Assembly (NCBI RefSeq): GCF_007994075.1
Contig: NZ_VIWU01000001.1
Span: forward strand, 1,550,001 to 1,614,000
DNA length: 64,000 nt
Direction: 5' to 3'
Origin: Pseudonocardia hierapolitana
Lineage (GTDB): Bacteria; Actinomycetota; Actinomycetes; Mycobacteriales; Pseudonocardiaceae
A program made the position numbers and the translations under genes. Position 1 is the first letter of the stretch. Every line of letters starts with the position of its first letter. The notes beneath the pieces were generated by a model. That model did no database searches, was not told the origin of the DNA, and was given only the letters and a program-made list of their open reading frames with translations. Below are positions 1-64,000 of the stretch, piece after piece.

Positions 1-2547
1 GGCGTCCGTCCGGTCGGGCAACGTGCTGAACAGCTGCCGTAGCCGGGCCACGCTCTCGGGGTCGCCGCCGGTGAGCAGCGACTCGGGGATCGGCATCGGC
101 AGCACGTCGTCGCCGATGGCGAGCTCGGCGGTTCGTGCCGCGTACAGCGAGAGGCCCGCGGCGTTCGGGTGGTGCAGGTTGTGGACGTATCGAGTGAGGG
201 AGCGGCGAGCCGACCGCAGTTCCTCGGTCTTGATCGTGTGGTCCTGCGGGTCCGCCTCGGCGACGTGCTCGAGTGCGCGCTTGATCTGCTCACGGACGGC
301 GGCCGGCTTGCTGCCCTTGTCGTGCAGGTCGAGCGAGAGCGGGCCCATGCCCACCGCGTCGAGGCGCTTCTGCACGACGTCGAGCGCTGCCCGCTTCTCC
401 GCGACGAAGAGCACCCACTTGCCCTGGGCGACCGCGTGCGTCAATAGGTTCGTGATCGTCTGCGACTTGCCGGTGCCGGGCGGACCCTCGAGTACGAATG
501 TGCGACCAGCCGTCGCCTCGGCTATGGCCCGCAGCTGGGACGCGTCCGCAGGGACGGGGCACTGCTCGTCGAGCTCGTCGAGCTTGCCCATCTCGGGTTC
601 GGGGACCGGGTCGGCGAATGCCTCGGCCGGAGAGTGGATCAGGTGCTCGACGAGCGGGTTCTGGGCAAAGCTCGCCCAGTTCTCGTCCAGGTCCTTCCAC
701 AGTCGGAACTTCGCGAACTGCAGGATCGCGACATCCGCGGTCGGCTCGACACGGAACCGCAGGCCACGGGCAGCGATCGTCCGCCGGATCGACTCGAAGG
801 CCGCGTCGAGATCGATGCCGGCACCGTCCTCCGGGGGCTCGGCCAAGCCCGGGATCTGCAGACCGTGCACTTGGCGCAGCTTCTCGATGAGGCAGTAGTT
901 CGGGGTGGAGGTGCCCGCCTCGTCGACGCCGAGCCGGTACGGGCCACCACGGCCTGCCGCCTTCAGGACGACGGGCAGGAGGATCAGCGGAGATCGCAAC
1001 GTGCGCCCGTCCAGCTCCCAGACCAGCGAGCCGAGAGCGAGGTAGAGGTTGTTGGCGCCGGTCTCCTCGACGACGGTCCTGGCCTTGTACGCGATGCCGC
1101 GCATGCGCGTGGCGTAGGCAGCGTCGGTGACGTCGGCGTGCAGCGTGCGTTTCCCCTCCAGCAGGTCGACGAGCTGCGCCTGCGGAAGGTCGCGTCCATG
1201 ACGGATCCCGCGCTCACGTTCGACGGCCGCCACCTCGTCCGACGGACGGAGCGTGAGGACAGTTCCTGCGTTGAGGAGGTCCTCGACCTGCCCCAGCCGC
1301 TCCTTCGGGACGACGAGCGAGAGGGCGGAGCGCTCCGTGAAGTTGATGAGCCGGTTGCGGAGGCTCAGGTCCAGCAGTGCGTTCTTCCACGTCGTGACGC
1401 GCTGCGGCTCCTGCGTCGTCCGCCCCGTCGGCGACCGGTCGGATGCTGCCGGCGCGACGTACCCGGCAGGCTGGGCCGTCGCAGGCGTGTAGACCGTGAC
1501 GAGGACCTGCCCGTCCGCGCCGCGGGTGTGTGCGGGCAGCGGGACGACCCGGTCGACGCGCGCCTGGTGCACATCGACGACCCCGATCACCTTTGCCAGG
1601 TCGCCGGTGAGGTGAGCGACGTACGGCGCGCGCTGCGCATCGTCGAAGGGAACGGGCCCCTGCCGTTCGGTGAGCAGCGTCGTCTCGACGAGGCCGATCT
1701 GCCCGAGGTCGATCCGGTTCACCACGCCCGCGGTGTCGAACTCGGCAACGGTGCCCAGCGACGACGCCTCCCGCCAGTAGCCGAGGAAGGCGTGGCCGTC
1801 CACGAGCCACAGAAGCGGACGAACTCCGGCCTGTTCGAGGGCGGCTGCCATCACGACGACGGTGTCGAGGCACGTCCCGACCTGACCGTCGAGCACCTCG
1901 CCGGGGGTCCGCACCTTCTGCCCGGTATCGGCCCAGCTCGCGGGCGGTTCGGCGTAGCGGATGCCGCGGGCCCGCATCACCTCGTAGACGGCGGCGACGA
2001 TCTGGTCCACGCGTTCCGCGCCGGACTGGTAGCCCTCCAGCGAGGGGCTGCCGGTGGTCATCTGCAGCCGCTGCGCCACGTCGTTCATCAGCGCCGTTAC
2101 CGCTGGGTGGTTCGGCATGACGTGCGCGGCCAGCATCTCAAGTGCCAGCGTCGGCGGCGCGGCCAGCCACTGGTGGGCGGCAAGAACCCGCGTGCGCACC
2201 ACCTGCTCGGCGAGCACCTGGCCATCGGTCTCCAGGCGTGCCCGGATCACCGCCGGCCGCTGCTCCTCGACCCGCAGCATCGCCGCCGGATCGAGCCGCA
2301 GCGTGACGTCGGTGAGGACCGTGGGGCGCCCGGCCTCCAGATCGACGAGTATCTCCTGCGCCACCCCGATCAGGCCGCTCGCATCGGCCACCTCCAGCTG
2401 GAGACGGGCCTGCGGCACGTCCCGGACCACGTGGTCGATGGCGAGGCGAGAGATCACGGGGATCTCGTTGTGCGCCATCGCGTAGCTGAGGACGGACCGC
2501 GCTTCAAGGGTGATCGAAACGGCTGGCGGGTCCTGTGCTGTTGTCAC
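1..2547 (-). CDS. DUF4011-type superfamily I helicase with transglutaminase-like N-terminus, truncated by the window edge
   Basis: The gene reads leftwards out of the window; 849 codons are visible from a GTG at 2547, with GGGAG about eight bases upstream. Residues about 190-270 look like a transglutaminase-like fold: a GTCLDT segment with candidate nucleophile Cys226 and a GHAFLGYW segment with His252. Around residue 390 comes LLDLSLRNRLINF, the hallmark of DUF4011 helicases, and near residue 687 the Walker A sequence GPPGTGKS. The remaining helicase motifs, and any DUF3320 or Vsr-like tail, lie beyond base 1. Such proteins are large SF1 helicases often found in defence islands. It is divergent from the ten-gene operon starting at 2946, so it could share regulation, but nothing shows it acts with that operon. 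The family call is firm, the biological role inferred. Confidence 0.85.
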   Translation of the reverse strand, partial: MTTAQDPPAVSITLEARSVLSYAMAHNEIPVISRLAIDHVVRDVPQARLQLEVADASGLIGVAQEILVDLEAGRPTVLTDVTLRLDPAAMLRVEEQRPAVIRARLETDGQVLAEQVVRTRVLAAHQWLAAPPTLALEMLAAHVMPNHPAVTALMNDVAQRLQMTTGSPSLEGYQSGAERVDQIVAAVYEVMRARGIRYAEPPASWADTGQKVRTPGEVLDGQVGTCLDTVVVMAAALEQAGVRPLLWLVDGHAFLGYWREASSLGTVAEFDTAGVVNRIDLGQIGLVETTLLTERQGPVPFDDAQRAPYVAHLTGDLAKVIGVVDVHQARVDRVVPLPAHTRGADGQVLVTVYTPATAQPAGYVAPAASDRSPTGRTTQEPQRVTTWKNALLDLSLRNRLINFTERSALSLVVPKERLGQVEDLLNAGTVLTLRPSDEVAAVERERGIRHGRDLPQAQLVDLLEGKRTLHADVTDAAYATRMRGIAYKARTVVEETGANNLYLALGSLVWELDGRTLRSPLILLPVVLKAAGRGGPYRLGVDEAGTSTPNYCLIEKLRQVHGLQIPGLAEPPEDGAGIDLDAAFESIRRTIAARGLRFRVEPTADVAILQFAKFRLWKDLDENWASFAQNPLVEHLIHSPAEAFADPVPEPEMGKLDELDEQCPVPADASQLRAIAEATAGRTFVLEGPPGTGKSQTITNLLTHAVAQGKWVLFVAEKRAALDVVQKRLDAVGMGPLSLDLHDKGSKPAAVREQIKRALEHVAEADPQDHTIKTEELRSARRSLTRYVHNLHHPNAAGLSLYAARTAELAIGDDVLPMPIPESLLTGGDPESVARLRQLFSTLPDRTDA

Positions 2548-2828
2548 CCTTGCTCCCTGTTCACGCTCGGCCGGACGGCCGAGTGGTTGTGCCCTCGTAC
2601 GGGTCCACGCCACACTTCGCTACAGCGAGCGCAGGCGTTGCATCTCTCTGCACAGGGCCTGCCGGGGTGAGCGCTTCCCAGCCGGAGCTCCGACGTCGTG
2701 TCGTCGCTGTAGCACCGAGCCTCCGAACAACGACATGTGACCGGACGACAACATCAGCAGGGGACAACGGGTGCTCCCATCACTGAACCAGACGCCGTCG
2801 GTGAGGCATGCCGCGAGTCGGGCTTCGC

Positions 2829-2843
2829 GTTGACGAGGTTAAC
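2829..2843. promoter_or_regulatory. Candidate operator, 15-bp imperfect palindrome
   Basis: GTTGAC-GAG-GTTAAC reads as two six-base arms around three bases, with five of six arm positions complementary. The same pattern occurs at 35107-35121 and 35173-35187 in the divergent methyltransferase/ATPase promoter; this site and the one at 35173 also share the flank AACAGA. It sits just upstream of the putative promoter of the ten-gene operon. Being an operator is inference. Confidence 0.5.
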
Positions 2844-2853
2844 AGATCGGTTC

Positions 2854-2881
2854 TTGCTCGACACCTGTCCGTGTGTACACT
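2854..2881 (+). promoter_or_regulatory. Putative sigma-70-type promoter of the ten-gene operon
   Basis: TTGCTC at 2854-2859 and TACACT at 2876-2881 are separated by 16 bases, about 65 bases before the GTG at 2946. The match is moderate. The rest of the 398-base gap 2548-2945 contains the palindrome at 2829 and no convincing gene. Confidence 0.4.
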
Positions 2882-2945
2882 GCCGTTTGCCCGCTTCAGG
2901 CGTGCAGCACACCGAACCGATTGATCATCCTGCCGGGAGGAACGA

Positions 2946-5900
2946 GTGTCCCCGAACGTGAACGTCGTGGCGGACCGGTTCCGGCTGCTCGGCCCCATCG
3001 GCAAGGGCAACATGGGTGAGGTCCACCAGGCGGTGGACGAGCGGGCCGCGGAGGGCGTCAAGGACCGCGTGGTCGCGGTCAAGCTGATCCTGCGCAGCCG
3101 CTCGGGGGCACCTATCAACACCTCCGCGGACAACAAGGCGGTGGAGCGGTTCGAGCGGGAAGTGCGCATCATGCACAAGCTCGACCACCCGCACCTGCCC
3201 CGCACCATCGATGGCGGGGTGGACGGCAACGGACTGCCATACCTGGCGATGGAGTACCTCGACGGTCGCCGGCTGCAGGACCTGTCCGACGAGCACGCCA
3301 AGCTGCCGTTCTCCTGGGTCGCGGCGATCGGCGCGCAGATCGCAGATGGCCTCGCGGCGGCCCACCGTCTCGACGTGATCCACCGGGACCTCAAGCCGTC
3401 GAACGTCATGCTGCTGAGGAGCGGCACTGTGAAGGTGCTCGACTTCGGGATGGGCCGCATCCTCGGTGACTCCGACGGCTCCCACCTCACCAGCACCGGG
3501 GTCACCGTGGGCACCGCGCGCTACATGGCGCCGGAGCAGTTCCACCGGGCTGCCGTCGGCCCGGCCGCGGACCTGTACGCGCTCGGCTGCGTGCTGTTCG
3601 AGCTGCTCGCCGGGGTTCCGCCGTTCACCGACGCCTCCCCTCATGAGCTCGGGCAGAAGCACATCAAGGAGCTTCCGCCCCCGCTGGCGCCGCAGCGTCC
3701 GGGCATCCCGCCGGAGCTGAACCGGCTCATCGAGCGTCTCCTGCAGAAGGATCCGGCGAACCGGCCGGTCGACGCCGCCACCGTTCGGGACGCCCTCCGT
3801 CCCCTCGCGGTGGGCGACGACACGATCGACGGCTGGGAGGACCTCAACCCGGTCACCGCGCTCGCCACCACCGCCCCCGCGCGCGAGCCCGACACCGAGC
3901 CGGTGCTCGTCGCCCGGCAGCCCGCGGCCGGCATGGACGTCTTCGACGTGCACCGCAAACTCATCCGGGACTACCGGGACTTCACCGAGAGCGGCACCGT
4001 GATCCGCGACGCGGACGTCCGGGCGTTCGTGGAGAAAGACCTCGACGAGAAGTCGCAGTGGCCCGACCCGTGGCTCTCGCTGAACCCGTTCTTCGCCTCC
4101 GGTGGCACCGTGCTGGAGCTGGCGAGCGCCGGGGTGCTACACGAGGAGTGCACCCGCATCTTCCAGGCCAAGAAGACCGAGGGCGGCCAGGTGTGCGACG
4201 GGCGGCCGCTCACGCTTCACCGCCATCAGCGCGAGGCCGTCGACGTCGCAAAGTCCGGGGCGTCGTACGTGCTGACGACGGGCACCGGCTCCGGCAAGTC
4301 GCTGGCCTACATCGTGCCGATCGTCGACAAGGTGCTCCGGGACCGCGAGAGCGAGGGACCGGACGCCCGCAAGCGGGTGCGCGCGATCATCGTCTATCCG
4401 ATGAACGCGCTGGCCAACAGCCAGGTGAAGGAGCTGGAGAAGTACCTCGTCGACGGCTACGGGAAGGGCCGCGAGCCGGTCACCTTCGCCCGCTACACCG
4501 GCCAGGAGAACGACGAGGACCGCAAGCGGATCCGCGACAACCCGCCCGACATCCTGCTCACCAACTACGTGATGTTGGAGCTGATGCTCACGCGACCGGA
4601 CGACCGGCGCTCGTTGATCAAGATGGCGAGCGGGCTGGAGTTCCTCGTCTTCGACGAGCTGCACACCTACCGCGGCCGCCAGGGCGCCGACGTGGCACTG
4701 CTGATCCGCCGGGTCCGGGAAGCCTGCAAGGCCGAGCGGCTGCAGTGCGTGGGCACGTCGGCCACGATGTCCAGCGAGGGCACCTTCGCCGACCAGCAGA
4801 AGGTGGTCGCCACGGTCGCGTCCATCCTGTTCGGCACCACCGTCGATCCGGCGAACGTCATCGGCGAGACCCTGGTCCGCGCCACGGCCGACACCCCCGA
4901 CACCGTGCCGGTCGAGCGGCTCGCCGGACTCGACTCCCCGCGGTCCTACGACGACCTGCGCAACGATCCGCTCGCGCGGTGGATCGAGACGCACTTCGGC
5001 CTCACCACGGTCGACGGTCGCCTGGTCCGCCAGCGGCCTGCCAAGATCGAGGAAGCGGCAGCGGAGCTCGCCGTGAGCTCCGGTCTGTCGGCGGAGGTCT
5101 GCGGGGAGGCGATCCGGCGGACCCTGCGCGCAGGCTCGGAGGCGCGGCACCCGGTCACGAACCGCCCCCTCTTCGCGTTCCGACTCCACCAGTTCCTGTC
5201 CAAGGGCGACACCGTTTACGTCACCCTCGAGGACAAGGCGACCCGCCAGATGACCCGCGACTACCAGCGGGTCCAGCCGGGCTCCGACGGCAAGATCCTC
5301 CTGCCGCTCGCCTTCTGCCGTGACTGCGGGCAGGAGTACCTGGCCGTCTGGCGGACGACGAAGGACGGCACGGTCGTCTACGAGCCCCGGCAGGACACCG
5401 TGGCCACGGGCGGCAAGAGCGACGACGGCTACCTCTACATCGACCGCGAACGGCCCTGGCCGCGCACCCTCGACGAGGCGATCACCGACCGGAGGCTCCC
5501 GGAGTCCTGGCTGGAGACCGACGACCACGACCGGGAGGTCGTGCGGGACAGCTACCGGAAGCGGCTCCCTCGGGCGATCACCGTCGACCCCTACGGCGAC
5601 GAGGGCAGCGGCGAGCTCGAGGCAGCGTTCATCCCGGCCCCGTTCCTGTTCTGCCTGAACTGTAATGTCAGCAGCGAGCGGGTCCGGGCAAAGGACTTCG
5701 CGATGTTGGCCTCCCTCAACCACGAGGGCCGTTCCTCCGCGACGTCGCTCGTGTCGGCCTCGATCGTGCGTTCGCTCAAGAACGTCGAGGCGTTGGACCC
5801 GAAGGCGCGCAAGCTGCTCACGTTTGTCGACAACCGGCAGGACGCCTCACTGCAGGCGGGCCATTTCAACGACTTCGTGCAGATCACCCAGCTGCGCTCG

Positions 5901-8900
5901 GCCCTGTACCGGGCGATGGTCGACGCGGGCCCGGAGGGCCTCCGGCACGAGGAGCTCGCGTCGCGCGTGACGGACGCCCTCGGCTTGGATGTAGCCGACT
6001 ACACCGGTTCCGCCGACGTGGCCCCCTCGCTCGCCCGCAACGCCGCGAAGACGCTGCGGGACGTGATCGCCTTCCGGCTCTACGTCGACCTGCAGCGCGG
6101 CTGGCGCGTCACCATGCCCAACCTGGAGCAGACCGGCCTGCTCGTGGTCGACTACGAGGACCTCGACTGGCTCGCCGCGCAGGAGGGCCGGTGGGCCAAG
6201 GCCCAGCCGGAGCTGCGGGACGCCGAGCCAGGCCGCCGGGTCGAGATCATGCGGGTGTTGCTGGACGAGATGCGCCGCGGACTCGCGATCGACGTGCAGC
6301 ATTTCCGCGACGACTTCGACGCCCTGCAGCGCGCCAGCGAGGAACGGCTCGTCGAGCCGTGGAGGCTCTCGACCAACGACCGCCCACAGGTGGGCACCGC
6401 CTATCCGCGGAGCTCGAAGCCGGGGATGGACCGCTCGGGTCTGTTCCTCTCCGGCGGTGGGAAGGTCGGCAAGTACCTGCGCCGGACGCATTTCCCGAAG
6501 CTGACTAAGGACGAGTTGCAGCTCGTCATCGCCGGCCTCCTGGAGGTACTGGCGCAGGCCGAGCTGGTGACCAGGGTCGAGCACGTCCCGGAGCGCGCAC
6601 GGCAGTACCGGCGCAGCACCGGGCAGTCGATCACGGGCTACCGCATCGCCGCCCGGACATTGGTGTGGCGGGCCGGCCCGGGTGAGCGGGGCGCCCACGA
6701 TCCGCTCACCCGCACCTACGGCAGCGGCGAGGGTCCCCGCGTCAACCCGTTCTTCCGTGACCTCTACAAGAGCACGGCCGGGGTGCTCGGCGGCCTCGCG
6801 GCGCGCGAGCACACCGCCCAGGTCGACCCCAAGGTGCGGGAGGAGCGCGAAGAGGACTTCCGCAAGGGAGCGCTCAAGCTGCTCTACTGCTCACCGACGA
6901 TGGAGTTGGGCGTCGACATCGCCGAGCTCAACGCCGTCATGATGCGCAACGTCCCGCCGACGCCGGCCAACTACGCGCAGCGCAGCGGCCGGGCGGGCCG
7001 GTCGGGCCAGCCGGCGCTCGTCACCACCTACTGCGCCACCGGCAACAGCCACGACCAGTACTACTTCCGCCGTTCCGATCGCATGGTCGCCGGCGTCGTC
7101 GCCCCACCGCGGCTGGACCTCGCCAACGAGGACCTGGTGCGTTCCCACGTACAGGCCGTCTGGCTCGCCGAGTCCCGGCTCAAGCTGGGCAGAGCCATCC
7201 CCGAGATCATCGACATCTCCTACCCGGAGGACGCCCGCACGCCCGCGCCGGCGCTGCGGCTGCACGAGCACATCACCGACACGCTGAGCGATCCCGACGT
7301 GCAGCGCCGGGCCGCCGCCGCCGCCCGCGAGGTGTTCGGCGGCCTGATCGAGGACTTCGCGCGGACGACCTGGTGGCACGATCGGTGGATCGACGACGCC
7401 GTGCGCGCTGCGGGTGAGCAGTTCGACCGCGGGTTCGACCGCTGGCGCGAGCTGTTCAAGGCCGCGCTGATCGACCAGGCCGAACAGAACCGCCGGGTGC
7501 TCGACCACACGCTCTCCGAACGCGACCGCAACGCCGCCGTGCGACGCCGGCGGGAGGCGGAGACCCAGCTCAACCTGTTGAAGAACGAGAGCGTGGACAG
7601 CAAGTCGGTGCTGTCGGACTTCAACCCGTACCGCTACTTGGCCAGCGAGGGGTTCCTACCCGGCTACTCGTTCCCCCGGCTGCCGCTGGCCGCCTACATT
7701 CCCGCGGCGTCCCGCCGGTTCGACGAGGGCGACTACCTGCAGCGACCCCGGTTCCTAGCGATCCGCGAGTTCGGGCCGGGAGCGCTCATCTACCACGAGG
7801 GCTCCCGCTATGTGGTGAATCGGATCCAGCTGCCGCCGGACGTCACCGGCGACGTGCACACCACCGAGGCCAAGCGATGCGCAGCCTGCGGCTACCACCA
7901 CGACGTGAACGACAACGCCGACAAGTGCGAGTTCTGCAAGGAGCCGCTGCCGGAGAAGACGGTCGGGCTCCTCAAGCTGCACACCGTCTACACCCAACGC
8001 CGCGAGCGGATCTCCTCCGACGAGGAGGAGCGCAGGCGGGCCGGGTTCCGGCTGGTGACTTCGTACCGATTCCACGACCACGGCGCGCGTCCGGGCCGGC
8101 GGGACGCCCTCGTCTCCGACAGCGGAGGTCGGTTCGCAGCGGTGACCTACGGCGACTCGGCCACCGTCCGGATCACCAACGTCGGGCGGTGGCGAGCGGC
8201 CGAGAACGAGCCGCCCGGCTTCTGGCTCGACCCCGCTGACGGCCGCTGGATGAACAACCGCGACGCCGCGGAGGCGTCCGGTGACTCCAGCGAGCTGCCC
8301 CTCGTCGACGCCGACGGCAACGAGGGGCGCCGCAAGAAGCGGGTGCTCCCCTACGTCGAGGACCGCCGCAACATCCTGGTGTTCACGCTCGCGAAGCCGC
8401 TGCCGGAGCCAGTCGCGCTGTCGGTCATGTTCGCGCTGGAGCGGGGCATCGAGGCCGCCTTCGAGCTGGAGGATTCGGAGCTGACGAGTGAGCTCCTGCC
8501 GCCGGACGAGGGCGACCGGGACCGGATGCTGTTCACCGAGGCCGCCGAGGGCGGGGCGGGTGTGCTGCGGCTGCTGCAGTCGGACCGGACCGCGCTGCGC
8601 ACGGCGGCCGCGATGGCACTGGAGATCTGTCACTTCGCTGCCGACGGCACCGACCTCGGTGGCCCGCACCCCAACCGTCCCTGCGCGCGGGGCTGCTACG
8701 ACTGCCTGCTCACCTACGGCAACCAGACCCACCACGGCGCGATCGACCGCCATTCCGTCCGTGACCTGCTCCTGCGGTTGGCGGGCGCGGACGTCGTCGA
8801 GACCGGCCGGGGCGAGACCCGTACCGAGCAGCTGACCCGACTCGCCGAGCAGTCCGATACGAAGCTGGAGGGGAACCTCATCTCCTGGCTCAAGGAACGC

Positions 8901-9161
8901 GGGTTGCGGCTGCCTGACGAAGCGCAGGCATTCATCCCCGAGGCGCTCGCCAAGCCCGATTTCGTCTACCGCCTGCCCGGCGCCAACGTCGCGATCTTCG
9001 TCGACGGCCCCGTCCACGAGTACGAGTCGGTCGCCAACCGTGACCGCGATGCGGAGGACCGCTTGCTGGACAGCGGTTGGGACGTGGTGCGGTTCCCGCA
9101 CGACGCCGACTGGTCGAAGATCATCGAGCAGAACTCGTACTGCTTCGGAACCCGTGTGTGA
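2946..9161 (+). CDS. Ser/Thr kinase - DEXH helicase - DUF1998 - Vsr-like nuclease fusion
   Basis: 2071 residues, GTG start with GGGAGG five bases upstream. Residues 10-285 are a complete Hanks kinase: glycine loop GKGNMGEV, Lys46, HRDLKPSN with Asp148, DFG at 166-168, APE at 195-197. A linker leads into a superfamily 2 helicase: Walker A TGTGSGKS near 445-452, DELH at 570, SAT at 605, a CRDCG zinc motif near 790, the FVDNRQDAS segment near 957, and TMELGVDIAEL plus SGRAGRSGQ at about 1318-1350. GCYDCLLTYGNQTHHG near 1916 is the DUF1998 signature. The last ~90 residues (KPDFVY, VAIFVDGPVHE, GWDVVRF) resemble the Vsr/PD-(D/E)xK fold. DEXH/DUF1998 proteins occur in DISARM (DrmA/DrmB) and Druantia (DruE); a kinase at the front of this class is unusual to my knowledge. 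First gene of the operon; 17 bases separate it from the next. Confidence 0.9.
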   Translation: MSPNVNVVADRFRLLGPIGKGNMGEVHQAVDERAAEGVKDRVVAVKLILRSRSGAPINTSADNKAVERFEREVRIMHKLDHPHLPRTIDGGVDGNGLPYLAMEYLDGRRLQDLSDEHAKLPFSWVAAIGAQIADGLAAAHRLDVIHRDLKPSNVMLLRSGTVKVLDFGMGRILGDSDGSHLTSTGVTVGTARYMAPEQFHRAAVGPAADLYALGCVLFELLAGVPPFTDASPHELGQKHIKELPPPLAPQRPGIPPELNRLIERLLQKDPANRPVDAATVRDALRPLAVGDDTIDGWEDLNPVTALATTAPAREPDTEPVLVARQPAAGMDVFDVHRKLIRDYRDFTESGTVIRDADVRAFVEKDLDEKSQWPDPWLSLNPFFASGGTVLELASAGVLHEECTRIFQAKKTEGGQVCDGRPLTLHRHQREAVDVAKSGASYVLTTGTGSGKSLAYIVPIVDKVLRDRESEGPDARKRVRAIIVYPMNALANSQVKELEKYLVDGYGKGREPVTFARYTGQENDEDRKRIRDNPPDILLTNYVMLELMLTRPDDRRSLIKMASGLEFLVFDELHTYRGRQGADVALLIRRVREACKAERLQCVGTSATMSSEGTFADQQKVVATVASILFGTTVDPANVIGETLVRATADTPDTVPVERLAGLDSPRSYDDLRNDPLARWIETHFGLTTVDGRLVRQRPAKIEEAAAELAVSSGLSAEVCGEAIRRTLRAGSEARHPVTNRPLFAFRLHQFLSKGDTVYVTLEDKATRQMTRDYQRVQPGSDGKILLPLAFCRDCGQEYLAVWRTTKDGTVVYEPRQDTVATGGKSDDGYLYIDRERPWPRTLDEAITDRRLPESWLETDDHDREVVRDSYRKRLPRAITVDPYGDEGSGELEAAFIPAPFLFCLNCNVSSERVRAKDFAMLASLNHEGRSSATSLVSASIVRSLKNVEALDPKARKLLTFVDNRQDASLQAGHFNDFVQITQLRSALYRAMVDAGPEGLRHEELASRVTDALGLDVADYTGSADVAPSLARNAAKTLRDVIAFRLYVDLQRGWRVTMPNLEQTGLLVVDYEDLDWLAAQEGRWAKAQPELRDAEPGRRVEIMRVLLDEMRRGLAIDVQHFRDDFDALQRASEERLVEPWRLSTNDRPQVGTAYPRSSKPGMDRSGLFLSGGGKVGKYLRRTHFPKLTKDELQLVIAGLLEVLAQAELVTRVEHVPERARQYRRSTGQSITGYRIAARTLVWRAGPGERGAHDPLTRTYGSGEGPRVNPFFRDLYKSTAGVLGGLAAREHTAQVDPKVREEREEDFRKGALKLLYCSPTMELGVDIAELNAVMMRNVPPTPANYAQRSGRAGRSGQPALVTTYCATGNSHDQYYFRRSDRMVAGVVAPPRLDLANEDLVRSHVQAVWLAESRLKLGRAIPEIIDISYPEDARTPAPALRLHEHITDTLSDPDVQRRAAAAAREVFGGLIEDFARTTWWHDRWIDDAVRAAGEQFDRGFDRWRELFKAALIDQAEQNRRVLDHTLSERDRNAAVRRRREAETQLNLLKNESVDSKSVLSDFNPYRYLASEGFLPGYSFPRLPLAAYIPAASRRFDEGDYLQRPRFLAIREFGPGALIYHEGSRYVVNRIQLPPDVTGDVHTTEAKRCAACGYHHDVNDNADKCEFCKEPLPEKTVGLLKLHTVYTQRRERISSDEEERRRAGFRLVTSYRFHDHGARPGRRDALVSDSGGRFAAVTYGDSATVRITNVGRWRAAENEPPGFWLDPADGRWMNNRDAAEASGDSSELPLVDADGNEGRRKKRVLPYVEDRRNILVFTLAKPLPEPVALSVMFALERGIEAAFELEDSELTSELLPPDEGDRDRMLFTEAAEGGAGVLRLLQSDRTALRTAAAMALEICHFAADGTDLGGPHPNRPCARGCYDCLLTYGNQTHHGAIDRHSVRDLLLRLAGADVVETGRGETRTEQLTRLAEQSDTKLEGNLISWLKERGLRLPDEAQAFIPEALAKPDFVYRLPGANVAIFVDGPVHEYESVANRDRDAEDRLLDSGWDVVRFPHDADWSKIIEQNSYCFGTRV

Positions 9162-9178
9162 GGAACGAAAGAGCTGAG

Positions 9179-12067
9179 ATGACCACCTTCACCGTGGGTT
9201 CCCTGGTGTCCGCGCGGGGGCGCGACTGGGTCGTGCTGCCCGAGAGCTCCGACGACATGCTCGTCCTGCGGCCACTGGGCGGGGCCGATGACGACGTCGC
9301 GGCGGTCTTCCCGAGCATCGAGGAGATCCGCGCCGCCGAGTTCGCGCCGCCGTCGCCCGACGACCTCGGGGACGCGCAGGCCGCCGGCCTGCTCCGGTCC
9401 GCCCTGCGGATCGGGTTCCGGTCCGGTGCCGGCCCGTTCCGTTCGCTCGCCGGGATCGCCGTCGAACCGCGCGCCTACCAGCTCGTCCCGCTGCTGATGG
9501 CCCTGCGGCAGCGGGTCGTGCGGATGCTGATCTCCGACGACGTCGGCATCGGCAAGACCGTCGAGGCCGGCCTCATCGCGAGCGAGCTGCTCGCCCAGGG
9601 AAGCGCACGCGGGCTGGCCGTGCTGTGTTCGCCGGCCCTGGCCGAGCAGTGGCAGGACGAGCTGCGCACCAAGTTCGGCATCGACGCCGAGCTGGTGCTG
9701 GCCTCCACGGTGCGCAGGCTGGAACGCGGGCTCGACCTCGGACAGTCCCTGTTCGACCGGTACCCGCACGTTGTGGTCTCCACCGACTTCATCAAGTCCA
9801 CCCGGCATCGGGACGACTTCGTCAAGCACTGCCCCGACCTGGTCATCGTGGACGAGGCGCACACGTGCGTCGCCGCCGACGACACCTCGTCCACGCAGAG
9901 CCAGCTGCGCTACGAGCTGTTGCGGCGAATCGCGGCCGACGCCGAGCGCCACCTGCTGCTGGTGACCGCCACCCCGCACAGCGGCAAGGAGAGCGCGTTC
10001 CGCAACCTGCTCGGTCTCGTCCGTCCGGAGCTGGAATCCGCAGACTTCGACACAGATTCCGGCCGGCAGCTGCTCGCCCGGCACTTCGTGCAGCGCAAGC
10101 GCGCCGACGTGCGCCGGTTCCTCACCGTGGACGACGGGCTGGCAGACAACAGCCTCCGCGAGGACACGTCGTTCCCGTCGGACCGGAACTTCGCAGACCT
10201 GACCTACCGGCTGTCGCCGGCCTACCGTGCGCTGCTCGACGACGCCATCGCCTACGCGAGCGAGCGCGTCACGGCGGCGGGCGACCGCGGGAAGCGCGAT
10301 GCGCGGATTGCCTGGTGGTCGGCGATCGCGCTGCTGCGTTCACTGGTCTCCTCGCCGCGGGCCGCCGCCCAGACGCTGCGCACCCGCTCCGCCGCGGCGA
10401 TCGCCGCGACCGCGGAGGAAGCCGACCAGCTCGGTGCCCCGCTGACCCGTGACTCGTCCGACAGCGACACCCTCGAAGGTTTCGACGTGGCCCCCGGCGC
10501 CGAGACCGACGACGCCGGTGCCCGGCTCGCCGAGCTGGCCGACCGGGCGGAGAAGCTAGAGGGCCCGGCCGAGGACAAGAAGCTCGCGACGCTGGTCAAG
10601 CACCTCAAGGATCTCCTCGCCGAGGGCTACCACCCGATCGTCTTCTGCCGCTACATCCCCACCGCGGAGTACGTCGCGGACCATCTGGAGGGCAAGCTCG
10701 GCCGCAAGGCCGTCATGCGCGCGGTGACCGGCACGCTGTCCCCCCAGCAGCGCCTGCAGCGCATCGAGGAGCTGGCCGAGGAGGCGGCCGGGGACGCGCA
10801 CCGCGTGCTGGTCGCCACCGACTGCCTCTCGGAGGGCGTGAACCTCCAGCACCACTTCGACGCCGTCATCCACTACGACCTGGCCTGGAACCCCACCCGG
10901 CACGACCAGCGCGAGGGCCGCGTCGACCGCTTCGGCCAGAAGCGCGACGTCGTCAAGGTCATCACCCTGTACGGCAGTGACAACGGCATCGACGGCAAGG
11001 TGCTCGAGGTCCTGATCAAGAAGCACCGCCAGATCCAGAAGGACCTGGGCATCTCAGTCTCGGTCCCCGACTCCGCCTCCTCCGCGGTGACCGATGCGAT
11101 CGTCGAGTGGCTGCTGCTGCGTGGCGGGCGGCCGGAGCAGGAAGGGCTGTTCGAGCTCGACCAGGTCACCGGCGAGAAGGCCGAGGCGCTGGAGTTGGAG
11201 TGGAAGTCGGCGGCCGAGCGCGAGCGGGCGTCCCGTTCGCGGTTCGCGCAGCGCGCCATCCATCCCGAGGAGGTCGCCCGCGAGGTCGCAGCGGTGCGCG
11301 ACACCTTGGGCCGTGCGGGCGAGACCACCGACTTCGTCCGCCAGGCACTGACGTCGCTCGACGCCGTCCTGCGCCGCGACGAGAACGGCTTCACCGCGGA
11401 CCTGAGCGGCACGCCCGTCGGGCTCCGGGACGCCGTCGCACCCCTGCTCGCCGGTAGCGCCGTCGAGGCGGGACGCCCGGTGGCGTTCCGCGGAACCGCC
11501 GCGGTGGCGCGCGGCGAGGTCGCCCTGGTCCGCACCGACCCCGTGGTCGGCGCACTCGCCGGATACGTCCTCAACGCCGCACTCGACGGCAAGGCGACCG
11601 GTCCCCGGCCCGCGCGCCGGTGCGGGGTGATCCGCACGCGGAGCGTCGACACTCGCACGACGCTGCTACTGGTCCGCTACCGGTTCCATCTCACGTTGCC
11701 GTCCCGGCTGGGCCAGCGGCAGCTGGTTGCCGAGGACGCCCGGTTGCTCGCCTTCCGAGGTGCGCCGAGCAACGCCGTCTGGCTGCCGTCGGAGGAGGCG
11801 CTGCGGCTGCTCGAGTTGACCGCGGACGAGAACACCGACCGCGCGTTCGGCGAGCGCACCATGCAGCGTGTGCTGGAGGCGCTGCCCGCGACAAACCAGC
11901 ACCTGGAGGCATACGGGGACGAGCTCGCCGACGAGCTGCTCGCTTCCCACCGCCGGGTCCGCGTCGCCTCCGGCGAGATCGTCCGCGGTGTGGCCGTGAC
12001 CGCCCAGAAGCCCGCCGACATCCTCGGCGCCTACGTCTATCTGCCGGTTTCCGGAGGGTCCGCCTGA
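9179..12067 (+). CDS. SNF2-type helicase, DISARM DrmD-like
   Basis: 962 residues from the ATG at 9179; a longer frame back to 9077 would overlap the upstream gene and has no supporting site. Motif I is SDDVGIGKTVEAG near residue 117, motif II DEAH near 225, and TATPHSG near 263. The C-terminal lobe has FCRYIPTAEYVADHL, ATDCLSEGVNLQHH near 550 and REGRVDRFGQ near 578. This is the SNF2/RapA-like arrangement expected to translocate on duplex DNA. In class 1 DISARM an SNF2-like helicase (DrmD) directly precedes the adenine methylase (DrmMI), and here too the next gene is an adenine methylase overlapping by one base (TGATG). The DrmD assignment is by architecture and neighbourhood, not by alignment. 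Confidence 0.85.
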   Translation: MTTFTVGSLVSARGRDWVVLPESSDDMLVLRPLGGADDDVAAVFPSIEEIRAAEFAPPSPDDLGDAQAAGLLRSALRIGFRSGAGPFRSLAGIAVEPRAYQLVPLLMALRQRVVRMLISDDVGIGKTVEAGLIASELLAQGSARGLAVLCSPALAEQWQDELRTKFGIDAELVLASTVRRLERGLDLGQSLFDRYPHVVVSTDFIKSTRHRDDFVKHCPDLVIVDEAHTCVAADDTSSTQSQLRYELLRRIAADAERHLLLVTATPHSGKESAFRNLLGLVRPELESADFDTDSGRQLLARHFVQRKRADVRRFLTVDDGLADNSLREDTSFPSDRNFADLTYRLSPAYRALLDDAIAYASERVTAAGDRGKRDARIAWWSAIALLRSLVSSPRAAAQTLRTRSAAAIAATAEEADQLGAPLTRDSSDSDTLEGFDVAPGAETDDAGARLAELADRAEKLEGPAEDKKLATLVKHLKDLLAEGYHPIVFCRYIPTAEYVADHLEGKLGRKAVMRAVTGTLSPQQRLQRIEELAEEAAGDAHRVLVATDCLSEGVNLQHHFDAVIHYDLAWNPTRHDQREGRVDRFGQKRDVVKVITLYGSDNGIDGKVLEVLIKKHRQIQKDLGISVSVPDSASSAVTDAIVEWLLLRGGRPEQEGLFELDQVTGEKAEALELEWKSAAERERASRSRFAQRAIHPEEVAREVAAVRDTLGRAGETTDFVRQALTSLDAVLRRDENGFTADLSGTPVGLRDAVAPLLAGSAVEAGRPVAFRGTAAVARGEVALVRTDPVVGALAGYVLNAALDGKATGPRPARRCGVIRTRSVDTRTTLLLVRYRFHLTLPSRLGQRQLVAEDARLLAFRGAPSNAVWLPSEEALRLLELTADENTDRAFGERTMQRVLEALPATNQHLEAYGDELADELLASHRRVRVASGEIVRGVAVTAQKPADILGAYVYLPVSGGSA

Positions 12068-15000
12068 TGTCTGCCATTGCCCGCAACCAGGTGTTCTCCG
12101 CGGTCCACACCGTCGGCGGCTTGCTGCCCGCCGACATGCTGGTCCGAATCTCCGAAGGCAAGGATGTCAGCGGCTGCAAGCCCGCCGACTACCGCATCGC
12201 CGGCTCCCGCTCCGTCCGTGACGAGGCAGAACGCCACTGGGCCTACCTCCGGTCGCTGTGGACGGAGCTGCGCGAGACGCTGCCCGCAGCGCCGGAAGAC
12301 GACCTGCCTGCGGACCCGACGAGGTCAGCCTCCACGCACTGGCTCGCGCCGCTGTTCGACACCCTCGGCTTCGGCGTGCTGACCGCGATCGGGGCATCGG
12401 GCGTCACGTCCGACGACGGCAGCAAGACGTTCCCGATCAGCCACCGCTGGAACCACGTGCCCGTGCACCTGACCGCGTGGAACGCCGACCTGGACAAGCG
12501 CCCGGGCGGCGCAGGCAGCGTGCCACCCCAGTCGCTGGTGCAGGAATGCCTGAACCGCACCGATGCCCACCTGTGGGGCATGGTCACCAACGGCCGCCAA
12601 CTGCGGCTGCTGCGCGACTCCAGCGCGCTCGCCACCGCTTCCTACGTCGAGTTCGACCTGGAAGCGATCTTCGACGGCGAACTGTTCAGCGAGTTCGTGC
12701 TGCTCTACCGGCTGCTGCACGTCTCCCGCTTCGCGACCGCCGAGAACGCTGCTCCCTCGACGTGCTGGCTGGAGAAGTGGCGCGTCGACGCGATCGCCTC
12801 CGGCACCCGGGCCCTCGACCAGCTCCGCGACGGCGTGCAAAAGGCCATCACCATCCTCGGCACCGGGTTCCTGCGGCATCCCGACAACACGGCGCTGCGT
12901 GAAGACGTCGACGTCGCCGCGCTGCACCAGGCCCTGTTGCGGCTGGTGTACCGCATGCTGTTCGCCTTCGTCGCCGAGGACCGCGACGCCCTGCACCACC
13001 CCGATGCCGACGGGCAGGCCCGCGCCCGCTACGCCACCTACTTCTCGACGGCCAAGCTGCGCGCCCACGCCCGCCGCCGTCGCGGCACCGGCCACCACGA
13101 CCTCTACGAGTCCCTGCAGGTCGTCCTCAACGCGCTCGGCGACGTCAACGGGCGCCCCGAGCTGGGCCTGCCCGGCCTCGGCGGCATCTTCGACCCGACC
13201 CCCGCCGACGAGCCACTGCGAAACCTGCGGCTGTCGAACGACCACCTGCTGACCGCGGTGCGTCACCTCTCCCAGGTGTACGACACCGACGCCAAGCGCT
13301 GGCGCGCCGTCGACTACCAGCACCTGGACGCCGAGGAACTGGGCTCGATCTACGAGTCGCTGCTGGAGCTGATCCCCCGGCACAGCGCAGTGGACCTGGA
13401 GTTCGAGCTCGTCACGGCCGCAGGCAACGCCCGCAAGACCACCGGCTCCTACTACACGCCATCCTCCCTGATCGAGCTCCTGCTCGACTCGGCGCTCGAC
13501 CCGGTGATCGACGACGCCGTCAAGCGAGGCGAGTTGAAGGCGACCGCCGCCGGAATACCCGACCCGGCCGAGTCGATAGCCGGCGAGCTGTTGTCGCTGA
13601 CCGTCTGCGACCCCGCCTGCGGCTCCGGCCACTTCCTCGTCGCCGCCGCCCGCCGCATCGCCAAGCGCGTCGCCGCCGTCCGCGAGGGCAACCCCGAGCC
13701 GACCCTCCCCGCCGTCCGCACCGCCCTGCACGAGGTGATCGCCCGCTGCGTTTACGGCGTCGACCTCAACCCGATGGCGGTGGAGCTGGCCAAGGTCTCG
13801 CTATGGCTGGAGGCCCTCGAACCCGGCAAACCGCTGAGCTTCCTCGACGCGCACGTGCACTGCGGCAATGCGCTGGTCGGCGCCACGCCGAAGCTGTTGC
13901 GCGATGGCATCCCGGACGCGGCGTTCAAACCGATCGAGGGCGACGACCGTGCCTGGGCGAGCGCGTTGGCCAGACAGAACGCGCAGGAACGCGACGGCCA
14001 GCTCGGCATGTTCGACCTCGACACCGAGGTCAAGGTCGCCAACGCCGCGTTCGCCACCGGGCTGCGCCGCATCACCGCTGCCCCGGCCGGGACCCTGGCG
14101 GAGGTGCGCAAGCAGGAGGCCGAGTACCGGGACTTCGTCGACTCCGCCGAGTACGCCCGCGCCCGGCATGTCGCCAACGCCTGGTGCGCCGCGTTCTTCT
14201 GGCGTAAGACCGTCGACGCGCCGGCGGCGCCCACCGAGGAGGTCTTCCGGAACCTGCAGAACCCGGACGTGGACGCCGCCTCCGAGCGCACCCATTACGA
14301 GATCGACCGGCTCGCAAGGCAGCACCGCTTCTTCCACTGGCACCTGGAGTTCCCTGAGGTGTTCGCCGTGCCCGAGGGCGCGGACGGCGACCCCGGCAGC
14401 GGATGGGTGGGCGGCTTCTCCTGCGTCGTCGGCAACCCGCCCTGGGATCGCGTCAAGATCCAGGACAAGGAGTTCTTCGGCGCCCACGGCCGGGAGGACA
14501 TCGTCAACGCGAAGACAGCCGCCATCCGCGGCAAGATGATTCGCGCGCTGGCAGACGACGGCGATCCGTTGCACGACGCCTACCTCGACGCGCTGCGGAC
14601 GTCCGACGGCATCAGCCACCTGCTGCGCAACAGCGGTCGCTACCCGCTCACCGGCCAGGGCGACATCAACACCTACAGCGTCTTTGCCGAAACCATCCGG
14701 ACGATCATCGCCGCCGATGGCACGGGCGGAATCATCACACCGACCGGCATCGCCACCGACAAGACGACCGCCCCGTTCTTCGCCGACACCCTTGGTTCGA
14801 AACGCTTGCTCGCGTTCTACGACTTCGAGAACGAGGCCAAGATCTTCCCTGGAGTCGATCACCGAGTGCGGTTCGCGATCACCGCGCTCAGCGGGACTGA
14901 CTGGGTCGCGGACAAGACCCGATTCGCGTTCCTCACCCGACACGTCGAGGACGTGCCCGAGCGCCAGTTCGAGCTCGCCGCCGATGAGGTGCTCGCGATC

Positions 15001-16104
15001 AACCCGAACACCGGCACCCTCCCGATGTTCCGCACGCGCACGGACGCCGAGATCACTCTCGACATCTACCGCCGCCACCCGGTCTTGGTTCGCGACACCG
15101 GTGATGGCCGGAACCTGTGGGGCCTGTCGTTTACTCGATTGTTCGACATGGCGAACGACTCAGGGCTGTTCCACCAGCCCGACGACCTCGCCGACGCCCA
15201 CTTCGACGGTTGGTCCTGTCACCGCGGCGACGCCGAGTTCCTCCCGCTATACGAGGCGAAGCTGCTGGGCCATTTCGATCACCGCTTCTCGACCTACCGC
15301 GACGCCACGCAGGCGCAGCTCAACGTCGGCTCCTTGCCCCGCCCCACCGACACCCAACACGACGACCCGGACATGGAGCCACTCGCCCGCTACTGGGTCG
15401 CCCGCTCCGAGGTCCGCAAGCAGCTCGCCACTCGCTGGGACCGCGACTGGCTGCTGGGCTGGCGCGACATCGCCCGCACTAGCGACATGCGCACGTTCGT
15501 CCCATCGGTGTTCCCCACCGCCGCGGTCGGCGATCCGTTCCTCCTCGCGCTCCCTACCAGGCCGGACCACGGGCCGCTACTCCATGCTGTCTGGTCGTCG
15601 CTGGGGTTCGACTATGTCGCCCGCCAGAAGCTCAGCGGCACCCACATGAAGTACTTCACGGTTAAGCAGCTCGCCTGCCCCATCCCGGCCACGTTCGCCG
15701 AGCCAGCGCCGTGGCAGCCATCGATGTCATTGGCCAAGTGGGTGATCCCGTACGTGCTGGAGCTGTCCTACACCTCCTGGCGCCTGTTGCCCTACGCGAA
15801 CGAGATGGGCGACAACGGACCCCCGTTCCGCTGGAATCCCGAGCGCCGCGCCCTGCTCCGCGCCGATCTCGACGCCGCCTTCCTCCACGTCTACGGCCTC
15901 ACGCGCCCCGAGGCCGAACACGTCCTGGACTCGTTCTTCGTCGTCCGCAAGTACGAGGAACGCGACTTCGGCGAGTACCGCACCAAGCGCCTCGTCCTCG
16001 ACGCCTACGACCGCATGTCCGCCGCGATCGAGGGCACCGTGCCGTGGACGCCGCTCGCCGCCATCCCCGCAGGCGACGGGCCCCGCCACCCCGCCAGGGC
16101 ATGA
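12067..16104 (+). CDS. Adenine-specific DNA methyltransferase, Eco57I/PglX/DrmMI class
   Basis: 1345 residues from the ATG whose A is the last base of the preceding stop. SAM-binding motif I, DPACGSGHFLVAAARR, is near residue 516; the DLNPMAVELAKVSLWLE segment is near 566; catalytic motif IV NPPW is near 789. About 500 residues precede motif I and about 550 follow motif IV, the length and layout of PglX, DrmMI and type IIL enzymes, where the C-terminal part includes target recognition. It should methylate the N6 of adenine at an asymmetric site. Its presence implies self/non-self marking for the operon. No recognisable nuclease motif is present in the N-terminal part, so cleavage would have to come from other operon members. 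Confidence 0.88.
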   Translation: MSAIARNQVFSAVHTVGGLLPADMLVRISEGKDVSGCKPADYRIAGSRSVRDEAERHWAYLRSLWTELRETLPAAPEDDLPADPTRSASTHWLAPLFDTLGFGVLTAIGASGVTSDDGSKTFPISHRWNHVPVHLTAWNADLDKRPGGAGSVPPQSLVQECLNRTDAHLWGMVTNGRQLRLLRDSSALATASYVEFDLEAIFDGELFSEFVLLYRLLHVSRFATAENAAPSTCWLEKWRVDAIASGTRALDQLRDGVQKAITILGTGFLRHPDNTALREDVDVAALHQALLRLVYRMLFAFVAEDRDALHHPDADGQARARYATYFSTAKLRAHARRRRGTGHHDLYESLQVVLNALGDVNGRPELGLPGLGGIFDPTPADEPLRNLRLSNDHLLTAVRHLSQVYDTDAKRWRAVDYQHLDAEELGSIYESLLELIPRHSAVDLEFELVTAAGNARKTTGSYYTPSSLIELLLDSALDPVIDDAVKRGELKATAAGIPDPAESIAGELLSLTVCDPACGSGHFLVAAARRIAKRVAAVREGNPEPTLPAVRTALHEVIARCVYGVDLNPMAVELAKVSLWLEALEPGKPLSFLDAHVHCGNALVGATPKLLRDGIPDAAFKPIEGDDRAWASALARQNAQERDGQLGMFDLDTEVKVANAAFATGLRRITAAPAGTLAEVRKQEAEYRDFVDSAEYARARHVANAWCAAFFWRKTVDAPAAPTEEVFRNLQNPDVDAASERTHYEIDRLARQHRFFHWHLEFPEVFAVPEGADGDPGSGWVGGFSCVVGNPPWDRVKIQDKEFFGAHGREDIVNAKTAAIRGKMIRALADDGDPLHDAYLDALRTSDGISHLLRNSGRYPLTGQGDINTYSVFAETIRTIIAADGTGGIITPTGIATDKTTAPFFADTLGSKRLLAFYDFENEAKIFPGVDHRVRFAITALSGTDWVADKTRFAFLTRHVEDVPERQFELAADEVLAINPNTGTLPMFRTRTDAEITLDIYRRHPVLVRDTGDGRNLWGLSFTRLFDMANDSGLFHQPDDLADAHFDGWSCHRGDAEFLPLYEAKLLGHFDHRFSTYRDATQAQLNVGSLPRPTDTQHDDPDMEPLARYWVARSEVRKQLATRWDRDWLLGWRDIARTSDMRTFVPSVFPTAAVGDPFLLALPTRPDHGPLLHAVWSSLGFDYVARQKLSGTHMKYFTVKQLACPIPATFAEPAPWQPSMSLAKWVIPYVLELSYTSWRLLPYANEMGDNGPPFRWNPERRALLRADLDAAFLHVYGLTRPEAEHVLDSFFVVRKYEERDFGEYRTKRLVLDAYDRMSAAIEGTVPWTPLAAIPAGDGPRHPARA

Positions 16105-16258
16105 GTACGCCGATGAGAGACCGCACGTTCCGCCGGACGCGCGTACCGGCAAGCACGGCCGGCAGCCCACCACACACGCAGTGCAACGAAACGCAGAGAA
16201 ACAGACGTACCAATGTGGACGACGCCACGATCGACGCCGTTCCGAGGGAGGACGACCG

Positions 16259-16303
16259 ATGGACGGGTTCCGAGCGCTCGGCGCGGGAGGCGCGGCACCG
16301 TGA
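16259..16303 (+). other. Possible 14-codon leader ORF coupled to the PIN-FHA gene
   Basis: Within the 195-base gap after the methyltransferase, an ATG at 16259 is preceded by a strong GAGGGAGG ribosome site and reads 14 codons to a TGA at 16301-16303 that overlaps the GTG start of the next gene as GTGA. This could couple translation or be chance. No other convincing gene lies in the gap. Confidence 0.22.
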
Positions 16304-17361
16304 CCCGCTCGTCGCCGACGGTGATCATCGATCTCTCGCCCGTCGTCCGCTCGGACGAGGCGAACGACTGGCGGCACGTCGAGTGGATCGTGAAGAGCTG
16401 GCGCGAGCAGGTCGACCCGCACGCCGTCTTCTACGGGATCGCCGACAACAGCCTCACGTACCACTTGAATGACCACGGCAAGCAGTGCCTCAAGAAGTGG
16501 AAGCGCGAGGGCCGGGCTCGGACCGTCAGTTGGGCGGATCCGGCGATCCTGGAGATGGCCGAGAAGTACGCGGACGCGACGATCATCACCACGGACCTCT
16601 TCCGGGACCACCGCAAGGAGCATCCCTGGCTTCAGGGGAGCGACCGCTTCATCAAGCCCGTGTTCACCGGGGCGTCGGTGGCGTTCGAGAAGCTCGAGCT
16701 TCCCCCGATCCCGGACCACGAGGTGTCCTGGCGCATCGAGGATGCCGAGCTGAAGCCGAAGGGCGTCACCACCCCGGAGGCGAAGGCCGCTCTGAACAGC
16801 GAATGGGCGTGCACCCGCGACCGGGCCGCGTGCGACTGGGCCGCGTCCCCGATCATCGAGGCCGATCCCGCCTACCGTGACGGCCGGGTCGTGTGTCCGG
16901 AATGCCACGAACCCGCGCGACGGGTCGGTGCCCGTGAAGACACGCGCGAGGTCGTCGTGCTGCTTGACGACGCGGAGGTCGATCGGATTCCCGTCGCCGA
17001 CGGGGCGTCGCTCACGGTGGGGCGGGGCCGAGGTGAGGACCGCTACGACGTGCGCGACATCCTCGACGAGAGTCAACAGGCCCGGGTTAGCCGCAACCAT
17101 CTTCGCCTCTCCAACCGCAGGGGCAGGCTCTTCGTCGAGGAGCTGGGCTCCAAGAACGGCACGATGCTGATCCAGGACGGCAGCGCGCCGTCGCGCCTGC
17201 CGCCTCGGGTCGAACAGGCACTGCGGCACGAGGACCGGATCAGCCTCGCGAAGGACACCCTGCACATTCGGCTGTCCGGGCGTCGGCGCGTTCGCCGCCG
17301 GTACGCGCCGGACCTGACCACCGCGCCGTGGCTCACCGGTCAGCACGGCGACAATACGTAA
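16300..17361 (+). CDS. PIN/NYN-like RNase with zinc cluster and C-terminal FHA domain
   Basis: 353 residues from the GTG at 16300, chosen because GGGAGG lies nine bases upstream; an ATG at 16213 would add 29 low-complexity basic residues. The first ~130 residues open with VIIDLSP and contain ADATIITTDLFRDH near 92-102, the alternating acidic pattern of Zc3h12a/NYN-type PIN nucleases. The middle carries CTRDRAACDW and CPECHEPARRVG near 170-205, a probable zinc site. The C-terminal third (about 237-290) is an FHA domain with GRGRGED, SRNHLRL and SKNGT, which binds phosphothreonine. A predicted nuclease with a phosphothreonine reader next to two kinases suggests a phosphorylation-controlled effector. 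Nine bases separate it from the vWA gene. FHA is secure; the nuclease call is likely but needs a profile search. Confidence 0.75.
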   Translation: MTRSSPTVIIDLSPVVRSDEANDWRHVEWIVKSWREQVDPHAVFYGIADNSLTYHLNDHGKQCLKKWKREGRARTVSWADPAILEMAEKYADATIITTDLFRDHRKEHPWLQGSDRFIKPVFTGASVAFEKLELPPIPDHEVSWRIEDAELKPKGVTTPEAKAALNSEWACTRDRAACDWAASPIIEADPAYRDGRVVCPECHEPARRVGAREDTREVVVLLDDAEVDRIPVADGASLTVGRGRGEDRYDVRDILDESQQARVSRNHLRLSNRRGRLFVEELGSKNGTMLIQDGSAPSRLPPRVEQALRHEDRISLAKDTLHIRLSGRRRVRRRYAPDLTTAPWLTGQHGDNT

Positions 17362-17370
17362 GGATCGCGG

Positions 17371-18045
17371 ATGTCCCTGCTCGATTCCTATGCCCCTGTG
17401 GCGGCCCGAACCCTGCCGGTCGTCCTGCTGCTCGACACCAGCGGCAGCATGCGTGAAGACGGCAAGATCGAGGTACTGAACGACAGCGTCACGGAGATGA
17501 TCGAGGAGCTCACCGAGGTTGACGCCGGCCATGGCTACATCACCTTGAGCATCATCACCTTCGGCGGTAGCTCCGCCGAGATCGTCCTTGCCCACACCCC
17601 AATCGGCGACATCGAGTTCTCCTCGTTGCGCGCGGGTGGCCGGACACCGCTCGGGGAGGCCTTCCGTATCGCCCGGCAGCTGGTCGAGGATCGCAACGCG
17701 CTGCCCTCGCGTTCCTACCGGCCGACGATCGCGCTGGTCTCCGACGGCATCCCCACCGACCGCGAATGGAGGAAGGAACTCGAAGCCCTCCTCACGAGCG
17801 AACGGGGCGCGAAGAGCACCCGGTTCGCGCTCGCGATCGGCGCCGACGCCGACCGCGAGATGCTGGCAACGTTCAGCGGTGACCGACCGCACGAGGCGAG
17901 CGAGGCGGCCGAGATCCGCAACTTCCTCCGGTTCGTCACGACCACCGTCTCGCAGCTGACGTTGTCCGCGTCCGAACCCGACGTCGCGCCCGATGAGGAC
18001 AGCGCGGACTCCCTGCGCCGGCTGCAGAGCGATGATGCCTTCTGA
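17371..18045 (+). CDS. TerY-like von Willebrand factor A domain protein
   Basis: 224 residues; ATG preceded by AAGGA. The protein is essentially one vWA domain with an intact metal-ion-dependent adhesion site: DTSGS at residues 22-26, the threonine of AGGRTPLGEA near 92 and the aspartate of VSDGIPTD near 124. There is no signal peptide or membrane segment, so it is cytoplasmic. Stand-alone vWA proteins of this size are typical of TerY and of TerY-P triads, where they pair with a protein kinase and a PP2C phosphatase. Here a kinase gene overlaps the end by 14 bases; no phosphatase is seen in the window. Its likely role is metal-dependent assembly with the kinase. Confidence 0.88.
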   Translation: MSLLDSYAPVAARTLPVVLLLDTSGSMREDGKIEVLNDSVTEMIEELTEVDAGHGYITLSIITFGGSSAEIVLAHTPIGDIEFSSLRAGGRTPLGEAFRIARQLVEDRNALPSRSYRPTIALVSDGIPTDREWRKELEALLTSERGAKSTRFALAIGADADREMLATFSGDRPHEASEAAEIRNFLRFVTTTVSQLTLSASEPDVAPDEDSADSLRRLQSDDAF

Positions 18046-19360
18046 TCCGGTGCGCGTGACCGACGTGGCGGGTGTCGAGTTCACGCTGGGTGAGCGGATC
18101 GCGAAAGGCGCGCAGGGCACCGTCTACCGCGTCGTGCGCCACCCGGACTACGCGATCAAACTGCTCGAGCGCGAGCAGGATCTCAAGCGCATTGCGACAG
18201 TGCGGAGGCTGCCGCTCGACGATCTCGCCGTCGCCGCTCCCCTCACGCTGATCCGCGAAGGTGGGGCCGGATACGTCATGCGACTCGCTGGCGACATGAA
18301 GCCGCTGCGGGAGCAGTACCTGCCTCGCGAGTTCGGCCGAGGGGACAACCCAGCGTGGTATCTCAGGACGGGCGGTCTTCGGCGCAGGCTGGCGATCGCA
18401 GCGAACGTCGCGCGGACACTGGCGGAACTCCATGCCCGGGGGCTGGCGTACGTCGACCTCAACCCGAACAACGTCATGGTGTCGGACGATCTCCAGCGGG
18501 ACAACACGTGGTTGATCGACACCGACAACCTGACCTCGCTGTCGGATCCCCGCTCGGAGATCCTGGGGTTTCCCGGCTACCTAGCACCGGAACGAAACCC
18601 CCGCAAGGCGTCGCCGCCGTCGACGTTGGCCGATGCCTACAGCCTCGGGGTCCTGGTCTTCCGGATGCTCGTGCTGACCCATCCGCTGATGGGATTCGCC
18701 GCCGACGAGATGGACGGTAACGAAGCACAGAAGGCAGCCGACCGTGGCGAACTGCCCTACATCGGCGACCCGCTCGACGACACGAACCGCCTGGCGGATG
18801 GCAGTCTGCCTGCGCTGCTCTTCGAGTTGGTGCTCAGCGGCCGACTCAAGGAACTCTGCCGCGACACGTTCGGCCCGGGCAGGCTCGCCCCGGCCAAGCG
18901 CCCCGGGTCGAGCAGATGGCGGGACGTGCTGCACACCGCGCTCGACAACGTCGTCGAATGCCGGGACGGGTGTGGCTGGACGTTCTACCGGTCGCGGCCG
19001 CAGTGCCCGAACTGCGGCGCCACAGCCGGATCGACGGTGCTCGTCACCGTCTACGGCGGCGACCTCGAGCAACCGCTGGCCGCGCGCGACTCCTTCGTCC
19101 TCTCCCCGCAGATGGATGTCGATCTCCTCCCGCGGCATGCGTGGGGGCGGCACACCTCGGATGACGCCGTGGTGACCTTTCGCCCGGAGCGAGAGGGCTT
19201 CGCGGTCCTGTCACACGGGGAGTCGCGCGTGGTCGACGCGTCGGGGAGGGACGTGCGGCGTCTTCCGACACCCCGTGCGAAGGAGGTCGTCCGGGTCCGT
19301 CTGGAGACACCCGGCCTGCCCGATCGTGTCCTGGCGCTACGGTCGATCGGGGCGGCGTGA
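18032..19360 (+). CDS. Non-canonical protein kinase with C-terminal zinc ribbon
   Basis: 442 residues from the first of two adjacent ATGs (18032, 18035), overlapping the vWA gene. The glycine loop is KGAQGTVYRV and the ATP lysine sits in AIKLL near residue 41. The catalytic loop is YVDLNPNNVM near 140 (Tyr-Val-Asp in place of HRD) and the metal motif is LIDTDNL near 162 in place of DFG; LAPERN replaces the APE region. Both key aspartates are kept, so activity is plausible with altered geometry. A CRDGCGW...CPNCGA zinc ribbon follows at about 309-332, with a beta-rich tail. Kinases of this shape travel with TerY-like vWA proteins. The stop overlaps the next start as GTGA. A likely circuit is this kinase, the fused kinase and the FHA protein, by inference. 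Confidence 0.8.
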   Translation: MMPSDPVRVTDVAGVEFTLGERIAKGAQGTVYRVVRHPDYAIKLLEREQDLKRIATVRRLPLDDLAVAAPLTLIREGGAGYVMRLAGDMKPLREQYLPREFGRGDNPAWYLRTGGLRRRLAIAANVARTLAELHARGLAYVDLNPNNVMVSDDLQRDNTWLIDTDNLTSLSDPRSEILGFPGYLAPERNPRKASPPSTLADAYSLGVLVFRMLVLTHPLMGFAADEMDGNEAQKAADRGELPYIGDPLDDTNRLADGSLPALLFELVLSGRLKELCRDTFGPGRLAPAKRPGSSRWRDVLHTALDNVVECRDGCGWTFYRSRPQCPNCGATAGSTVLVTVYGGDLEQPLAARDSFVLSPQMDVDLLPRHAWGRHTSDDAVVTFRPEREGFAVLSHGESRVVDASGRDVRRLPTPRAKEVVRVRLETPGLPDRVLALRSIGAA

Positions 19361-22300
19361 AGATCCACGACATCGCCCACCGCGACGAGCGTGTCGTCCG
19401 CATCGAACCCGTCAGACCGATGCCGATCGAAAACGGCACTCCGGTGCGCCTCGACGTCTCGGAGGCCGGCATCACGGTCCGGCACGGCGCGCGGGTCGGT
19501 GCCGGTCGGCTCGTGGACCACGACGACCATGAATGGCTCGCCGCGGTTGTCCCGTCCGGTGCGTACCTCGCCGAGTTGCTGGTCTCGGATCCCGCCGCTG
19601 CGGTGCGGGTACTCACCTACGACGGCGACGAGCGGTGGCCCGATGGCAGGCAGGTCGGCGTCGACGATCAGGCGGTCGAGGACGCACGCCGCTTCACCCG
19701 CGCCACCAGCACGGTCGCGGACGTCACCGCCTGGCTCGCGGGCGAGTTCCGGCTCGACGGTGGTGGTGGACCGGTGAGCGTCATCGGCACCGGTGGATCG
19801 GCCGCCATGCGCGCCGACGCCTTCCGCCTCGTCGGTGCCTCCGTCGTCGTGGATGTGCGGCTCGTGGACGACATGTTGCTGGTGGAGCGCATCACCCGGC
19901 GCGACCAGGGCCAGGAGTCGCGGCTCACGCTCGTCCACGGCTCGGTCTCGTTCGTCGACGCGACCCGGCTCGGGAAGCTGTCGTTCAGCGAGCAGCAAGA
20001 ACTCAAGCGCCTCGCCGAGGCCGACAATGCCTATCTGGGCATCTGGAACGAGTACAACGACCTCGAACGGGAGGCCGCGCGGGCCGCGGCCCGCGCAATG
20101 GGATCGGCACCCTACGACCGGTGGACCTTGCTCCCGGACGGCCGCATGGAATTCGAGCTCGTACGGCACCGCAGCTCGGACGTGTTACGGGACAGCATCG
20201 GCAGGGAGAAGGTGGGGCTCGAGGCCGGCTCCCGAGTGGCCTTCGACGGCTCCGCCGATCCTTCGCACGCCAAGGACCGCGTTGTCATCGGCGACGCGGT
20301 CGTCGGTCCCCGGGGCACGATCATCCTGGAACCCGCCCGCCAGGTCGATCGCGACGCTGTGCCGCAACGGGGCTACCTCGCCGGCGCCTACACGCTCGAC
20401 AAGGTCCGCATCGACCGCCGGAACCGGGCACAGGTCGCCATGATGACGGGAGCGACGTTCCCCGCGCGCCAGGTCGGGCTGATTCTCGGCGATCAGCGAC
20501 CGGAGCCGGTCGGCCGAGCCCGGCGCTTCCCACCGTTGTCGGCGCGGGTGAAGGAGATCCTGGGGGGCCTGCCGACCGAGGCCCAGGTCGCAGCCATCGA
20601 CCTCGCCATCAACTCACGCGATGTCGTGCTCATCCAGGGACCACCCGGCACCGGTAAGACCCGTGTCATCGCAGCGATCCAGGCGCGCCTCGCGGAGATC
20701 AACAAGGAAGCGCCCGCGGTCAGCAAGCGGGTGCTACTGACCAGCTACCAGCACGACGCCGTCGCCAACCTCGTTCAGGCCGCCGACGATGGGACGTTGC
20801 CGCCGGTGAAGCTTGGGCGCACCCACGAGCAAGAGGACCGGACGCATCTCGACGCCTGGACCATGGACCTCGCGGCACGGCTGGCCCAACGTCACGACAA
20901 CTCCCGGCCCAACCAACAAGTTCGGGCCCAGCAGGCGTTGCTCGACCGGACGACCGCCTATCGTGAGCAGCCCTTCGACGTCAGTGCCACCGTCGACCTG
21001 TTGAACTGGGTCGCGCAACAGGCAGGGCTCGTCGGAACGGATGTCGCGTTCGAGGCCCGCAAGCTCGCGAAGACGCTCGCGCATACCCTAGGGGCACACG
21101 TTCAGCAGGCCGCCCAGGGCCGCCTTCTCCGGCTCGCCCGCGCACTCCGCGAGACGCCCGAGGCATACGCGGACGACGGCGCGCTCACTGCCATCCGGGT
21201 CCTACACGACGGGGAGTTCGTCGACCTCCTCGACGACGCCCAGCGGATCGCGGTCGAAGAGGCAGCCCGCGGTACTGTCGAACCCCGGGATGCCGCGCCA
21301 AGGCTCAAGGCCGTCAAACAGGATGTGATCGATCGACTTCTCGACGGTCGCGCCCGGGCCGGGATCATCGCCGCTATCCCGGCGGTCGAGGCCTTGCTCG
21401 ACCGTGCCGCAGCCCACGCGGAGCGCGAGGTCATGCTCGCTGCAAGCCCGATCGATCTCGCGATCGAGCAGTTCCGGAAGGTCATCGAGACCCAGCCGCA
21501 CGAGCTCCGGGCGTCGATCGTGGCGCACACGCGCGCACTCGCGGCTACCTGTCAGCAGGCGGTTTCCGGGCAGATGCGGGCCACCCAGTCGGTGCCGTTC
21601 GCTACGGTGATCGTCGACGAGGCGGCCCGCGCGAACCCGCTCGACCTGATGATCCCGATCAGCCTCGCGAGCGAGCGGGTGGTTCTCGTCGGTGACCACC
21701 GGCAGCTTCCTCAGCTGCTCGATGACCAGCTCGTTCCGCGGCTCTCGTCCCGGCACAACTCTGCAGTGGTCGAATCCGTGCTCAATCGGTCCCTGTTCGA
21801 ACGCCTCTTCACCAAGCTGCGCGACTGCGAACGGCGCGACGGCACCAAGCGGGTCATCACACTCGACCGCCAGTTCCGCATGCATCCGGTTCTGGGCTCG
21901 TTCGTCAGCGAGCAGTTCTACGCGCCGCACGGTGAGCACGTCGCCAACGGCCGGGCGGACGGGACAGCGTTCGCGCACGATCTTCCGGGCTATGGAACGG
22001 CCGTGTGCGGCTGGATCGACGTCCCGCACGACCGCGGCCGGGAAGAGCGTGTCGGCAGCAGCATACGGCGGCGTCGCGAAGCCGAGATCATCGTCCGCGA
22101 GCTCGCCGACGGTCTGCAGGCCTCGGCCGCGCATACGTTCGGCGTCATCACGTTCTACTCCGGTCAGGTCACCGCGATCTGGGAAGCGATGTACGCCGAG
22201 GGGATGGCGATCCGGGACGGCGCGGACTACCGCCTCAACCCGTCGGTTCCGTGGCTCCACGACGCCCGCGGGCTCCCCCGTGTGCGGATCGGCTCGGTCG

Positions 22301-22563
22301 ACGCGTTCCAGGGCCGCGAGTTCGACGTCGTCTACCTGTCCACCGTGCGCTCGAACCGACCCCGCCCAGGAAAGGCGCCCCACCTCGGCTTCCTCGTCCT
22401 GCCGAACCGCCTGTGCGTGGCGATGAGCCGGCAGCGACGGCTGCTCGTCGCGGTCGGCGACGCCGCGATGTTCACCTCGGAGTCCGGCCGGGTCGCTGTT
22501 CCAGCCCTGGCTGCCTTCCACGGCCTGACGGGTGGTGAGCATGGCTGCAGGCGATCCGCATGA
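19357..22563 (+). CDS. Superfamily I helicase, Dna2/Upf1 type (AAA_11/AAA_12)
   Basis: 1068 residues, GTG start inside the previous stop. Roughly 390 N-terminal residues of beta-rich unrecognised sequence precede a complete SF1B helicase: GPPGTGKTR near 428, DEAAR near 753, GDHRQLPQL near 778, LDRQFRMHP, VDAFQGREFD near 981 and VAMSRQRR near 1020. These helicases move 5'-3' on DNA or RNA; a COG1112-type relative works with a kinase in the Mokosh system. Two other genes of the operon also encode helicases (SF2 DEXH and SNF2), which is a heavy helicase load for one system. The next gene overlaps by 23 bases. Confidence 0.9.
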   Translation: MKIHDIAHRDERVVRIEPVRPMPIENGTPVRLDVSEAGITVRHGARVGAGRLVDHDDHEWLAAVVPSGAYLAELLVSDPAAAVRVLTYDGDERWPDGRQVGVDDQAVEDARRFTRATSTVADVTAWLAGEFRLDGGGGPVSVIGTGGSAAMRADAFRLVGASVVVDVRLVDDMLLVERITRRDQGQESRLTLVHGSVSFVDATRLGKLSFSEQQELKRLAEADNAYLGIWNEYNDLEREAARAAARAMGSAPYDRWTLLPDGRMEFELVRHRSSDVLRDSIGREKVGLEAGSRVAFDGSADPSHAKDRVVIGDAVVGPRGTIILEPARQVDRDAVPQRGYLAGAYTLDKVRIDRRNRAQVAMMTGATFPARQVGLILGDQRPEPVGRARRFPPLSARVKEILGGLPTEAQVAAIDLAINSRDVVLIQGPPGTGKTRVIAAIQARLAEINKEAPAVSKRVLLTSYQHDAVANLVQAADDGTLPPVKLGRTHEQEDRTHLDAWTMDLAARLAQRHDNSRPNQQVRAQQALLDRTTAYREQPFDVSATVDLLNWVAQQAGLVGTDVAFEARKLAKTLAHTLGAHVQQAAQGRLLRLARALRETPEAYADDGALTAIRVLHDGEFVDLLDDAQRIAVEEAARGTVEPRDAAPRLKAVKQDVIDRLLDGRARAGIIAAIPAVEALLDRAAAHAEREVMLAASPIDLAIEQFRKVIETQPHELRASIVAHTRALAATCQQAVSGQMRATQSVPFATVIVDEAARANPLDLMIPISLASERVVLVGDHRQLPQLLDDQLVPRLSSRHNSAVVESVLNRSLFERLFTKLRDCERRDGTKRVITLDRQFRMHPVLGSFVSEQFYAPHGEHVANGRADGTAFAHDLPGYGTAVCGWIDVPHDRGREERVGSSIRRRREAEIIVRELADGLQASAAHTFGVITFYSGQVTAIWEAMYAEGMAIRDGADYRLNPSVPWLHDARGLPRVRIGSVDAFQGREFDVVYLSTVRSNRPRPGKAPHLGFLVLPNRLCVAMSRQRRLLVAVGDAAMFTSESGRVAVPALAAFHGLTGGEHGCRRSA

Positions 22564-23788
22564 CCTCCCGATCTTCACGTTGGCCGATCTGCCGGACCGC
22601 ACTCACCACGTCGTGCTGACACCGGCCCACCGGTGGCGCGTTGTGATCGAATGGACCGTCCCCACCGGGAAGGACATCCTGCTCGAGACCGTGCTCAGGC
22701 TCCGCCGGGCGGGCGAGCAGTCATCGGCACGGATCAGCGACCTGATGCAACTGCCGGACGACCTCGTTCGCCACCTGCTCGCGCGTGTCGCGGCCGAGCG
22801 CATGAACATCGCACCCGACGGCGGGACGACGTCTGCCGGGACGCGGGTCGCGTGGGTGTACCGGGACATCGCCACCAGCGAGCTCTGGCCACAGCCTGCC
22901 GACGAACGGCCCCCGCTGCCCGTACGCTTCGCCGGCCACATAGGCTCGTGGGCGCAGGGAAGCGCGGGCCGGCCCGTCAGGGTCGAAGGTCTGCTCGTCA
23001 CCGTCGACGATCGCAAGCCCGTCGCGCCGACGCACGTCGAGCTGGCGCGCTTTAGCCGGGCATCCGATGACCCGCACCGCCGCACAGTCATCGTCGGTTC
23101 CGACGAGAGCTGCCTGGTCGCCAGCCCTGTCCGGTCGACCTCTGCCGGTTTCGTCGTCGAGACCACGCTCGGGACCCCACAGGTCGGCCTGAGCCGGCGC
23201 TTGATGACGCTGGCGACCGAGCACCGGAACATCGACCACTGGCTGCGGAAGATTCCCCGGTCGGCGCCCGATCTCACTCTGACCGAACCCCTACGCGAAG
23301 CCGCGGACGAGCTGCGCGACCTGCTCGACGAGCTGCGGCGCCGTGCCGGGCCTGCTCCGCGCGAGATCAGCACAGCGACGTCCCACGCGCTTCTCGGCAG
23401 TATCGAGTTCACGCTCCGCCGGCTGTGCGACCACCTCGAGTACAACACGAATCGGGACGCGAACCGGCCCACTGCCCAGCCGGCGGACGGAGCGGCCGTG
23501 GCGCGCCGGCTGGGGCTGGACGACGAGACCTTTACGCAGCTCGTGAAAGCCGAGCCGGGCAGCCTCGACGGCACCGTCAACCGTCTCCTTGCCGCGGAAC
23601 GACTGATGGTGTCGCATCCCTCATCGGTGCTGGGCAGGCTGGCACGCGCCGCGTCGCGCTGGACGCGGCTGGCCGCTTCCCGGACCGATCCCCCCAATTC
23701 CGTCATCCCCCTCGCGCGCGACGTGGTCGCGTTGTGCGACGAGATCCTGCAGACATCGGAGGTAGTCGATGGCCGCGAAGCCGGGTAG
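22541..23788 (+). CDS. Unrecognised protein, possible winged-helix N-terminus
   Basis: 415 residues from the ATG at 22541; a GTG at 22532 is an alternative three codons longer. I do not recognise the family. Residues about 30-85 alternate short helices with a strand (ILLETVLRLRRAG, ISDLMQLPDDLVRHLLARV) in a pattern that fits a winged helix. The middle is beta-rich, and the C-terminal half is helical with a charged stretch of leucine- and arginine-rich sequence. No catalytic motif, zinc site, signal peptide or membrane segment is evident. It sits between the SF1 helicase and the McrB-like gene, overlapping both, so it is an obligate part of the unit and may be an adaptor or DNA-binding subunit. 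Confidence 0.7.
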   Translation: MAAGDPHDLPIFTLADLPDRTHHVVLTPAHRWRVVIEWTVPTGKDILLETVLRLRRAGEQSSARISDLMQLPDDLVRHLLARVAAERMNIAPDGGTTSAGTRVAWVYRDIATSELWPQPADERPPLPVRFAGHIGSWAQGSAGRPVRVEGLLVTVDDRKPVAPTHVELARFSRASDDPHRRTVIVGSDESCLVASPVRSTSAGFVVETTLGTPQVGLSRRLMTLATEHRNIDHWLRKIPRSAPDLTLTEPLREAADELRDLLDELRRRAGPAPREISTATSHALLGSIEFTLRRLCDHLEYNTNRDANRPTAQPADGAAVARRLGLDDETFTQLVKAEPGSLDGTVNRLLAAERLMVSHPSSVLGRLARAASRWTRLAASRTDPPNSVIPLARDVVALCDEILQTSEVVDGREAG

Positions 23789-26042
23789 GGGCAAGGACCC
23801 CGCCGCGAAGGAAGCGGCCTTGCTCACCGAGGTCGAGAAGGGCCTGGCCTCGACGACACCGGTTCCGGATGAGATCGCGGCGGAAACACCCCGCTTCGAC
23901 GTAGCCGACGCCGAGGTGACCACCGCTCTGAAGCTGCGAAACCTCTGGAACAACGTGAAGCAAAGAGAGACGCAGTGGCTTAATGCGAAGAACAAAGCGG
24001 ACAAGGCCCTTGCCGACCTCGCGACCGAACAGGAACGGCTGAAGGCCGACCGGGCAGCCTTGGCGGAGCGGGAGGAACGTGCCGCCGAACGTGAGGCCGC
24101 GCTCGCACGCGCTGAGGCCGAGATCGAGTCGCAGCGCTCAGCCGCGAAAGCGGGGTTCGCCGACGAGCTTCGGACGATGACGAAAGACGCCGCCTGCCGC
24201 CGCGACGAGCTCCTCGCCGAGGCCGCGACGATCGAGGACGAGGCCCGCAGACGCGCGGATGCGATCAGATCCGCGGCCCACGACGAAGTGCAGCGCGAAC
24301 GCGAACGCATCACCGCGGAGACGGTCCGGCTACGCGACCTGCAGGCGGATCTCAACATGCAAAAGGCCCAGCTCGAGCACGAGATCGAATGGGCGCGCAC
24401 CCGCGAGGCGATGGCCGCGGAGCACCTGGAACGACGCACAGAGGAGCGTGTCACCCTCATCCGCGCGGACCTCGACGAGGCCCGGCAAATGCTCGAGATC
24501 GAGCGGGATCTCCGCCAATCCCGCGACCAGGCACTACGCGACCTGCGGAACCAGCTTGACACCTATGGAGACGACCCTCAGATCCTCCAAGAGGAGAACG
24601 ACGCGCTGCGGTCCCAGGTGGCCAACTTGCGCGATGAACTCAGCCGTCGACCGTCCCAGGAGCAGGTCGACGACCTGCGCCAGCGCGCGCAGCGTGCCGA
24701 GGAGGCACAAGAGCAGGAGACGTACTGGCGGCAACAACACGACCGCATCGACCGCCAGCTTCGGTACCAGCTGATGAACGTCGGCGAGCTGGAGGTTCTC
24801 CGGGACGAGCGCGACACGCTGGCCGCGCAACGGGAAACGCTCCGGCAAGCTCTTGCACAGCAGCGCAAGGAATGGGAGGACCTACAGGCGAGCCAGAACG
24901 TTACAGAGCCGTTCCCGGCATGCTCCGCCTACGATCGTGACTCCGGCTTGCAGCAGTGGCCTGCGGAGTTCTCCGATCTCGGCGCGGACTTTACGCTTGC
25001 CCATCTCGTTGTAGACATCCGCGCCCGGATGGCGACCGCGTCGCCCGTCGCCTTCTACTACACCGAGTCGGACGTCCGTTTGTTTATGGCGGGACTTGCT
25101 GCGAGCCGCCTGCATCTGCTGCAAGGGATGTCCGGAACCGGCAAGACCAGCCTTCCCCGCGAGTTCTTCCAAGCACTCAGCGGCGATGGTGCCGCGCAGA
25201 TGATCGAGGTGCAGGCCGGCTGGCGAGACAAGGACGATCTCTTCGGCTACTATAATGCGTTCGAGAAGCGATTCGCGGAGAGTGAGTTCACGAAGGCACT
25301 CTACCGGGCCCTGCTCCCGGCAAACGAGGATCGCCCCATGGTTATCGTGCTCGACGAGATGAACCTCGCCCATCCTGAGCAGTACTTCGGGTCGATGCTC
25401 TCGATCCTGGAGACCGCGGTGAGCGAGCCAGGCTATGTCGACCTCCTGACGCACGAGTTGCAGGGGGTGCCCGAGCGGTTCGAGGGTTCACGTCTCCCAC
25501 TTGCGCGCAACGTCTGGTTCGTGGGTACTGCCAACCACGACGAGACGACGGTCGCGTTCGCGGACAAGACCTACGATCGCGCCCACGTCCAAGAACTCCC
25601 GGCCCGCCACGAACCATTCGCGGCATCCAAGCAAGCCCCTGCCGCTCCGATCGCGTTCAGCGAGCTGAGAGGGGCGTTCGAGGCGGCGATGCGTGATCAT
25701 CGCGCCGACGCCGACACAGTGAAACAGTTTTTGAACGATCACCTTCACGAGCGCTTCGCCCGATTTGGGGTCAGCTGGGGCAACCGGTTCGAACGCCAGG
25801 CCGAGCGGTTCGTACCTGTCATCCTCGCGACGGGTGGAGACATGACCGAAGCGGTGGATCACCTGGTGGCGACCAAGCTGGTGCGCAAGCTCGAAGATCG
25901 GTTCGGCGTCGTTCCCGACCAGCTCGCCGAGTTGGCCGACGACATCGAAAAGCGCTGGAGCCTCGACGGCGGAAAACCGGTGAAGACGCTCGACAGGATT
26001 CGGCGGGAGGCATCCCGGCTGCGGGGCGGTTACGGCTCGTGA
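23769..26042 (+). CDS. Coiled-coil McrB-like AAA+ NTPase
   Basis: 757 residues, ATG with GGAGG eight bases upstream and a 20-base overlap with the previous gene. Residues about 60-385 are nearly continuous coiled coil, rich in Glu, Arg and Ala. The AAA+ module follows: Walker A GMSGTGKTS near 453, Walker B VIVLDEMNLAHPE near 525 and the sensor FVGTANHDETT near 583. DEMN and a GTxN-like sensor are diagnostic of the McrB/AAA_5 clade, whose classical member McrB forms a hexamer that translocates with McrC as nuclease partner. Here the DNA-binding head of McrB is replaced by a long coiled coil, and the partner is the overlapping DUF2357-like gene. It may form a ring motor coupled to another operon component. 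Confidence 0.85.
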   Translation: MAAKPGRGKDPAAKEAALLTEVEKGLASTTPVPDEIAAETPRFDVADAEVTTALKLRNLWNNVKQRETQWLNAKNKADKALADLATEQERLKADRAALAEREERAAEREAALARAEAEIESQRSAAKAGFADELRTMTKDAACRRDELLAEAATIEDEARRRADAIRSAAHDEVQRERERITAETVRLRDLQADLNMQKAQLEHEIEWARTREAMAAEHLERRTEERVTLIRADLDEARQMLEIERDLRQSRDQALRDLRNQLDTYGDDPQILQEENDALRSQVANLRDELSRRPSQEQVDDLRQRAQRAEEAQEQETYWRQQHDRIDRQLRYQLMNVGELEVLRDERDTLAAQRETLRQALAQQRKEWEDLQASQNVTEPFPACSAYDRDSGLQQWPAEFSDLGADFTLAHLVVDIRARMATASPVAFYYTESDVRLFMAGLAASRLHLLQGMSGTGKTSLPREFFQALSGDGAAQMIEVQAGWRDKDDLFGYYNAFEKRFAESEFTKALYRALLPANEDRPMVIVLDEMNLAHPEQYFGSMLSILETAVSEPGYVDLLTHELQGVPERFEGSRLPLARNVWFVGTANHDETTVAFADKTYDRAHVQELPARHEPFAASKQAPAAPIAFSELRGAFEAAMRDHRADADTVKQFLNDHLHERFARFGVSWGNRFERQAERFVPVILATGGDMTEAVDHLVATKLVRKLEDRFGVVPDQLAELADDIEKRWSLDGGKPVKTLDRIRREASRLRGGYGS

Positions 26043-28114
26043 CTCCCCCTCGGGACCGTGTGTCGGGCCGCGCCAGCGAACCACTTCCGAACTGGACCGG
26101 GCGATGGGCAGCCGGGGGAATCCCCTGTCTCGACGATCGACGCGACGCTGGGAACGCCTCTCGGGACGACAGCACCTCGGATGATCTCGACGCCCTCGCG
26201 ACGCTGGGGGCCGGCTTGCATGCGGCCGTGAGCACCGGATCCTGGTCTGCCGTACGAGACGCGCAGCTGCTCGCAGGGCTGGATGATGAGAGCCTCCAAC
26301 TCGACCGGCGGGAGATCGTCCTGCGGGACAACATCTCCTCGATCGCCCAGGTCTGTGAACGGTTCGTCACGCGGCTCGGTGAACTCGTGGAGCTTCGCCC
26401 GGTCGCCCAGGTCAAGCGGCCTGCCCGGAAGGCACTCGCCCGCCTGGCCGCGCACACCGAGGACTGGGCGGCCAGGACCCTGAGCGGCCCGATCCCACGG
26501 CGAGCCCTCGCCGTATCCCGCGATGAGGACGCGGACCTCTACGAGAACCGGATGGTGATCGAGCTCGTCCATCCGATCCTCACCTCGGCGATCTCAGCCC
26601 GTGTTCAGCGCCTTCGACGGATACGCGCCGACTTGGCCGATCTCGAACGTGCCCGCGACGAGGGAACGCATCGACGCCGGGACCTGCTGTACCGGTTTTG
26701 GGGAGGTGACGCCGCCCGGGTTGGGGAATCGTCCGATCGCGCCGAGCGGACACTTGAGGAGCTGGAAGGGCTCGGAGCCCGGTTGCAGAACCTGCGCGGT
26801 AGCACCCTCGGACGACTGCTTCGTGGCCGCCGAACTGGACTGCGGACGCTCCGGCGTACGAACGTCATCGCCAATGACCGCCACTATCGTGCTGCCGGTC
26901 TCGTGTGGTCGGCGTTCGACCGCAAGCCCGATCTTCAGGAAGACCCCGAAGAACGCAGTGAGCGGCTACGACGACGCCATCTGGCGTTCGATCGGTACGC
27001 GCTGGGATTGCTCGTTCGCGCGTTCGCCGAGCTCGGTTACTCGCCTGACGGCGACACTATCCCGTCCCCCGGCCACCCTGTCACCCTCACCGGAGCGTGG
27101 GGCACGGCGACCATCCGCAAGGACGACGACGGCACGCTCACCCTTGAGTCACACGGCACGGCGACGCGGTTCGTTCCCTTGATCGATCTCGTCGGGCCGG
27201 ACGACGACCCGACGACGGTCGAAGCGAGATGGCAGTCGGTGATCGGGGCGGTGGCGAAGCCCACGGTTGTCGTGCACCTCTCCGCAAGCGAACCCCTCCG
27301 CGCGCTGCCGCCCCGGCTGGCGGCACCCTTGATCTCCGCCGCCAAGGACGACATTGCGGGACGGCGCGACGCGACGGCGATCCCCGTCTCACCGCTGGAG
27401 ACGACCAGCTTGGAACGAGTGGCTCGCGCTGTCGCTACTGCGGTAATGGCGCCGGCATTGCTGAGCTACCCACCGGCCGTCTCGCTGGACGGTCGCCCCG
27501 TACCGCGGCGCCTCATCGAGCGGCTCATGGACCTCGGCCCTCCCCGCCTCGGGATGAGCCCGATCTTCCACCGACCGACCCCTGACGAACTCCACCTGCG
27601 ACGTCCGATGATCGCATCGGAGTCCACCCAGCTGGACACGCTCCTACGCGACATCAGCAGGAGGGCTAAGGCTCCTGGTTGGGAACGTGACATCGCCGAC
27701 GAGATCTTGCGCCTCCGGTCAGGCTTCGCTAACGCCGAGTCGGCCGTGAATACCTTCCTCACGTGTCCGGGATGCGGCAACGAGGCGAGCCCTGAGCAGG
27801 TGGGTCGGGAGAAGGACCTCTTTTCGATCACCTGTCGTTCGTGCGGCACGCGCTGGGGCCATGAACGATGTGGGGCCTGCCAGGCCCGCGTCCCGATCAT
27901 CGAGCCGGAACGCGAGCCTCTCAATCCAGAAGTACGCGGTCCCGGATGGGTCGAACGCATCTTCGGCCACGAGGCACTCGCGTCGCCCTGCTGGGCGCGA
28001 ACCGTCGGTGCCCGCTACATCTGCACCAGCTGCGGGAAATGCCCGGAAAGCGGGAGCGAGGCGGGAGTCAACTGCACCCGCTGCTACACCGCGCCGTCAT
28101 ACTGCGGGACATGA
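26039..28114 (+). CDS. DUF2357-like McrB partner with C-terminal zinc clusters
   Basis: 691 residues, GTG start in a GTGA overlap. The segment DEDADLYENRMVIELVHPILTSA near residue 160-185 resembles the conserved E-N-R core of DUF2357 proteins, which accompany McrB-like ATPases. About 575-691 carries at least eight cysteines in CxxC pairs (CPGCG, CRSCGTRWGHERCGACQ, CTSCGKC, CTRC), consistent with two or three zinc ribbons. I cannot see a PD-(D/E)xK nuclease like that of McrC, so nuclease activity is unproven. It is the last gene of the operon; a small hairpin lies at 28129. The McrB pairing is supported by adjacency, the DUF2357 call is tentative. Confidence 0.65.
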   Translation: MTPPRDRVSGRASEPLPNWTGRWAAGGIPCLDDRRDAGNASRDDSTSDDLDALATLGAGLHAAVSTGSWSAVRDAQLLAGLDDESLQLDRREIVLRDNISSIAQVCERFVTRLGELVELRPVAQVKRPARKALARLAAHTEDWAARTLSGPIPRRALAVSRDEDADLYENRMVIELVHPILTSAISARVQRLRRIRADLADLERARDEGTHRRRDLLYRFWGGDAARVGESSDRAERTLEELEGLGARLQNLRGSTLGRLLRGRRTGLRTLRRTNVIANDRHYRAAGLVWSAFDRKPDLQEDPEERSERLRRRHLAFDRYALGLLVRAFAELGYSPDGDTIPSPGHPVTLTGAWGTATIRKDDDGTLTLESHGTATRFVPLIDLVGPDDDPTTVEARWQSVIGAVAKPTVVVHLSASEPLRALPPRLAAPLISAAKDDIAGRRDATAIPVSPLETTSLERVARAVATAVMAPALLSYPPAVSLDGRPVPRRLIERLMDLGPPRLGMSPIFHRPTPDELHLRRPMIASESTQLDTLLRDISRRAKAPGWERDIADEILRLRSGFANAESAVNTFLTCPGCGNEASPEQVGREKDLFSITCRSCGTRWGHERCGACQARVPIIEPEREPLNPEVRGPGWVERIFGHEALASPCWARTVGARYICTSCGKCPESGSEAGVNCTRCYTAPSYCGT

Positions 28115-28128
28115 TATTCTTTTCGCAC

Positions 28129-28144
28129 GTAAGCTGCGGCTTAC
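28129..28144. terminator. Small hairpin after the ten-gene operon
   Basis: GTAAGC-TGCG-GCTTAC is a perfect 6-bp stem with a 4-base loop, 15 bases after the operon's last stop and between convergent genes. There is no T tract on the plus strand, so terminator function is uncertain. Confidence 0.3.
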
Positions 28145-28275
28145 CAGCTGGAGTCAAGTCGGCAGTGTCAATCGCCCCGACTGTCTTCATCTAACCTGAT
28201 GGTGTTGTCGACCTCCTCGACTACAGCCACTCCAAAGCGGTCACAATGTAGGCCTACGAGCCCTGGCCCGACAGA

Positions 28276-29832
28276 TCACGAGCGATTCCGCAAAGGGATC
28301 GATATACCGATCCGGAAGAAGTGGCGCATGCCCCAACTCGCCTTCGCGCACAAATTCAGGAGAACCACGACCTGCTGAAGAAGCCGATAAAGGCCGGCTT
28401 GCCTGAGGCGATGGCGAAGCGCCATTAGCCGGTCATCGAGCTGCACGCGGACAAGGGCCCGACTGGAATCAGTGAACAGGGCGCCCGACCCGCGAATGCG
28501 CACCACCCGCATTATTGGCACGCAGGCAAGCGTTGGAGAAGTCGGACGCAGATTCATTGAAAGCCTGCATCTGACTCGTTTGCGCATGTCACGCACAATA
28601 GTCACTACCTCGGCAGGAATCTCAAAGGCGATCGCCTTGACGCCACCTTCATACAATGGAGTTAGGACAGGCGGGACCCCCTCTGCAACAATTCCTTCCA
28701 TTTGCAGATCTCGCGTGATTCGCGCTGCCGGCCGCGTGAAACCTCGAAGCATTCGGTCGTCACCGTACCCGCATACCTCATAGATTACTTCACGGGGAAT
28801 GCGGCCGCCCAGAGTGGCGGCTTCGCGGATGACATCTGCGTGCTCCCACCCCTCTGCATCGAGACGTTCCAGCAAGGAGATGACCCCGACGGGCGTCCAA
28901 GAGCCAGACACCTCGCGGCCGACCCGCTCCGCGTCGTCAATCGACTCCTCGTTCACGTGGACGTGAAGTACGTGAGAACGCCTTAGGAGATCAGTGGGTC
29001 GCATCATGAATAGCTGAGCATTACATGCGCCGAACAGCTCTGACACGAGCTCCGGGCGTGGACCGATAACCTCTGATTGGTACCGCCACCACCAATCTTC
29101 CTTGACATCTCCAGTCACTATAAGGAGGTCACCACCGCGCCGACGGATTTCGTCGACAGACTGTTTCCAAACCAAATAGTCGCCTGCCGCGCCTTCCGGC
29201 AACGAACTATCAGCCTTCTCCGAATCGAGGTAGCCTGGCGGGACCTTCGCAGCCACTCGCGCAGCACCTTCTTTGATCGCAGCTCTCCACTCCTGCTCGG
29301 CAGGTGCCGCACCCACACGGCCGTCAAGCAGTTCCTCGAGTTGCTTCAGAACCTCCTCGCCCATTGCACCGCCAGCAATGCCAACGGACGCCGGAGCATG
29401 AGCTTCGACCGCCTCATTCAGCTCTCCATACATGGCACCGGCCATGCTGATCAGTCGTTCCCGATCTCTGTTGAGCACGGCCGTCGTACGCGCCCATTGG
29501 TCGATCGCGTCTATTAGCGAGCGCTGACTCTTGCTAAATGCATCCAAGACCTGTTTGGTACTGGCTCCACGGTTTACAATCACACTCAATCTGTTCCGCC
29601 AGAACTCACGCATAACCTGATGCGGAATCCAAAGGCGTTCACCCAGCCGTCGAAGGATGTCGAGGAGGTCATCACGGGTTGCGGAATTGTAGCGATAGAG
29701 ACTGAGCAAGACATTCGCGTCCAGTACGACAGTCGCGGTCCGTATTGCATTACTCAGCGCATCCTCATCAGGAACTCGATAGCCGCGAAAATCGTCGTAC
29801 ATCCCCCAGCCATCTGCGCGCTCGGTCGACAT
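28276..29832 (-). CDS. PIN_8-type nuclease protein with overprinted C-terminus
   Basis: 518 residues; ATG at 29832 with a GAGGTGG ribosome site. The first half is a PIN-like domain: VVLDANVLLSLYR near residue 35 supplies the first acidic residue, a REFWRNR segment follows, and LLIVTGDVKEDWWWRY near 240 is the signature of the PIN_8 family. Such proteins are predicted metal-dependent RNases or toxins; no antitoxin gene is beside it. From about residue 440 the reading frame runs antisense through a dead copy of the start of the helicase gene at 30034, so the last ~65-80 residues (Arg- and Leu-rich) are not ancestral PIN sequence. The gene and its flanks are visibly lower in G+C than the rest of the window, which supports recent transfer. 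Confidence 0.8.
   Translation of the reverse strand: MSTERADGWGMYDDFRGYRVPDEDALSNAIRTATVVLDANVLLSLYRYNSATRDDLLDILRRLGERLWIPHQVMREFWRNRLSVIVNRGASTKQVLDAFSKSQRSLIDAIDQWARTTAVLNRDRERLISMAGAMYGELNEAVEAHAPASVGIAGGAMGEEVLKQLEELLDGRVGAAPAEQEWRAAIKEGAARVAAKVPPGYLDSEKADSSLPEGAAGDYLVWKQSVDEIRRRGGDLLIVTGDVKEDWWWRYQSEVIGPRPELVSELFGACNAQLFMMRPTDLLRRSHVLHVHVNEESIDDAERVGREVSGSWTPVGVISLLERLDAEGWEHADVIREAATLGGRIPREVIYEVCGYGDDRMLRGFTRPAARITRDLQMEGIVAEGVPPVLTPLYEGGVKAIAFEIPAEVVTIVRDMRKRVRCRLSMNLRPTSPTLACVPIMRVVRIRGSGALFTDSSRALVRVQLDDRLMALRHRLRQAGLYRLLQQVVVLLNLCAKASWGMRHFFRIGISIPLRNRS
28324..28513 (+). pseudogene. Degenerate copy of the 5' end of the RelE-UvrD gene
   Basis: This stretch aligns with 30043-30240, the start of the intact helicase gene. 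By eye about 80% of the first 95 bases match, including a 10-base block through CAACTCGCCTTCGC and the block AGGCGATGGCGAAG; similarity continues through ACGCGGACAAGGGCC. A one-base gap and an in-frame TAG show it is dead. Similarity ends near 28513. It lies entirely inside the antisense PIN gene. Confidence 0.8.
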
Positions 29833-29951
29833 CCAGCCACCTCGTCACCTTCGAAGCTAACCTACCCGAGTCAGCTTGATCACACTAGCAGGTGACCCCG
29901 AACGATCACGAGAAGCAAACACAAATTCTGTGACAACTAGCCGAAGCGGAA

Positions 29952-29969
29952 CGCCTTATCATCAAGGCG
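29952..29969. repeat. Inverted repeat upstream of the RelE-UvrD gene
   Basis: CGCCTT-ATCATC-AAGGCG is a perfect 6-bp inverted repeat with a 6-base centre in the 201-base divergent gap between the PIN and helicase genes. It could be an operator or a hairpin in either leader; no convincing -10/-35 pair was found nearby. Confidence 0.3.
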
Positions 29970-30033
29970 CCCATGCGTCAACCACCGTCTATCCCGCTGA
30001 TCTCGGCCTCCCACCTACAGCTGGTAATGGAGC

Positions 30034-32181
30034 ATGATGCGAGGCATGCCTCAACTCGCCTTCGCCCACAGCTTCTGGGAAAGCTACGACCTGCTGGAGA
30101 AGCAGGTCAAGGCCGGCGTGCGCAAGGCGATGGCGAAGTTCCAGCAGCTCTCGATCGCCGAGCTGTACGCGGACAAGGGCCTGCACCTGGAGTCGGTGGA
30201 CAAGGCGCGTGACGCACGGATGCGGACGATCCGCATCACCGACTTCTGGCGCGGGGTCGTCCTCGCCCCCGACGACGGAAGCGACGTCTTCCTGTTGATC
30301 CGGGTCGTGCCGCACGACGACGCCTACGACTTCGCGGCCAAGCGGCTCTACACCGTCAACACGGCCACGCGCGGGCTGGAGGTGCGCAACGTCGTCGCGA
30401 TCGAGCAGCTCACGCCCCCGTTGGAGGAGGCGGCAGCGAGCGCGCCGTCGCTGCTGTTGGCCTCCTTCTCCGACACAGTGCTGCGCGATCTCGGCATCGA
30501 CGACCAGGTGCTGCGCGCAGCCCGGGCGATCAGCAACAAGGCCCAGCTGGAGGCGTTCGCCAGCCTGTTGCCGGAGGACCAGTACGAGGTGCTGCTGTAC
30601 CTCGCCGAGGGCTTCTCGCCCGAGGAGGTCTACCGCGACGTCGTGACCGAACGCCGGCCCGCAGCCGCCGACTCCACCGACCGCGACAGCCTCGAGATGG
30701 CCATCCTCAACACGACGAGCCGGATCACGCTCGTGACGAGCCCCGACGAGCTCGCCGACATCCTCGACAAGCCGTTCGCGGCGTGGCGGGTGTTCCTACA
30801 CCCGTCGCAGCGCCGCGTCGCCTATCGGGTCTCGTACCAGGGGCCGACGCAGGTGAGCGGCGGCCCGGGGACGGGCAAGACGGTGGTCGCCTTGCACCGC
30901 GTCAAGCACCTGCTGTCCCGCTCCCCCGACAGCCGGGTGCTGCTGACCACGTTCACCACCGCGCTCGCCGGGATGCTGCGCGAGAACCTGACGCTGCTGC
31001 TCGACGACGAGGATCAGCTGGCCCGCGTGCAGATCACCACCACTGACGCGTTCGCGAACCGGGTGGTGCGCGAGGCGACCGGTCGCCCGCAGTCCCCGAT
31101 CACGGATGCCGACGAGCTGCAGCTCTGGCGGCGGGTCTGCCGCCGGCACAAGCTGCCCTGGCCCGAACAGTTCCTGATGCAGGAGTACCGGCACGTCATC
31201 CTCGCCCAGCAGGTCACGAGCAAGGAGGACTACCTGCGGGTCGAGCGGCGCGGCCGAGGTTCGGCGTTGCGCGGGCGGCAGCGCGAGCAGCTCTGGCAGG
31301 CCGTCGAGGACTTCTCGGCCGAGCTGCGCGCCGCGGGACGGACGACGCACCTGCAGATCTGCGGGCGAGCGGCGGAGCTGCTCGCCGCGGAGGCCGCTGA
31401 GCACCGCGTCGACCACGTCGTCGTCGACGAAGCCCAGGACCTGCATCCGGCCCAGTGGCGGGTGGTGCGCGCGGCGGTCGCCGAGGGCCCAGACGATCTG
31501 TTCATCACCGGCGACCCGCACCAGCGGATCTACGACTCCCGGGTGTCGCTGCGCTCGCTCGGCATCTCCGTCGCGGGCCGCAGCAGCCGGCTGCGCATCA
31601 ACTACCGCAGCACCGCAGAGATCCTCGGGTGGTCGACCGCGGTGCTCGACGGGTCGCTCGTCGAGGAGCTGGGCGGCGACGGACCCGACACCCTGACGGG
31701 CTACCGCTCGCTGCTGCGCGGGAAGCGTCCGGACGCCTCGGGGTACGCATCCGAACACGCGGAGATCACGGCGCTCGTCGAACGCCTGCAGGGCTGGGTC
31801 GGACAGGGCATTCTCCCCAGCGAGATCGCCGTGTGCTCGCGGTTCAACATCCTGCTCGACAAGGTGCACGACCGGCTGGCTGCCGAAGGCATCCCGGCGG
31901 TGCGGGTGAAGGACCGCCCCGGTCCGGACGTCGACGGGGTGCGGCTGGCGAGCATGCACCTCATGAAAGGGCTGGAGTTCCGTTGTGTCGCGGTCGCCGG
32001 CGTCACCGCACGCGCCGTACCGTTCGCGAAGGAGATCACGCCCGCGGACGTCGACCGCCAGCAGCACGACAACGACCTGCTCAAGGAACGCTGCCTTCTG
32101 TTCGTCGCCTGCACCCGCGCACGGGAAGCCCTTGCCGTCTCCTGGAGCGGCACCCCGAGCCCGTTCCTGCCCGGCAGCTGA
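30034..32181 (+). CDS. UvrD-type SF1A helicase with RelE-like N-terminal domain
   Basis: 715 residues from ATG 30034; ATGs at 30037 and 30046 are alternatives, and similarity with the dead upstream copy begins at the 30046 Met. Residues 1-110 have a RelE/HigB-like pattern: DARMRTIRITDFWRGVVLAP, FLLIRVVPHDDAYDFA. The helicase follows with GGPGTGKTVVALHR near 276, DEAQDLHPAQW near 465, GDPHQRIYDS, INYRST, MHLMKGLEF near 641 and ACTRAREAL near 692, so all SF1A motifs are present. The front domain is like those of ribosome-dependent mRNA interferases, but here it is welded to a helicase and no antitoxin is adjacent. Such fusions recur in actinobacterial genomes; their role is unproven. It converges on the Mrr gene with a 54-base gap. 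Confidence 0.85.
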   Translation: MMRGMPQLAFAHSFWESYDLLEKQVKAGVRKAMAKFQQLSIAELYADKGLHLESVDKARDARMRTIRITDFWRGVVLAPDDGSDVFLLIRVVPHDDAYDFAAKRLYTVNTATRGLEVRNVVAIEQLTPPLEEAAASAPSLLLASFSDTVLRDLGIDDQVLRAARAISNKAQLEAFASLLPEDQYEVLLYLAEGFSPEEVYRDVVTERRPAAADSTDRDSLEMAILNTTSRITLVTSPDELADILDKPFAAWRVFLHPSQRRVAYRVSYQGPTQVSGGPGTGKTVVALHRVKHLLSRSPDSRVLLTTFTTALAGMLRENLTLLLDDEDQLARVQITTTDAFANRVVREATGRPQSPITDADELQLWRRVCRRHKLPWPEQFLMQEYRHVILAQQVTSKEDYLRVERRGRGSALRGRQREQLWQAVEDFSAELRAAGRTTHLQICGRAAELLAAEAAEHRVDHVVVDEAQDLHPAQWRVVRAAVAEGPDDLFITGDPHQRIYDSRVSLRSLGISVAGRSSRLRINYRSTAEILGWSTAVLDGSLVEELGGDGPDTLTGYRSLLRGKRPDASGYASEHAEITALVERLQGWVGQGILPSEIAVCSRFNILLDKVHDRLAAEGIPAVRVKDRPGPDVDGVRLASMHLMKGLEFRCVAVAGVTARAVPFAKEITPADVDRQQHDNDLLKERCLLFVACTRAREALAVSWSGTPSPFLPGS

Positions 32182-32235
32182 CGATCACTGGAAGTTGCGG
32201 TGTTGGACCCGTGCCCGGGCGGCGCTAAGGCACCG

Positions 32236-33150
32236 CTACTGTTCGAAGAAGTCCTCGTCGAGTTGTTTCAGCACGAAGGTCGTCTCGTCCTGCACCCCGA
32301 CGTTGTGGAGGATCATCAGCTCCGCGAGTCGCCGCCCGTCGATCAGGACGATCCGGTTGGGAATCTTGTCCACGTAGGCCAACGCGCCAGAGCTGAACGT
32401 ACTCGTCGTGATGAACACGCCATGTTCGGCCTGCTGGCCGTGCAGCGCTCCGACGAACGCCTGCATGTCCGGTCGGCCGACAGTGTTGTCGGCGGCATAA
32501 CGCTTTGCCTGGAAGTAGACGCGGTCCAGTCCGAGGATGTCCTGCCAAACGACGCCGTCGATCCCGCCATCGCCAGATCTGCCCAGATGCTCGGTGATCG
32601 CGCCCGCCCGACCGCCGTAGCCCATCGCGGTAAGCAGCTTGAGGACGAGCCGCTCCAGGAAGTCCGGAGGCTGATCGCGAATACGACGAAGCACTTCAAC
32701 ACCGAGCGCCTCGTTGCTCTCCCGCACTGCAGCGGCGATGGCTTCGAGCGGTGTCCCTTCCTCACGCTCGACCTCTGCGGCGCCGGTCGATTCGGTCGGC
32801 CCGGACTTCGTCCGTGACCGAAAATCGAGGTAGTCGTCGAACCGACTGAGAAGCGACATGTCCACCCGCTCCGGCCGCTCGGCCAATACCTCCCTGCCAC
32901 GCACAGTTATCTGCACGTGCCCGCGCCGGGGACGGGAGAGCAGACCGGCCTGCACAAGGTGAGTGATGGCCCATTGGATGCGGCTGTCGAACCTGCTGCC
33001 ACCGCTCGACAACTTCTCGGCCAGTTCGTCATCGGTCGCTTCGAACAGCCGAGCACACTCATCGCGTAGCCGGCGCCACGGGTAGACATCCCCGTCCGAC
33101 GTCGCGGTCAGGATCGGCAGCATCACGTGCTGGAAGTTGGGGATCGCCAT
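32236..33150 (-). CDS. Mrr-type restriction endonuclease
   Basis: 304 residues from the ATG at 33150, the usual length of Mrr; the frame stays open upstream to 33750, but that part is antisense to the next gene and has no family features. Residues 1-95 form the Mrr_N winged helix (MAIPNFQHVMLPIL, FDSRIQWAITHLVQAGLL, ITVRGREVL). Residues about 160-290 are the catalytic domain with GDGGIDGVV near 193 and YFQAKRY near 212, the D-(x)n-QxK core of the PD-(D/E)xK fold. Mrr proteins cut DNA carrying foreign methylation; related enzymes act as ordinary restriction partners. It is transcribed in the same direction as the methyltransferase gene 271 bases upstream, so it may be its cognate nuclease. Confidence 0.9.
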   Translation of the reverse strand: MAIPNFQHVMLPILTATSDGDVYPWRRLRDECARLFEATDDELAEKLSSGGSRFDSRIQWAITHLVQAGLLSRPRRGHVQITVRGREVLAERPERVDMSLLSRFDDYLDFRSRTKSGPTESTGAAEVEREEGTPLEAIAAAVRESNEALGVEVLRRIRDQPPDFLERLVLKLLTAMGYGGRAGAITEHLGRSGDGGIDGVVWQDILGLDRVYFQAKRYAADNTVGRPDMQAFVGALHGQQAEHGVFITTSTFSSGALAYVDKIPNRIVLIDGRRLAELMILHNVGVQDETTFVLKQLDEDFFEQ

Positions 33151-33421
33151 CGCAGCCGCTGGTACCTCATTCCCGGTGGTCGAGTGGGCCGACTTGGAGG
33201 CATCGACCGTGTCGAAGCGCAGGCCTCGTTCGCCCCGTTCGGCCGCCCATGTCTCGACGGAACGACGCTTCGCACCACGACCACCGGGCGACACATGACA
33301 AGATCGCCATCGTAGCGGAGGCGGGACACCTGACTCATGGCCCGGCGCGCCGTCGCCGACAGCTTCCGGAAGCTCAACGAGCGGCTGGAGACGCAACATG
33401 CGCGGATCGGCTGTGATCGAC

Positions 33422-35062
33422 TCAACGAGGCCGCTGCTGGTCGGGCCGAAGGGCGCCTTGGGTGAGTCCATCCCTCGCCAGCGAGGCGGCACGCTCCCCC
33501 TGCTTCGCCAGATCCGCCAGGTGACGTTCGAACTCGTCGAGCGCGCGGAACGCGGCACCGTACCGTCGCTGGTCGTCGATGCCCATCTGCGGGATGCGCG
33601 ACCCCCGGACGTCCGCGCGGAAGCTACCGCTGCCGCTCGTGGAGCGCCGGATGTTCGCCGCGCTGCGCAGGAAACCCCGCAGGAAGTCGGCGTCGAGGTG
33701 GTCGCTCGCGGCGAGCACGTCGCCATCGGAGACCTCGACGAGCCCGGCACGGGCTAGCTCACTCACCCTGACCGTGGCACCGTCGAGCGCGCCCGGCCCG
33801 GGGGCGAGGTGCGGGAGCAGCGCCCGCAGCTCCTCGAGCCGGCCCAACGTCGCCTCGCAGGCCGCGGCGTACTCGGCGACGTGATCGATCGCGACGGCGC
33901 TGACGTGGCGAGCCGGCGTCAGGTCGACCTCGTCGTCGAGCAGGTCGATCAGGGGCACGTCCGTCACCTGGGCCGGGGTCGGGTCGAACGGCCCCTCCGG
34001 GTCGTTGTCGCTGAGGTCGACCATCCGGACCGCGCCACCTGCGGGTTCCGTGCCGCTCGGCCGGGTCAGGAGCCACAGGTGTACGGCCTGCGAGTGTGAC
34101 GCGGCCATGCCCGCAGGCAACGCCACGACCTGGGTGAGAGCGGCCCGCCGGACCAGTTCGGCCCGGATCCGGCGACCGGCTTTGCGGTAGGCGGCCGACG
34201 CCGGCATCACGACGATCAGCCGGCCGCCGGGACCCACGTGGGCGTAGCTGTGCTGCAACCACGCGAGCTCGCCCTCCGCGCGCGTTGGGGCGCCGAACTC
34301 CCACCGCGGGTCGAGCAGCAGCTCGTCGCGGCCCCAGTCGGTCACGTTGACCGGCGGGTTGCACACCACGAGCTCTGCGCGGAGCTCCTTCCACTGATCG
34401 TCCCGCAGCGAGTCGCCTGTCATGATCGTGACGTCGGCGAGGCCGCGTAGCCGCGCGCGCGCCGACGCGAGCCGGGCTGCCTCTGTGTTGATCTCTTGCC
34501 CGGCTGCCGCGGAGTCGCCGGCGATGGCCAGCAGTAGCGAACCGATCCCACACGCCGGATCGAAGACGGTGCCCGTCACCCGCCCCGCGAAGAAGCGCAC
34601 CGCGCGAACGAGCTGCGGCGTCACGGTTTGGTCCGCGCTCATCCGTCCCGAGCCGACAAGCCGTTCGGTGAGCCCCTCGACGACCTCGGCCGGCGTGCTC
34701 TGGTCGGCCAACTCCCGCACGGATGACCGGAGGGCAGGAGCAAGCGCGTCCGAAGAGCCGCTGACGAGGAACTCACCGACGTCCGCGAGCCCGCGGATCA
34801 TGTCGTCGCCGTACGTCCCGCGCAGTTCCTGCCAGAGCAGAACCTCCGGTGAGACCTCGGTGCCCTTGTCGTGCTGGGCCAGCCAGGAATCGACGTCAGC
34901 AAGAGCGAACAGCGGGTTGCGGTCGGTGCCGCCGGCCGGGGCCGGGAAGTCGGGGTAGCGCCTGCGCCAGTTGGACACGGCGGCGCGAGTGACCTTGGCG
35001 ATTCTCGCGATCTCCACAGCCGTCACCAGCGTGTCGGCCACGGCATGGCGATCGGGACCCAT
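33422..35062 (-). CDS. HTH - N6-adenine methyltransferase - half-specificity fusion
   Basis: 546 residues from ATG 35062; a longer frame would start inside the operator region. Residues 10-55 (VTAVEIARIAKVTRAAVSNWRRRYPDFPAP) are a MerR/AlpA-like helix-turn-helix. Motif I DPACGIGSLLLAIA lies near 166. Motif IV reads NPPV near 234, where type I and II adenine methylases normally have Phe, Tyr or Trp to stack the flipped base. The final ~110 residues (SRIPQMGIDDQRRYGAAFRALDEF, then a long helix) match one half of a type I HsdS subunit. So regulator, modification and recognition are in one chain. Divergent from the Rad50-like ATPase across a promoter with repeated palindromes, which the HTH domain may bind (inference). 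Confidence 0.85.
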   Translation of the reverse strand: MGPDRHAVADTLVTAVEIARIAKVTRAAVSNWRRRYPDFPAPAGGTDRNPLFALADVDSWLAQHDKGTEVSPEVLLWQELRGTYGDDMIRGLADVGEFLVSGSSDALAPALRSSVRELADQSTPAEVVEGLTERLVGSGRMSADQTVTPQLVRAVRFFAGRVTGTVFDPACGIGSLLLAIAGDSAAAGQEINTEAARLASARARLRGLADVTIMTGDSLRDDQWKELRAELVVCNPPVNVTDWGRDELLLDPRWEFGAPTRAEGELAWLQHSYAHVGPGGRLIVVMPASAAYRKAGRRIRAELVRRAALTQVVALPAGMAASHSQAVHLWLLTRPSGTEPAGGAVRMVDLSDNDPEGPFDPTPAQVTDVPLIDLLDDEVDLTPARHVSAVAIDHVAEYAAACEATLGRLEELRALLPHLAPGPGALDGATVRVSELARAGLVEVSDGDVLAASDHLDADFLRGFLRSAANIRRSTSGSGSFRADVRGSRIPQMGIDDQRRYGAAFRALDEFERHLADLAKQGERAASLARDGLTQGALRPDQQRPR

Positions 35063-35106
35063 CCGCCGAGCGTACACGGATGGCGCGGCATCACAACATC
35101 CGAACC

Positions 35107-35121
35107 GTTGACTTCGTAAAC
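35107..35121. promoter_or_regulatory. Candidate operator site 1 in the divergent promoter
   Basis: GTTGAC-TTC-GTAAAC, a 15-bp imperfect palindrome (five of six arm positions pair). On the minus strand it reads GTTTACGAAGTCAAC, 13 of 15 bases identical to site 2. It lies 45 bases before the methyltransferase start, where its own promoter should be. Confidence 0.5.
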
Positions 35122-35160
35122 ACACGAGCGCAGAAAAGCCGCGTCACAAGGTAGCCATCG

Positions 35161-35189
35161 TGTCAACAGTCTGTTGACTTCGCTAACAG
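35161..35189. promoter_or_regulatory. Candidate operator site 2 with overlapping -35 boxes
   Basis: GTCAACAG-T-CTGTTGAC at 35162-35178 is a perfect 8-bp inverted repeat about one base; its right half also pairs with GCTAACAG at 35182-35189 to give CTGTTGACTTCGCTAACAG. The left half contains a perfect TTGACA -35 box on the minus strand (35166-35161) for the methyltransferase; on the plus strand TTGACT begins at 35174. A regulator here would block both directions. Confidence 0.55.
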
Positions 35190-35236
35190 ACACTGCTTCA
35201 CTGACTCCCGTCGGATCGGCAGGAGAGGGGCACGAC

Positions 35237-37690
35237 GTGGGAGACACCGGCATCGGCTTGCACGAGCTGCTGTTCGAACGGGTCGTGGCCGATCCGACCC
35301 TGAGCTCGACCAGCGCAGACCTCGTCCTCGCGGCGGTGGAGAGCGAGGAGGCACTCACTGCCGTACTGAACGGCGGCTCGGCGCCCCCGCGGGCGGACGT
35401 CGCGGAAGGGGCTGAGCCGGACGGCCCGAGCGGGATCTACCTCCGGTCAATCCGTGCACAGGGGTTCCGCGGCGTGGGACCGGCCGCCGCGCTCGACCTC
35501 CAGCCCGGCCCGGGGCTCACCGTGGTCACCGGACGCAACGGCTCGGGCAAGTCGAGCTTCGCCGAAGCGGCGGAGCTGGTACTGACGGGCGACAACTCCC
35601 GGTGGCGCGACCGGCAGACCAACAAGGCGCTCTGGACCCAGGGCTGGCGGAACCTGCACGCGGCCGGCCCGACGCAGGTCGAGGTCGACCTCGTCGTGCA
35701 GGGTCGGGCGGGGGCGACGACGGTCCGGATGAGCTGGGACGAGGGACAGGCCCTCGGCGAGGACAACTGGACCGTCCAGCCGCACACGGGGCAGCAGGCG
35801 GGGAAGCGCGAGCCGGTGACCGCCGGCTGGCTTCCCGGCATCGACGTCTACCGGCCGTTCCTCTCCTACGGCGAGCTCGGGGCGTTGCTCGACAAGCGCC
35901 CGACGGAGCTGCACGAGATGCTGCACGGCCTCCTCGGCCTCGGCGTTCTCGACGACGCCCGGGACCGCCTGAAGGCCGCGCGGGCCCCGTACGACGCCCG
36001 GGCGAAGGCCGTGAAGGACGCGAAGCAGCGCCTGCTCGCCGAGCTGGCGTCCGTCGACGATCTGCGGGCCCGGCGGGTCGAGGAGCTGTTGGGCGCGACC
36101 AGACCCGACCTCGATGCGCTGGCCGAGCAGCTCCTCGCCGAGGACGCCGACACCGACGCCATCGCCGACCTCCACGCCGTCGTCGCGATCGCGGTTCCCA
36201 CGGTCGACGAGGTCGCTGCTGCCGGCGAACGGATCCGGGAGGCCGATCGTCAGCTCGCGGAGGTGGGCACGCCTGATGCGACGTCCGCCGGCGCGGTCGC
36301 GGCCCTGCTCCAGGCCGCGCTCGACCACCACTCCGTCCAGGGGGACATGAGGTGCCCCGTGTGCCGGACGGGCACCCTCGACGCCGACTGGCAGGCGGCG
36401 ACCGCCGCCGAGATCGCTCGGCTGAACCGCGACGCGGCGGAGTTTCGGGCCGCACATGCGGCGGTGCAGGCCGCGGTCGAGGAGGCGCGGAGGCTCGTCA
36501 CGACCGTGCCTGCGGTCCTGCGCCGCCCGCTGCCCGTGGACACCGACGCAGCGCGGCGGGCCTGGTCCACGTGGGAGGACGCCCGCAGCGCCGCCCCTGA
36601 CGAGCTGCCGGAGGCACTGCGCGTCGCCCACGCCGAGCTGACGTCCGCGGTCGACGCCGTGCAGGCCGCCGCAAAGCAGGCGCTGGTCCGGCTCGACGAG
36701 ACCTGGCGCCCGGTGTCGTCACGGCTCTGGGCCTGGCACGAGGCAGCCACGGCGTCCGCAAGGGATGCGTCGACCGTCACGAACCTGCTCAAGGCCGAGT
36801 CGTGGCTGCGGGTGGCGGCGGGCGAGCTGAGCGACGAGCGCATGATGCCGTTCGCCACCCGCTCCCAGGAGATCTGGCGGCAGCTGCGACAGGAGAGCAA
36901 CGTCGACCTCGGCGGGATCACGCTCACCGGCAGCGGCAACCAGCGCAGGGTCCTGCTGGACGTGACCGTCGACGGGAACGACACCGCCGCGCTGAGCGTC
37001 ATGAGCCAAGGAGAGCTGCACGCACTCGGGCTGTCGCTGTTCCTCCCCCGCGCCACCCGCGACGAGAGCCCGTTCCGCTTCGTCCTCATCGACGACCCGG
37101 TGCAGGCGATGGACCCCGCGAAGGTCGACGGTCTCGCCCGCGTGCTGTCCGAGATCGCCAAGGACCGGCAGGTGATCGTCTTCAGCCACGACGACCGGCT
37201 CGCCGACGCGGTACGGCGCCTCCCGGACGCCGCGCACGTCTACGAGGTACAGCGCGGCGCACGGTCCCAGGTGCAGGTCGTGCCCAACCACGACCCGATC
37301 CGCCGGTACCTGTCGGACGCCCGCGCCGTCATCAACGACTCGGACATGCCCGACGACCTGCGCCGGGAGATCGTCGCGAACTGCTGCCGCGGCGCGCTGG
37401 AGGCGGCCGCACACGCGAAGGTGCGGCGGGTCCGGCTGGGTCGCGGGGACGCGCACACCGACGTCGATCGTGCTCTGACCGACGCCCGGACGACGCACGA
37501 CAAGGTGACGCTGGCGATCTTCGACGACCCGGCCCGCCGCCGCGCGCTCCTTCCGCATCTCGCGCTCATCGGCGGGTGGGCGGCGGACACCCTGCAGGCC
37601 TGCAAACAAGGTGCTCACGGCGGGCTCGAAGGGGACCTCAACTCGTTCGTCCGCAGCACCCGCGATCTCGCGGATCTGGTGCTGCGATGA
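35237..37690 (+). CDS. Rad50/RecN-like SMC-family ATPase with zinc-hook-like CxxC
   Basis: 817 residues from the GTG at 35237, which has AGGAGAGG eight bases upstream; an earlier in-frame TTG at 35174 lies inside the operator. Walker A is GRNGSGKSS near residue 100, the ABC signature SVMSQGELHALGLSLF near 595, Walker B VLIDDPVQAMDP near 617, and the switch histidine is in VIVFSHDD. Between the ATPase halves are coiled-coil arms with CPVC near 372, as in a Rad50 zinc hook. Many defence systems use such ATPases with small helical partners or nucleases. The next gene overlaps as ATGA and is probably its partner. Divergent from the methyltransferase fusion. Confidence 0.88.
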   Translation: MGDTGIGLHELLFERVVADPTLSSTSADLVLAAVESEEALTAVLNGGSAPPRADVAEGAEPDGPSGIYLRSIRAQGFRGVGPAAALDLQPGPGLTVVTGRNGSGKSSFAEAAELVLTGDNSRWRDRQTNKALWTQGWRNLHAAGPTQVEVDLVVQGRAGATTVRMSWDEGQALGEDNWTVQPHTGQQAGKREPVTAGWLPGIDVYRPFLSYGELGALLDKRPTELHEMLHGLLGLGVLDDARDRLKAARAPYDARAKAVKDAKQRLLAELASVDDLRARRVEELLGATRPDLDALAEQLLAEDADTDAIADLHAVVAIAVPTVDEVAAAGERIREADRQLAEVGTPDATSAGAVAALLQAALDHHSVQGDMRCPVCRTGTLDADWQAATAAEIARLNRDAAEFRAAHAAVQAAVEEARRLVTTVPAVLRRPLPVDTDAARRAWSTWEDARSAAPDELPEALRVAHAELTSAVDAVQAAAKQALVRLDETWRPVSSRLWAWHEAATASARDASTVTNLLKAESWLRVAAGELSDERMMPFATRSQEIWRQLRQESNVDLGGITLTGSGNQRRVLLDVTVDGNDTAALSVMSQGELHALGLSLFLPRATRDESPFRFVLIDDPVQAMDPAKVDGLARVLSEIAKDRQVIVFSHDDRLADAVRRLPDAAHVYEVQRGARSQVQVVPNHDPIRRYLSDARAVINDSDMPDDLRREIVANCCRGALEAAAHAKVRRVRLGRGDAHTDVDRALTDARTTHDKVTLAIFDDPARRRALLPHLALIGGWAADTLQACKQGAHGGLEGDLNSFVRSTRDLADLVLR

Positions 37691-38049
37691 ACAGCTCCGA
37701 CCGCTTCGACCTGGCCGAGAAGCTGCTCGACGGTCGCCGACTCGCTGGGGTGTGGCCGCGCTGCGCGGCCTGGATGATCCGCCTCGCCGTCGAGCACGAG
37801 ATCGATGCCGTCTGGCGCCGTCGCCGTCCCGAAGTGCTCACCTGCACCAGGCGCTCTCAGTTGCTCGCGCTCGGCGTCGTCCTCGACGCCGAGATCCAGC
37901 ACCGCGCCACCGCCCTGTGGACGGCACTCAGCCGCGCCGCCCATCACCACCACTACGAGCTCGCTCCCACCGCGGCCGAGCTGCGGAGCTGGCTGCGAGA
38001 GGCACGCCAGCTCTGCGCCGACCTGAACGAAACGAAAGGCATGTCATGA
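37687..38049 (+). CDS. Small helical partner of the Rad50-like ATPase, possibly HEPN-like
   Basis: 120 residues, ATG overlapping the ATPase stop by four bases. It is all-helical by composition, with a conserved-looking end (LSRAAHHHHYELAPTAAELRSWL) in which an R-x4-H-like pattern, RAAHHH, resembles a HEPN motif but is not canonical. Translational coupling suggests a one-to-one complex with the ATPase. A toxin-like RNase role is possible but not established. Its stop overlaps the next ATG. Confidence 0.65.
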   Translation: MNSSDRFDLAEKLLDGRRLAGVWPRCAAWMIRLAVEHEIDAVWRRRRPEVLTCTRRSQLLALGVVLDAEIQHRATALWTALSRAAHHHHYELAPTAAELRSWLREARQLCADLNETKGMS

Positions 38050-38846
38050 CCCACTACGGCCCCTACCTCCCCCGGCCGGCCGGACACAGCACGCCCCCGC
38101 CTGCCCCGCAGAACGGCCTCGGGACCGCCGGCTTCGTCCTCGGCCTGGTCGGCCTGCTGTTCTCGTTCATCCCGCTGATCGGGATCATCGCCTGGCCGCT
38201 CGTGCTGCTCGGGGTGATCCTGTCCGGCATCGGCCTGTCCCGCGCCCGCAACGGACGGGCGACGAACATGGGCCTCACCATCGCCGGAGTCACCTGCTCG
38301 GCGATCGGGCTGCTGGTGTGCATCGGCTACGCCGCCGCGTTCGGGGCGGCGGTCTCCACGGTGCCAGCCGCCTCCACCTCACCGACCGGCCTCGCCGCGC
38401 CCACGCCGAACATCGCCGCGGAGCAGAGCAGCGCCGACGCGCCGCAGGCCGGGATCGGCGACCAGGTCCAGGACGGCGCGTTCGCCTTCACGGTCACGAA
38501 GGTGGAGACCGGGCGCGAGGCCCTCGGCGACGGGTTCCTGCGCTCCGAGGCCCAGGGCAGCTACGTGCTGGTCCACGTCACGGTCACCAACGTCGGCGCC
38601 GAGTCGGCGATGTTCACCAGCGTTAACCAGACGCTCCTCGACGCGCAGGGCCGCGAGTTCGAGGCCGACGCAGGCGCGGCGATGATGAACGTGCCGGACA
38701 GCGAGTCGTTCCTCACCGACATCAACCCGGGCAACACCGTCGACGGCGTCCTCGTCTTCGACGTGCCGCAGGGGCTCACCCCGGCCGCGATCGAGCTGCG
38801 CGAGTCGATGTTCTCCGACGGAGCCACGGTCGCCCTCGCGGGCTGA
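38046..38846 (+). CDS. Membrane protein with DUF4190-like helices and extracytoplasmic DUF4352 domain
   Basis: 266 residues, ATG within the ATGA overlap. After a Pro-rich N-terminus come two or three hydrophobic helices between about 27 and 105 (AGFVLGLVGLLFSFIPLIGI, then AGVTCSAIGLLVCIGYAAAF). A Ser/Thr/Ala/Pro linker leads to a beta-sandwich, about 140-266, with VLVHVTVTNVG and FDVP segments typical of the DUF4352/telokin-like family. The domain should lie outside the membrane. Genes of this kind are common in actinobacteria, and its link to the upstream ATPase pair may be only positional. Confidence 0.8.
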   Translation: MTHYGPYLPRPAGHSTPPPAPQNGLGTAGFVLGLVGLLFSFIPLIGIIAWPLVLLGVILSGIGLSRARNGRATNMGLTIAGVTCSAIGLLVCIGYAAAFGAAVSTVPAASTSPTGLAAPTPNIAAEQSSADAPQAGIGDQVQDGAFAFTVTKVETGREALGDGFLRSEAQGSYVLVHVTVTNVGAESAMFTSVNQTLLDAQGREFEADAGAAMMNVPDSESFLTDINPGNTVDGVLVFDVPQGLTPAAIELRESMFSDGATVALAG

Positions 38847-38951
38847 CCGTGCTCACCAGGCCGGGTCCACCAGCCGTCACGTTCCACAGATCGAGACGCG
38901 CATGCCGGTGCGCGACAAGCGTCACCGAAGAGGACACGAGGGGAGCAGGGC

Positions 38952-39092
38952 ATGACGAACGCGATGTGGGTCATCTTGGTCGTCGGCATCGTGATCGGCT
39001 ACTTCGTCGGCAGGTGGTGGGCAGAGGTCCGGCGCGCGCGGTTCGACATGGACCGGGTCTGGGAGTCCCGCAAGAACTACCGCGACGGGTAG
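38952..39092 (+). CDS. 46-residue single-pass membrane protein
   Basis: ATG at 38952 with GGGAGCAGGG upstream. The product has one N-terminal transmembrane helix (MWVILVVGIVIGYFVGRWW) and a charged tail (VRRARFDMDRVWESRKNYRDG). Codon third positions are G/C-rich as in neighbours, supporting a real gene. Function unknown; it could associate with the DUF4352 protein 105 bases upstream. Confidence 0.55.
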   Translation: MTNAMWVILVVGIVIGYFVGRWWAEVRRARFDMDRVWESRKNYRDG

Positions 39093-39206
39093 CCGACGGC
39101 AGGGCTCGCGGTTCAGCCAAGGCGAGCTGCGATCAACGACGCGTAACGCCGGGCGCGCCTGAGATCGAATCCAGCTGGTGATCACCAACGTCGAGAAGAG
39201 GCACGG

Positions 39207-40277
39207 ATGACATCGATCTGGTCCGAGAGTGACAACGGGTGGGAGCTGCTGGCTCCCACCGGCTTCCCGGATGAGAAGACTCTGCAGGACCTCGTCGAGC
39301 GGGCACCCGGCATGCTGCCGCTGGGCGGTGCTCCCACCGTTGTCGTGCTCGGCCGCGAGGTTCGGCTAGGCAGCGGCTACGTCGACGTGCTGGCGATCGA
39401 ACCGAGTGGTCGCCCTGTGATGATCGAAGTGAAGCTGCGGAACAACGCCGAGTCGCGACGAGCAGTCGTTTCCCAGGTGCTCGCCTACGCAGCAGCGGTG
39501 CACGGCACAACTGCCGCGGAGTTCGAGCAGAACCTCTCCAAGCATCTCAACGGGCGGCAGCTGCACGACGTGGTCCGAGACGCTGCGCAGGCCGAGGCGC
39601 CCGAGGCGGCAGACTTCTATGCCACCCTCGACTCGACGCTGCAGGACGGCGACGTACGAGTCGTCCTCGTCCTGGACCACGCACCACAAGACCTCATCAA
39701 GCTGGTCGGCTACTTGGAGGCCGTCACCCACGGTCTGTCGATCGATCTGATCACCGTGACCTCCTATCAGGTCGCCGATCGCATGGTCGTCGTCCCTCAA
39801 CGGCAAGAGCCCGATCGCCCGACCCGCCCCGAGCCGGCGACTCTGACCAACCGTGCCCTGCCCACACAGACCACGGGAAAGGTTCGAGGTTTCGACGCCT
39901 TTGCCGAGCGCGTCGAGACAGCACCGGCGGCCTACCGGCCGACGCTGGACCTGTTCGTGGACTGGGCAAAACGGCTGTCCAACGCCGATCTCGCAGATGT
40001 TCACACCTACTTCGGCAAGAACGACGAGACCGTGCTGCTGCCCTACGTCCCACCCGAAGAAGTCGGGCTGGTCTCGCTCTACATGCGGGCCGACGGTCGC
40101 CCCGCCCTGCAGTCGTGGCGCTCGGTCTTCGAGCGACGGGCACCCGCCAGCATCGCGGCGGTCGAGGCCGCTGCCGGGACACCAATGGGCAAGGGCACCA
40201 TCGCCACCACGCTCACGCCGACGCTCCTCGACGCAGTCTTCTCGGCGTACGTCGAAGCAGCATCGTCGCGGACCTGA
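39207..40277 (+). CDS. PD-(D/E)xK nuclease-fold protein, DUF91/NucS-like
   Basis: 356 residues, ATG with AGAGG upstream. Residues about 50-95 show the nuclease core: GSGYVDVLAIE near 57, IEVKL near 73 and VVSQVLAYAAAV near 88, that is D-(x)n-ExK followed by a conserved Gln. The spacing matches NucS/DUF91-like domains. The rest, about 200 helical residues, is unrecognised and may bind DNA or a partner. It precedes the unknown 962-residue gene by 54 bases in the same direction, so it may be part of that helicase/sigma unit. Confidence 0.7.
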   Translation: MTSIWSESDNGWELLAPTGFPDEKTLQDLVERAPGMLPLGGAPTVVVLGREVRLGSGYVDVLAIEPSGRPVMIEVKLRNNAESRRAVVSQVLAYAAAVHGTTAAEFEQNLSKHLNGRQLHDVVRDAAQAEAPEAADFYATLDSTLQDGDVRVVLVLDHAPQDLIKLVGYLEAVTHGLSIDLITVTSYQVADRMVVVPQRQEPDRPTRPEPATLTNRALPTQTTGKVRGFDAFAERVETAPAAYRPTLDLFVDWAKRLSNADLADVHTYFGKNDETVLLPYVPPEEVGLVSLYMRADGRPALQSWRSVFERRAPASIAAVEAAAGTPMGKGTIATTLTPTLLDAVFSAYVEAASSRT

Positions 40278-40331
40278 TCCTGGTGAACCAGCGGCGCGTA
40301 ACACCTGCCCAACATCTCGGGAGATACCAGC

Positions 40332-43220
40332 GTGCAGACCGCATTGGCCACGGCTGAGCGGCCGCTCCCCCGCACTGTGGACGCTCCTCCGCGATCGATC
40401 GGCGCTCGGGAGCTGCTGGACGAGAGCGAGCAGCTCTGGCTCTCCGACACGGACGCTGCCCTGCGCGCCGCCCCATCGCCCGACTCGACAGCCCGGATCC
40501 GGCTGGTCCTCGAGGTGCTCGCCGCCTACGTGCGCCTCCTCCGCGACCACGACGAGCACGCCGACCAGATCGCGGTGTTCCGGCGCTGGCCGGCCTGCAC
40601 CGTTGTCGCACTGGCCCGGCTGGCGGCCGGCGCCGAGGACGGGGTCGCGGTCGAGGAGGCGCTCTCGCGGATCCCGGGGACCGGCTCGGCGCCCGGGTCC
40701 ACCTGGTTCGCCGGGTGGGGCGCGTGCTGGCAACAGCTCCAGGGGCAGGCTGCGGGCGGGACGGCACCGTACGACGCGCCGGGTGTGCCGCTGCTGCTCC
40801 ACCTGTCGGGGTTGGGCGCCGCGCTCGATGTCGTCCCGGAGCTCCGCCTCCATCCGCCGACCGGCGCGCTGGCGATCGTCTTCCCCGGGGCTCCCGGGCG
40901 TGGAGCACGTGTCGAGGCCGGCGGCGGGGAGTGCCCGGTTGCGGAGGACCGCTGGGTTCTCCCCCGTCCCGTCCTCGCCGCCAACTGCTTCGACGTGCTC
41001 GGGAACGTGCACCGGGTGCATGTGGTCGACCCGCGCGACCCGCTCCTGGTGTTCGACGAGGACGGCACGCTGATCCCTGATGGGGCGCCACTCCCGGCCG
41101 GGGACGTGTGGATGGTGCACCTGGGTGAGCCGCCGGACGACGCATTCGACGGCCCTCGGCACGTCGTCGAGGAAGCCGCCCCTCCCGTCGGGTGGTCGCG
41201 GTGGTGGCTCGGCCGGGTGTCCCTCGCCTCGACGAAGGCCGTGCGGTCGGTCGTGGCCCGCGGCGGCGAGCTGCGGGGTGGGTCGTGGCGGCCCGTGACG
41301 AGCACCGAGCGGGCCGACTTCCTGTTCGATGCTCCGCTCGCGGGCGTACTCGACCGCGACGGCGACGTCGTGTACGCCACGGCGCCGCGACTGCACCTCC
41401 CCGGCGGATCCGGCGACATCTGGACGATCGAGGCACGGCGTTCCGGCGCCGCGGCCCCGCACCGGTGGACGGAACCGGGCGGCACCACGGTCACGCTCTC
41501 CGGGCGGCTGCCGCAGCCGGCCCTCGGCAGGTTCGTCGTCCACGCCCACGCCCCGGGACATCGCTCGGTGGCGGGAGCGTTCTCCCTGGCCACGGCGGTG
41601 ACCCTGCAGGCCTCACCCCGGATCCGACTGCTTGAGACTGATGGGCTCACGCCCGCGCGGGCCGTGGTCCGGGCGCCTCGCGGGGTGCATCCCGTGCCGT
41701 CGGTGCTGAATCTCGGTCCCGCCGAGACCCGCAAGGACGTCCGGATGCACATCGCGGGGAGCGATGACACGTTCGATCTGTGCGTCGAGCTCCCCTGGTG
41801 TGCGGTGCGCAAGCGGACCGGGAGCCACACCGGTGAGTGGGGCACCGACGCACAGGCCTTCACCCTGGAAGACCTGGACGAGGCCGGCGCCGTCGACGTC
41901 CGGCTGCCCCGGCCGATCATCGACGAGATCGGCGTGCCGGACCTCCTCGCCGCGCGCCGACCGGATGACACGGGCGGTCAGCGGATCCGAGGGCGTCGTC
42001 TCCCGGGTGGCGACGTCTACCGCTATCCACTCGGCAGCCTGACCGACGCCGTCCGGCTTGCGGGGACGACCGCACTCTGGCTCCTCCTGCCCGGTCGCGA
42101 CGCGAAAGTCGGGACGATCCGGGGTAGCGAACCGGCCACAGGTGCCGCGATCAGTGAACACCGCCTCGTGCTCCGCGACCGCCGCCCCGCTGGGCGTCTG
42201 AGCGTGCGCGTCTGTGCACCGCTGGCTCCCTGGCTCGAACCTCTGATCGCGACGTTGGACGAGGATTCCGACGTCATCGAGCTCAACAGCGCGTTTGCCG
42301 GTCGCTCGCTCCTCGTCACCGTGGCCGATGCCGGCATCGAGCTGACGCGCTGGCCGCGACCGGGGCGGGACCACCCCGCGGCCTGCACGTTTCGGGTGGC
42401 CGGCGCGACCACGTTGCCCACCGACAGCAGGAGCCGCCGGGACATGGCGTACTACCTGGCGGGGCGGGCGCCGTTACCCGCCGGGACGGCCGAGCTCGGC
42501 CTCGTCTGGCTGGCCGCTGCGCGCGCCACCGGCCTGCTCGAGCCAGGCCTCGGGGCCTTGACCGCACAGGAGTGCGCCGCCCGGCTCGGCGCGACACCGA
42601 CCGCCGCGCTGCAGGCGGCGACGCTCGGCGGGGAGGAGTCCATCGGACCGCTGATCCGTTCCGGGCTGGCCGCGCACGGCGTCCGGAGCGTCGCCGCTCC
42701 GGCGCCGACCGCTGACTTGTGGCGGGTCGCGCCCCTGGCCGCCCTGCTCCTGACCAGCCCGCTCCTTCCCTACCTGGCCGGCACGTCGGCATGGGATCCC
42801 GCCGAGCTCGACGACGCCGAGAAGCATCTGCTCGACGTCGCGCGGGCGCACTGTGCGCCCGAGGTCGTCGCCCTGCTCACCGCGCCGGAGCGGGCGAGAG
42901 CCCTCGACCTGCCCGATGGCGTCTCCACACCGGAGATCGACGAGGCGCTGCGCGACGTACTCACCTTCGGCGCGGCGGCACCGCAGGCGGTGCTCTTCGA
43001 CGCCGTGCGTGCACGGGCGAGGGGCGCGGCGGCGGCCCTGTGGTTCGGGTGCGCCCTCGTCGCCCGGATCACCGCGCAAGGCGATGAGGGCGCGGCGGCA
43101 CTCGAGCGTCGCATCCGCCACCTGTGGGTCGAGTTCGCACAGCGCGACCCCGGACGCGCCGCAGAGCACCTCGTCGAGGCGGAGTTCGCGGTCTCGGGCT
43201 GGTACGCCCACCACGCATGA
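40332..43220 (+). CDS. Unrecognised 962-residue protein upstream of a DUF1998 helicase (DruH-like position)
   Basis: GTG start with GGGAGA eight bases upstream. I recognise no motif. A short helical N-terminus (1-130) is followed by about 600 residues dominated by beta strands (repeated VRxxG, LPxPxxGR, WLLLPG-like segments), then a helical C-terminus of about 220 residues ending FAQRDPGRAAEHLVEAEFAVSGWYAHHA. No membrane segment, signal peptide or metal cluster is visible. In type III Druantia a large protein without clear enzymatic domains (DruH) precedes the DUF1998 helicase DruE, and the order and sizes here are similar. That comparison is by layout only. Confidence 0.7.
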   Translation: MQTALATAERPLPRTVDAPPRSIGARELLDESEQLWLSDTDAALRAAPSPDSTARIRLVLEVLAAYVRLLRDHDEHADQIAVFRRWPACTVVALARLAAGAEDGVAVEEALSRIPGTGSAPGSTWFAGWGACWQQLQGQAAGGTAPYDAPGVPLLLHLSGLGAALDVVPELRLHPPTGALAIVFPGAPGRGARVEAGGGECPVAEDRWVLPRPVLAANCFDVLGNVHRVHVVDPRDPLLVFDEDGTLIPDGAPLPAGDVWMVHLGEPPDDAFDGPRHVVEEAAPPVGWSRWWLGRVSLASTKAVRSVVARGGELRGGSWRPVTSTERADFLFDAPLAGVLDRDGDVVYATAPRLHLPGGSGDIWTIEARRSGAAAPHRWTEPGGTTVTLSGRLPQPALGRFVVHAHAPGHRSVAGAFSLATAVTLQASPRIRLLETDGLTPARAVVRAPRGVHPVPSVLNLGPAETRKDVRMHIAGSDDTFDLCVELPWCAVRKRTGSHTGEWGTDAQAFTLEDLDEAGAVDVRLPRPIIDEIGVPDLLAARRPDDTGGQRIRGRRLPGGDVYRYPLGSLTDAVRLAGTTALWLLLPGRDAKVGTIRGSEPATGAAISEHRLVLRDRRPAGRLSVRVCAPLAPWLEPLIATLDEDSDVIELNSAFAGRSLLVTVADAGIELTRWPRPGRDHPAACTFRVAGATTLPTDSRSRRDMAYYLAGRAPLPAGTAELGLVWLAAARATGLLEPGLGALTAQECAARLGATPTAALQAATLGGEESIGPLIRSGLAAHGVRSVAAPAPTADLWRVAPLAALLLTSPLLPYLAGTSAWDPAELDDAEKHLLDVARAHCAPEVVALLTAPERARALDLPDGVSTPEIDEALRDVLTFGAAAPQAVLFDAVRARARGAAAALWFGCALVARITAQGDEGAAALERRIRHLWVEFAQRDPGRAAEHLVEAEFAVSGWYAHHA

Positions 43221-43242
43221 CAGCAACGAGAGGACCCATCGG

Positions 43243-46200
43243 ATGACCGCCTTCGACCCGCTCTCCACCAGTACGGAGATCGTCGAGGGGTACCGGCGCT
43301 ACCTGCGCTCGCTGCTGCCACTGCGCGATCCCACGCTCGCCGCCGCGCTCGACGAAGCCATTGACACGAGTCCGCTGCTCAGCAAGGGCCCGCTCCTGGA
43401 GGCCAGCCCGGCGTATGCCACCGGCGCGACCGTGCGCGAGTTGGTGGACGAGGGGGTGCTGGACCGCGAGTTCCTGGACCTGACCGCCCCCGAGCTCCCT
43501 GCAGACCGGCCCCTGTACCGCCACCAGGACGAGGCGATCCGGAAGGTCCGGGCCGGCCGCAACATCGTCGTGGCCACCGGCACCGGCTCGGGCAAAACCG
43601 AGAGCTTCCTCCTTCCGATCCTCGCGCACCTCGCCGAGGAGGCCGCCGCGGGCACCCTCGGGCCGGGCGTGCGAGCGCTGCTCCTCTACCCCATGAACGC
43701 GCTGGCCAACGACCAGATGAAGCGGCTGCGCCGGCTCCTCGCATCCGCTCCGAACATCACGTTCGGCCGCTACACCGGAGACACATCGGAGGACCCCGGG
43801 CGGGCAGAAGGCGAGTTCCACCGGCTCAACCCCGGCGAGACCCGCCTGCCGAACGAACTGCTCAGCCGCCAGGAGATGCGGCGGACCCCGCCGCACCTGC
43901 TGCTGACGAACTATGCGATGCTCGAGTACCTGCTGCTGCGTCCGCAGGACATGGACCTGTTCGAGGGCGACGCCGCGGGGAGCTGGCGGTTCGTCGTGGT
44001 CGACGAGGCACACGTCTACGACGGGGCGAAGGGCGCTGAGCTCGCGATGCTCCTGCGTCGCCTGCGGGACCGGGTCGCTTCACCAGGATTGCAGGCGATC
44101 GCAACGAGCGCGACGGTCGGTGCAGACCGCGACCCGCGTGCGGTCACCGACTTCGCGGCGAACCTCTTCGGCGTTCCCTTCGAGTGGGACGACGCGGACC
44201 CGGCCCGCCGTGACCTCGTGACGTCTGCCCGGGTCGCGTTCCCGGACGAACCGACGTGGGGTCCGCTGCCTCCCACCGCGTACGGAGAGCTCCTCCGCGA
44301 GCCCGATCCAGCCGGTGCCCTCGGTTCGCGAGCTCGTTCGCACGGCTGGAGCGGATCCGGGGCGGCCCCGGACGCGCTGCGCTCCGAGTCCCGGATCGCC
44401 GGGTTGCGTGCGGCCCTGCACAGTGGGCCGCGACCATTCGAGGAGATCGCGGCAACGCTCTTTCCCAGCCAACCGGCATCGGCCGCCGCGGAGGCGTTGA
44501 CCGATCTCGTCCGTCTCGGGGCCAACGTGCGCAATCCCGACCGTTCCCCGGTGCTGTCGGCGCGGTTCCACCTCTTCGCCCGGGCCACCGAGGGCGCGTT
44601 CAGCTGCCTGGGCGGCGACAGCCCGCACCTGTCGCTCAGCCGGCGCGAGCAGTGCGAGCACTGCGCCCGTGTGGTGTTCGAGCTAGGCGGCTGCCGCCGC
44701 TGCGGCGCCGTGCACCTGCACGGGGCACTCGACCCGAGCGGCGGCGTGCCGCGGCATGTTCCGTACCGGTCGGGGACGGACCGGCGGCACGCCTGGCTCC
44801 TGCTGGAGGAACAGTCGTCCCGTGGCGGTGGAGCCACCGAGCACGACGAGGACGACGGCGCGCTGGAGAACATCAAGCCCGCGGACGGCGTCCCGTACCA
44901 CCTCTGCGTGCGCTGCGGCGGATTGCACGAGACACCACCCATCAAGTGCGGGATCGACGGCTGCCCCGGAACGGAGATCCGCCACGTCCGGCTCCTGGAC
45001 ACCGGAGCGGAGTCGCTCGGCTCGTGCGCCGGATGCGGCGCCCGGGGCACGCGGCTCATCCGACTGTTGGAGAGCGGAAGTGAAGCCGCCGCGTCGGTCC
45101 TCGGCACGTCTCTCTACCAGGCACTGCCGCCCGAGCCGGACGGCCCCGCGGGCGATCTGCCCGGGCAGGGCCGCAAGCTCCTGTTCTTCAGCGACAGCAG
45201 GCAGATGGCTGCCTACTTCGCGCCGTACCTCGAGGACACCCACCAGCGGGTGTCCCAGCGGCGCATGCTGACGATGGCCCTCGACCGGTGGACCCGGGAC
45301 GAGGGCGAGGAGCCTGCCCGGATCGACGACCTCGTCGACTACGCCCTCCGCGTCGCGCGCCACGCCCATGTCTTCGACGAGGACGCGTCCCGCAGCGAGC
45401 GCAAGCGCCACGCGTCGCTCTGGACGATCCAGGAGGTCATCAGCTACGACGACCGCCAATCCCTCGAAGGCGTCGGCCTCCTGCGGGTGGAGCTCGCCAA
45501 GAAGGATTCCTGGCGCGCACCCCAGCGGCTCCTCGACCTGGGACTCGACGACGAGGAGAGCTGGGCGCTGCTGCAGGAGCTGATGCGCAGCCTGCGCGCC
45601 CAGGGCGCGATCGACATGCCAGGGGAGGTCGACCCGGCGGACGAGGCGTTCGCCCCCCGCCGCGGGCCGATCTACGTCCGCGGTCTCGGATCGGAGGCGA
45701 AGAGGAAGGTCCTGAGCTGGCTGCCCACGACCGGGACCAACCGCCGCGTGGACTACCTGGCCCGCGTCCTCGACACCGTCGGCAGCAGCGTCGAAGCCAA
45801 GACCCTCCTCGACGAAATCTGGCAGGAGCTGGACCCGAACAGCGGAGGAGACGGACCGCGCACCTGGTTCCGGTGCGACACGATCCCCAAGCTCGGCCCG
45901 CTCCGCCGGATCGACCACCGCAAGCTCCGGTTGCGAGCTGTCAGCCCGGACGACCCGCTCTACCGCTGCGACCGATGCCGGCGGCTCGCGGCCGTGTCGG
46001 TACGCGCCGTGTGCCCGACGCTGCGCTGCGACGGCAGGCTCGAACCGTGGCACCGCCCCGCGCCTGCGCAGGACCGGGACCACTACCGGCACCTCTACCT
46101 CGAGTCGTCCCCCGTGCCGATGCGCGTGCTGGAGCACACCGCCCAATGGACGAGCGAGAAGGCCGCCGACATCCAGGCACAGTTCGTGCGCGGCGAGGTC

Positions 46201-47982
46201 AACGCGCTGTCCTGCTCCACCACCTTCGAGCTGGGTGTCGACGTCGGCGAGCTGCAGGCCGTCGTGCTGCGCAACATGCCGCCCACCACGGCCAACTACG
46301 TGCAGCGCGCCGGCCGGGCGGGTCGTCGCGCGGACTCCGCTGCGCTGGTGCTGACCTACGCCCAACGCCGTTCGCACGACCTGTCCCGGTTCGCCGAACC
46401 GGAGAAGATGATCGCCGGCGAGATGCGGGCGCCCATCGTGCCGCTGGAGAACGTGCGCATCGACCGCCGCCACGCCCACTCCGTCGCCCTTGCGGCGTTC
46501 TTCCGCACGATGGCCCGCCACGTCGGCCTCTCGTGGCGTGATGCGGGCGGGTTCTTCCTGACTCCGTCCCCGACGCCACCGGACTGGGTGAGCCCGGTGC
46601 AGCGACTCGAACGCTATTTGCGCCCGGTCCCTGCCCCGGTCCGGCGGAGCCTGCGCAGCGTCCTGCCGCCGGCCGTGCACGACGAGATCGGCATCGACGA
46701 CGACGGGTGGGTCGACGAGCTGATTCGGCTGGTCGACGACGCCGGTGCTCAGCTACGCCAGGACGTCGAGGCGTTCGAGGCGCGGGAGCACGCCGCCGTG
46801 CGAGAGCAGAACTACGCACTCGCCCGGCAGTGCCAACAGGTGGTGCGGACCTTGCAGTCACGGCCGCTCATCGGCTATCTGGCGACGCGGAACGTGCTCC
46901 CGAAGTACGGGTTCCCCGTGGACACCGTCGAGCTCCGGACCGATCGGGTCCGCGGCGGTCGGGACCGGGTTCTGGAGCTGACCCGCGACCTCAGCATGGC
47001 GATCAACGAGTACGCCCCGGGTGCTGAGGTCATCGCGGGCGGAATGCGGTGGAAGTCGGGCGGTCTCTACCGGCTCCCGGGCCGCGACCTCGTGACGCGG
47101 TACTACGCCGTGTGCGAAACCTGCGGGCACTACCGCGAGGGCGTCGAGCCGCCCGAGCCGGAGTGCCCGGCCTGCCACACGATCCAGACGCGAGCGGCCC
47201 GGTCCTACGTCGAGCCGGAGTTCGGTTTCGTCGCCTCCGAGAGCGTGCGGCAGGGCGCGTCGCAGGCGCCCCAGCGCAACTGGTCGGCCGCCACCTACAT
47301 CGTCGAGACCCACGCCGACGTGGAGAGCGGTCGAGTGGAGTTCCCCGCGGGCGGCACCCTGCGCTGGCGGGCCGGCGCCCGCGGCAGCTTCGTCGTCATC
47401 AGCGAGGGACAGCACAAAGCCGGTTTCCGGATCTGCCAGTGGTGCGGAGCAGGTGCATCGACCTTGTCCGGGCGGGCCGGCGAGCACAAGCACCTGCTCA
47501 AGGACGGCCCCTGCACGGGCCCGGCACGGGTGCAATCCCTCGCGCACAGCTATCAGACCGACTTCGTCGAGCTCCGGTTCGACCCGCTCGTGACCATCCG
47601 GGCCACCCCATCCCACCTCCGTTCGACGGTCTACGCATTACTCGAAGGCGCCGCGCTCGCCTTGGAGATCAGCCGGGACGACATCGACGGCACAGTCCAC
47701 CGCGGTGCGGACGGAGAGCCTGCGCTCGTTCTGTTCGACACGACACCGGGCGGCGCCGGGAACACGCTGCGGATCGCGCATCGGCTCACCGATGTCGTGC
47801 GCGCGGGGGTGAGCCGGGTCGCCGCCTGCGAATGCGGCGAGGAGACGAGCTGCTACGGCTGCCTGCGGGCTTACCGCAACCAGCGCTACCACGAGGAGCT
47901 CTCGCGCCGAGCCGCGCTCGACCTGCTCGGCGAACTCATTCGCGTGCCTGAGGAGGTCCGGGCCGATGCTCACCACCCGTAG
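43243..47982 (+). CDS. Large DEAH helicase with DUF1998, DruE-like
   Basis: 1579 residues from the ATG at 43243, 22 bases after the previous stop, with GAGAGG upstream. Walker A TGTGSGKTE is near 113, DEAH near 254, SAT near 289. Three or more zinc clusters interrupt the lobes (CEHC...CRRCG near 470, CVRCGG...CGIDGCPG near 555, CDRCRR near 909). The FFSDSRQMAAYF segment is near 648, TFELGVDVGEL near 995 and QRAGRAGRR near 1021. The C-terminal DUF1998 part includes CETCGHYREG near 1293 and CYGCLRAYRNQ near 1537. The architecture is that of DruE in Druantia and of Lhr-like defence helicases. It is distinct from the kinase-fused helicase at 2946. The sigma factor gene overlaps its end by 17 bases. 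Confidence 0.9.
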   Translation: MTAFDPLSTSTEIVEGYRRYLRSLLPLRDPTLAAALDEAIDTSPLLSKGPLLEASPAYATGATVRELVDEGVLDREFLDLTAPELPADRPLYRHQDEAIRKVRAGRNIVVATGTGSGKTESFLLPILAHLAEEAAAGTLGPGVRALLLYPMNALANDQMKRLRRLLASAPNITFGRYTGDTSEDPGRAEGEFHRLNPGETRLPNELLSRQEMRRTPPHLLLTNYAMLEYLLLRPQDMDLFEGDAAGSWRFVVVDEAHVYDGAKGAELAMLLRRLRDRVASPGLQAIATSATVGADRDPRAVTDFAANLFGVPFEWDDADPARRDLVTSARVAFPDEPTWGPLPPTAYGELLREPDPAGALGSRARSHGWSGSGAAPDALRSESRIAGLRAALHSGPRPFEEIAATLFPSQPASAAAEALTDLVRLGANVRNPDRSPVLSARFHLFARATEGAFSCLGGDSPHLSLSRREQCEHCARVVFELGGCRRCGAVHLHGALDPSGGVPRHVPYRSGTDRRHAWLLLEEQSSRGGGATEHDEDDGALENIKPADGVPYHLCVRCGGLHETPPIKCGIDGCPGTEIRHVRLLDTGAESLGSCAGCGARGTRLIRLLESGSEAAASVLGTSLYQALPPEPDGPAGDLPGQGRKLLFFSDSRQMAAYFAPYLEDTHQRVSQRRMLTMALDRWTRDEGEEPARIDDLVDYALRVARHAHVFDEDASRSERKRHASLWTIQEVISYDDRQSLEGVGLLRVELAKKDSWRAPQRLLDLGLDDEESWALLQELMRSLRAQGAIDMPGEVDPADEAFAPRRGPIYVRGLGSEAKRKVLSWLPTTGTNRRVDYLARVLDTVGSSVEAKTLLDEIWQELDPNSGGDGPRTWFRCDTIPKLGPLRRIDHRKLRLRAVSPDDPLYRCDRCRRLAAVSVRAVCPTLRCDGRLEPWHRPAPAQDRDHYRHLYLESSPVPMRVLEHTAQWTSEKAADIQAQFVRGEVNALSCSTTFELGVDVGELQAVVLRNMPPTTANYVQRAGRAGRRADSAALVLTYAQRRSHDLSRFAEPEKMIAGEMRAPIVPLENVRIDRRHAHSVALAAFFRTMARHVGLSWRDAGGFFLTPSPTPPDWVSPVQRLERYLRPVPAPVRRSLRSVLPPAVHDEIGIDDDGWVDELIRLVDDAGAQLRQDVEAFEAREHAAVREQNYALARQCQQVVRTLQSRPLIGYLATRNVLPKYGFPVDTVELRTDRVRGGRDRVLELTRDLSMAINEYAPGAEVIAGGMRWKSGGLYRLPGRDLVTRYYAVCETCGHYREGVEPPEPECPACHTIQTRAARSYVEPEFGFVASESVRQGASQAPQRNWSAATYIVETHADVESGRVEFPAGGTLRWRAGARGSFVVISEGQHKAGFRICQWCGAGASTLSGRAGEHKHLLKDGPCTGPARVQSLAHSYQTDFVELRFDPLVTIRATPSHLRSTVYALLEGAALALEISRDDIDGTVHRGADGEPALVLFDTTPGGAGNTLRIAHRLTDVVRAGVSRVAACECGEETSCYGCLRAYRNQRYHEELSRRAALDLLGELIRVPEEVRADAHHP

Positions 47983-49285
47983 CACCGCGTCTCGGCACGA
48001 GGCCCTCCACGCGCTGCGGGTCGCCGCCGAACGCGGTCCGCTCCCCTTCCCGACCGTTGCCGCGGTCGTGCAAGCCCACGGGCTCTCCGGGGACGATCTG
48101 CGCACGCTCCTCGCAGATCTGCGCGGCGGGGGGATCGATCTGCCGGCCTCGCTGGCGGGGGCGCCGACGCCGTCCGCGGCGCGCGCCTTCAGTCCGCCTC
48201 CAGCACTGACCGAGGTCATCCCCTCGCCAAGGCCGGAACGCGAGCTGTTCCGCGGCGACGAGGTCCTGGACCTGTCGCGGATGTCCCTGGCCGACCTCGG
48301 GATCGCCCCGACGCCGTCGCCCCCGGCATCTGCGCCGGATCAGGGCGAGGAGCTCGGGTGCGACGAGGACGACCGGGAACCTCCGGCGCTGAACCTGGTT
48401 GCCCTTTACCGCGCGCAGATCGCCGCAACGCCGCTCCTGTCCGCCGAGGAGGAGGTGCGGCTGGCCCAGGCGATCGAGGCCGGGCTGCTGGCGGAGGAAC
48501 GGCTCGAGGTGATCCATCGGCCTCCACATGCCGTCCGGGACCTGCGCGCGCTGGTCGCCGCCGGGCGACGGGCGTACGGAAGGTTCCTCCAGGCCAATCT
48601 CCGTCTCGTCGTGTCGATCGCCCTCATGTACCAGGGCCGAGGCCTCGATCTCCTCGATCTCGTGCAGGAGGGCAACCTCGGGCTGATCCGCGCCGTCCAG
48701 AAGTTCGACTACCGGCAGGGCAACAAGTTCTCCACGTACGCGAGCTGGTGGATCAAGCAGTCCATCGGCCGAGCCCTCGCCGACAAGTGCCGGACGATTC
48801 GCTTCCCGGTCCACGTGGTCGAGCGGCTCGTCAAGGTCGAGGCGACGGCAGTGCGACTCACCGAAGCCGGCCAGGAAGCAAGCCGCGAGGCCATCTCCGA
48901 GATCACCGGTTTCCCCGAGGACGAGGTCGAAGCGCTTCTCGGTCTGCCCCGAACGACGCCGCTCGACCACGCGGCGGCAGTGCTCGGCACCGCCCGGCTA
49001 CACGACCTGATCGACCGCTACGCCGACCACCACGCCGAGCCCGAACTCCTGGGCTACGACGCCGACGATGTGCACCGTGCGCTGGCGCTGCTCAGCGAAC
49101 GGGAGGCGTACATACTCCGGCAACGAGCCGGCTTCGACGGTGAACCGGCGACGCTGGACGAGATCGGCCGATCACTCGGGGTCACCCGAGAAAGAGTCCG
49201 GCAGATCGAGTCCAAGGCCCGACCAAAACTCACGGCGCGGCTCCACGAGATCGGCCGTCCCACACTCAGCCGAAGCACGTCCTGA
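47966..49285 (+). CDS. Primary-type sigma-70 factor (RpoD/HrdB-like) in a defence operon
   Basis: 439 residues, ATG 17 bases inside the helicase gene, implying coupled translation. Residues 10-60 resemble region 1.1 (LPFPTVAAVVQAHGLSGDDL, GGGIDL). Region 1.2 is near 143-175. Region 2 (NLRLVVSIALMYQGRGLDLL, then a FSTYASWWIKQSIGRALADK segment) spans about 205-275, region 3 about 285-345 and region 4 about 375-425 (LDEIGRSLGVTRERVRQIESKA). All promoter-binding regions are present, so it should recognise -10/-35 promoters close to the primary consensus. A complete group 1/2 sigma factor encoded with a defence helicase is odd. It may drive the island's genes or act in host-takeover sensing; both are inference. 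Confidence 0.92.
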   Translation: MLTTRSTASRHEALHALRVAAERGPLPFPTVAAVVQAHGLSGDDLRTLLADLRGGGIDLPASLAGAPTPSAARAFSPPPALTEVIPSPRPERELFRGDEVLDLSRMSLADLGIAPTPSPPASAPDQGEELGCDEDDREPPALNLVALYRAQIAATPLLSAEEEVRLAQAIEAGLLAEERLEVIHRPPHAVRDLRALVAAGRRAYGRFLQANLRLVVSIALMYQGRGLDLLDLVQEGNLGLIRAVQKFDYRQGNKFSTYASWWIKQSIGRALADKCRTIRFPVHVVERLVKVEATAVRLTEAGQEASREAISEITGFPEDEVEALLGLPRTTPLDHAAAVLGTARLHDLIDRYADHHAEPELLGYDADDVHRALALLSEREAYILRQRAGFDGEPATLDEIGRSLGVTRERVRQIESKARPKLTARLHEIGRPTLSRSTS

Positions 49286-49291
49286 CGATCA

Positions 49292-49305
49292 GCCGCTCAG
49301 GCGGC
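49292..49305. terminator. Small hairpin between convergent sigma and DUF262 genes
   Basis: GCCGC-TCAG-GCGGC is a perfect 5-bp stem in the 11-base gap and first codons of the convergent genes; it contains the DUF262 stop. No T tract. A bidirectional terminator role is possible. Confidence 0.25.
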
Positions 49306-51639
49306 CTGCGGGTCGTACCCGAAGTCCTCGAGCCGCCTGCGTGCGATCGCCTGCTCCTGCTCGGTAAACAGGTGTGCGAAGCGGGAGTCGGTCACGATCG
49401 CCTCGACGCTGAGATCAAGCCGCTGCCGTTCCCAGAGCAGCACGAAGCCGTCGCTGACCGCTGGCGCGGCGAGCAGACGACGCACCGCACCGAGAGATCC
49501 GTGCTGAGCGACCATGGACACGAAGTAGCGCGGGTGGTAGTCAAGCTCCGTGCGGCACCGCTCGGTGACGTCGAGCAACGCGCGGTCGAGCGCACCGCCG
49601 ACGTCGGGCGTGTCCGCATCGGCGAGCTGTTCGGGAGCAGGAGAGGATTCGGCGGGCGCGAGCGGTGTCGGATCATGCGCCGCGGCCAGCAGATCTCCCG
49701 CCACCGGCGAGACGCCGTCGTCTTCGCGATCGCCGGATGCGACCTCGCCGCGGCGCTGTGCGTATCCGCGTAGCGCATCGACGGACGTGAACACCTCGAA
49801 CCGGAGTTCGGCGAGCCGGGCGAGCTCGGCCTCCTCGGGGTCGAGCTCCAGAACGACGGGAGCGCCCTGCCCGGGCTGCAGCCCTTCCGGCCAGAACGCC
49901 TCCGCCACCGCGAGCGTGCGCCCCGTCTCCGGGTCCGCGATCTCGGTGTCCAGCACCGGTTTGGCGTATCCCATCTCGACCAGCTCGTCGACGAGCGAGC
50001 GGATCTGCACCGCGCGTGCGTCGGATTCGTCGATCTCGGGGGAGACGGCGATGGCTTCCAGCGGCTTGGACCACGGCCGGCGGCCGGCGAGGAGGTCGTC
50101 GAGGAACTCGTTGGCCGCCGCCGCGAGCAGCTGCCGGCGCGCGTCGAGGAACCGCCGGTAGTTCTCGACCCGCCAGAGAGCGGGGTCATCGGGAATGAAC
50201 TGCGATCGGCGCGCGACGGGGTCGAGCGACCCGAGGTAGGTCGCCGGATCAAGCCCGCTGAACTGGATCGCCGACGACGGGGTGAGGAACGCGAAGTTCG
50301 CGATCTGGTTCACCTCGGCGCGGCTGAAGCCGGCCTTGTTGAGCGTCTGCTTCGGGAAGATCTCGTGGGTCTGCACGGCATCCGTGTCAGCGCCGAGCGG
50401 GCGTCCCGTGACAAGATCCAGCGCCGCGGTGACCCGGGCGAGCATGTACAGCAGCGGATACGAGCGCGAGCCCTTTCCGACGCCCTCGAAGTCCTGCGCG
50501 TCGATCGACATGTTGCCCTTGCGGGTGCGGGCCAGCGCCGCGATCACCCCGTCGATCCCGTGCTTGTCGACGGTCTCCAAGTCCTTCGCGAGGAACGTCT
50601 CCGTGGAACCGGCGAAACGACCACGCAGGGCGGCCTGCACGTACCAGTACAGCGCCTTGTCCGCCTCGGCGCCGTCGGCGAAACGCCCGCCGTGCTTGTG
50701 GAGGTGGCGGGTGAGCACCGGGATCGCGTAGCGGCCCATGAGGACCCGGTCGTGGTCGAGCCCCAGTCGGCCTACCGCGAGTTCACGCAAGAAGTGCTCG
50801 ATGTGGTGCAGCGTCGCGTTCAACGCATCGCGGAAATCGTCGGCGGACACATCCTCGAGCGCTGAGAACGGCGCACGCCCGGTGGCCGCGGCGTTGACGT
50901 TGCGCAACAGCCAATCGGCGGTAAACGAGAACCCGTCGTCGTCCCGCCAGCGGTCGAGGTTGCGACGCATCGTCGGCCGCGCGTCGCCCCACTCCGAGCA
51001 GATCCTCGCGAGCGCGAGGTCGCCCTTCGAGAGCTTCGTGCCTCCGGAGTTGACCCGATTGAAGATGTCGACCACGACGTCGACGGTTTTGTCCGCGCCC
51101 GTGATCGCCTCGATGTGGAAGACCCGCTCGACGATGTTGCGGACCTTCTGGAGCCGGTCGACGTACAACGTGAATCGGTCGCGCGTCTCGGGGTGCGTCG
51201 AGAGCACCGCGTACGTCTCACCTGGGCCTTCGACGAACAAGGCGGTGACATCGACCCACCGTGGGTCGTCCTTCATCTTCACCGGCGCGTGGAACTGGAA
51301 CGCCTCGGTCTCGACGTTGAACCTCAGATCGTCGAAGGCGTCGGATTCGCCCTCGAAGAACGACGGCGGCCTCCCGCGCACGATGCCGTAGAGGGTGGTC
51401 ACGCGCTGCTGGCCGTCGAGCAGCAACTGCTTCGGGCCCGAGGTTGCCCCGCCGCCACGGACGGCCTGGCCGCTCCCCTCGGTCTCCCACACCAGCAGCG
51501 CCCCGACCGGGTAGCCGTAGTACAGCGAGCGCATCAGCCCGCGTACCTGCTCCCGGTTCCACACGTACCCGCGCTGGAACTCCGGCAAGAGCATCGATCC
51601 AGCATCGATCTGGTCCAGGATCGTGCCCAGCTTCGCCAT
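49297..51639 (-). CDS. DUF262/DUF1524 protein, GmrSD type IV restriction-like
   Basis: 780 residues from the ATG at 51639 (MAKLGTILDQIDAG). The DUF262 part has LLPEFQRGYVWNREQV near 20, the DGQQRVTTLYG nucleotide motif near 72 and FNRVNSGGTKLSKGDLALAR near 195. HEIFPKQTLNKAGF followed by VNQIANFAFLT near 422-445 matches the DUF1524 His-Me finger nuclease. GmrSD enzymes hydrolyse NTP and cut DNA with modified cytosines. A Pro/Ala/Glu linker leads to a C-terminal domain of about 95 residues with a GYxxxxF-type pattern (LDYHPRYFVSMVAQHG, FTEQEQAIARRRLEDFGYDP) that I have seen at the end of other defence proteins. Single-gene system; convergent with the sigma factor gene. Confidence 0.88.
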   Translation of the reverse strand: MAKLGTILDQIDAGSMLLPEFQRGYVWNREQVRGLMRSLYYGYPVGALLVWETEGSGQAVRGGGATSGPKQLLLDGQQRVTTLYGIVRGRPPSFFEGESDAFDDLRFNVETEAFQFHAPVKMKDDPRWVDVTALFVEGPGETYAVLSTHPETRDRFTLYVDRLQKVRNIVERVFHIEAITGADKTVDVVVDIFNRVNSGGTKLSKGDLALARICSEWGDARPTMRRNLDRWRDDDGFSFTADWLLRNVNAAATGRAPFSALEDVSADDFRDALNATLHHIEHFLRELAVGRLGLDHDRVLMGRYAIPVLTRHLHKHGGRFADGAEADKALYWYVQAALRGRFAGSTETFLAKDLETVDKHGIDGVIAALARTRKGNMSIDAQDFEGVGKGSRSYPLLYMLARVTAALDLVTGRPLGADTDAVQTHEIFPKQTLNKAGFSRAEVNQIANFAFLTPSSAIQFSGLDPATYLGSLDPVARRSQFIPDDPALWRVENYRRFLDARRQLLAAAANEFLDDLLAGRRPWSKPLEAIAVSPEIDESDARAVQIRSLVDELVEMGYAKPVLDTEIADPETGRTLAVAEAFWPEGLQPGQGAPVVLELDPEEAELARLAELRFEVFTSVDALRGYAQRRGEVASGDREDDGVSPVAGDLLAAAHDPTPLAPAESSPAPEQLADADTPDVGGALDRALLDVTERCRTELDYHPRYFVSMVAQHGSLGAVRRLLAAPAVSDGFVLLWERQRLDLSVEAIVTDSRFAHLFTEQEQAIARRRLEDFGYDPQAA

Positions 51640-51709
51640 GTAGTGATCGTCCTTCCGCGCGTGCCCACCAAAGATCGGTGAGGCAAATGCGCGTGTTACG
51701 AGTCGTATC

Positions 51710-52005
51710 CGGACCCATCCAGTCGGACGCGCCCGGCCTGGGTCGACTGGCTGCTCGTGCGAAGCTTCCGGCGGAATGCCCTGGTCCGGGGGCCTGGTGG
51801 CCCTGAACGCAGAGCAGCCAGGCGAGGAAGAGCGCCCGCAGGTCGCCGACGACCAGTTCTGCGCGGAGCGGCACGATGCTCGACAGCCGGCCCTCGTCAC
51901 CCCAGTCGAAGTCGTCCGGACTCCTCGTCCTCGGAAACCAGGTCGATCACCACGTGCTCTCCGCTGATCCGGGCGCTCGCCGCATCGCCGTCGCGATGGT
52001 CTCGC
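51710..52005 (-). pseudogene. Frameshifted remnant of an actinobacterial conserved hypothetical gene
   Basis: On the minus strand one frame reads HVVIDLVSEDEES (about 51965-51915) and the next frame continues with DFDWGDEGRLSSIV and then LRAELVVGDLRALFLAWLL (about 51910-51810). Together they match my memory of the C-terminal part of an uncharacterised actinobacterial family ending LRAELLxGDLRALYLAWL. A stop and a frame change separate the pieces, so the gene is dead. This fills most of the 493-base gap between the DUF262 and CHAT genes; nothing else is evident there. Confidence 0.45.
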
Positions 52006-52132
52006 TAAATGATCGACTCTCGTCCCAACGGCGAGCCGTGCGCTCGGCGGCACCCGGTCGAGGACTTCCACCGTGCCCGCGTCCTCACCGGCTCACCCGA
52101 CGGCGAGACCTCGGATGAACCGCTGGCCCGGA

Positions 52133-55100
52133 TCAGGCGCCGCTGTGCACGTGCGAGGCCCACGTCCACGGGGCGTCGGGCCGCTCGGCACGCAACCGGC
52201 GGATCACCGCGTGCAGGGCGTGCGCGGCCGGGGGCCGGCCCGCCGTACCGGTGGTTCGGGCCAGTTCGTGGTGCACCTGCTCGGCGATGTGCGCGGCGAG
52301 CTCGTCGCCGACCTCCCACAGCGTGCCGATCGCCTGTGCGTATCCGGCCAGCTGGAACGCCGACGCCAGGTGCACGGCCTCGTCGGCGAGGGTGGCGCTG
52401 CCCCGTGCGGTGGCGCACGCGGAGAGGTACGCCAGCTCCGCGCCCTCCAACGGCAGCCGGCTCAGCTCGGTGACGGGCAGCGGCCCGTCGTGCAGCAGCA
52501 GGTGGCTCGCCTCGGCGTTCAGCGGGTCGCTGCTGGCGTGGCACGCGAAGTGCGCGAACGCCGCCCTCGGCAACGCCGCCCGCACCGCTTCCCCGGTGGC
52601 GGCGGGCCCGACCAGCACCTCCGGGGAGACTCCCCTGCCGGTGAACCCGGCGGCGAAGGCCGTGGCCTCGCGCGCCGTGGCGGGCAGCGCGGCGTGGTCC
52701 GGCGTCTCCGGCATGGCGACCGCCAGCGCGGTGCGCGGCCCGGTCGGCGTGGGTCGCGCCCGGCTATGCAGCAGGGCGCGCACGGTTGGTGTGTACGACG
52801 AGACGGCACGGTCCAGCACGGACGCGCCGGGAACGTCGTGACGGCCGGCGGCATGCAGCGGGAGGAAGCTCAGCGGCCCGCCCACCGACCACCACACCCG
52901 CGGCCACGGCGCCCCGCCGCCCGGGTGCACCGTCGCCCCCGCCGCCTCCAGGGCCGGCTCGGCCAGCACGTCCCACAACCAGGCGAGCGTGTCGACGACG
53001 ACGCGCCCGGCCATGCCGCGCACCAGCGGATCCGGCTCCGGCGAGGCGAGCATTCCGATCGCGGCGCGGAACGCGTCGGCCTGCTCCGCCAGCTGGTCCA
53101 GCCGCAACCGGGGCAGCGGCACCACCGCCGCGGCGCCGTCCCGCAGTACCAGGGCATCGCAGCGGGAGTGGTCCACGTTCACGGCGATCACGGGGCCGTG
53201 CGCGGCGGCCGGCGCCAGCTCGGCGAAGGTGACCGTCGGCGGCAGCAGGAACCGGTCGAACCCGGGCAGGGCCCGGATCTGTTCGAGCAGGGCGTTCCAC
53301 TCCGCGGGAGGGTTCGTCGCGAAGAGGGAGCCGGCGCGCATGCGCTCACGCACCGCCACGATCCGGGCGGCCAGGCCGGGGTCGGCGGCCTGCAGCCGGT
53401 CCAGCTCGTGCCGGGTGATCAGTGCGGACGTCAGCAGGTGGGCCCGGCCGGTCTCCCAGGCCGTCAGGGCGCCCTCGCCGTCACCGTCGCCGATCCTGAG
53501 GGTGACGAACGGATTGCTCACGGGCGCGACGGCGGCGGACTGCGCCTGGTGGTCGGCCGGGTCGCGCACGAGAGCCGTCATTCCCCAGAGATGGAGCAGG
53601 GCGGCATCGGGGGTCTGATCGGCGCTGATCGTCTGCCGAGCCGCGTCGACCGCGTCGTGGAACGCCGCGTCCTCAGTGGTGACCAGGTAGCGGTTGAAGA
53701 GCGCGCGAGCGAGCGCGATCTGCTCGGCGCGCCGGTCCGGGTGATCGGGCGGCAGGGCGGAGAGCTTCAGCCGGCTCCGCGCGATCGTGTCGTTGGTCTC
53801 GGCCATCATCTCGAACGGCGACGACGCAGCGGTGCCCATGGCGACGGCGCCGTGCACCTGGCCGGTGTCGGCGAACTGCTGCTCCAGCATCGTCGTCACC
53901 GCCTGCATGAGCAGCGGTGTCCGCTCGGGGAGCTCCCGTGCCCGGGCGTCGGGATCGGTGATCTGCTCCGTGGTGAGCGCGAGGTAGCTGACCTGAAGCT
54001 GGGTGTACTCGGGTGTGTCCGGCGTCAGCTCGCGCAGCGCACGCTCGTGGAGCTGGACGATCTCGTCGAGGTCGCTGCGGTCCGCGGGTGGCGTGTGCTC
54101 GAGTGCCAGCAGGGGCGCTCGCCCGCCTCCGGAACCCGGCCCCAACCAGAACTCCCGCGACACGTCGTCGAGCGCCCGGGCGGCCGACTGCGCGAGGTAC
54201 GCCAGGTCGCGGAAGTACTGGGGGCTCGTCGCCATTGCATCGGCCACGCGCGAGTCACTGCCCGACTGTTGCTGGAGCGCGGCCATCAGCCGCTCCGCGA
54301 GCTCGTCCTCACCGGGTGCCCGGCGCGGGCCGGGCTGCCGGTGCCTGCGTTCCAGATCGGCGAGCAGCTCGCGGATCTGGTGTCGCTGCGCGTCGATGTC
54401 CCTGCGCGCCTTGTCGAGCTCGGACAGTGCGCGATCGAACTCAGCGGTCCCACCCCGCTCCGCACGTTCCCGGTGCAGCCCCGCGCGCAGCCCGTCCAAC
54501 TGCCGGTCGGTCTCCTCCAGCTGGGCGAGCACCTGATGCATGTGTCCGAGCATCCCGCCCGGCCGTCCCCAGGCCTCGGCGGCGCGCGCCGCCTCCGCGG
54601 CGTTCCGGATCAGGTCCGGGTCGCCGCCGGACTCCGGGGCCGCCGCGATCCGGAACAGGCGTTCGGCCTCCGCCATCATCGGCCGGTCCCCGGCCGGCTC
54701 CGCCTTCATGGCCAGCACGGAGGCGAGGCCGTACGCGCACCGCGCATAGGGCTCGACGCCGGACGCGAGGGCGTCCAACCCCTCCCGGAAGACCGTGGCC
54801 ATCCGGTCCAGACGCTCCTCGCGGGCGCCGGCGACGAGCAGATCCGCGCCGCCCATCAGCGCGTAGCCGAGCGCGCAGAGTGCGGCGGGCCGGGCTTCGT
54901 GTCCCGCCGGAAGCAGGCGCACCGCCTGCTCGGCGAGCCCGGCCACCAGCCCGTCCCGGTCGTCCTCGGAACGCCGTGCCAGCCGTTGGACCAGCAGCCA
55001 GGTCACGTCGGCCAGCGCCCGGCCGAGGACCTGAGCCGGGGCGTCGCCTGCCTGTTCGCACGCCTCCCGCGCCGGCTCCAGCCAATGCCGCACCTCCTCC

Positions 55101-55366
55101 GGCAGCGCGTCCGGATGGCTCAGCAGCACCGGCAGGAGGAGGACCGCGGCTGTCTGCCAGTCCTGCTCGGCGCCGGCACCGAGCAGCTCGGCCCGCGCCA
55201 GGTGGAACCCTCCCGCCACGTACGCCACACCCGCGTCCAGGCCATCGGGAACCGCCAGGACACCGAGGAGCTCGTCGAGCTCGGCACGTGCCTCCTCGGC
55301 GAGTACCGCGTCGGGACCACCCGCCTCGAGCCGGGCGACGATTGCCGCGAGGAGCCGCTCACGCAC
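52133..55366 (-). CDS. CHAT-domain (caspase-like) protein with helical repeat N-terminus
   Basis: 1077 residues; GTG at 55366 with a weak ribosome site, so the start is provisional. The first ~700 residues are helical and Ala/Leu-rich, with TPR-like periodicity and a coiled-coil segment near 290-350 (LHRERAERGG, LDKARRDIDAQ). The C-terminal ~300 residues are a CHAT protease: beta strands, catalytic His in FACHASSD near 940 and catalytic Cys in YLSACATARG near 982, then LADEAVHLASAFQLAGYAQAIGTLW, the conserved end of the fold. CHAT proteases act as activated effectors in several conflict systems. Divergent from a zinc-ribbon gene and a membrane protein gene, with which it probably forms a module. 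Confidence 0.9.
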   Translation of the reverse strand: MRERLLAAIVARLEAGGPDAVLAEEARAELDELLGVLAVPDGLDAGVAYVAGGFHLARAELLGAGAEQDWQTAAVLLLPVLLSHPDALPEEVRHWLEPAREACEQAGDAPAQVLGRALADVTWLLVQRLARRSEDDRDGLVAGLAEQAVRLLPAGHEARPAALCALGYALMGGADLLVAGAREERLDRMATVFREGLDALASGVEPYARCAYGLASVLAMKAEPAGDRPMMAEAERLFRIAAAPESGGDPDLIRNAAEAARAAEAWGRPGGMLGHMHQVLAQLEETDRQLDGLRAGLHRERAERGGTAEFDRALSELDKARRDIDAQRHQIRELLADLERRHRQPGPRRAPGEDELAERLMAALQQQSGSDSRVADAMATSPQYFRDLAYLAQSAARALDDVSREFWLGPGSGGGRAPLLALEHTPPADRSDLDEIVQLHERALRELTPDTPEYTQLQVSYLALTTEQITDPDARARELPERTPLLMQAVTTMLEQQFADTGQVHGAVAMGTAASSPFEMMAETNDTIARSRLKLSALPPDHPDRRAEQIALARALFNRYLVTTEDAAFHDAVDAARQTISADQTPDAALLHLWGMTALVRDPADHQAQSAAVAPVSNPFVTLRIGDGDGEGALTAWETGRAHLLTSALITRHELDRLQAADPGLAARIVAVRERMRAGSLFATNPPAEWNALLEQIRALPGFDRFLLPPTVTFAELAPAAAHGPVIAVNVDHSRCDALVLRDGAAAVVPLPRLRLDQLAEQADAFRAAIGMLASPEPDPLVRGMAGRVVVDTLAWLWDVLAEPALEAAGATVHPGGGAPWPRVWWSVGGPLSFLPLHAAGRHDVPGASVLDRAVSSYTPTVRALLHSRARPTPTGPRTALAVAMPETPDHAALPATAREATAFAAGFTGRGVSPEVLVGPAATGEAVRAALPRAAFAHFACHASSDPLNAEASHLLLHDGPLPVTELSRLPLEGAELAYLSACATARGSATLADEAVHLASAFQLAGYAQAIGTLWEVGDELAAHIAEQVHHELARTTGTAGRPPAAHALHAVIRRLRAERPDAPWTWASHVHSGA

Positions 55367-55387
55367 GGTCGGTGACAGTACCGGGCA

Positions 55388-55415
55388 TTCACTCCGAAGT
55401 GGACGCCCTTACAAT
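55388..55415 (+). promoter_or_regulatory. Promoter of the zinc-ribbon/membrane protein pair
   Basis: TTCACT at 55388-55393 and TACAAT at 55410-55415 with a 16-base spacer; the -10 box matches TATAAT at five of six positions. It lies 31 bases before the GTG at 55446, in the 79-base gap divergent from the CHAT gene. Confidence 0.55.
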
Positions 55416-55445
55416 CCCGGGCGGCCACCGGCTTCTGGGGGAATC

Positions 55446-55829
55446 GTGGGCGAGCAGGTCGAGCGGGACGAGTTGGCCCGCTTCTGCGCCCACCTGGGCC
55501 CGATGCGGGCGCTCCTGCGCGGCCCGGCAGGAGCCGCTGCCCGCGCCCAGGTCGAGCAGGTCGTGCGGACCGCGCGCCGCGGCGAGCCGGTCGCCGGGCT
55601 GGTCGCGGCACTCGACGGAATGGTCCCCGCGGACACCGGCGCGCCGCCACGCGTTGCGCTGCCGCCGCGGCTGCCCGACGTCGCGCTCCCACCGCCGACC
55701 GGCGGCTACATCTGCCCCGCCGACGCGTGCAGCCGGGCGGAACCGCGCCGGGCGGGCTCCCCGGTGCCCCACTGCGACGTGTACCAGCAGGCGCTGCGCT
55801 TCCACCCCGACGCCGAGCCGACCCGGTGA
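55446..55829 (+). CDS. Small protein with C-terminal zinc-ribbon-like motif
   Basis: 127 residues, GTG with GGGGGA upstream. Residues 1-60 are helical; the C-terminal 40 contain YICPADACSR and VPHCDVYQQAL, three to four cysteines/histidines in a pattern that suits a small zinc site. It is separated from the CHAT gene by 79 bases in the opposite direction and overlaps the next gene as GTGA. I do not know the family; its likely job is an adaptor between CHAT protein and membrane protein. Confidence 0.65.
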   Translation: MGEQVERDELARFCAHLGPMRALLRGPAGAAARAQVEQVVRTARRGEPVAGLVAALDGMVPADTGAPPRVALPPRLPDVALPPPTGGYICPADACSRAEPRRAGSPVPHCDVYQQALRFHPDAEPTR

Positions 55830-56713
55830 ACACCTTCGTCACCGAGATCGGCAAGAAGCTGGCCGAGCGCTGGGTGGCGCTCCTGGTGCTGCCCGGCCTG
55901 CTGTTCACGGCCACGGCCACCGTCGCGGCGCTGCTCGGCCACCGGCACTGGGCCGATCTCCCACTGCTGGGGCAGCGGGTGGGGCAGCTGGTGCCGGTGG
56001 ACGCCGGGGCATCGGCCGGCCTGCCCCGGACGGTGGTCCTGTTGGTCGTGCTGTTGGTCGTCTCTGTCAGCACCGCGTTGCTGGCGAACGCGCTCGCAAC
56101 GCCCGTCGAGCACGCCCTCGCGGGCCGCTGGCCACCGCCGTTGCGAGGCCTCGCCCGGGCCTGCACCCGGCGCCGGCGCGCCGCCTGGACGCGGGCGAAC
56201 GAGGAGTGGGAACGCGCCAGCAACGCGGGCGAGCGCGACCGCCTCGCCGAACTGGCCGCCCGCCGGAACCGGATCGCGCTGATCGAGCCGATCAACGCGA
56301 CCTGGGTCGGCGACCGGCTGGACGCCCCGACGGTACGGGTCCACCAGGAGTACGGCGTGGACCTGACCTTCCTCTGGCCCCGGCTGTGGCTGCTGCTGCC
56401 GGAGAGCTCCCGCACCCCGCTGGCGGACGCCCGGCAACAGCTGGACGACGCCGCCCGGCTCGGCGGATGGGCGCTGCTCTACCTGGCACTCGGTGCGGTG
56501 TGGTGGCCGTCGGCGATCATCGGCCTGGTCGCGGGGCTCGTCGGGCGGCAGCGGTACCGGTCTGCCGCCGACGTCTACGCCGGCCTGGTCGAGGCCGCCG
56601 TGGACGTGCACCTCGAGGAGTTGGTCAGCCGGTTCACCGATGGTCAGGGCGTGCGGCCCACCCGCCCGCACTGGGGCCGGCAGATCACCGAACGGTTCCG
56701 CAAAGGTATGTGA
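55826..56713 (+). CDS. Membrane protein of the CHAT module
   Basis: 295 residues, GTG in a GTGA overlap. Hydrophobic helices at about 17-40 (WVALLVLPGLLFTATATVAAL), 70-93 (VVLLVVLLVVSVSTALLANAL) and 208-235 (LLYLALGAVWWPSAIIGLVAG) give three membrane spans; a long charged cytoplasmic stretch rich in Arg and Glu lies between the second and third. The ends carry basic residues. No enzymatic motif. Pairing a CHAT protease with a membrane protein suggests the effector is tethered to, or acts on, the membrane. Confidence 0.75.
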   Translation: MNTFVTEIGKKLAERWVALLVLPGLLFTATATVAALLGHRHWADLPLLGQRVGQLVPVDAGASAGLPRTVVLLVVLLVVSVSTALLANALATPVEHALAGRWPPPLRGLARACTRRRRAAWTRANEEWERASNAGERDRLAELAARRNRIALIEPINATWVGDRLDAPTVRVHQEYGVDLTFLWPRLWLLLPESSRTPLADARQQLDDAARLGGWALLYLALGAVWWPSAIIGLVAGLVGRQRYRSAADVYAGLVEAAVDVHLEELVSRFTDGQGVRPTRPHWGRQITERFRKGM

Positions 56714-56967
56714 CGAGGTGGATGCCACCGCCGCGTGCTGCTCGGCGACCGACACATCCGGACGGCCGTGCTTCTCGACCGCGTCAACGAGCTCGGGACT
56801 GATCGAGTCATCAACACTCCTGACTGGGGACATCAGCTCGCGCAGGGCACGGCTGCACACCGCTCGGCCGATCCTCGGCGTGACCGGATCTGCCGCCGGT
56901 TGGCGCTGCCGGCCTCCACCCGAGTCACGTGCACATCCTGTCGGTACCCCTCACTACCCTCCCCACC

Positions 56968-58497
56968 ATGACCAGCGCCTCCCTCACGCACGCCGAGCGG
57001 GTGCGGCTGGAGGCCCTGCGCTACGCCACCGGCGAGGAGTCCGCCACCTACGTGGCGATCATGCGCACGTTCACCGGGGAGATCGCCGGCCTGCTGTCCG
57101 ACCAGTCGGCGGCGGAGGTCGCCGCGCGGCTGGCAGCGCAGGGGTTCGAGCTCGATCGGGAGACCATCGACGACCGGCTGTCCTACCTCGTCGAGCACGG
57201 CAACCTCGCGCGCAGCCCGCGGGAGACCGAGGCCCGCAGCCTGCGGGAGTACCTCCAGAATCGGGCCCGCTACCAGCTCACCCAGCGCGGGGAGCTGGTC
57301 CACCGGTTCGTCGAGGAGCTGCTGGGGCACACCGAGTCGGCGCGCGAGGTGTCCACGGAGATGCTGGGCGGCATCCTCGACGGGCTCACGGCGCTGTCCG
57401 CGCTCGACGCGGCGGCGATCGGGTCGGCCGACCCGGAGACGCTCGCACGCGACCTCGTCACCGTGTTCGCGCAGTTCGAGCGCCTGGTCTCGTCCACCCG
57501 CGACTTCTACACCTACCTGTCGCAGGTGCTCATCCGCTACGACCTCGACCGCGCCGAGTTCGCGGTGTTCAAGACGGCGCTGCTCGACTACCTGCAACGG
57601 TTCGTCGACGAGATCGCCCGGCACATGCCGCAGATCGCCGACGTGCTGCAGCGGGTCGAGACCCATGTCGACGCCCTCTGTGCGCGGGCCAACACCGGGC
57701 AGCGGCTCCGCGGCGTCGACGGCGAGGTGGCGCGGCGCAGCGCCGGTCTCGACCCGGCCGACTGGCGGAGCCTGCACGCCTGGTTCATCGGCGGAGCCGG
57801 CCGCGACTCCGACGCCGCCGGCGTGCGTCGTCTCGCCACCGACGCGATGCGCGCGCTGCTGGTCAACCTGCGCCGCATTGCCACGGGCGGCCGCGAGCAG
57901 AGCCGCTACTCCGACCTGCTGGTGCTCGCACGCTGGTTCGCCGAGGCCGACGACGACACGGCGCACGCCCTCTGGGCCGCCGCCTTCGGCCTCCACCCGT
58001 GCCGCCACCTCGCCTTCGTCGCCGACGACGACGCCGACCCGGTCCCGCCCACCGCCTCGTGGTGGCGCACCCCGGTCGCCGACGTCCCGCTCGCGCTGCG
58101 TCGCACCGGTGCCCGCACGGTCCGCGGGCGGGCCGGGCGGCGGGAGGACTACGCGGCGGCGAAGGCGGCGCGGATCGCGGAACGGGAACGCGCCGAGGAG
58201 CGGCGGGCGGGCGCGCTGGCCGAGATCCGTGCCCACACCGGGCGGCTCGGCACCGTCCGGCTCTCCGACGACGCCCGCTCCGCGCTGCTCGGCCTCTACG
58301 CCCGCGCGCTGGTCGAACGGGGCCGCCCGCTGGGTGTCGGGGAGGTCGCGGAGGTCGACGGCGGCGGCTGGAGCCTCACGGTGAGCCACGCCCCCGGCGC
58401 GGGCACCACGATCGTCAGCCCGGCCGGCCGGCTCGAGCTCCACGACCTCGCGCTCGCCGTCCACCCGGCCGAGTACCGGCAGCGGGACACGGGATGA
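56968..58497 (+). CDS. jetA: Wadjet type II JetA (DUF2397/TIGR02677)
   Basis: 509 residues from the ATG at 56968. No ribosome site precedes it, but TACCCT lies seven bases upstream, so a leaderless transcript is possible; an upstream GTG at 56929 is an alternative. The sequence (LRYATGEESATYVAIMRTF, RYQLTQRGELVHRFVEELL, LLDYLQRFVDEIARHMPQI) is of the TIGR02677 type, a kleisin-like MukF counterpart that bridges the JetC heads. It is the first of four overlapping genes; the 254-base gap before it (56714-56967) has no convincing gene. Wadjet complexes detect circular plasmid DNA by loop extrusion and cleave it. Confidence 0.9.
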   Translation: MTSASLTHAERVRLEALRYATGEESATYVAIMRTFTGEIAGLLSDQSAAEVAARLAAQGFELDRETIDDRLSYLVEHGNLARSPRETEARSLREYLQNRARYQLTQRGELVHRFVEELLGHTESAREVSTEMLGGILDGLTALSALDAAAIGSADPETLARDLVTVFAQFERLVSSTRDFYTYLSQVLIRYDLDRAEFAVFKTALLDYLQRFVDEIARHMPQIADVLQRVETHVDALCARANTGQRLRGVDGEVARRSAGLDPADWRSLHAWFIGGAGRDSDAAGVRRLATDAMRALLVNLRRIATGGREQSRYSDLLVLARWFAEADDDTAHALWAAAFGLHPCRHLAFVADDDADPVPPTASWWRTPVADVPLALRRTGARTVRGRAGRREDYAAAKAARIAERERAEERRAGALAEIRAHTGRLGTVRLSDDARSALLGLYARALVERGRPLGVGEVAEVDGGGWSLTVSHAPGAGTTIVSPAGRLELHDLALAVHPAEYRQRDTG

Positions 58498-59687
58498 GCC
58501 GCATCGAGCGGCCGGCGCCGGCCGAGGACGTCCAGGCCGTCGCCGAGCGCCAGCGCGCCGCGCGGGCCCTGCTGCGCACCCCGCTCCTGCACGCCGACGG
58601 ACCGGGCGCCGACGACCTGCGGCTCGTGCGCCGCCACCGGATGGATCTGGAGCGCCTGTTCGCCGACGGCTTCGGCTACCGGCTCGTCGTCGACCCGGGC
58701 GCCGCGCGGTTGTTCAAGACCGGGCTCGGGCGCGACGCCACCCGCCCGCTGCGCCGCCGCGGCGGCAAGCCCTTCACGCCGCGCATGTACGCGCTGCTCT
58801 GCCTCACCGTGGCCGCCCTGGGCCGCGGGAAGTCGCAGCTGTTGGTCGACGAGCTGGTGGCGCAGGTCCGGTCGGCCGCCGTCGACGCGGGCCTCGACGT
58901 CGACCTCGACTCCATCACCGATCGCCGTGCACTGCACGCGGCGTTGTCGGCCCTGGCCGACCTCGGCGTGCTGCACGAGCGCGACGGCGACCTGGAGCAC
59001 TGGGCCGACCACCGCACCGCCTCCCTGCTCGACGTCCGCCGCGACCGGCTGGGGCTGCTCGTCTCGGCCGTCCTCGCTGGCGCCGACGGGCCGGACGACC
59101 TCATCGACCGCGCCGCGCTGCCCTCCGCTGCCGGTGGCGCCCGCGTCGCCGTGCGCCGCCGCGTCGTCGAGTCGCCGATCCTGTCGGTCGACGCGCTCAC
59201 CGAGGAGCAGACCGAGTGGTGGCGGCGCGGCCGCAACCGGGAGCGCGAGTGGTTCGCCGACCGCCTCGGCCTGCAGGTCGAGCTGCGCGCCGAGGGCGCC
59301 GTCGCGATCGACCCGGACGGCGAGCTCACCGACGTCGAGTTCCCCGCGGGCGGGTCCGGCCGGCACCTGGCGCTCCTGCTGCTGGAGGCGCTCGTCGCCC
59401 GGCTCCGGCCGGGCGCGCGCGAAGCCGCCGCTCCCGAGCGGGTGTGGCGCCGCGCCGACCCGGAGCTCGTCGCGGCCGTGTCGGCGGAGGTCATCGCCGA
59501 GTGGGGCGCCGGTCTCAAGCGGGAGCACCGGGAGAACACCGAGCACGCGGTCACCGAGGCCCGGCAGGTGCTCGTCGACTTCGGGCTGGTGCGCGTCGAG
59601 CCCGACGGCGGCTGGCTGCTCCACGCCGCTGCGGCGCGCTACGCCGTCACCGCGACGCTCGCCGGGGACGGACAGGGGGACGCGTGA
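58494..59687 (+). CDS. jetB: Wadjet type II JetB (DUF2398/TIGR02678)
   Basis: 397 residues, ATG in an ATGA overlap with jetA. Recognisable features are RLFADGFGYRLVVDPGAARLFK near 50 and a PFTPRMYALLCLTVAALGRG segment near 92, typical of TIGR02678. The family is the MukE-like winged-helix subunit that binds JetA and DNA. Order and overlaps are those of other type II Wadjet loci. Its stop overlaps the JetC start as GTGA. Confidence 0.9.
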   Translation: MSRIERPAPAEDVQAVAERQRAARALLRTPLLHADGPGADDLRLVRRHRMDLERLFADGFGYRLVVDPGAARLFKTGLGRDATRPLRRRGGKPFTPRMYALLCLTVAALGRGKSQLLVDELVAQVRSAAVDAGLDVDLDSITDRRALHAALSALADLGVLHERDGDLEHWADHRTASLLDVRRDRLGLLVSAVLAGADGPDDLIDRAALPSAAGGARVAVRRRVVESPILSVDALTEEQTEWWRRGRNREREWFADRLGLQVELRAEGAVAIDPDGELTDVEFPAGGSGRHLALLLLEALVARLRPGAREAAAPERVWRRADPELVAAVSAEVIAEWGAGLKREHRENTEHAVTEARQVLVDFGLVRVEPDGGWLLHAAAARYAVTATLAGDGQGDA

Positions 59688-62600
59688 ACGACCGGTTCCG
59701 GCTCGCCCGCGCGGGCGTCCTCAACGTCTGGCAGTACGACGACCAGGTCTTCGAGTTCGCCGAGGGGCGGCTGCTGCTGCGCGGCTCCAACGGCGCCGGC
59801 AAGTCGAAGACCCTCGAGATGCTGCTGCCGTTCGTCCTCGACGGCGACAAGGCCCGCATGACGGCGTCGGGTCGCCATCACACCAGCCTGCTCTGGCTCA
59901 TGCTCGACGGGTACACCGGGCAGAACCGGGCCGGGTACCTGTGGGTCGAGTTCGCCACCGCGAGCGAGTCGTTCACCTGCGGCGTCGGTGTGCGGGCGTC
60001 GCAGTCCGCGCGCCAGGCGTCGGCCTGGTACTTCACCCTGCCCGGCCGCATCGGCGCCGACCTGCACCTGGAGGACGACGCCGGCCCGCTCGCCCGCGAC
60101 CGGCTGCGCGCGGCGGTCGAGGAGCGGGGCGGGCACTTCTTCGACTCGCCCCGGGCCTACAAGCAGCACGTCGGCCGCACCCTGTTCGGGCTCGAACCGC
60201 TGCAGTACGACGAGTTGCTGCGGCTGCTGTATTGGCTGCGGCAGCCGCAGGTCGGCGAGGACATCGAGCCGGCCCGGCTGGCCGAGCAGCTCGTGCAGGC
60301 GCTGCCGCAGATCGACGACGACGCCGTCCGCTCCGCGGGCGACACCTTCGACGAGCTCGCGGCGTTCGGCGAGCAGCTCGACCGGCAGCGGCGCAGCGCG
60401 GAAGGGGTGGCGGCCTTCGCCCGGGTCTACGCCGACCACGCCCGCGAGGTGCTGCGGGCCCGCGGGTCCGACGTCGCCGCCGCCCACAGCGAACGCACGC
60501 GGCTCACCCGCGAGGTCGACCGGTGCAGAGCGCGGCTGGCGGAGATCGTCGGGGAGCGAGAGTCGGCGCAGCGGGAACGTTCCGACGCCGGCCGCGAGCG
60601 CGCCACGCTCGCCGCCCGGCTCGCCGAGCTGCGTGCCGACCCGCTCATGCGCACCGAGCGCGAGCTGGCCGGCCGTCGCGAGCTGGCGGGCGAGCGGCGG
60701 CAGGCGGCCCAGCGCGCGGAGCGCGCCGCGGCGGCCGCGCGGCAGCGGGCCGAACAGTCGGGTGCCCGGGTCCACACCGACGCCGGGCGGTTGGGGGAAG
60801 ACCTGCGGGCGTACGCGTCGGCGGCCGGCCGGCACGCGGCCGACCTCGCCCGGCTCGGTGCCCGCACCAGCTTGGCGGTCGCCCCCGACCTGCACGAACC
60901 GCACCTCACGGCGGCCGCCGACGCCGGGCCGCTCACCGACGCGCTCCACCGGCACGAGGGCTCGGTCGAGGCGGCGCGTCCGGTGCTCGGCGAGCTGCGG
61001 GCCGCGGTGCAGGTCGTCGAGGAGGCGCTCGCCGCTTTCGACCGGGCCGCCACCGAGCGGGAACGCGCCGAGGAGCACGCGGCGCGGGTCGAGCAGCAGG
61101 CCGAAGCCGAACGCGGGCTGCTCGCCGACGCCCGCGGCAGCGCCGAGCGCGCCGAGTCGGCCTACGCCGCCGCCCTCGACGGCTGGCGCACCGCCCCGCA
61201 CGCCGTTCCGTTCGAGCTCCCCGCCCAGCTCACCGTCGAGGCGGTCACCGCCCTAGCAGCCGACGCCCGCGCCGTGGCCGCACCCGTGCTGGAGGGGCTG
61301 CGCGTGCAGCAGGCCGCCGCGGCAGCCGACCGGGCGGCGGCCGAGCGGGCCCTTGCCGAGGCGTCCCGCAGGCGGGCCGCGGTCGTCGCCGAGTCCGATC
61401 CCGCACCGGCGCAGCCGGCGTGGGCGCGTTCTCCGCGCGACGGCGCCGACGGGGCACCGCTGTGGCGCCTGATCGACTTCGCCGACGGTGTCGACGACGC
61501 CCGGCGGGCGGGCGTCGAGGCGGCGCTCGAGGCGTCCGGTTTGCTCGACGCCTGGGTGCGGGCCGACGGGGCCGTGCTCGACGCCGACCGGCACGACACA
61601 GTGCTCTCCGCAGGCCCCGGGGTCGCCGGGCCGTCGCTGACCACGCTGCTCGTGCCCGATCCGCCGGAGTCGAGCCCGGTCACCGGCGACGTCGTGGCGG
61701 GCGTCCTCGCCCGGGTCGCCCTCGGTCCCGGTGTCGAGCCGCAGGACGGCGCCGCCGTTGCGGTGGACGGCAGCTGGCGGCTGGGCCCGCTCACCGGCCG
61801 CGCCGCCAAGCCGGCCGCGCAGTACATCGGCTCCACGGCGCGGGCGGCGGAGCGGGCGCGGCGGATCGCGGAGCTCGACGCGCTGATCGCCGAGCACACC
61901 GCGGCCCGGGAGTCCGCCGCGGCCGCCGAACGGACGGCCGCCGACACCGCGCGTGCCATCGAGTCCTGGCTCACCGCGGCGCCGGCCACCGACGAGCTGG
62001 TCGCCGCGTGGACCCGGTTGGAGGAGCGCACGCGCAGCGCCGAGCGGGCCGAACGGCTGGTCACGGAGGCCGAGGAGGCGGCCGCCCGCGCCCGGTCGGT
62101 GGAGGCCGCGCACCGGCGGGAGCTGCACGACCTCGCCACCGCGCACGACCTCCCCACCGAGGCCGGCCCGCTCGGCGCGCGCCGGGAAGCGCTGCGCTCT
62201 CTCGACACCGCGCTCGCCACCCACGTCGAGCGCGGCGGTGCGCTGGCCGCGCGGCTGGGCCGCTGGTCCGACGACGCGTCCGCCCACGAAGCGTTGCTCG
62301 CCGAGGCCGAGGAGATGGCGCAGGAGGCCGAGGACGCCGCCGGCCGCGCCGCGGAGGCACAGGCCGCGGCCGACGAACTGGAAGCGACGGTCGGTGCCCC
62401 GCTCCGGGAGATCCGCCGTCGCATCGAGGTGGCCGAGGAGCGGGACTCCACCCTGCGCCGCCGCGAAGCCGAGCTCGGCAAACGGGTGGAGGAGCTGCTG
62501 GTCACGGGCGGAGCGGCCGAGCAGGCGGCCCGCGACGCCGAGGACCGCCTCGCCGAGCACGTGCCGGTGCTGGCCGCGGCGGTCACCGCGCTCTCCGGGC

Positions 62601-63712
62601 TGGCCGACGTTCCGGGTCTGCTCGCGTCGGGTGACGACCAGGCCACGGAGAGCGACATGGCGCTCGGCCTCGCCCGTGGCTTCACCGCGGGCGGTCCCGT
62701 CCCGGCGGCGGTGCTCGCGCTCGCCCGCCGCTTCGCCGCACTGCCGGCGCCCGCCGGGCCTGCGACCACCGCGGCGGTCTTCGCCGCGTGGCAGGAGGCG
62801 GCCAGCGGGCCGGCGGGGGACGTCGACCCGCGGGTCGTCGACGACGGGGTGGCGCTCGCCGTCATCGGTCGCGACGACGCCGGCGAGCACCCGATCGGCG
62901 TTCTGGCTCAGCGCCTGGCCGCGGCCGTCAGGCGCGACGCCGACCTGCTCACCGAGCGGGAGCGGCGGCTGTTCGAGGAGCACATCCTCGGCGACCTCGG
63001 CGAGTCGCTGCGCGCGCGAAGGCTCGAGGCCGAGGAACTGGTCACCGAGATGAACAACCAGCTGCGCGGGGTCAGCACCAGCCAGGGCATCCACGTGCAG
63101 CTGCGGTGGCACCTGCGCGACGACGTGTCCGGCGACGCCGGCCGCGCCGTCGAGCTGCTCGGGAGGCCGGTGGGCGCGCTGCTGCCCGACGAGCGCCGTG
63201 AGCTGCGGGACGCCCTGCACCGGTTGATCGAGGCCTCCCGCGCCGACGCTCCCGAGGACTCCTACACCGAGCACCTCACCCGCGCCCTGGACTACCGCCG
63301 CTGGTTCGCATTCCGCATCCGCTACACCCGCCCCGAGACCGCGGGCACCTGGCACGACCTGCACCGGCGCTCGCCGCTGTCGCAGGGCGAGCAGAAGGTC
63401 GTCTGCTACCTGCCGCTGTTCGCCGCGGCGGCCGCACACTTCAGCTCGCTCGCCGGAGCGGCCCCGCACTCGCCCCGGTTCGTGCTGCTCGACGACGCCT
63501 TCCCGAAGATCGACGTCCGCACCCACCCGCTGCTGTTCGGCCTGCTCGTGCAGCTCGACCTGGACTTCGTCGTCACCAGCGAGCGGCTGTGGGGCGACCA
63601 CGACACCGTGCCCTCGCTCGCCATCTACGAAGCGCTGCGCGACCCGAACGAGCGCGGGATCGCCCAGTACCGGCACACCTGGGACGGCCAGCGGCTGCAC
63701 GCGGTCGGATGA
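59684..63712 (+). CDS. jetC: Wadjet type II JetC SMC ATPase (TIGR02680)
   Basis: 1342 residues, GTG in the GTGA overlap. Walker A LRGSNGAGKSKTLEMLLPFV near 32-50 is diagnostic of the TIGR02680 MukB/SbcC-like family. About 230-1150 is coiled coil, Ala/Glu/Arg-rich, with a globular middle (a WRLIDFADGVDDARRAG region near 595) likely to be the hinge/toprim-like insertion. The signature PLSQGEQKVVCYLPLF is near 1230 and Walker B VLLDDAFPKIDVR near 1268, followed by the VTSERLWG segment. It is the DNA-translocating motor of the anti-plasmid complex. Confidence 0.92.
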   Translation: MNDRFRLARAGVLNVWQYDDQVFEFAEGRLLLRGSNGAGKSKTLEMLLPFVLDGDKARMTASGRHHTSLLWLMLDGYTGQNRAGYLWVEFATASESFTCGVGVRASQSARQASAWYFTLPGRIGADLHLEDDAGPLARDRLRAAVEERGGHFFDSPRAYKQHVGRTLFGLEPLQYDELLRLLYWLRQPQVGEDIEPARLAEQLVQALPQIDDDAVRSAGDTFDELAAFGEQLDRQRRSAEGVAAFARVYADHAREVLRARGSDVAAAHSERTRLTREVDRCRARLAEIVGERESAQRERSDAGRERATLAARLAELRADPLMRTERELAGRRELAGERRQAAQRAERAAAAARQRAEQSGARVHTDAGRLGEDLRAYASAAGRHAADLARLGARTSLAVAPDLHEPHLTAAADAGPLTDALHRHEGSVEAARPVLGELRAAVQVVEEALAAFDRAATERERAEEHAARVEQQAEAERGLLADARGSAERAESAYAAALDGWRTAPHAVPFELPAQLTVEAVTALAADARAVAAPVLEGLRVQQAAAAADRAAAERALAEASRRRAAVVAESDPAPAQPAWARSPRDGADGAPLWRLIDFADGVDDARRAGVEAALEASGLLDAWVRADGAVLDADRHDTVLSAGPGVAGPSLTTLLVPDPPESSPVTGDVVAGVLARVALGPGVEPQDGAAVAVDGSWRLGPLTGRAAKPAAQYIGSTARAAERARRIAELDALIAEHTAARESAAAAERTAADTARAIESWLTAAPATDELVAAWTRLEERTRSAERAERLVTEAEEAAARARSVEAAHRRELHDLATAHDLPTEAGPLGARREALRSLDTALATHVERGGALAARLGRWSDDASAHEALLAEAEEMAQEAEDAAGRAAEAQAAADELEATVGAPLREIRRRIEVAEERDSTLRRREAELGKRVEELLVTGGAAEQAARDAEDRLAEHVPVLAAAVTALSGLADVPGLLASGDDQATESDMALGLARGFTAGGPVPAAVLALARRFAALPAPAGPATTAAVFAAWQEAASGPAGDVDPRVVDDGVALAVIGRDDAGEHPIGVLAQRLAAAVRRDADLLTERERRLFEEHILGDLGESLRARRLEAEELVTEMNNQLRGVSTSQGIHVQLRWHLRDDVSGDAGRAVELLGRPVGALLPDERRELRDALHRLIEASRADAPEDSYTEHLTRALDYRRWFAFRIRYTRPETAGTWHDLHRRSPLSQGEQKVVCYLPLFAAAAAHFSSLAGAAPHSPRFVLLDDAFPKIDVRTHPLLFGLLVQLDLDFVVTSERLWGDHDTVPSLAIYEALRDPNERGIAQYRHTWDGQRLHAVG

Positions 63713-63731
63713 GCGTCGGCGAGGCCGAGCG

Positions 63732-64000
63732 ATGAGTGCCGGCTGGCTCGACGACCCGGCACTACGACGGGTTTGGCAGGTGCTGCGGGAGCGCCTCGAA
63801 GCGCGGGGGCTGCGGGCCGAGGGACGGGTCGTGCTGCATGGCCTCAACCGGGAGGAGCGCCACGCCGTCGCCGGGCTCCTCGGACGCAGCGTGGTGCGCG
63901 AGCGGATCGGCATCGACCTGGCCGGCCTCGACGCCGACCTCGAAGCGCGGTCCGGGATCGGCGGGCTGGTCGCCGTGGTCGAGCACGCCACCGGGGCGCC
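63732..64000 (+). CDS. jetD: Wadjet type II JetD nuclease subunit, N-terminus only (DUF3323/DUF2399)
   Basis: ATG at 63732 with GAGG seven bases upstream; 89 codons are visible before the right edge. The start MSAGWLDDPALRRVWQVLRE and LRAEGRVVLHGLNREERHAV fit the DUF3323 N-terminal part of type II JetD. The DUF2399 toprim nuclease half that cuts plasmids lies beyond the window. An eight-base-upstream alternative ATG at 63709 closes after seven codons. The call rests mainly on position after jetC. Confidence 0.8.
   Translation, partial: MSAGWLDDPALRRVWQVLRERLEARGLRAEGRVVLHGLNREERHAVAGLLGRSVVRERIGIDLAGLDADLEARSGIGGLVAVVEHATGA

Follow-up and report, generated by a model that had tools for sequence, protein, structure and literature searches.

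Does a long run of co-directional genes encode one anti-phage system or several placed end to end? Positions 2946-28114 of the window (the whole 64,000-nt stretch of DNA analysed, with positions counted from its first letter) raise this question. A preliminary description had listed ten long open reading frames in one direction here, which ORF calls confirm, and had read them as a single ten-gene system with one phospho-circuit and no named counterpart. Sequence comparison instead gives good support to two described anti-phage systems placed end to end: ARMADA Type I (g1-g3, 2946-16104, forward strand) and Type II CoCoNuT (g4-g10, 16300-28114, forward strand). Named counterparts do exist, as g1-g3 match ARMADA Type I in the main text of PMC12458937 and g5-g10 match Type II CoCoNuT in that of PMC11090510. 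Chance is excluded for both gene groups by their conserved order, found for g1-g2-g3 in 75 of 80 loci (also on the same strand) and for all seven of g4-g10 in two other genera (Micromonospora and Mycolicibacterium). The individual domain calls of the preliminary description were mostly right by Pfam, save that g8, left as 'unknown', combines an N-terminus of the CnuE type with a HEPN-like fold at its C-terminal end.

An ARMADA Type I cassette with a fused kinase

The first gene, g1 (2946..9161, +; 2071 aa), encodes an ArmC-type YprA-like helicase. Pfam finds an N-terminal Ser/Thr kinase together with DEAD, Helicase_C and MZB (MrfA/DUF1998 zinc-binding) domains, and a motif scan shows that the kinase keeps VAVK, HRDLKPSN and DFG. 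The top PADLOC profile is Druantia DruE3 (343 bits), which agrees with the nearness of ARMADA YprA to Druantia reported in the main text of PMC12458937. The C-terminus resembles a Vsr/DUF559-like PD-(D/E)xK nuclease; the Vsr fusion proposed earlier is visible, with Pfam support that stays sub-threshold. In an alignment of the window's tail with 11 relatives (7 of 19 tails were excluded as divergent), matches at E up to 0.1 were counted for MTES_1575 in 12/12, DUF559 in 11/12 and Vsr in 3/12; the best reached 3.4e-05, and the window's own (0.009-0.04) all fall under the curated Pfam cut-offs. A PDB profile search with the tail gave no useful match.

The next gene, g2 (9158..12067, +; 969 aa), encodes an ArmA-type BrxHII/RapA/DrmD-like SNF2 helicase (Pfam Helicase_C/SNF2). 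Its PADLOC matches are PDLC02853 (named DpdE, 1649 bits) and DrmD (270 bits), and the NCBIfam DrmD model scores 299 bits, below its cut-off of 610. The start ATG of g3 (12067..16104, +; 1345 aa) overlaps the g2 stop. This gene encodes an ArmB-type Eco57I/PglX-like adenine DNA methyltransferase (Pfam Eco57I, 66 bits; PADLOC DrmMI, 236 bits) with an NPPW motif in its translation.

The order YprA-like, BrxHII-like, PglX-like, by which ARMADA Type I is recognized, is that of g1-g3. The main text of PMC12458937 describes this type as a YprA-like helicase with DUF1998 and a Vsr tail, a BrxHII-like helicase and a PglX-like methylase, plentiful in Actinomycetota; its YprA forms its own clade in the published tree, with a BrxA-like insertion after RecA1. 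The window has the same genes in the same order, Vsr-type tail included, but differs in the N-terminal kinase of g1 (the word 'kinase' is never used in that main text) and in having CoCoNuT, not McrBC, behind g3. The in-frame kinase fusion is present in 21 of the 80 ARMADA loci, and the kinase-fused YprA-like helicases form one clade among the loci compared.

The proposal of a phage-defence locus with a DISARM-like core is borne out by PADLOC, where the SNF2-like helicase g2 resembles DrmD and the adenine methylase g3 resembles DrmMI of class 1 DISARM; DrmA, DrmD and DrmMI are the only DISARM-type similarities among the matches listed. It was also correct that this is not canonical DISARM. YprA and DUF1998 lie in one protein instead of a split DrmA/DrmB, and Pfam finds neither a separate DrmA/DrmB nor a DrmC/PLD protein among the ten genes. 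BREX/Pgl can be set aside, as the preliminary description held, with no PglZ-type Pfam match in the ten genes and BREX MTase and PglW far under the NCBIfam cut-offs. MADS was likewise rejected (MAD6 147 bits against a cut-off of 460; MAD2 25 against 720, NCBIfam). Mokosh MkoA is a kinase-helicase; by PADLOC, g7 matches MkoA (284 bits) and g6 weakly matches its kinase part, but in the window kinase and helicase are separate genes within the CoCoNuT operon.

A CoCoNuT subtype marked by an NYN-FHA gene

The remaining genes follow the plan of Type II CoCoNuT. A TerY-like vWA protein, g5 (17371..18045, +; Pfam VWA_2, 39 bits), carries the MIDAS residues DxSxS, T and D, and g6 (18032..19360, +; Pfam Pkinase, 51 bits) is a Ser/Thr kinase of the TerY-P type with a C-terminal zinc ribbon and the motifs DLNPNN, LIDTD and CPNC. 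Then comes the SF1 (UPF1/DNA2-like) helicase CnuH, g7 (19357..22563, +; Pfam AAA_11/AAA_12), with an N-terminal extension of about 400 aa; residues 30-1063 align with the CoCoNuT helicase of Pseudanabaena (tblastn). It adjoins the CnuE gene g8 (22541..23788, +), with a wHTH-like N-terminus and one HEPN-like fold, and this adjacency is how Type II CoCoNuT is recognized. CnuB, g9 (23769..26042, +; Pfam AAA_5), joins a coiled coil, judged from the translation alone, to an McrB-like NTPase with the NxD signature (NHDE), which replaces NxxD in 9/9 CnuB compared. Last is CnuC, g10 (26039..28114, +), an McrC-like partner of the DUF2357 type whose zinc ribbons are rich in Cys. Neither g8 nor g10 has a Pfam match. 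The latter has at least 97 homologues, reaches DUF2357-annotated places in L100 and L101 by tblastn (E 1.6e-50 and 4.6e-61) and is homologous to DUF2357-annotated proteins in 3/4 plasmid operons, with CxxC pairs present. The McrB/DUF2357 module seen earlier is real.

In the main text of PMC11090510, Type II CoCoNuT has vWA, kinase-zinc ribbon, CnuH, CnuE, CnuB and CnuC in the order of the window, and its CnuH begins with SmpB-like and RelE-like domains. Syntenic vWA-PP2C-kinase-helicase-hypothetical-AAA-DUF2357 operons occur in Deinococcus, Pseudanabaena, Rhodoferax and Polaromonas (annotation, tblastn). The window departs from these in three respects. A TerY-P triad with PP2C is frequent in Type II CoCoNuT, though not core (PMC11090510, main text), and PP2C is in 4/4 plasmid operons searched; it was not found in the window, L106, L107 or L112, although vWA and kinase are present. 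The HEPN RxxxxH, which stands at one column in 7/8 CnuE outside the subtype, is not conserved in g8 and its subtype. Since that main text calls the motif conserved in most Type II CoCoNuT but not obligatory, membership of g4-g10 stands, as a variant.

The third departure is the added gene g4 (16300..17361, +), encoding an NYN (Regnase/Zc3h12a-like) RNase, a zinc ribbon and an FHA domain. Pfam finds FHA and the Zc3h12a-type NYN, a PIN-like fold, and both folds are recovered; with the Pfam vWA of g5 and kinase of g6, the kinase/FHA/vWA group suspected at the outset is genuine. The NYN acidic residues 10, 48, 79 and 98 are invariant in 36/36 aligned rows, as expected of an active enzyme. The contigs that carry homologues of g4 and those that carry homologues of g10 have 27 exact lengths in common, against a shifted control with a mean of 0.14 and a maximum of 1, and the 29 g4-linked CnuC rows all lie within one 90-row clade (support 100). 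By these sequence criteria, g4-g10 is an actinobacterial Type II CoCoNuT subtype marked by g4. Comparison with described systems, as first advised, thus recovers both halves but not the FHA-NYN variant, since the main text of PMC11090510 contains 'NYN', 'PIN' and 'FHA' 0 times each. What is new here is a CoCoNuT subtype without PP2C, with an NYN-FHA gene and with a CnuE in which RxxxxH is not conserved.

The junction and the company of the two halves

The genes had been described as mostly tightly packed, which holds elsewhere in the run but not between g3 and g4. Set against the longest ORF, homologues of g4 begin at about codon 30, so the start of g4 is probably the GTG at 16300, which a GGGAGG motif precedes. 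This leaves 195 bp (16105..16299), the widest spacing in the ten-gene run, and this junction is the meeting point of the two systems. A search of 15900-16500 found neither a sigma-70-like promoter nor a terminator-like site, and is uninformative for actinobacteria. Third-position GC is 0.915-0.933 in g1-g3 and 0.929 in the UvrD gene, versus 0.767-0.890 in g4-g10. That UvrD-type helicase (30034..32181, +; Pfam), with an N-terminal extension of about 255 aa, is a recurrent downstream neighbour: among the 62 ARMADA loci whose downstream sequence spans at least 4 kb, 12 have a co-directional one no more than 6 kb from g3, and in Nostoc it adjoins YprA (32.6% over 728 aa). The island also contains PIN_8, Mrr, N6-MTase and SMC-like genes (Pfam).

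What usually lies behind ARMADA? Co-directional McrB and McrC are within 6 kb downstream in 23 of those 62 loci, and PF10117 is present in 3/3 McrC candidates tested. Among the 23 are the loci of the four g2 proteins closest to that of the window (L002, L003, L004 and L016), all with ordinary McrBC there, and the window's genome has no match to PF10117 or to the Thermocrispum McrC. As judged from these comparisons, the window's g4-g10 sit behind ARMADA in place of the relatives' McrBC. The main texts of PMC11090510 and PMC12458937 associate Type IV McrBC with DISARM-like cassettes that include a YprA-like helicase; the window too couples a Type IV module to such a cassette, but here CoCoNuT fills the place.

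The simplest rival, to which we give serious weight if somewhat short of even, is that two independent systems share a defence island, that their adjacency is functionally meaningless and that FHA-NYN is an accessory of CoCoNuT only. Each half does occur without the other: the flanking sequence examined at the 80 ARMADA loci holds no g4-g8 or g10 and one weak g9 match, and a 32.8-kb Micromonospora contig carries g4-g10 complete and in order (40-69% identity) with no ARMADA. The gap, the unlike GC3 of the halves and the other island genes, UvrD included, point the same way, as do the 37/62 ARMADA loci whose 6 kb of examined sequence lacks McrB and the 6/9 other CoCoNuT loci with no ARMADA nearby. 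Against this, the remaining 3/9 have such genes beside CoCoNuT, in differing orders: ARMADA in Mycolicibacterium, ARMADA-like genes in Nostoc and Pseudanabaena. The main text of PMC11090510 also reports superoperons that unite Type II CoCoNuT and DNA restriction systems.

The opposite extreme makes all ten genes a single system with one phospho-relay, in which the g1 kinase would mark parts of ARMADA or of CoCoNuT for the g4 FHA to read. This is very improbable. It could appeal to the co-directional genes, the intact g1 kinase motifs and the phosphothreonine-binding residues retained by the g4 FHA. However, g4 is absent at E 1e-20 from 48 of 49 ARMADA-bearing genomes searched, including 19/20 kinase-fused ones (the single match is 32% identical), and Mycolicibacterium has a complete, ordered g4-g10 (40-68% identity) beside an ARMADA without the fused kinase, with McrBC between them. 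These two observations make g6, not g1, the natural writer for the g4 FHA, and g6 is present in 3/3 FHA-type loci examined. Together with the halves found apart, they speak against the single system and its circuit. A third alternative concerns the effector: the CnuE HEPN might still be a working RNase through R294, D297 and Y301, with NYN-FHA a regulator such as an inactive NYN scaffold. These helix 2 residues are invariant in FHA-type CnuE and the fold is retained, but RX4-6H occurs at any single column in at most 4/18 FHA-type CnuE and the NYN acidic residues look like those of an active enzyme. We consider this alternative unlikely.

A proposed layered DNA-then-RNA defence

On balance, we favour a kinase-fused ARMADA Type I and a CoCoNuT subtype in the McrBC place acting as a layered defence, first on DNA and then on RNA. 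This reading builds on gene identities, gene order, conservation and the presence or loss of motifs. In the order of action that we infer, ARMADA would be the first line: g3 would methylate self DNA and, by analogy with ARMADA Type II, the helicases g1 and g2, together with the PD-(D/E)xK tail, would act on unmodified phage DNA. CoCoNuT would be the second line, with vWA g5 and kinase g6 switching on if infection persists. The g4 FHA would bind a phosphothreonine that g6 makes on a presumed target. The Regnase-like NYN RNase would thereby be recruited to a putative RNA target, where the CnuH/CnuE/CnuBC complex sits. Cleavage at the RNA level would then halt infection when ARMADA fails.

The g8 HEPN probably now serves a structural role, which makes the g4 NYN the likely active RNase, and the NYN-FHA RNase may have replaced the usual HEPN RNase. 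Taken to its full extent, and more tentatively, this would be an effector exchange: the HEPN retired, the phosphatase gone, a Regnase-type NYN switched by a kinase via FHA, and the subtype set in the Type IV place behind ARMADA as part of one layered defence.

Animals use the NYN fold in the Regnase-1/ZC3H12 and KHNYN RNases. If our reading is true, bacterial antiviral defence would contain a kinase to reader to RNase circuit built on this same fold, and the working nuclease of a CoCoNuT would become a testable question. The locus further suggests that Type IV restriction modules, whether McrBC or CoCoNuT, have a socket behind ARMADA. That would provide a concrete handle on why defence systems move in company.

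Two units in one run of genes

The ten co-directional genes at 2946-28114 (g1-g10) are confirmed as a run and lie at positions 1552946-1578114 of an 8.86-Mb single contig. Domain scans support most of the domain list in the preliminary description, with small corrections to g4 and g8. The g4 product carries an NYN/Zc3h12a-type RNase domain plus an FHA domain (a PDB search with its profile returned an FHA chain only), and g8, previously left without a family, combines an N-terminus of the CnuE type with a HEPN-like fold at the C-terminus. The HEPN call comes from a VIA-align alignment; Foldseek itself gave nothing under E 0.001.

The same description read the ten genes as one unnamed system. 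This is not supported, because the two halves occur apart and both fit described systems: g1-g3 read as ARMADA Type I and g4-g10 as a Type II CoCoNuT. A scan with the g2 helicase (one genome per species) gave at least 595 matched stretches, at least 548 of them encoding a relative; the comparison used the best 80 loci. In 75 of these, g1, g2 and g3 stand together in the same order on one strand; in the other five, g1 or g3 is missing. The hosts are mostly actinobacteria, together with Chloroflexi, Riflebacteria, gammaproteobacteria and a euryarchaeote. When all ten proteins were searched against the available flanks of these 80 loci, g4-g8 and g10 were found in none, and g9 gave a single weak match (L063). 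Conversely, all seven genes g4-g10 occur in order in a genome of the genus Micromonospora (L106/L107, 40-69% identity), on a 32.8-kb contig with sugar-transport genes upstream and no ARMADA. They are also complete and in order in Mycolicibacterium (L112, 40-68% identity). A single ten-gene system was therefore rejected.

The only sizeable gap of the run falls at the g3/g4 junction (195 bp, if g4 starts as its homologues do). Third-position GC is 0.915-0.933 in g1-g3, 0.767-0.890 in g4-g10 and 0.929 in the UvrD gene behind them; composition varies in this region anyway, since the ORF left of g1 stands at 0.753. A promoter and terminator scan of the junction, uninformative here, found none, and no repeat of at least 11 bases is common to 16045-16320 and 28101-30100.

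Several other identities were considered. DISARM, BREX/Pgl and MADS were rejected on gene membership. Mokosh was rejected for g6-g7, as the surrounding gene set is that of CoCoNuT; a kinase and a related SF1 helicase account for the similarity to MkoA. PADLOC labels g2 as DpdE (1649 bits), but the NCBIfam DpdE model, which has a cut-off of 500, gives only 192 bits, and this label was also rejected. The NCBIfam DrmD model gives g2 299 bits against 610. The sole further Dpd name among the matches listed is a weak DpdJ match of g1 (82 bits against 800).

A kinase-fused ARMADA lineage and the slot behind it

ARMADA Type I is defined by three genes in a row, the first encoding a YprA-like helicase that ends in a Vsr-type tail, the second BrxHII-like and the third PglX-like (PMC12458937), and g1-g3 fit this definition. 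In an alignment of the g1 tail with 11 relatives (7 of 19 tails were left out), the matches were all weak: MTES_1575 in 12/12, DUF559 in 11/12 and Vsr in 3/12. A PDB sequence search with the tail led nowhere. The window differs from the published type in the kinase fused to g1, a word that does not occur in the main text of PMC12458937. The in-frame fusion is present in 21 of the best 80 loci (of at least 548). In a tree of g2 (78 of 81 rows; L013, L065 and L081, with extracted frames below 800 aa, are omitted), the 20 fused rows, including the window, belong to a single 21-row clade (support 100), and the 21st row is L008, whose sequence is cut off inside g1. Since the fused rows form one clade, the fusion is not peculiar to this locus but an old trait of a single ARMADA lineage in actinobacteria. 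Five unfused Streptomyces loci (L023, L029, L030, L032 and L033) carry a separate kinase-like gene just upstream of YprA, on the opposite strand, at about 3.4-4.4 kb of each locus. Upstream of g1, a 678-aa ORF at 634-2670 (+) has no Pfam match; partial relatives lie near ARMADA in L013 and L051.

Behind g1-g2-g3 in Thermocrispum, Actinokineospora and Actinocrispum come two genes and then a UvrD helicase, which has its counterpart in the window at 30034. Thermocrispum and Actinokineospora share with the window a minus-strand methylase after UvrD, and Actinokineospora shows an Mrr-like match there as well. UvrD comes directly after g3 in Kineosporia and S. sedi. The two intervening genes were predicted from their size to encode McrB and McrC, and Pfam confirmed this (AAA_5, PF10117) in Thermocrispum, Amycolatopsis and S. 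chattanoogensis. Nine proteins from behind g3 were scanned, giving three McrB-like proteins, three McrC, one DUF6119, one UvrD and one with no match. The slot could be counted in 62 of the best 80 loci (18 without g3 or with less than 4 kb behind it were omitted; most of the 62 extend only about 6 kb beyond g3). A co-directional McrB lies within 6 kb behind g3 in 25/62 (23 also with McrC) and UvrD in 12/62; the available stretch holds no such McrB in 37/62. McrBC is about equally frequent behind fused (7/16) and unfused (16/46) ARMADA. An association of McrBC with ARMADA-like cassettes has already been published (PMC11090510, PMC12458937).

The window g2 clusters with four Pseudonocardiaceae loci (support 99), all of which carry McrBC behind g3. 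This is most simply read as a replacement of McrBC behind ARMADA by a CoCoNuT, which is itself derived from McrBC. No McrC was found in the window genome by PF10117, a search that gave a match in only 1 of 14 control genomes, or by a query with the Thermocrispum McrC protein, which had no positive control.

Between the CoCoNuT and UvrD genes, on the opposite strand, lies a PIN_8 protein (28276-29832 (-), Pfam 215 bits) with no relatives in the compared loci; GC of 28001-30000 is lower, at 0.58. The UvrD helicase at 30034-32181 (+), with an N-terminal extension of about 255 aa, is a recurrent ARMADA Type I neighbour and adjoins YprA in Nostoc. A UvrD-type gene with a RelE-like N-terminus, ArmD, is described for ARMADA Type II (PMC12458937). 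An Mrr-type restriction endonuclease and an N6 DNA methylase follow at 32236-35125 (-); the methylase has relatives close to ARMADA at several loci, on one side or the other.

The FHA-NYN form of CoCoNuT

Among 5.8 billion proteins, g4 has 83 homologues and g10 at least 97. In at least 27 cases the longest contigs of a g4 and a g10 homologue are identical in size to the base, whereas offsetting one list by 1 to 50 bases in either direction gave a mean of 0.14 coincidences and a maximum of 1. At least 24 of the 35 g4 contigs no shorter than 15 kb are matched by a listed g10 contig of equal size. Two of the 11 unmatched contigs (32,755 and 6,488,666 in length) were read directly and both carry g10. 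In a CnuC (g10) tree of 104 rows, all 29 g4-linked rows fall in one 90-row clade (support 100), the other 61 rows giving no evidence either way on g4. This clade is separate from the PP2C-type and phosphatase-less types, with long outgroup branches. The tree excludes P0191 (one of the 27 linked), P0194 and P0195, all of 550 aa or less. Besides the window, the g4 alignment takes in 33 of the 83 homologues together with two loci, one of which duplicates P0067; the CnuE motif test omits P0096 (short) and P0105, and P0100, P0101 and P0104, whose C-termini do not align, are not in the set.

Named hosts of g4 or g10 include Saccharopolyspora, Mycolicibacterium, Micromonospora, Dactylosporangium, Catellatospora, Nocardia, Rhodococcus and Agromyces, and the subtype is rare in any one group. 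g4 was found in 1 of 394 genomes of the class (its own), in Micromonospora 1/160, Mycobacterium 1/326 and Nonomuraea 0/54, and as one distant match (32%) among 49 ARMADA-bearing genomes. Plasmids gave no match, and 26 pattern matches in viral contigs included no relative. Among 100 relatives, g10 was found in its own genome only. For g9, 16 of 396 phylum genomes matched at E 1e-15, and the host's own, G340 and G256 alone align over most of the protein. The Polaromonas CnuB was found in none of five ARMADA-bearing genomes, in 2 of 369 genomes drawn from a gammaproteobacterial class and in five plasmid records at E 1e-30.

Actinomadura formosensis (L110) has two distant g4-like, NYN-FHA-like stretches (8372-9337 (-) and 12929-13810 (+), 27-30% identity), and the 19.9 kb read there shows no further CoCoNuT genes; these lone stretches hint at a wider NYN-FHA family. 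An SMC/RecN-like ATPase at 35174-37690 (+) of the window has a 36% relative beside the Mycolicibacterium FHA-type CoCoNuT (L112, 16495-18852).

The literature searched, in the text available of each source, yielded no mention of the FHA-NYN subtype, the kinase-ARMADA clade or the McrBC-to-CoCoNuT exchange; supplementary tables, bioRxiv at large and most subscription papers lay outside the scope of that search.

Recurrent pairing and a proposed mechanism

ARMADA or ARMADA-like genes stand beside a Type II CoCoNuT in three of the nine other loci with flanks read. In Mycolicibacterium, ARMADA (no kinase, 47-57% identity) is followed by McrBC and then by the FHA-type CoCoNuT in the opposite direction. 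On a Nostoc linckia plasmid, CoCoNuT precedes distant homologues of g2 (27%), g3, YprA (2108 aa) and UvrD (32.6%), all co-directional. On a Pseudanabaena plasmid it precedes distant homologues of g2, g3, UvrD and YprA (1896 aa), which point the same way and are interspersed with other genes. Both plasmid sets are ARMADA-like by content. No pairing was seen at the CoCoNuT loci of Micromonospora, Deinococcus, Rhodoferax, G340 (20 kb examined) and G256 (16 kb examined), nor in Polaromonas, where the only match to g2 is a 23% SNF2 protein on the other strand. The differing orders and orientations across phyla argue, in a small sample, that the pairing arose repeatedly under selection.

The mechanism we propose builds on the components, their conservation, their motif states and their linkage, from which we infer activities, substrates and order of action. 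Within CoCoNuT, the g6 kinase would write a phosphate mark, the reader would be the g4 FHA domain, and RNA would then be cut by the NYN domain of the same protein. The g1 kinase is an unlikely writer for g4, as the pair is hardly ever found together in the genomes searched. The vWA protein g5 may act as a metal-dependent scaffold; assembly on RNA would fall to the g7 helicase together with g9-g10, the McrBC-like motor. Given that there is no PP2C eraser, the phospho-switch may be one-way. An ARMADA Type II cluster had a direct, non-abortive effect in experiments (PMC12458937), and CoCoNuT has been proposed as a fall-back in superoperons, where it typically stands last (PMC11090510). In the window, where CoCoNuT likewise lies downstream, ARMADA would be the first to act, on phage DNA, and CoCoNuT would serve as the fall-back after it.
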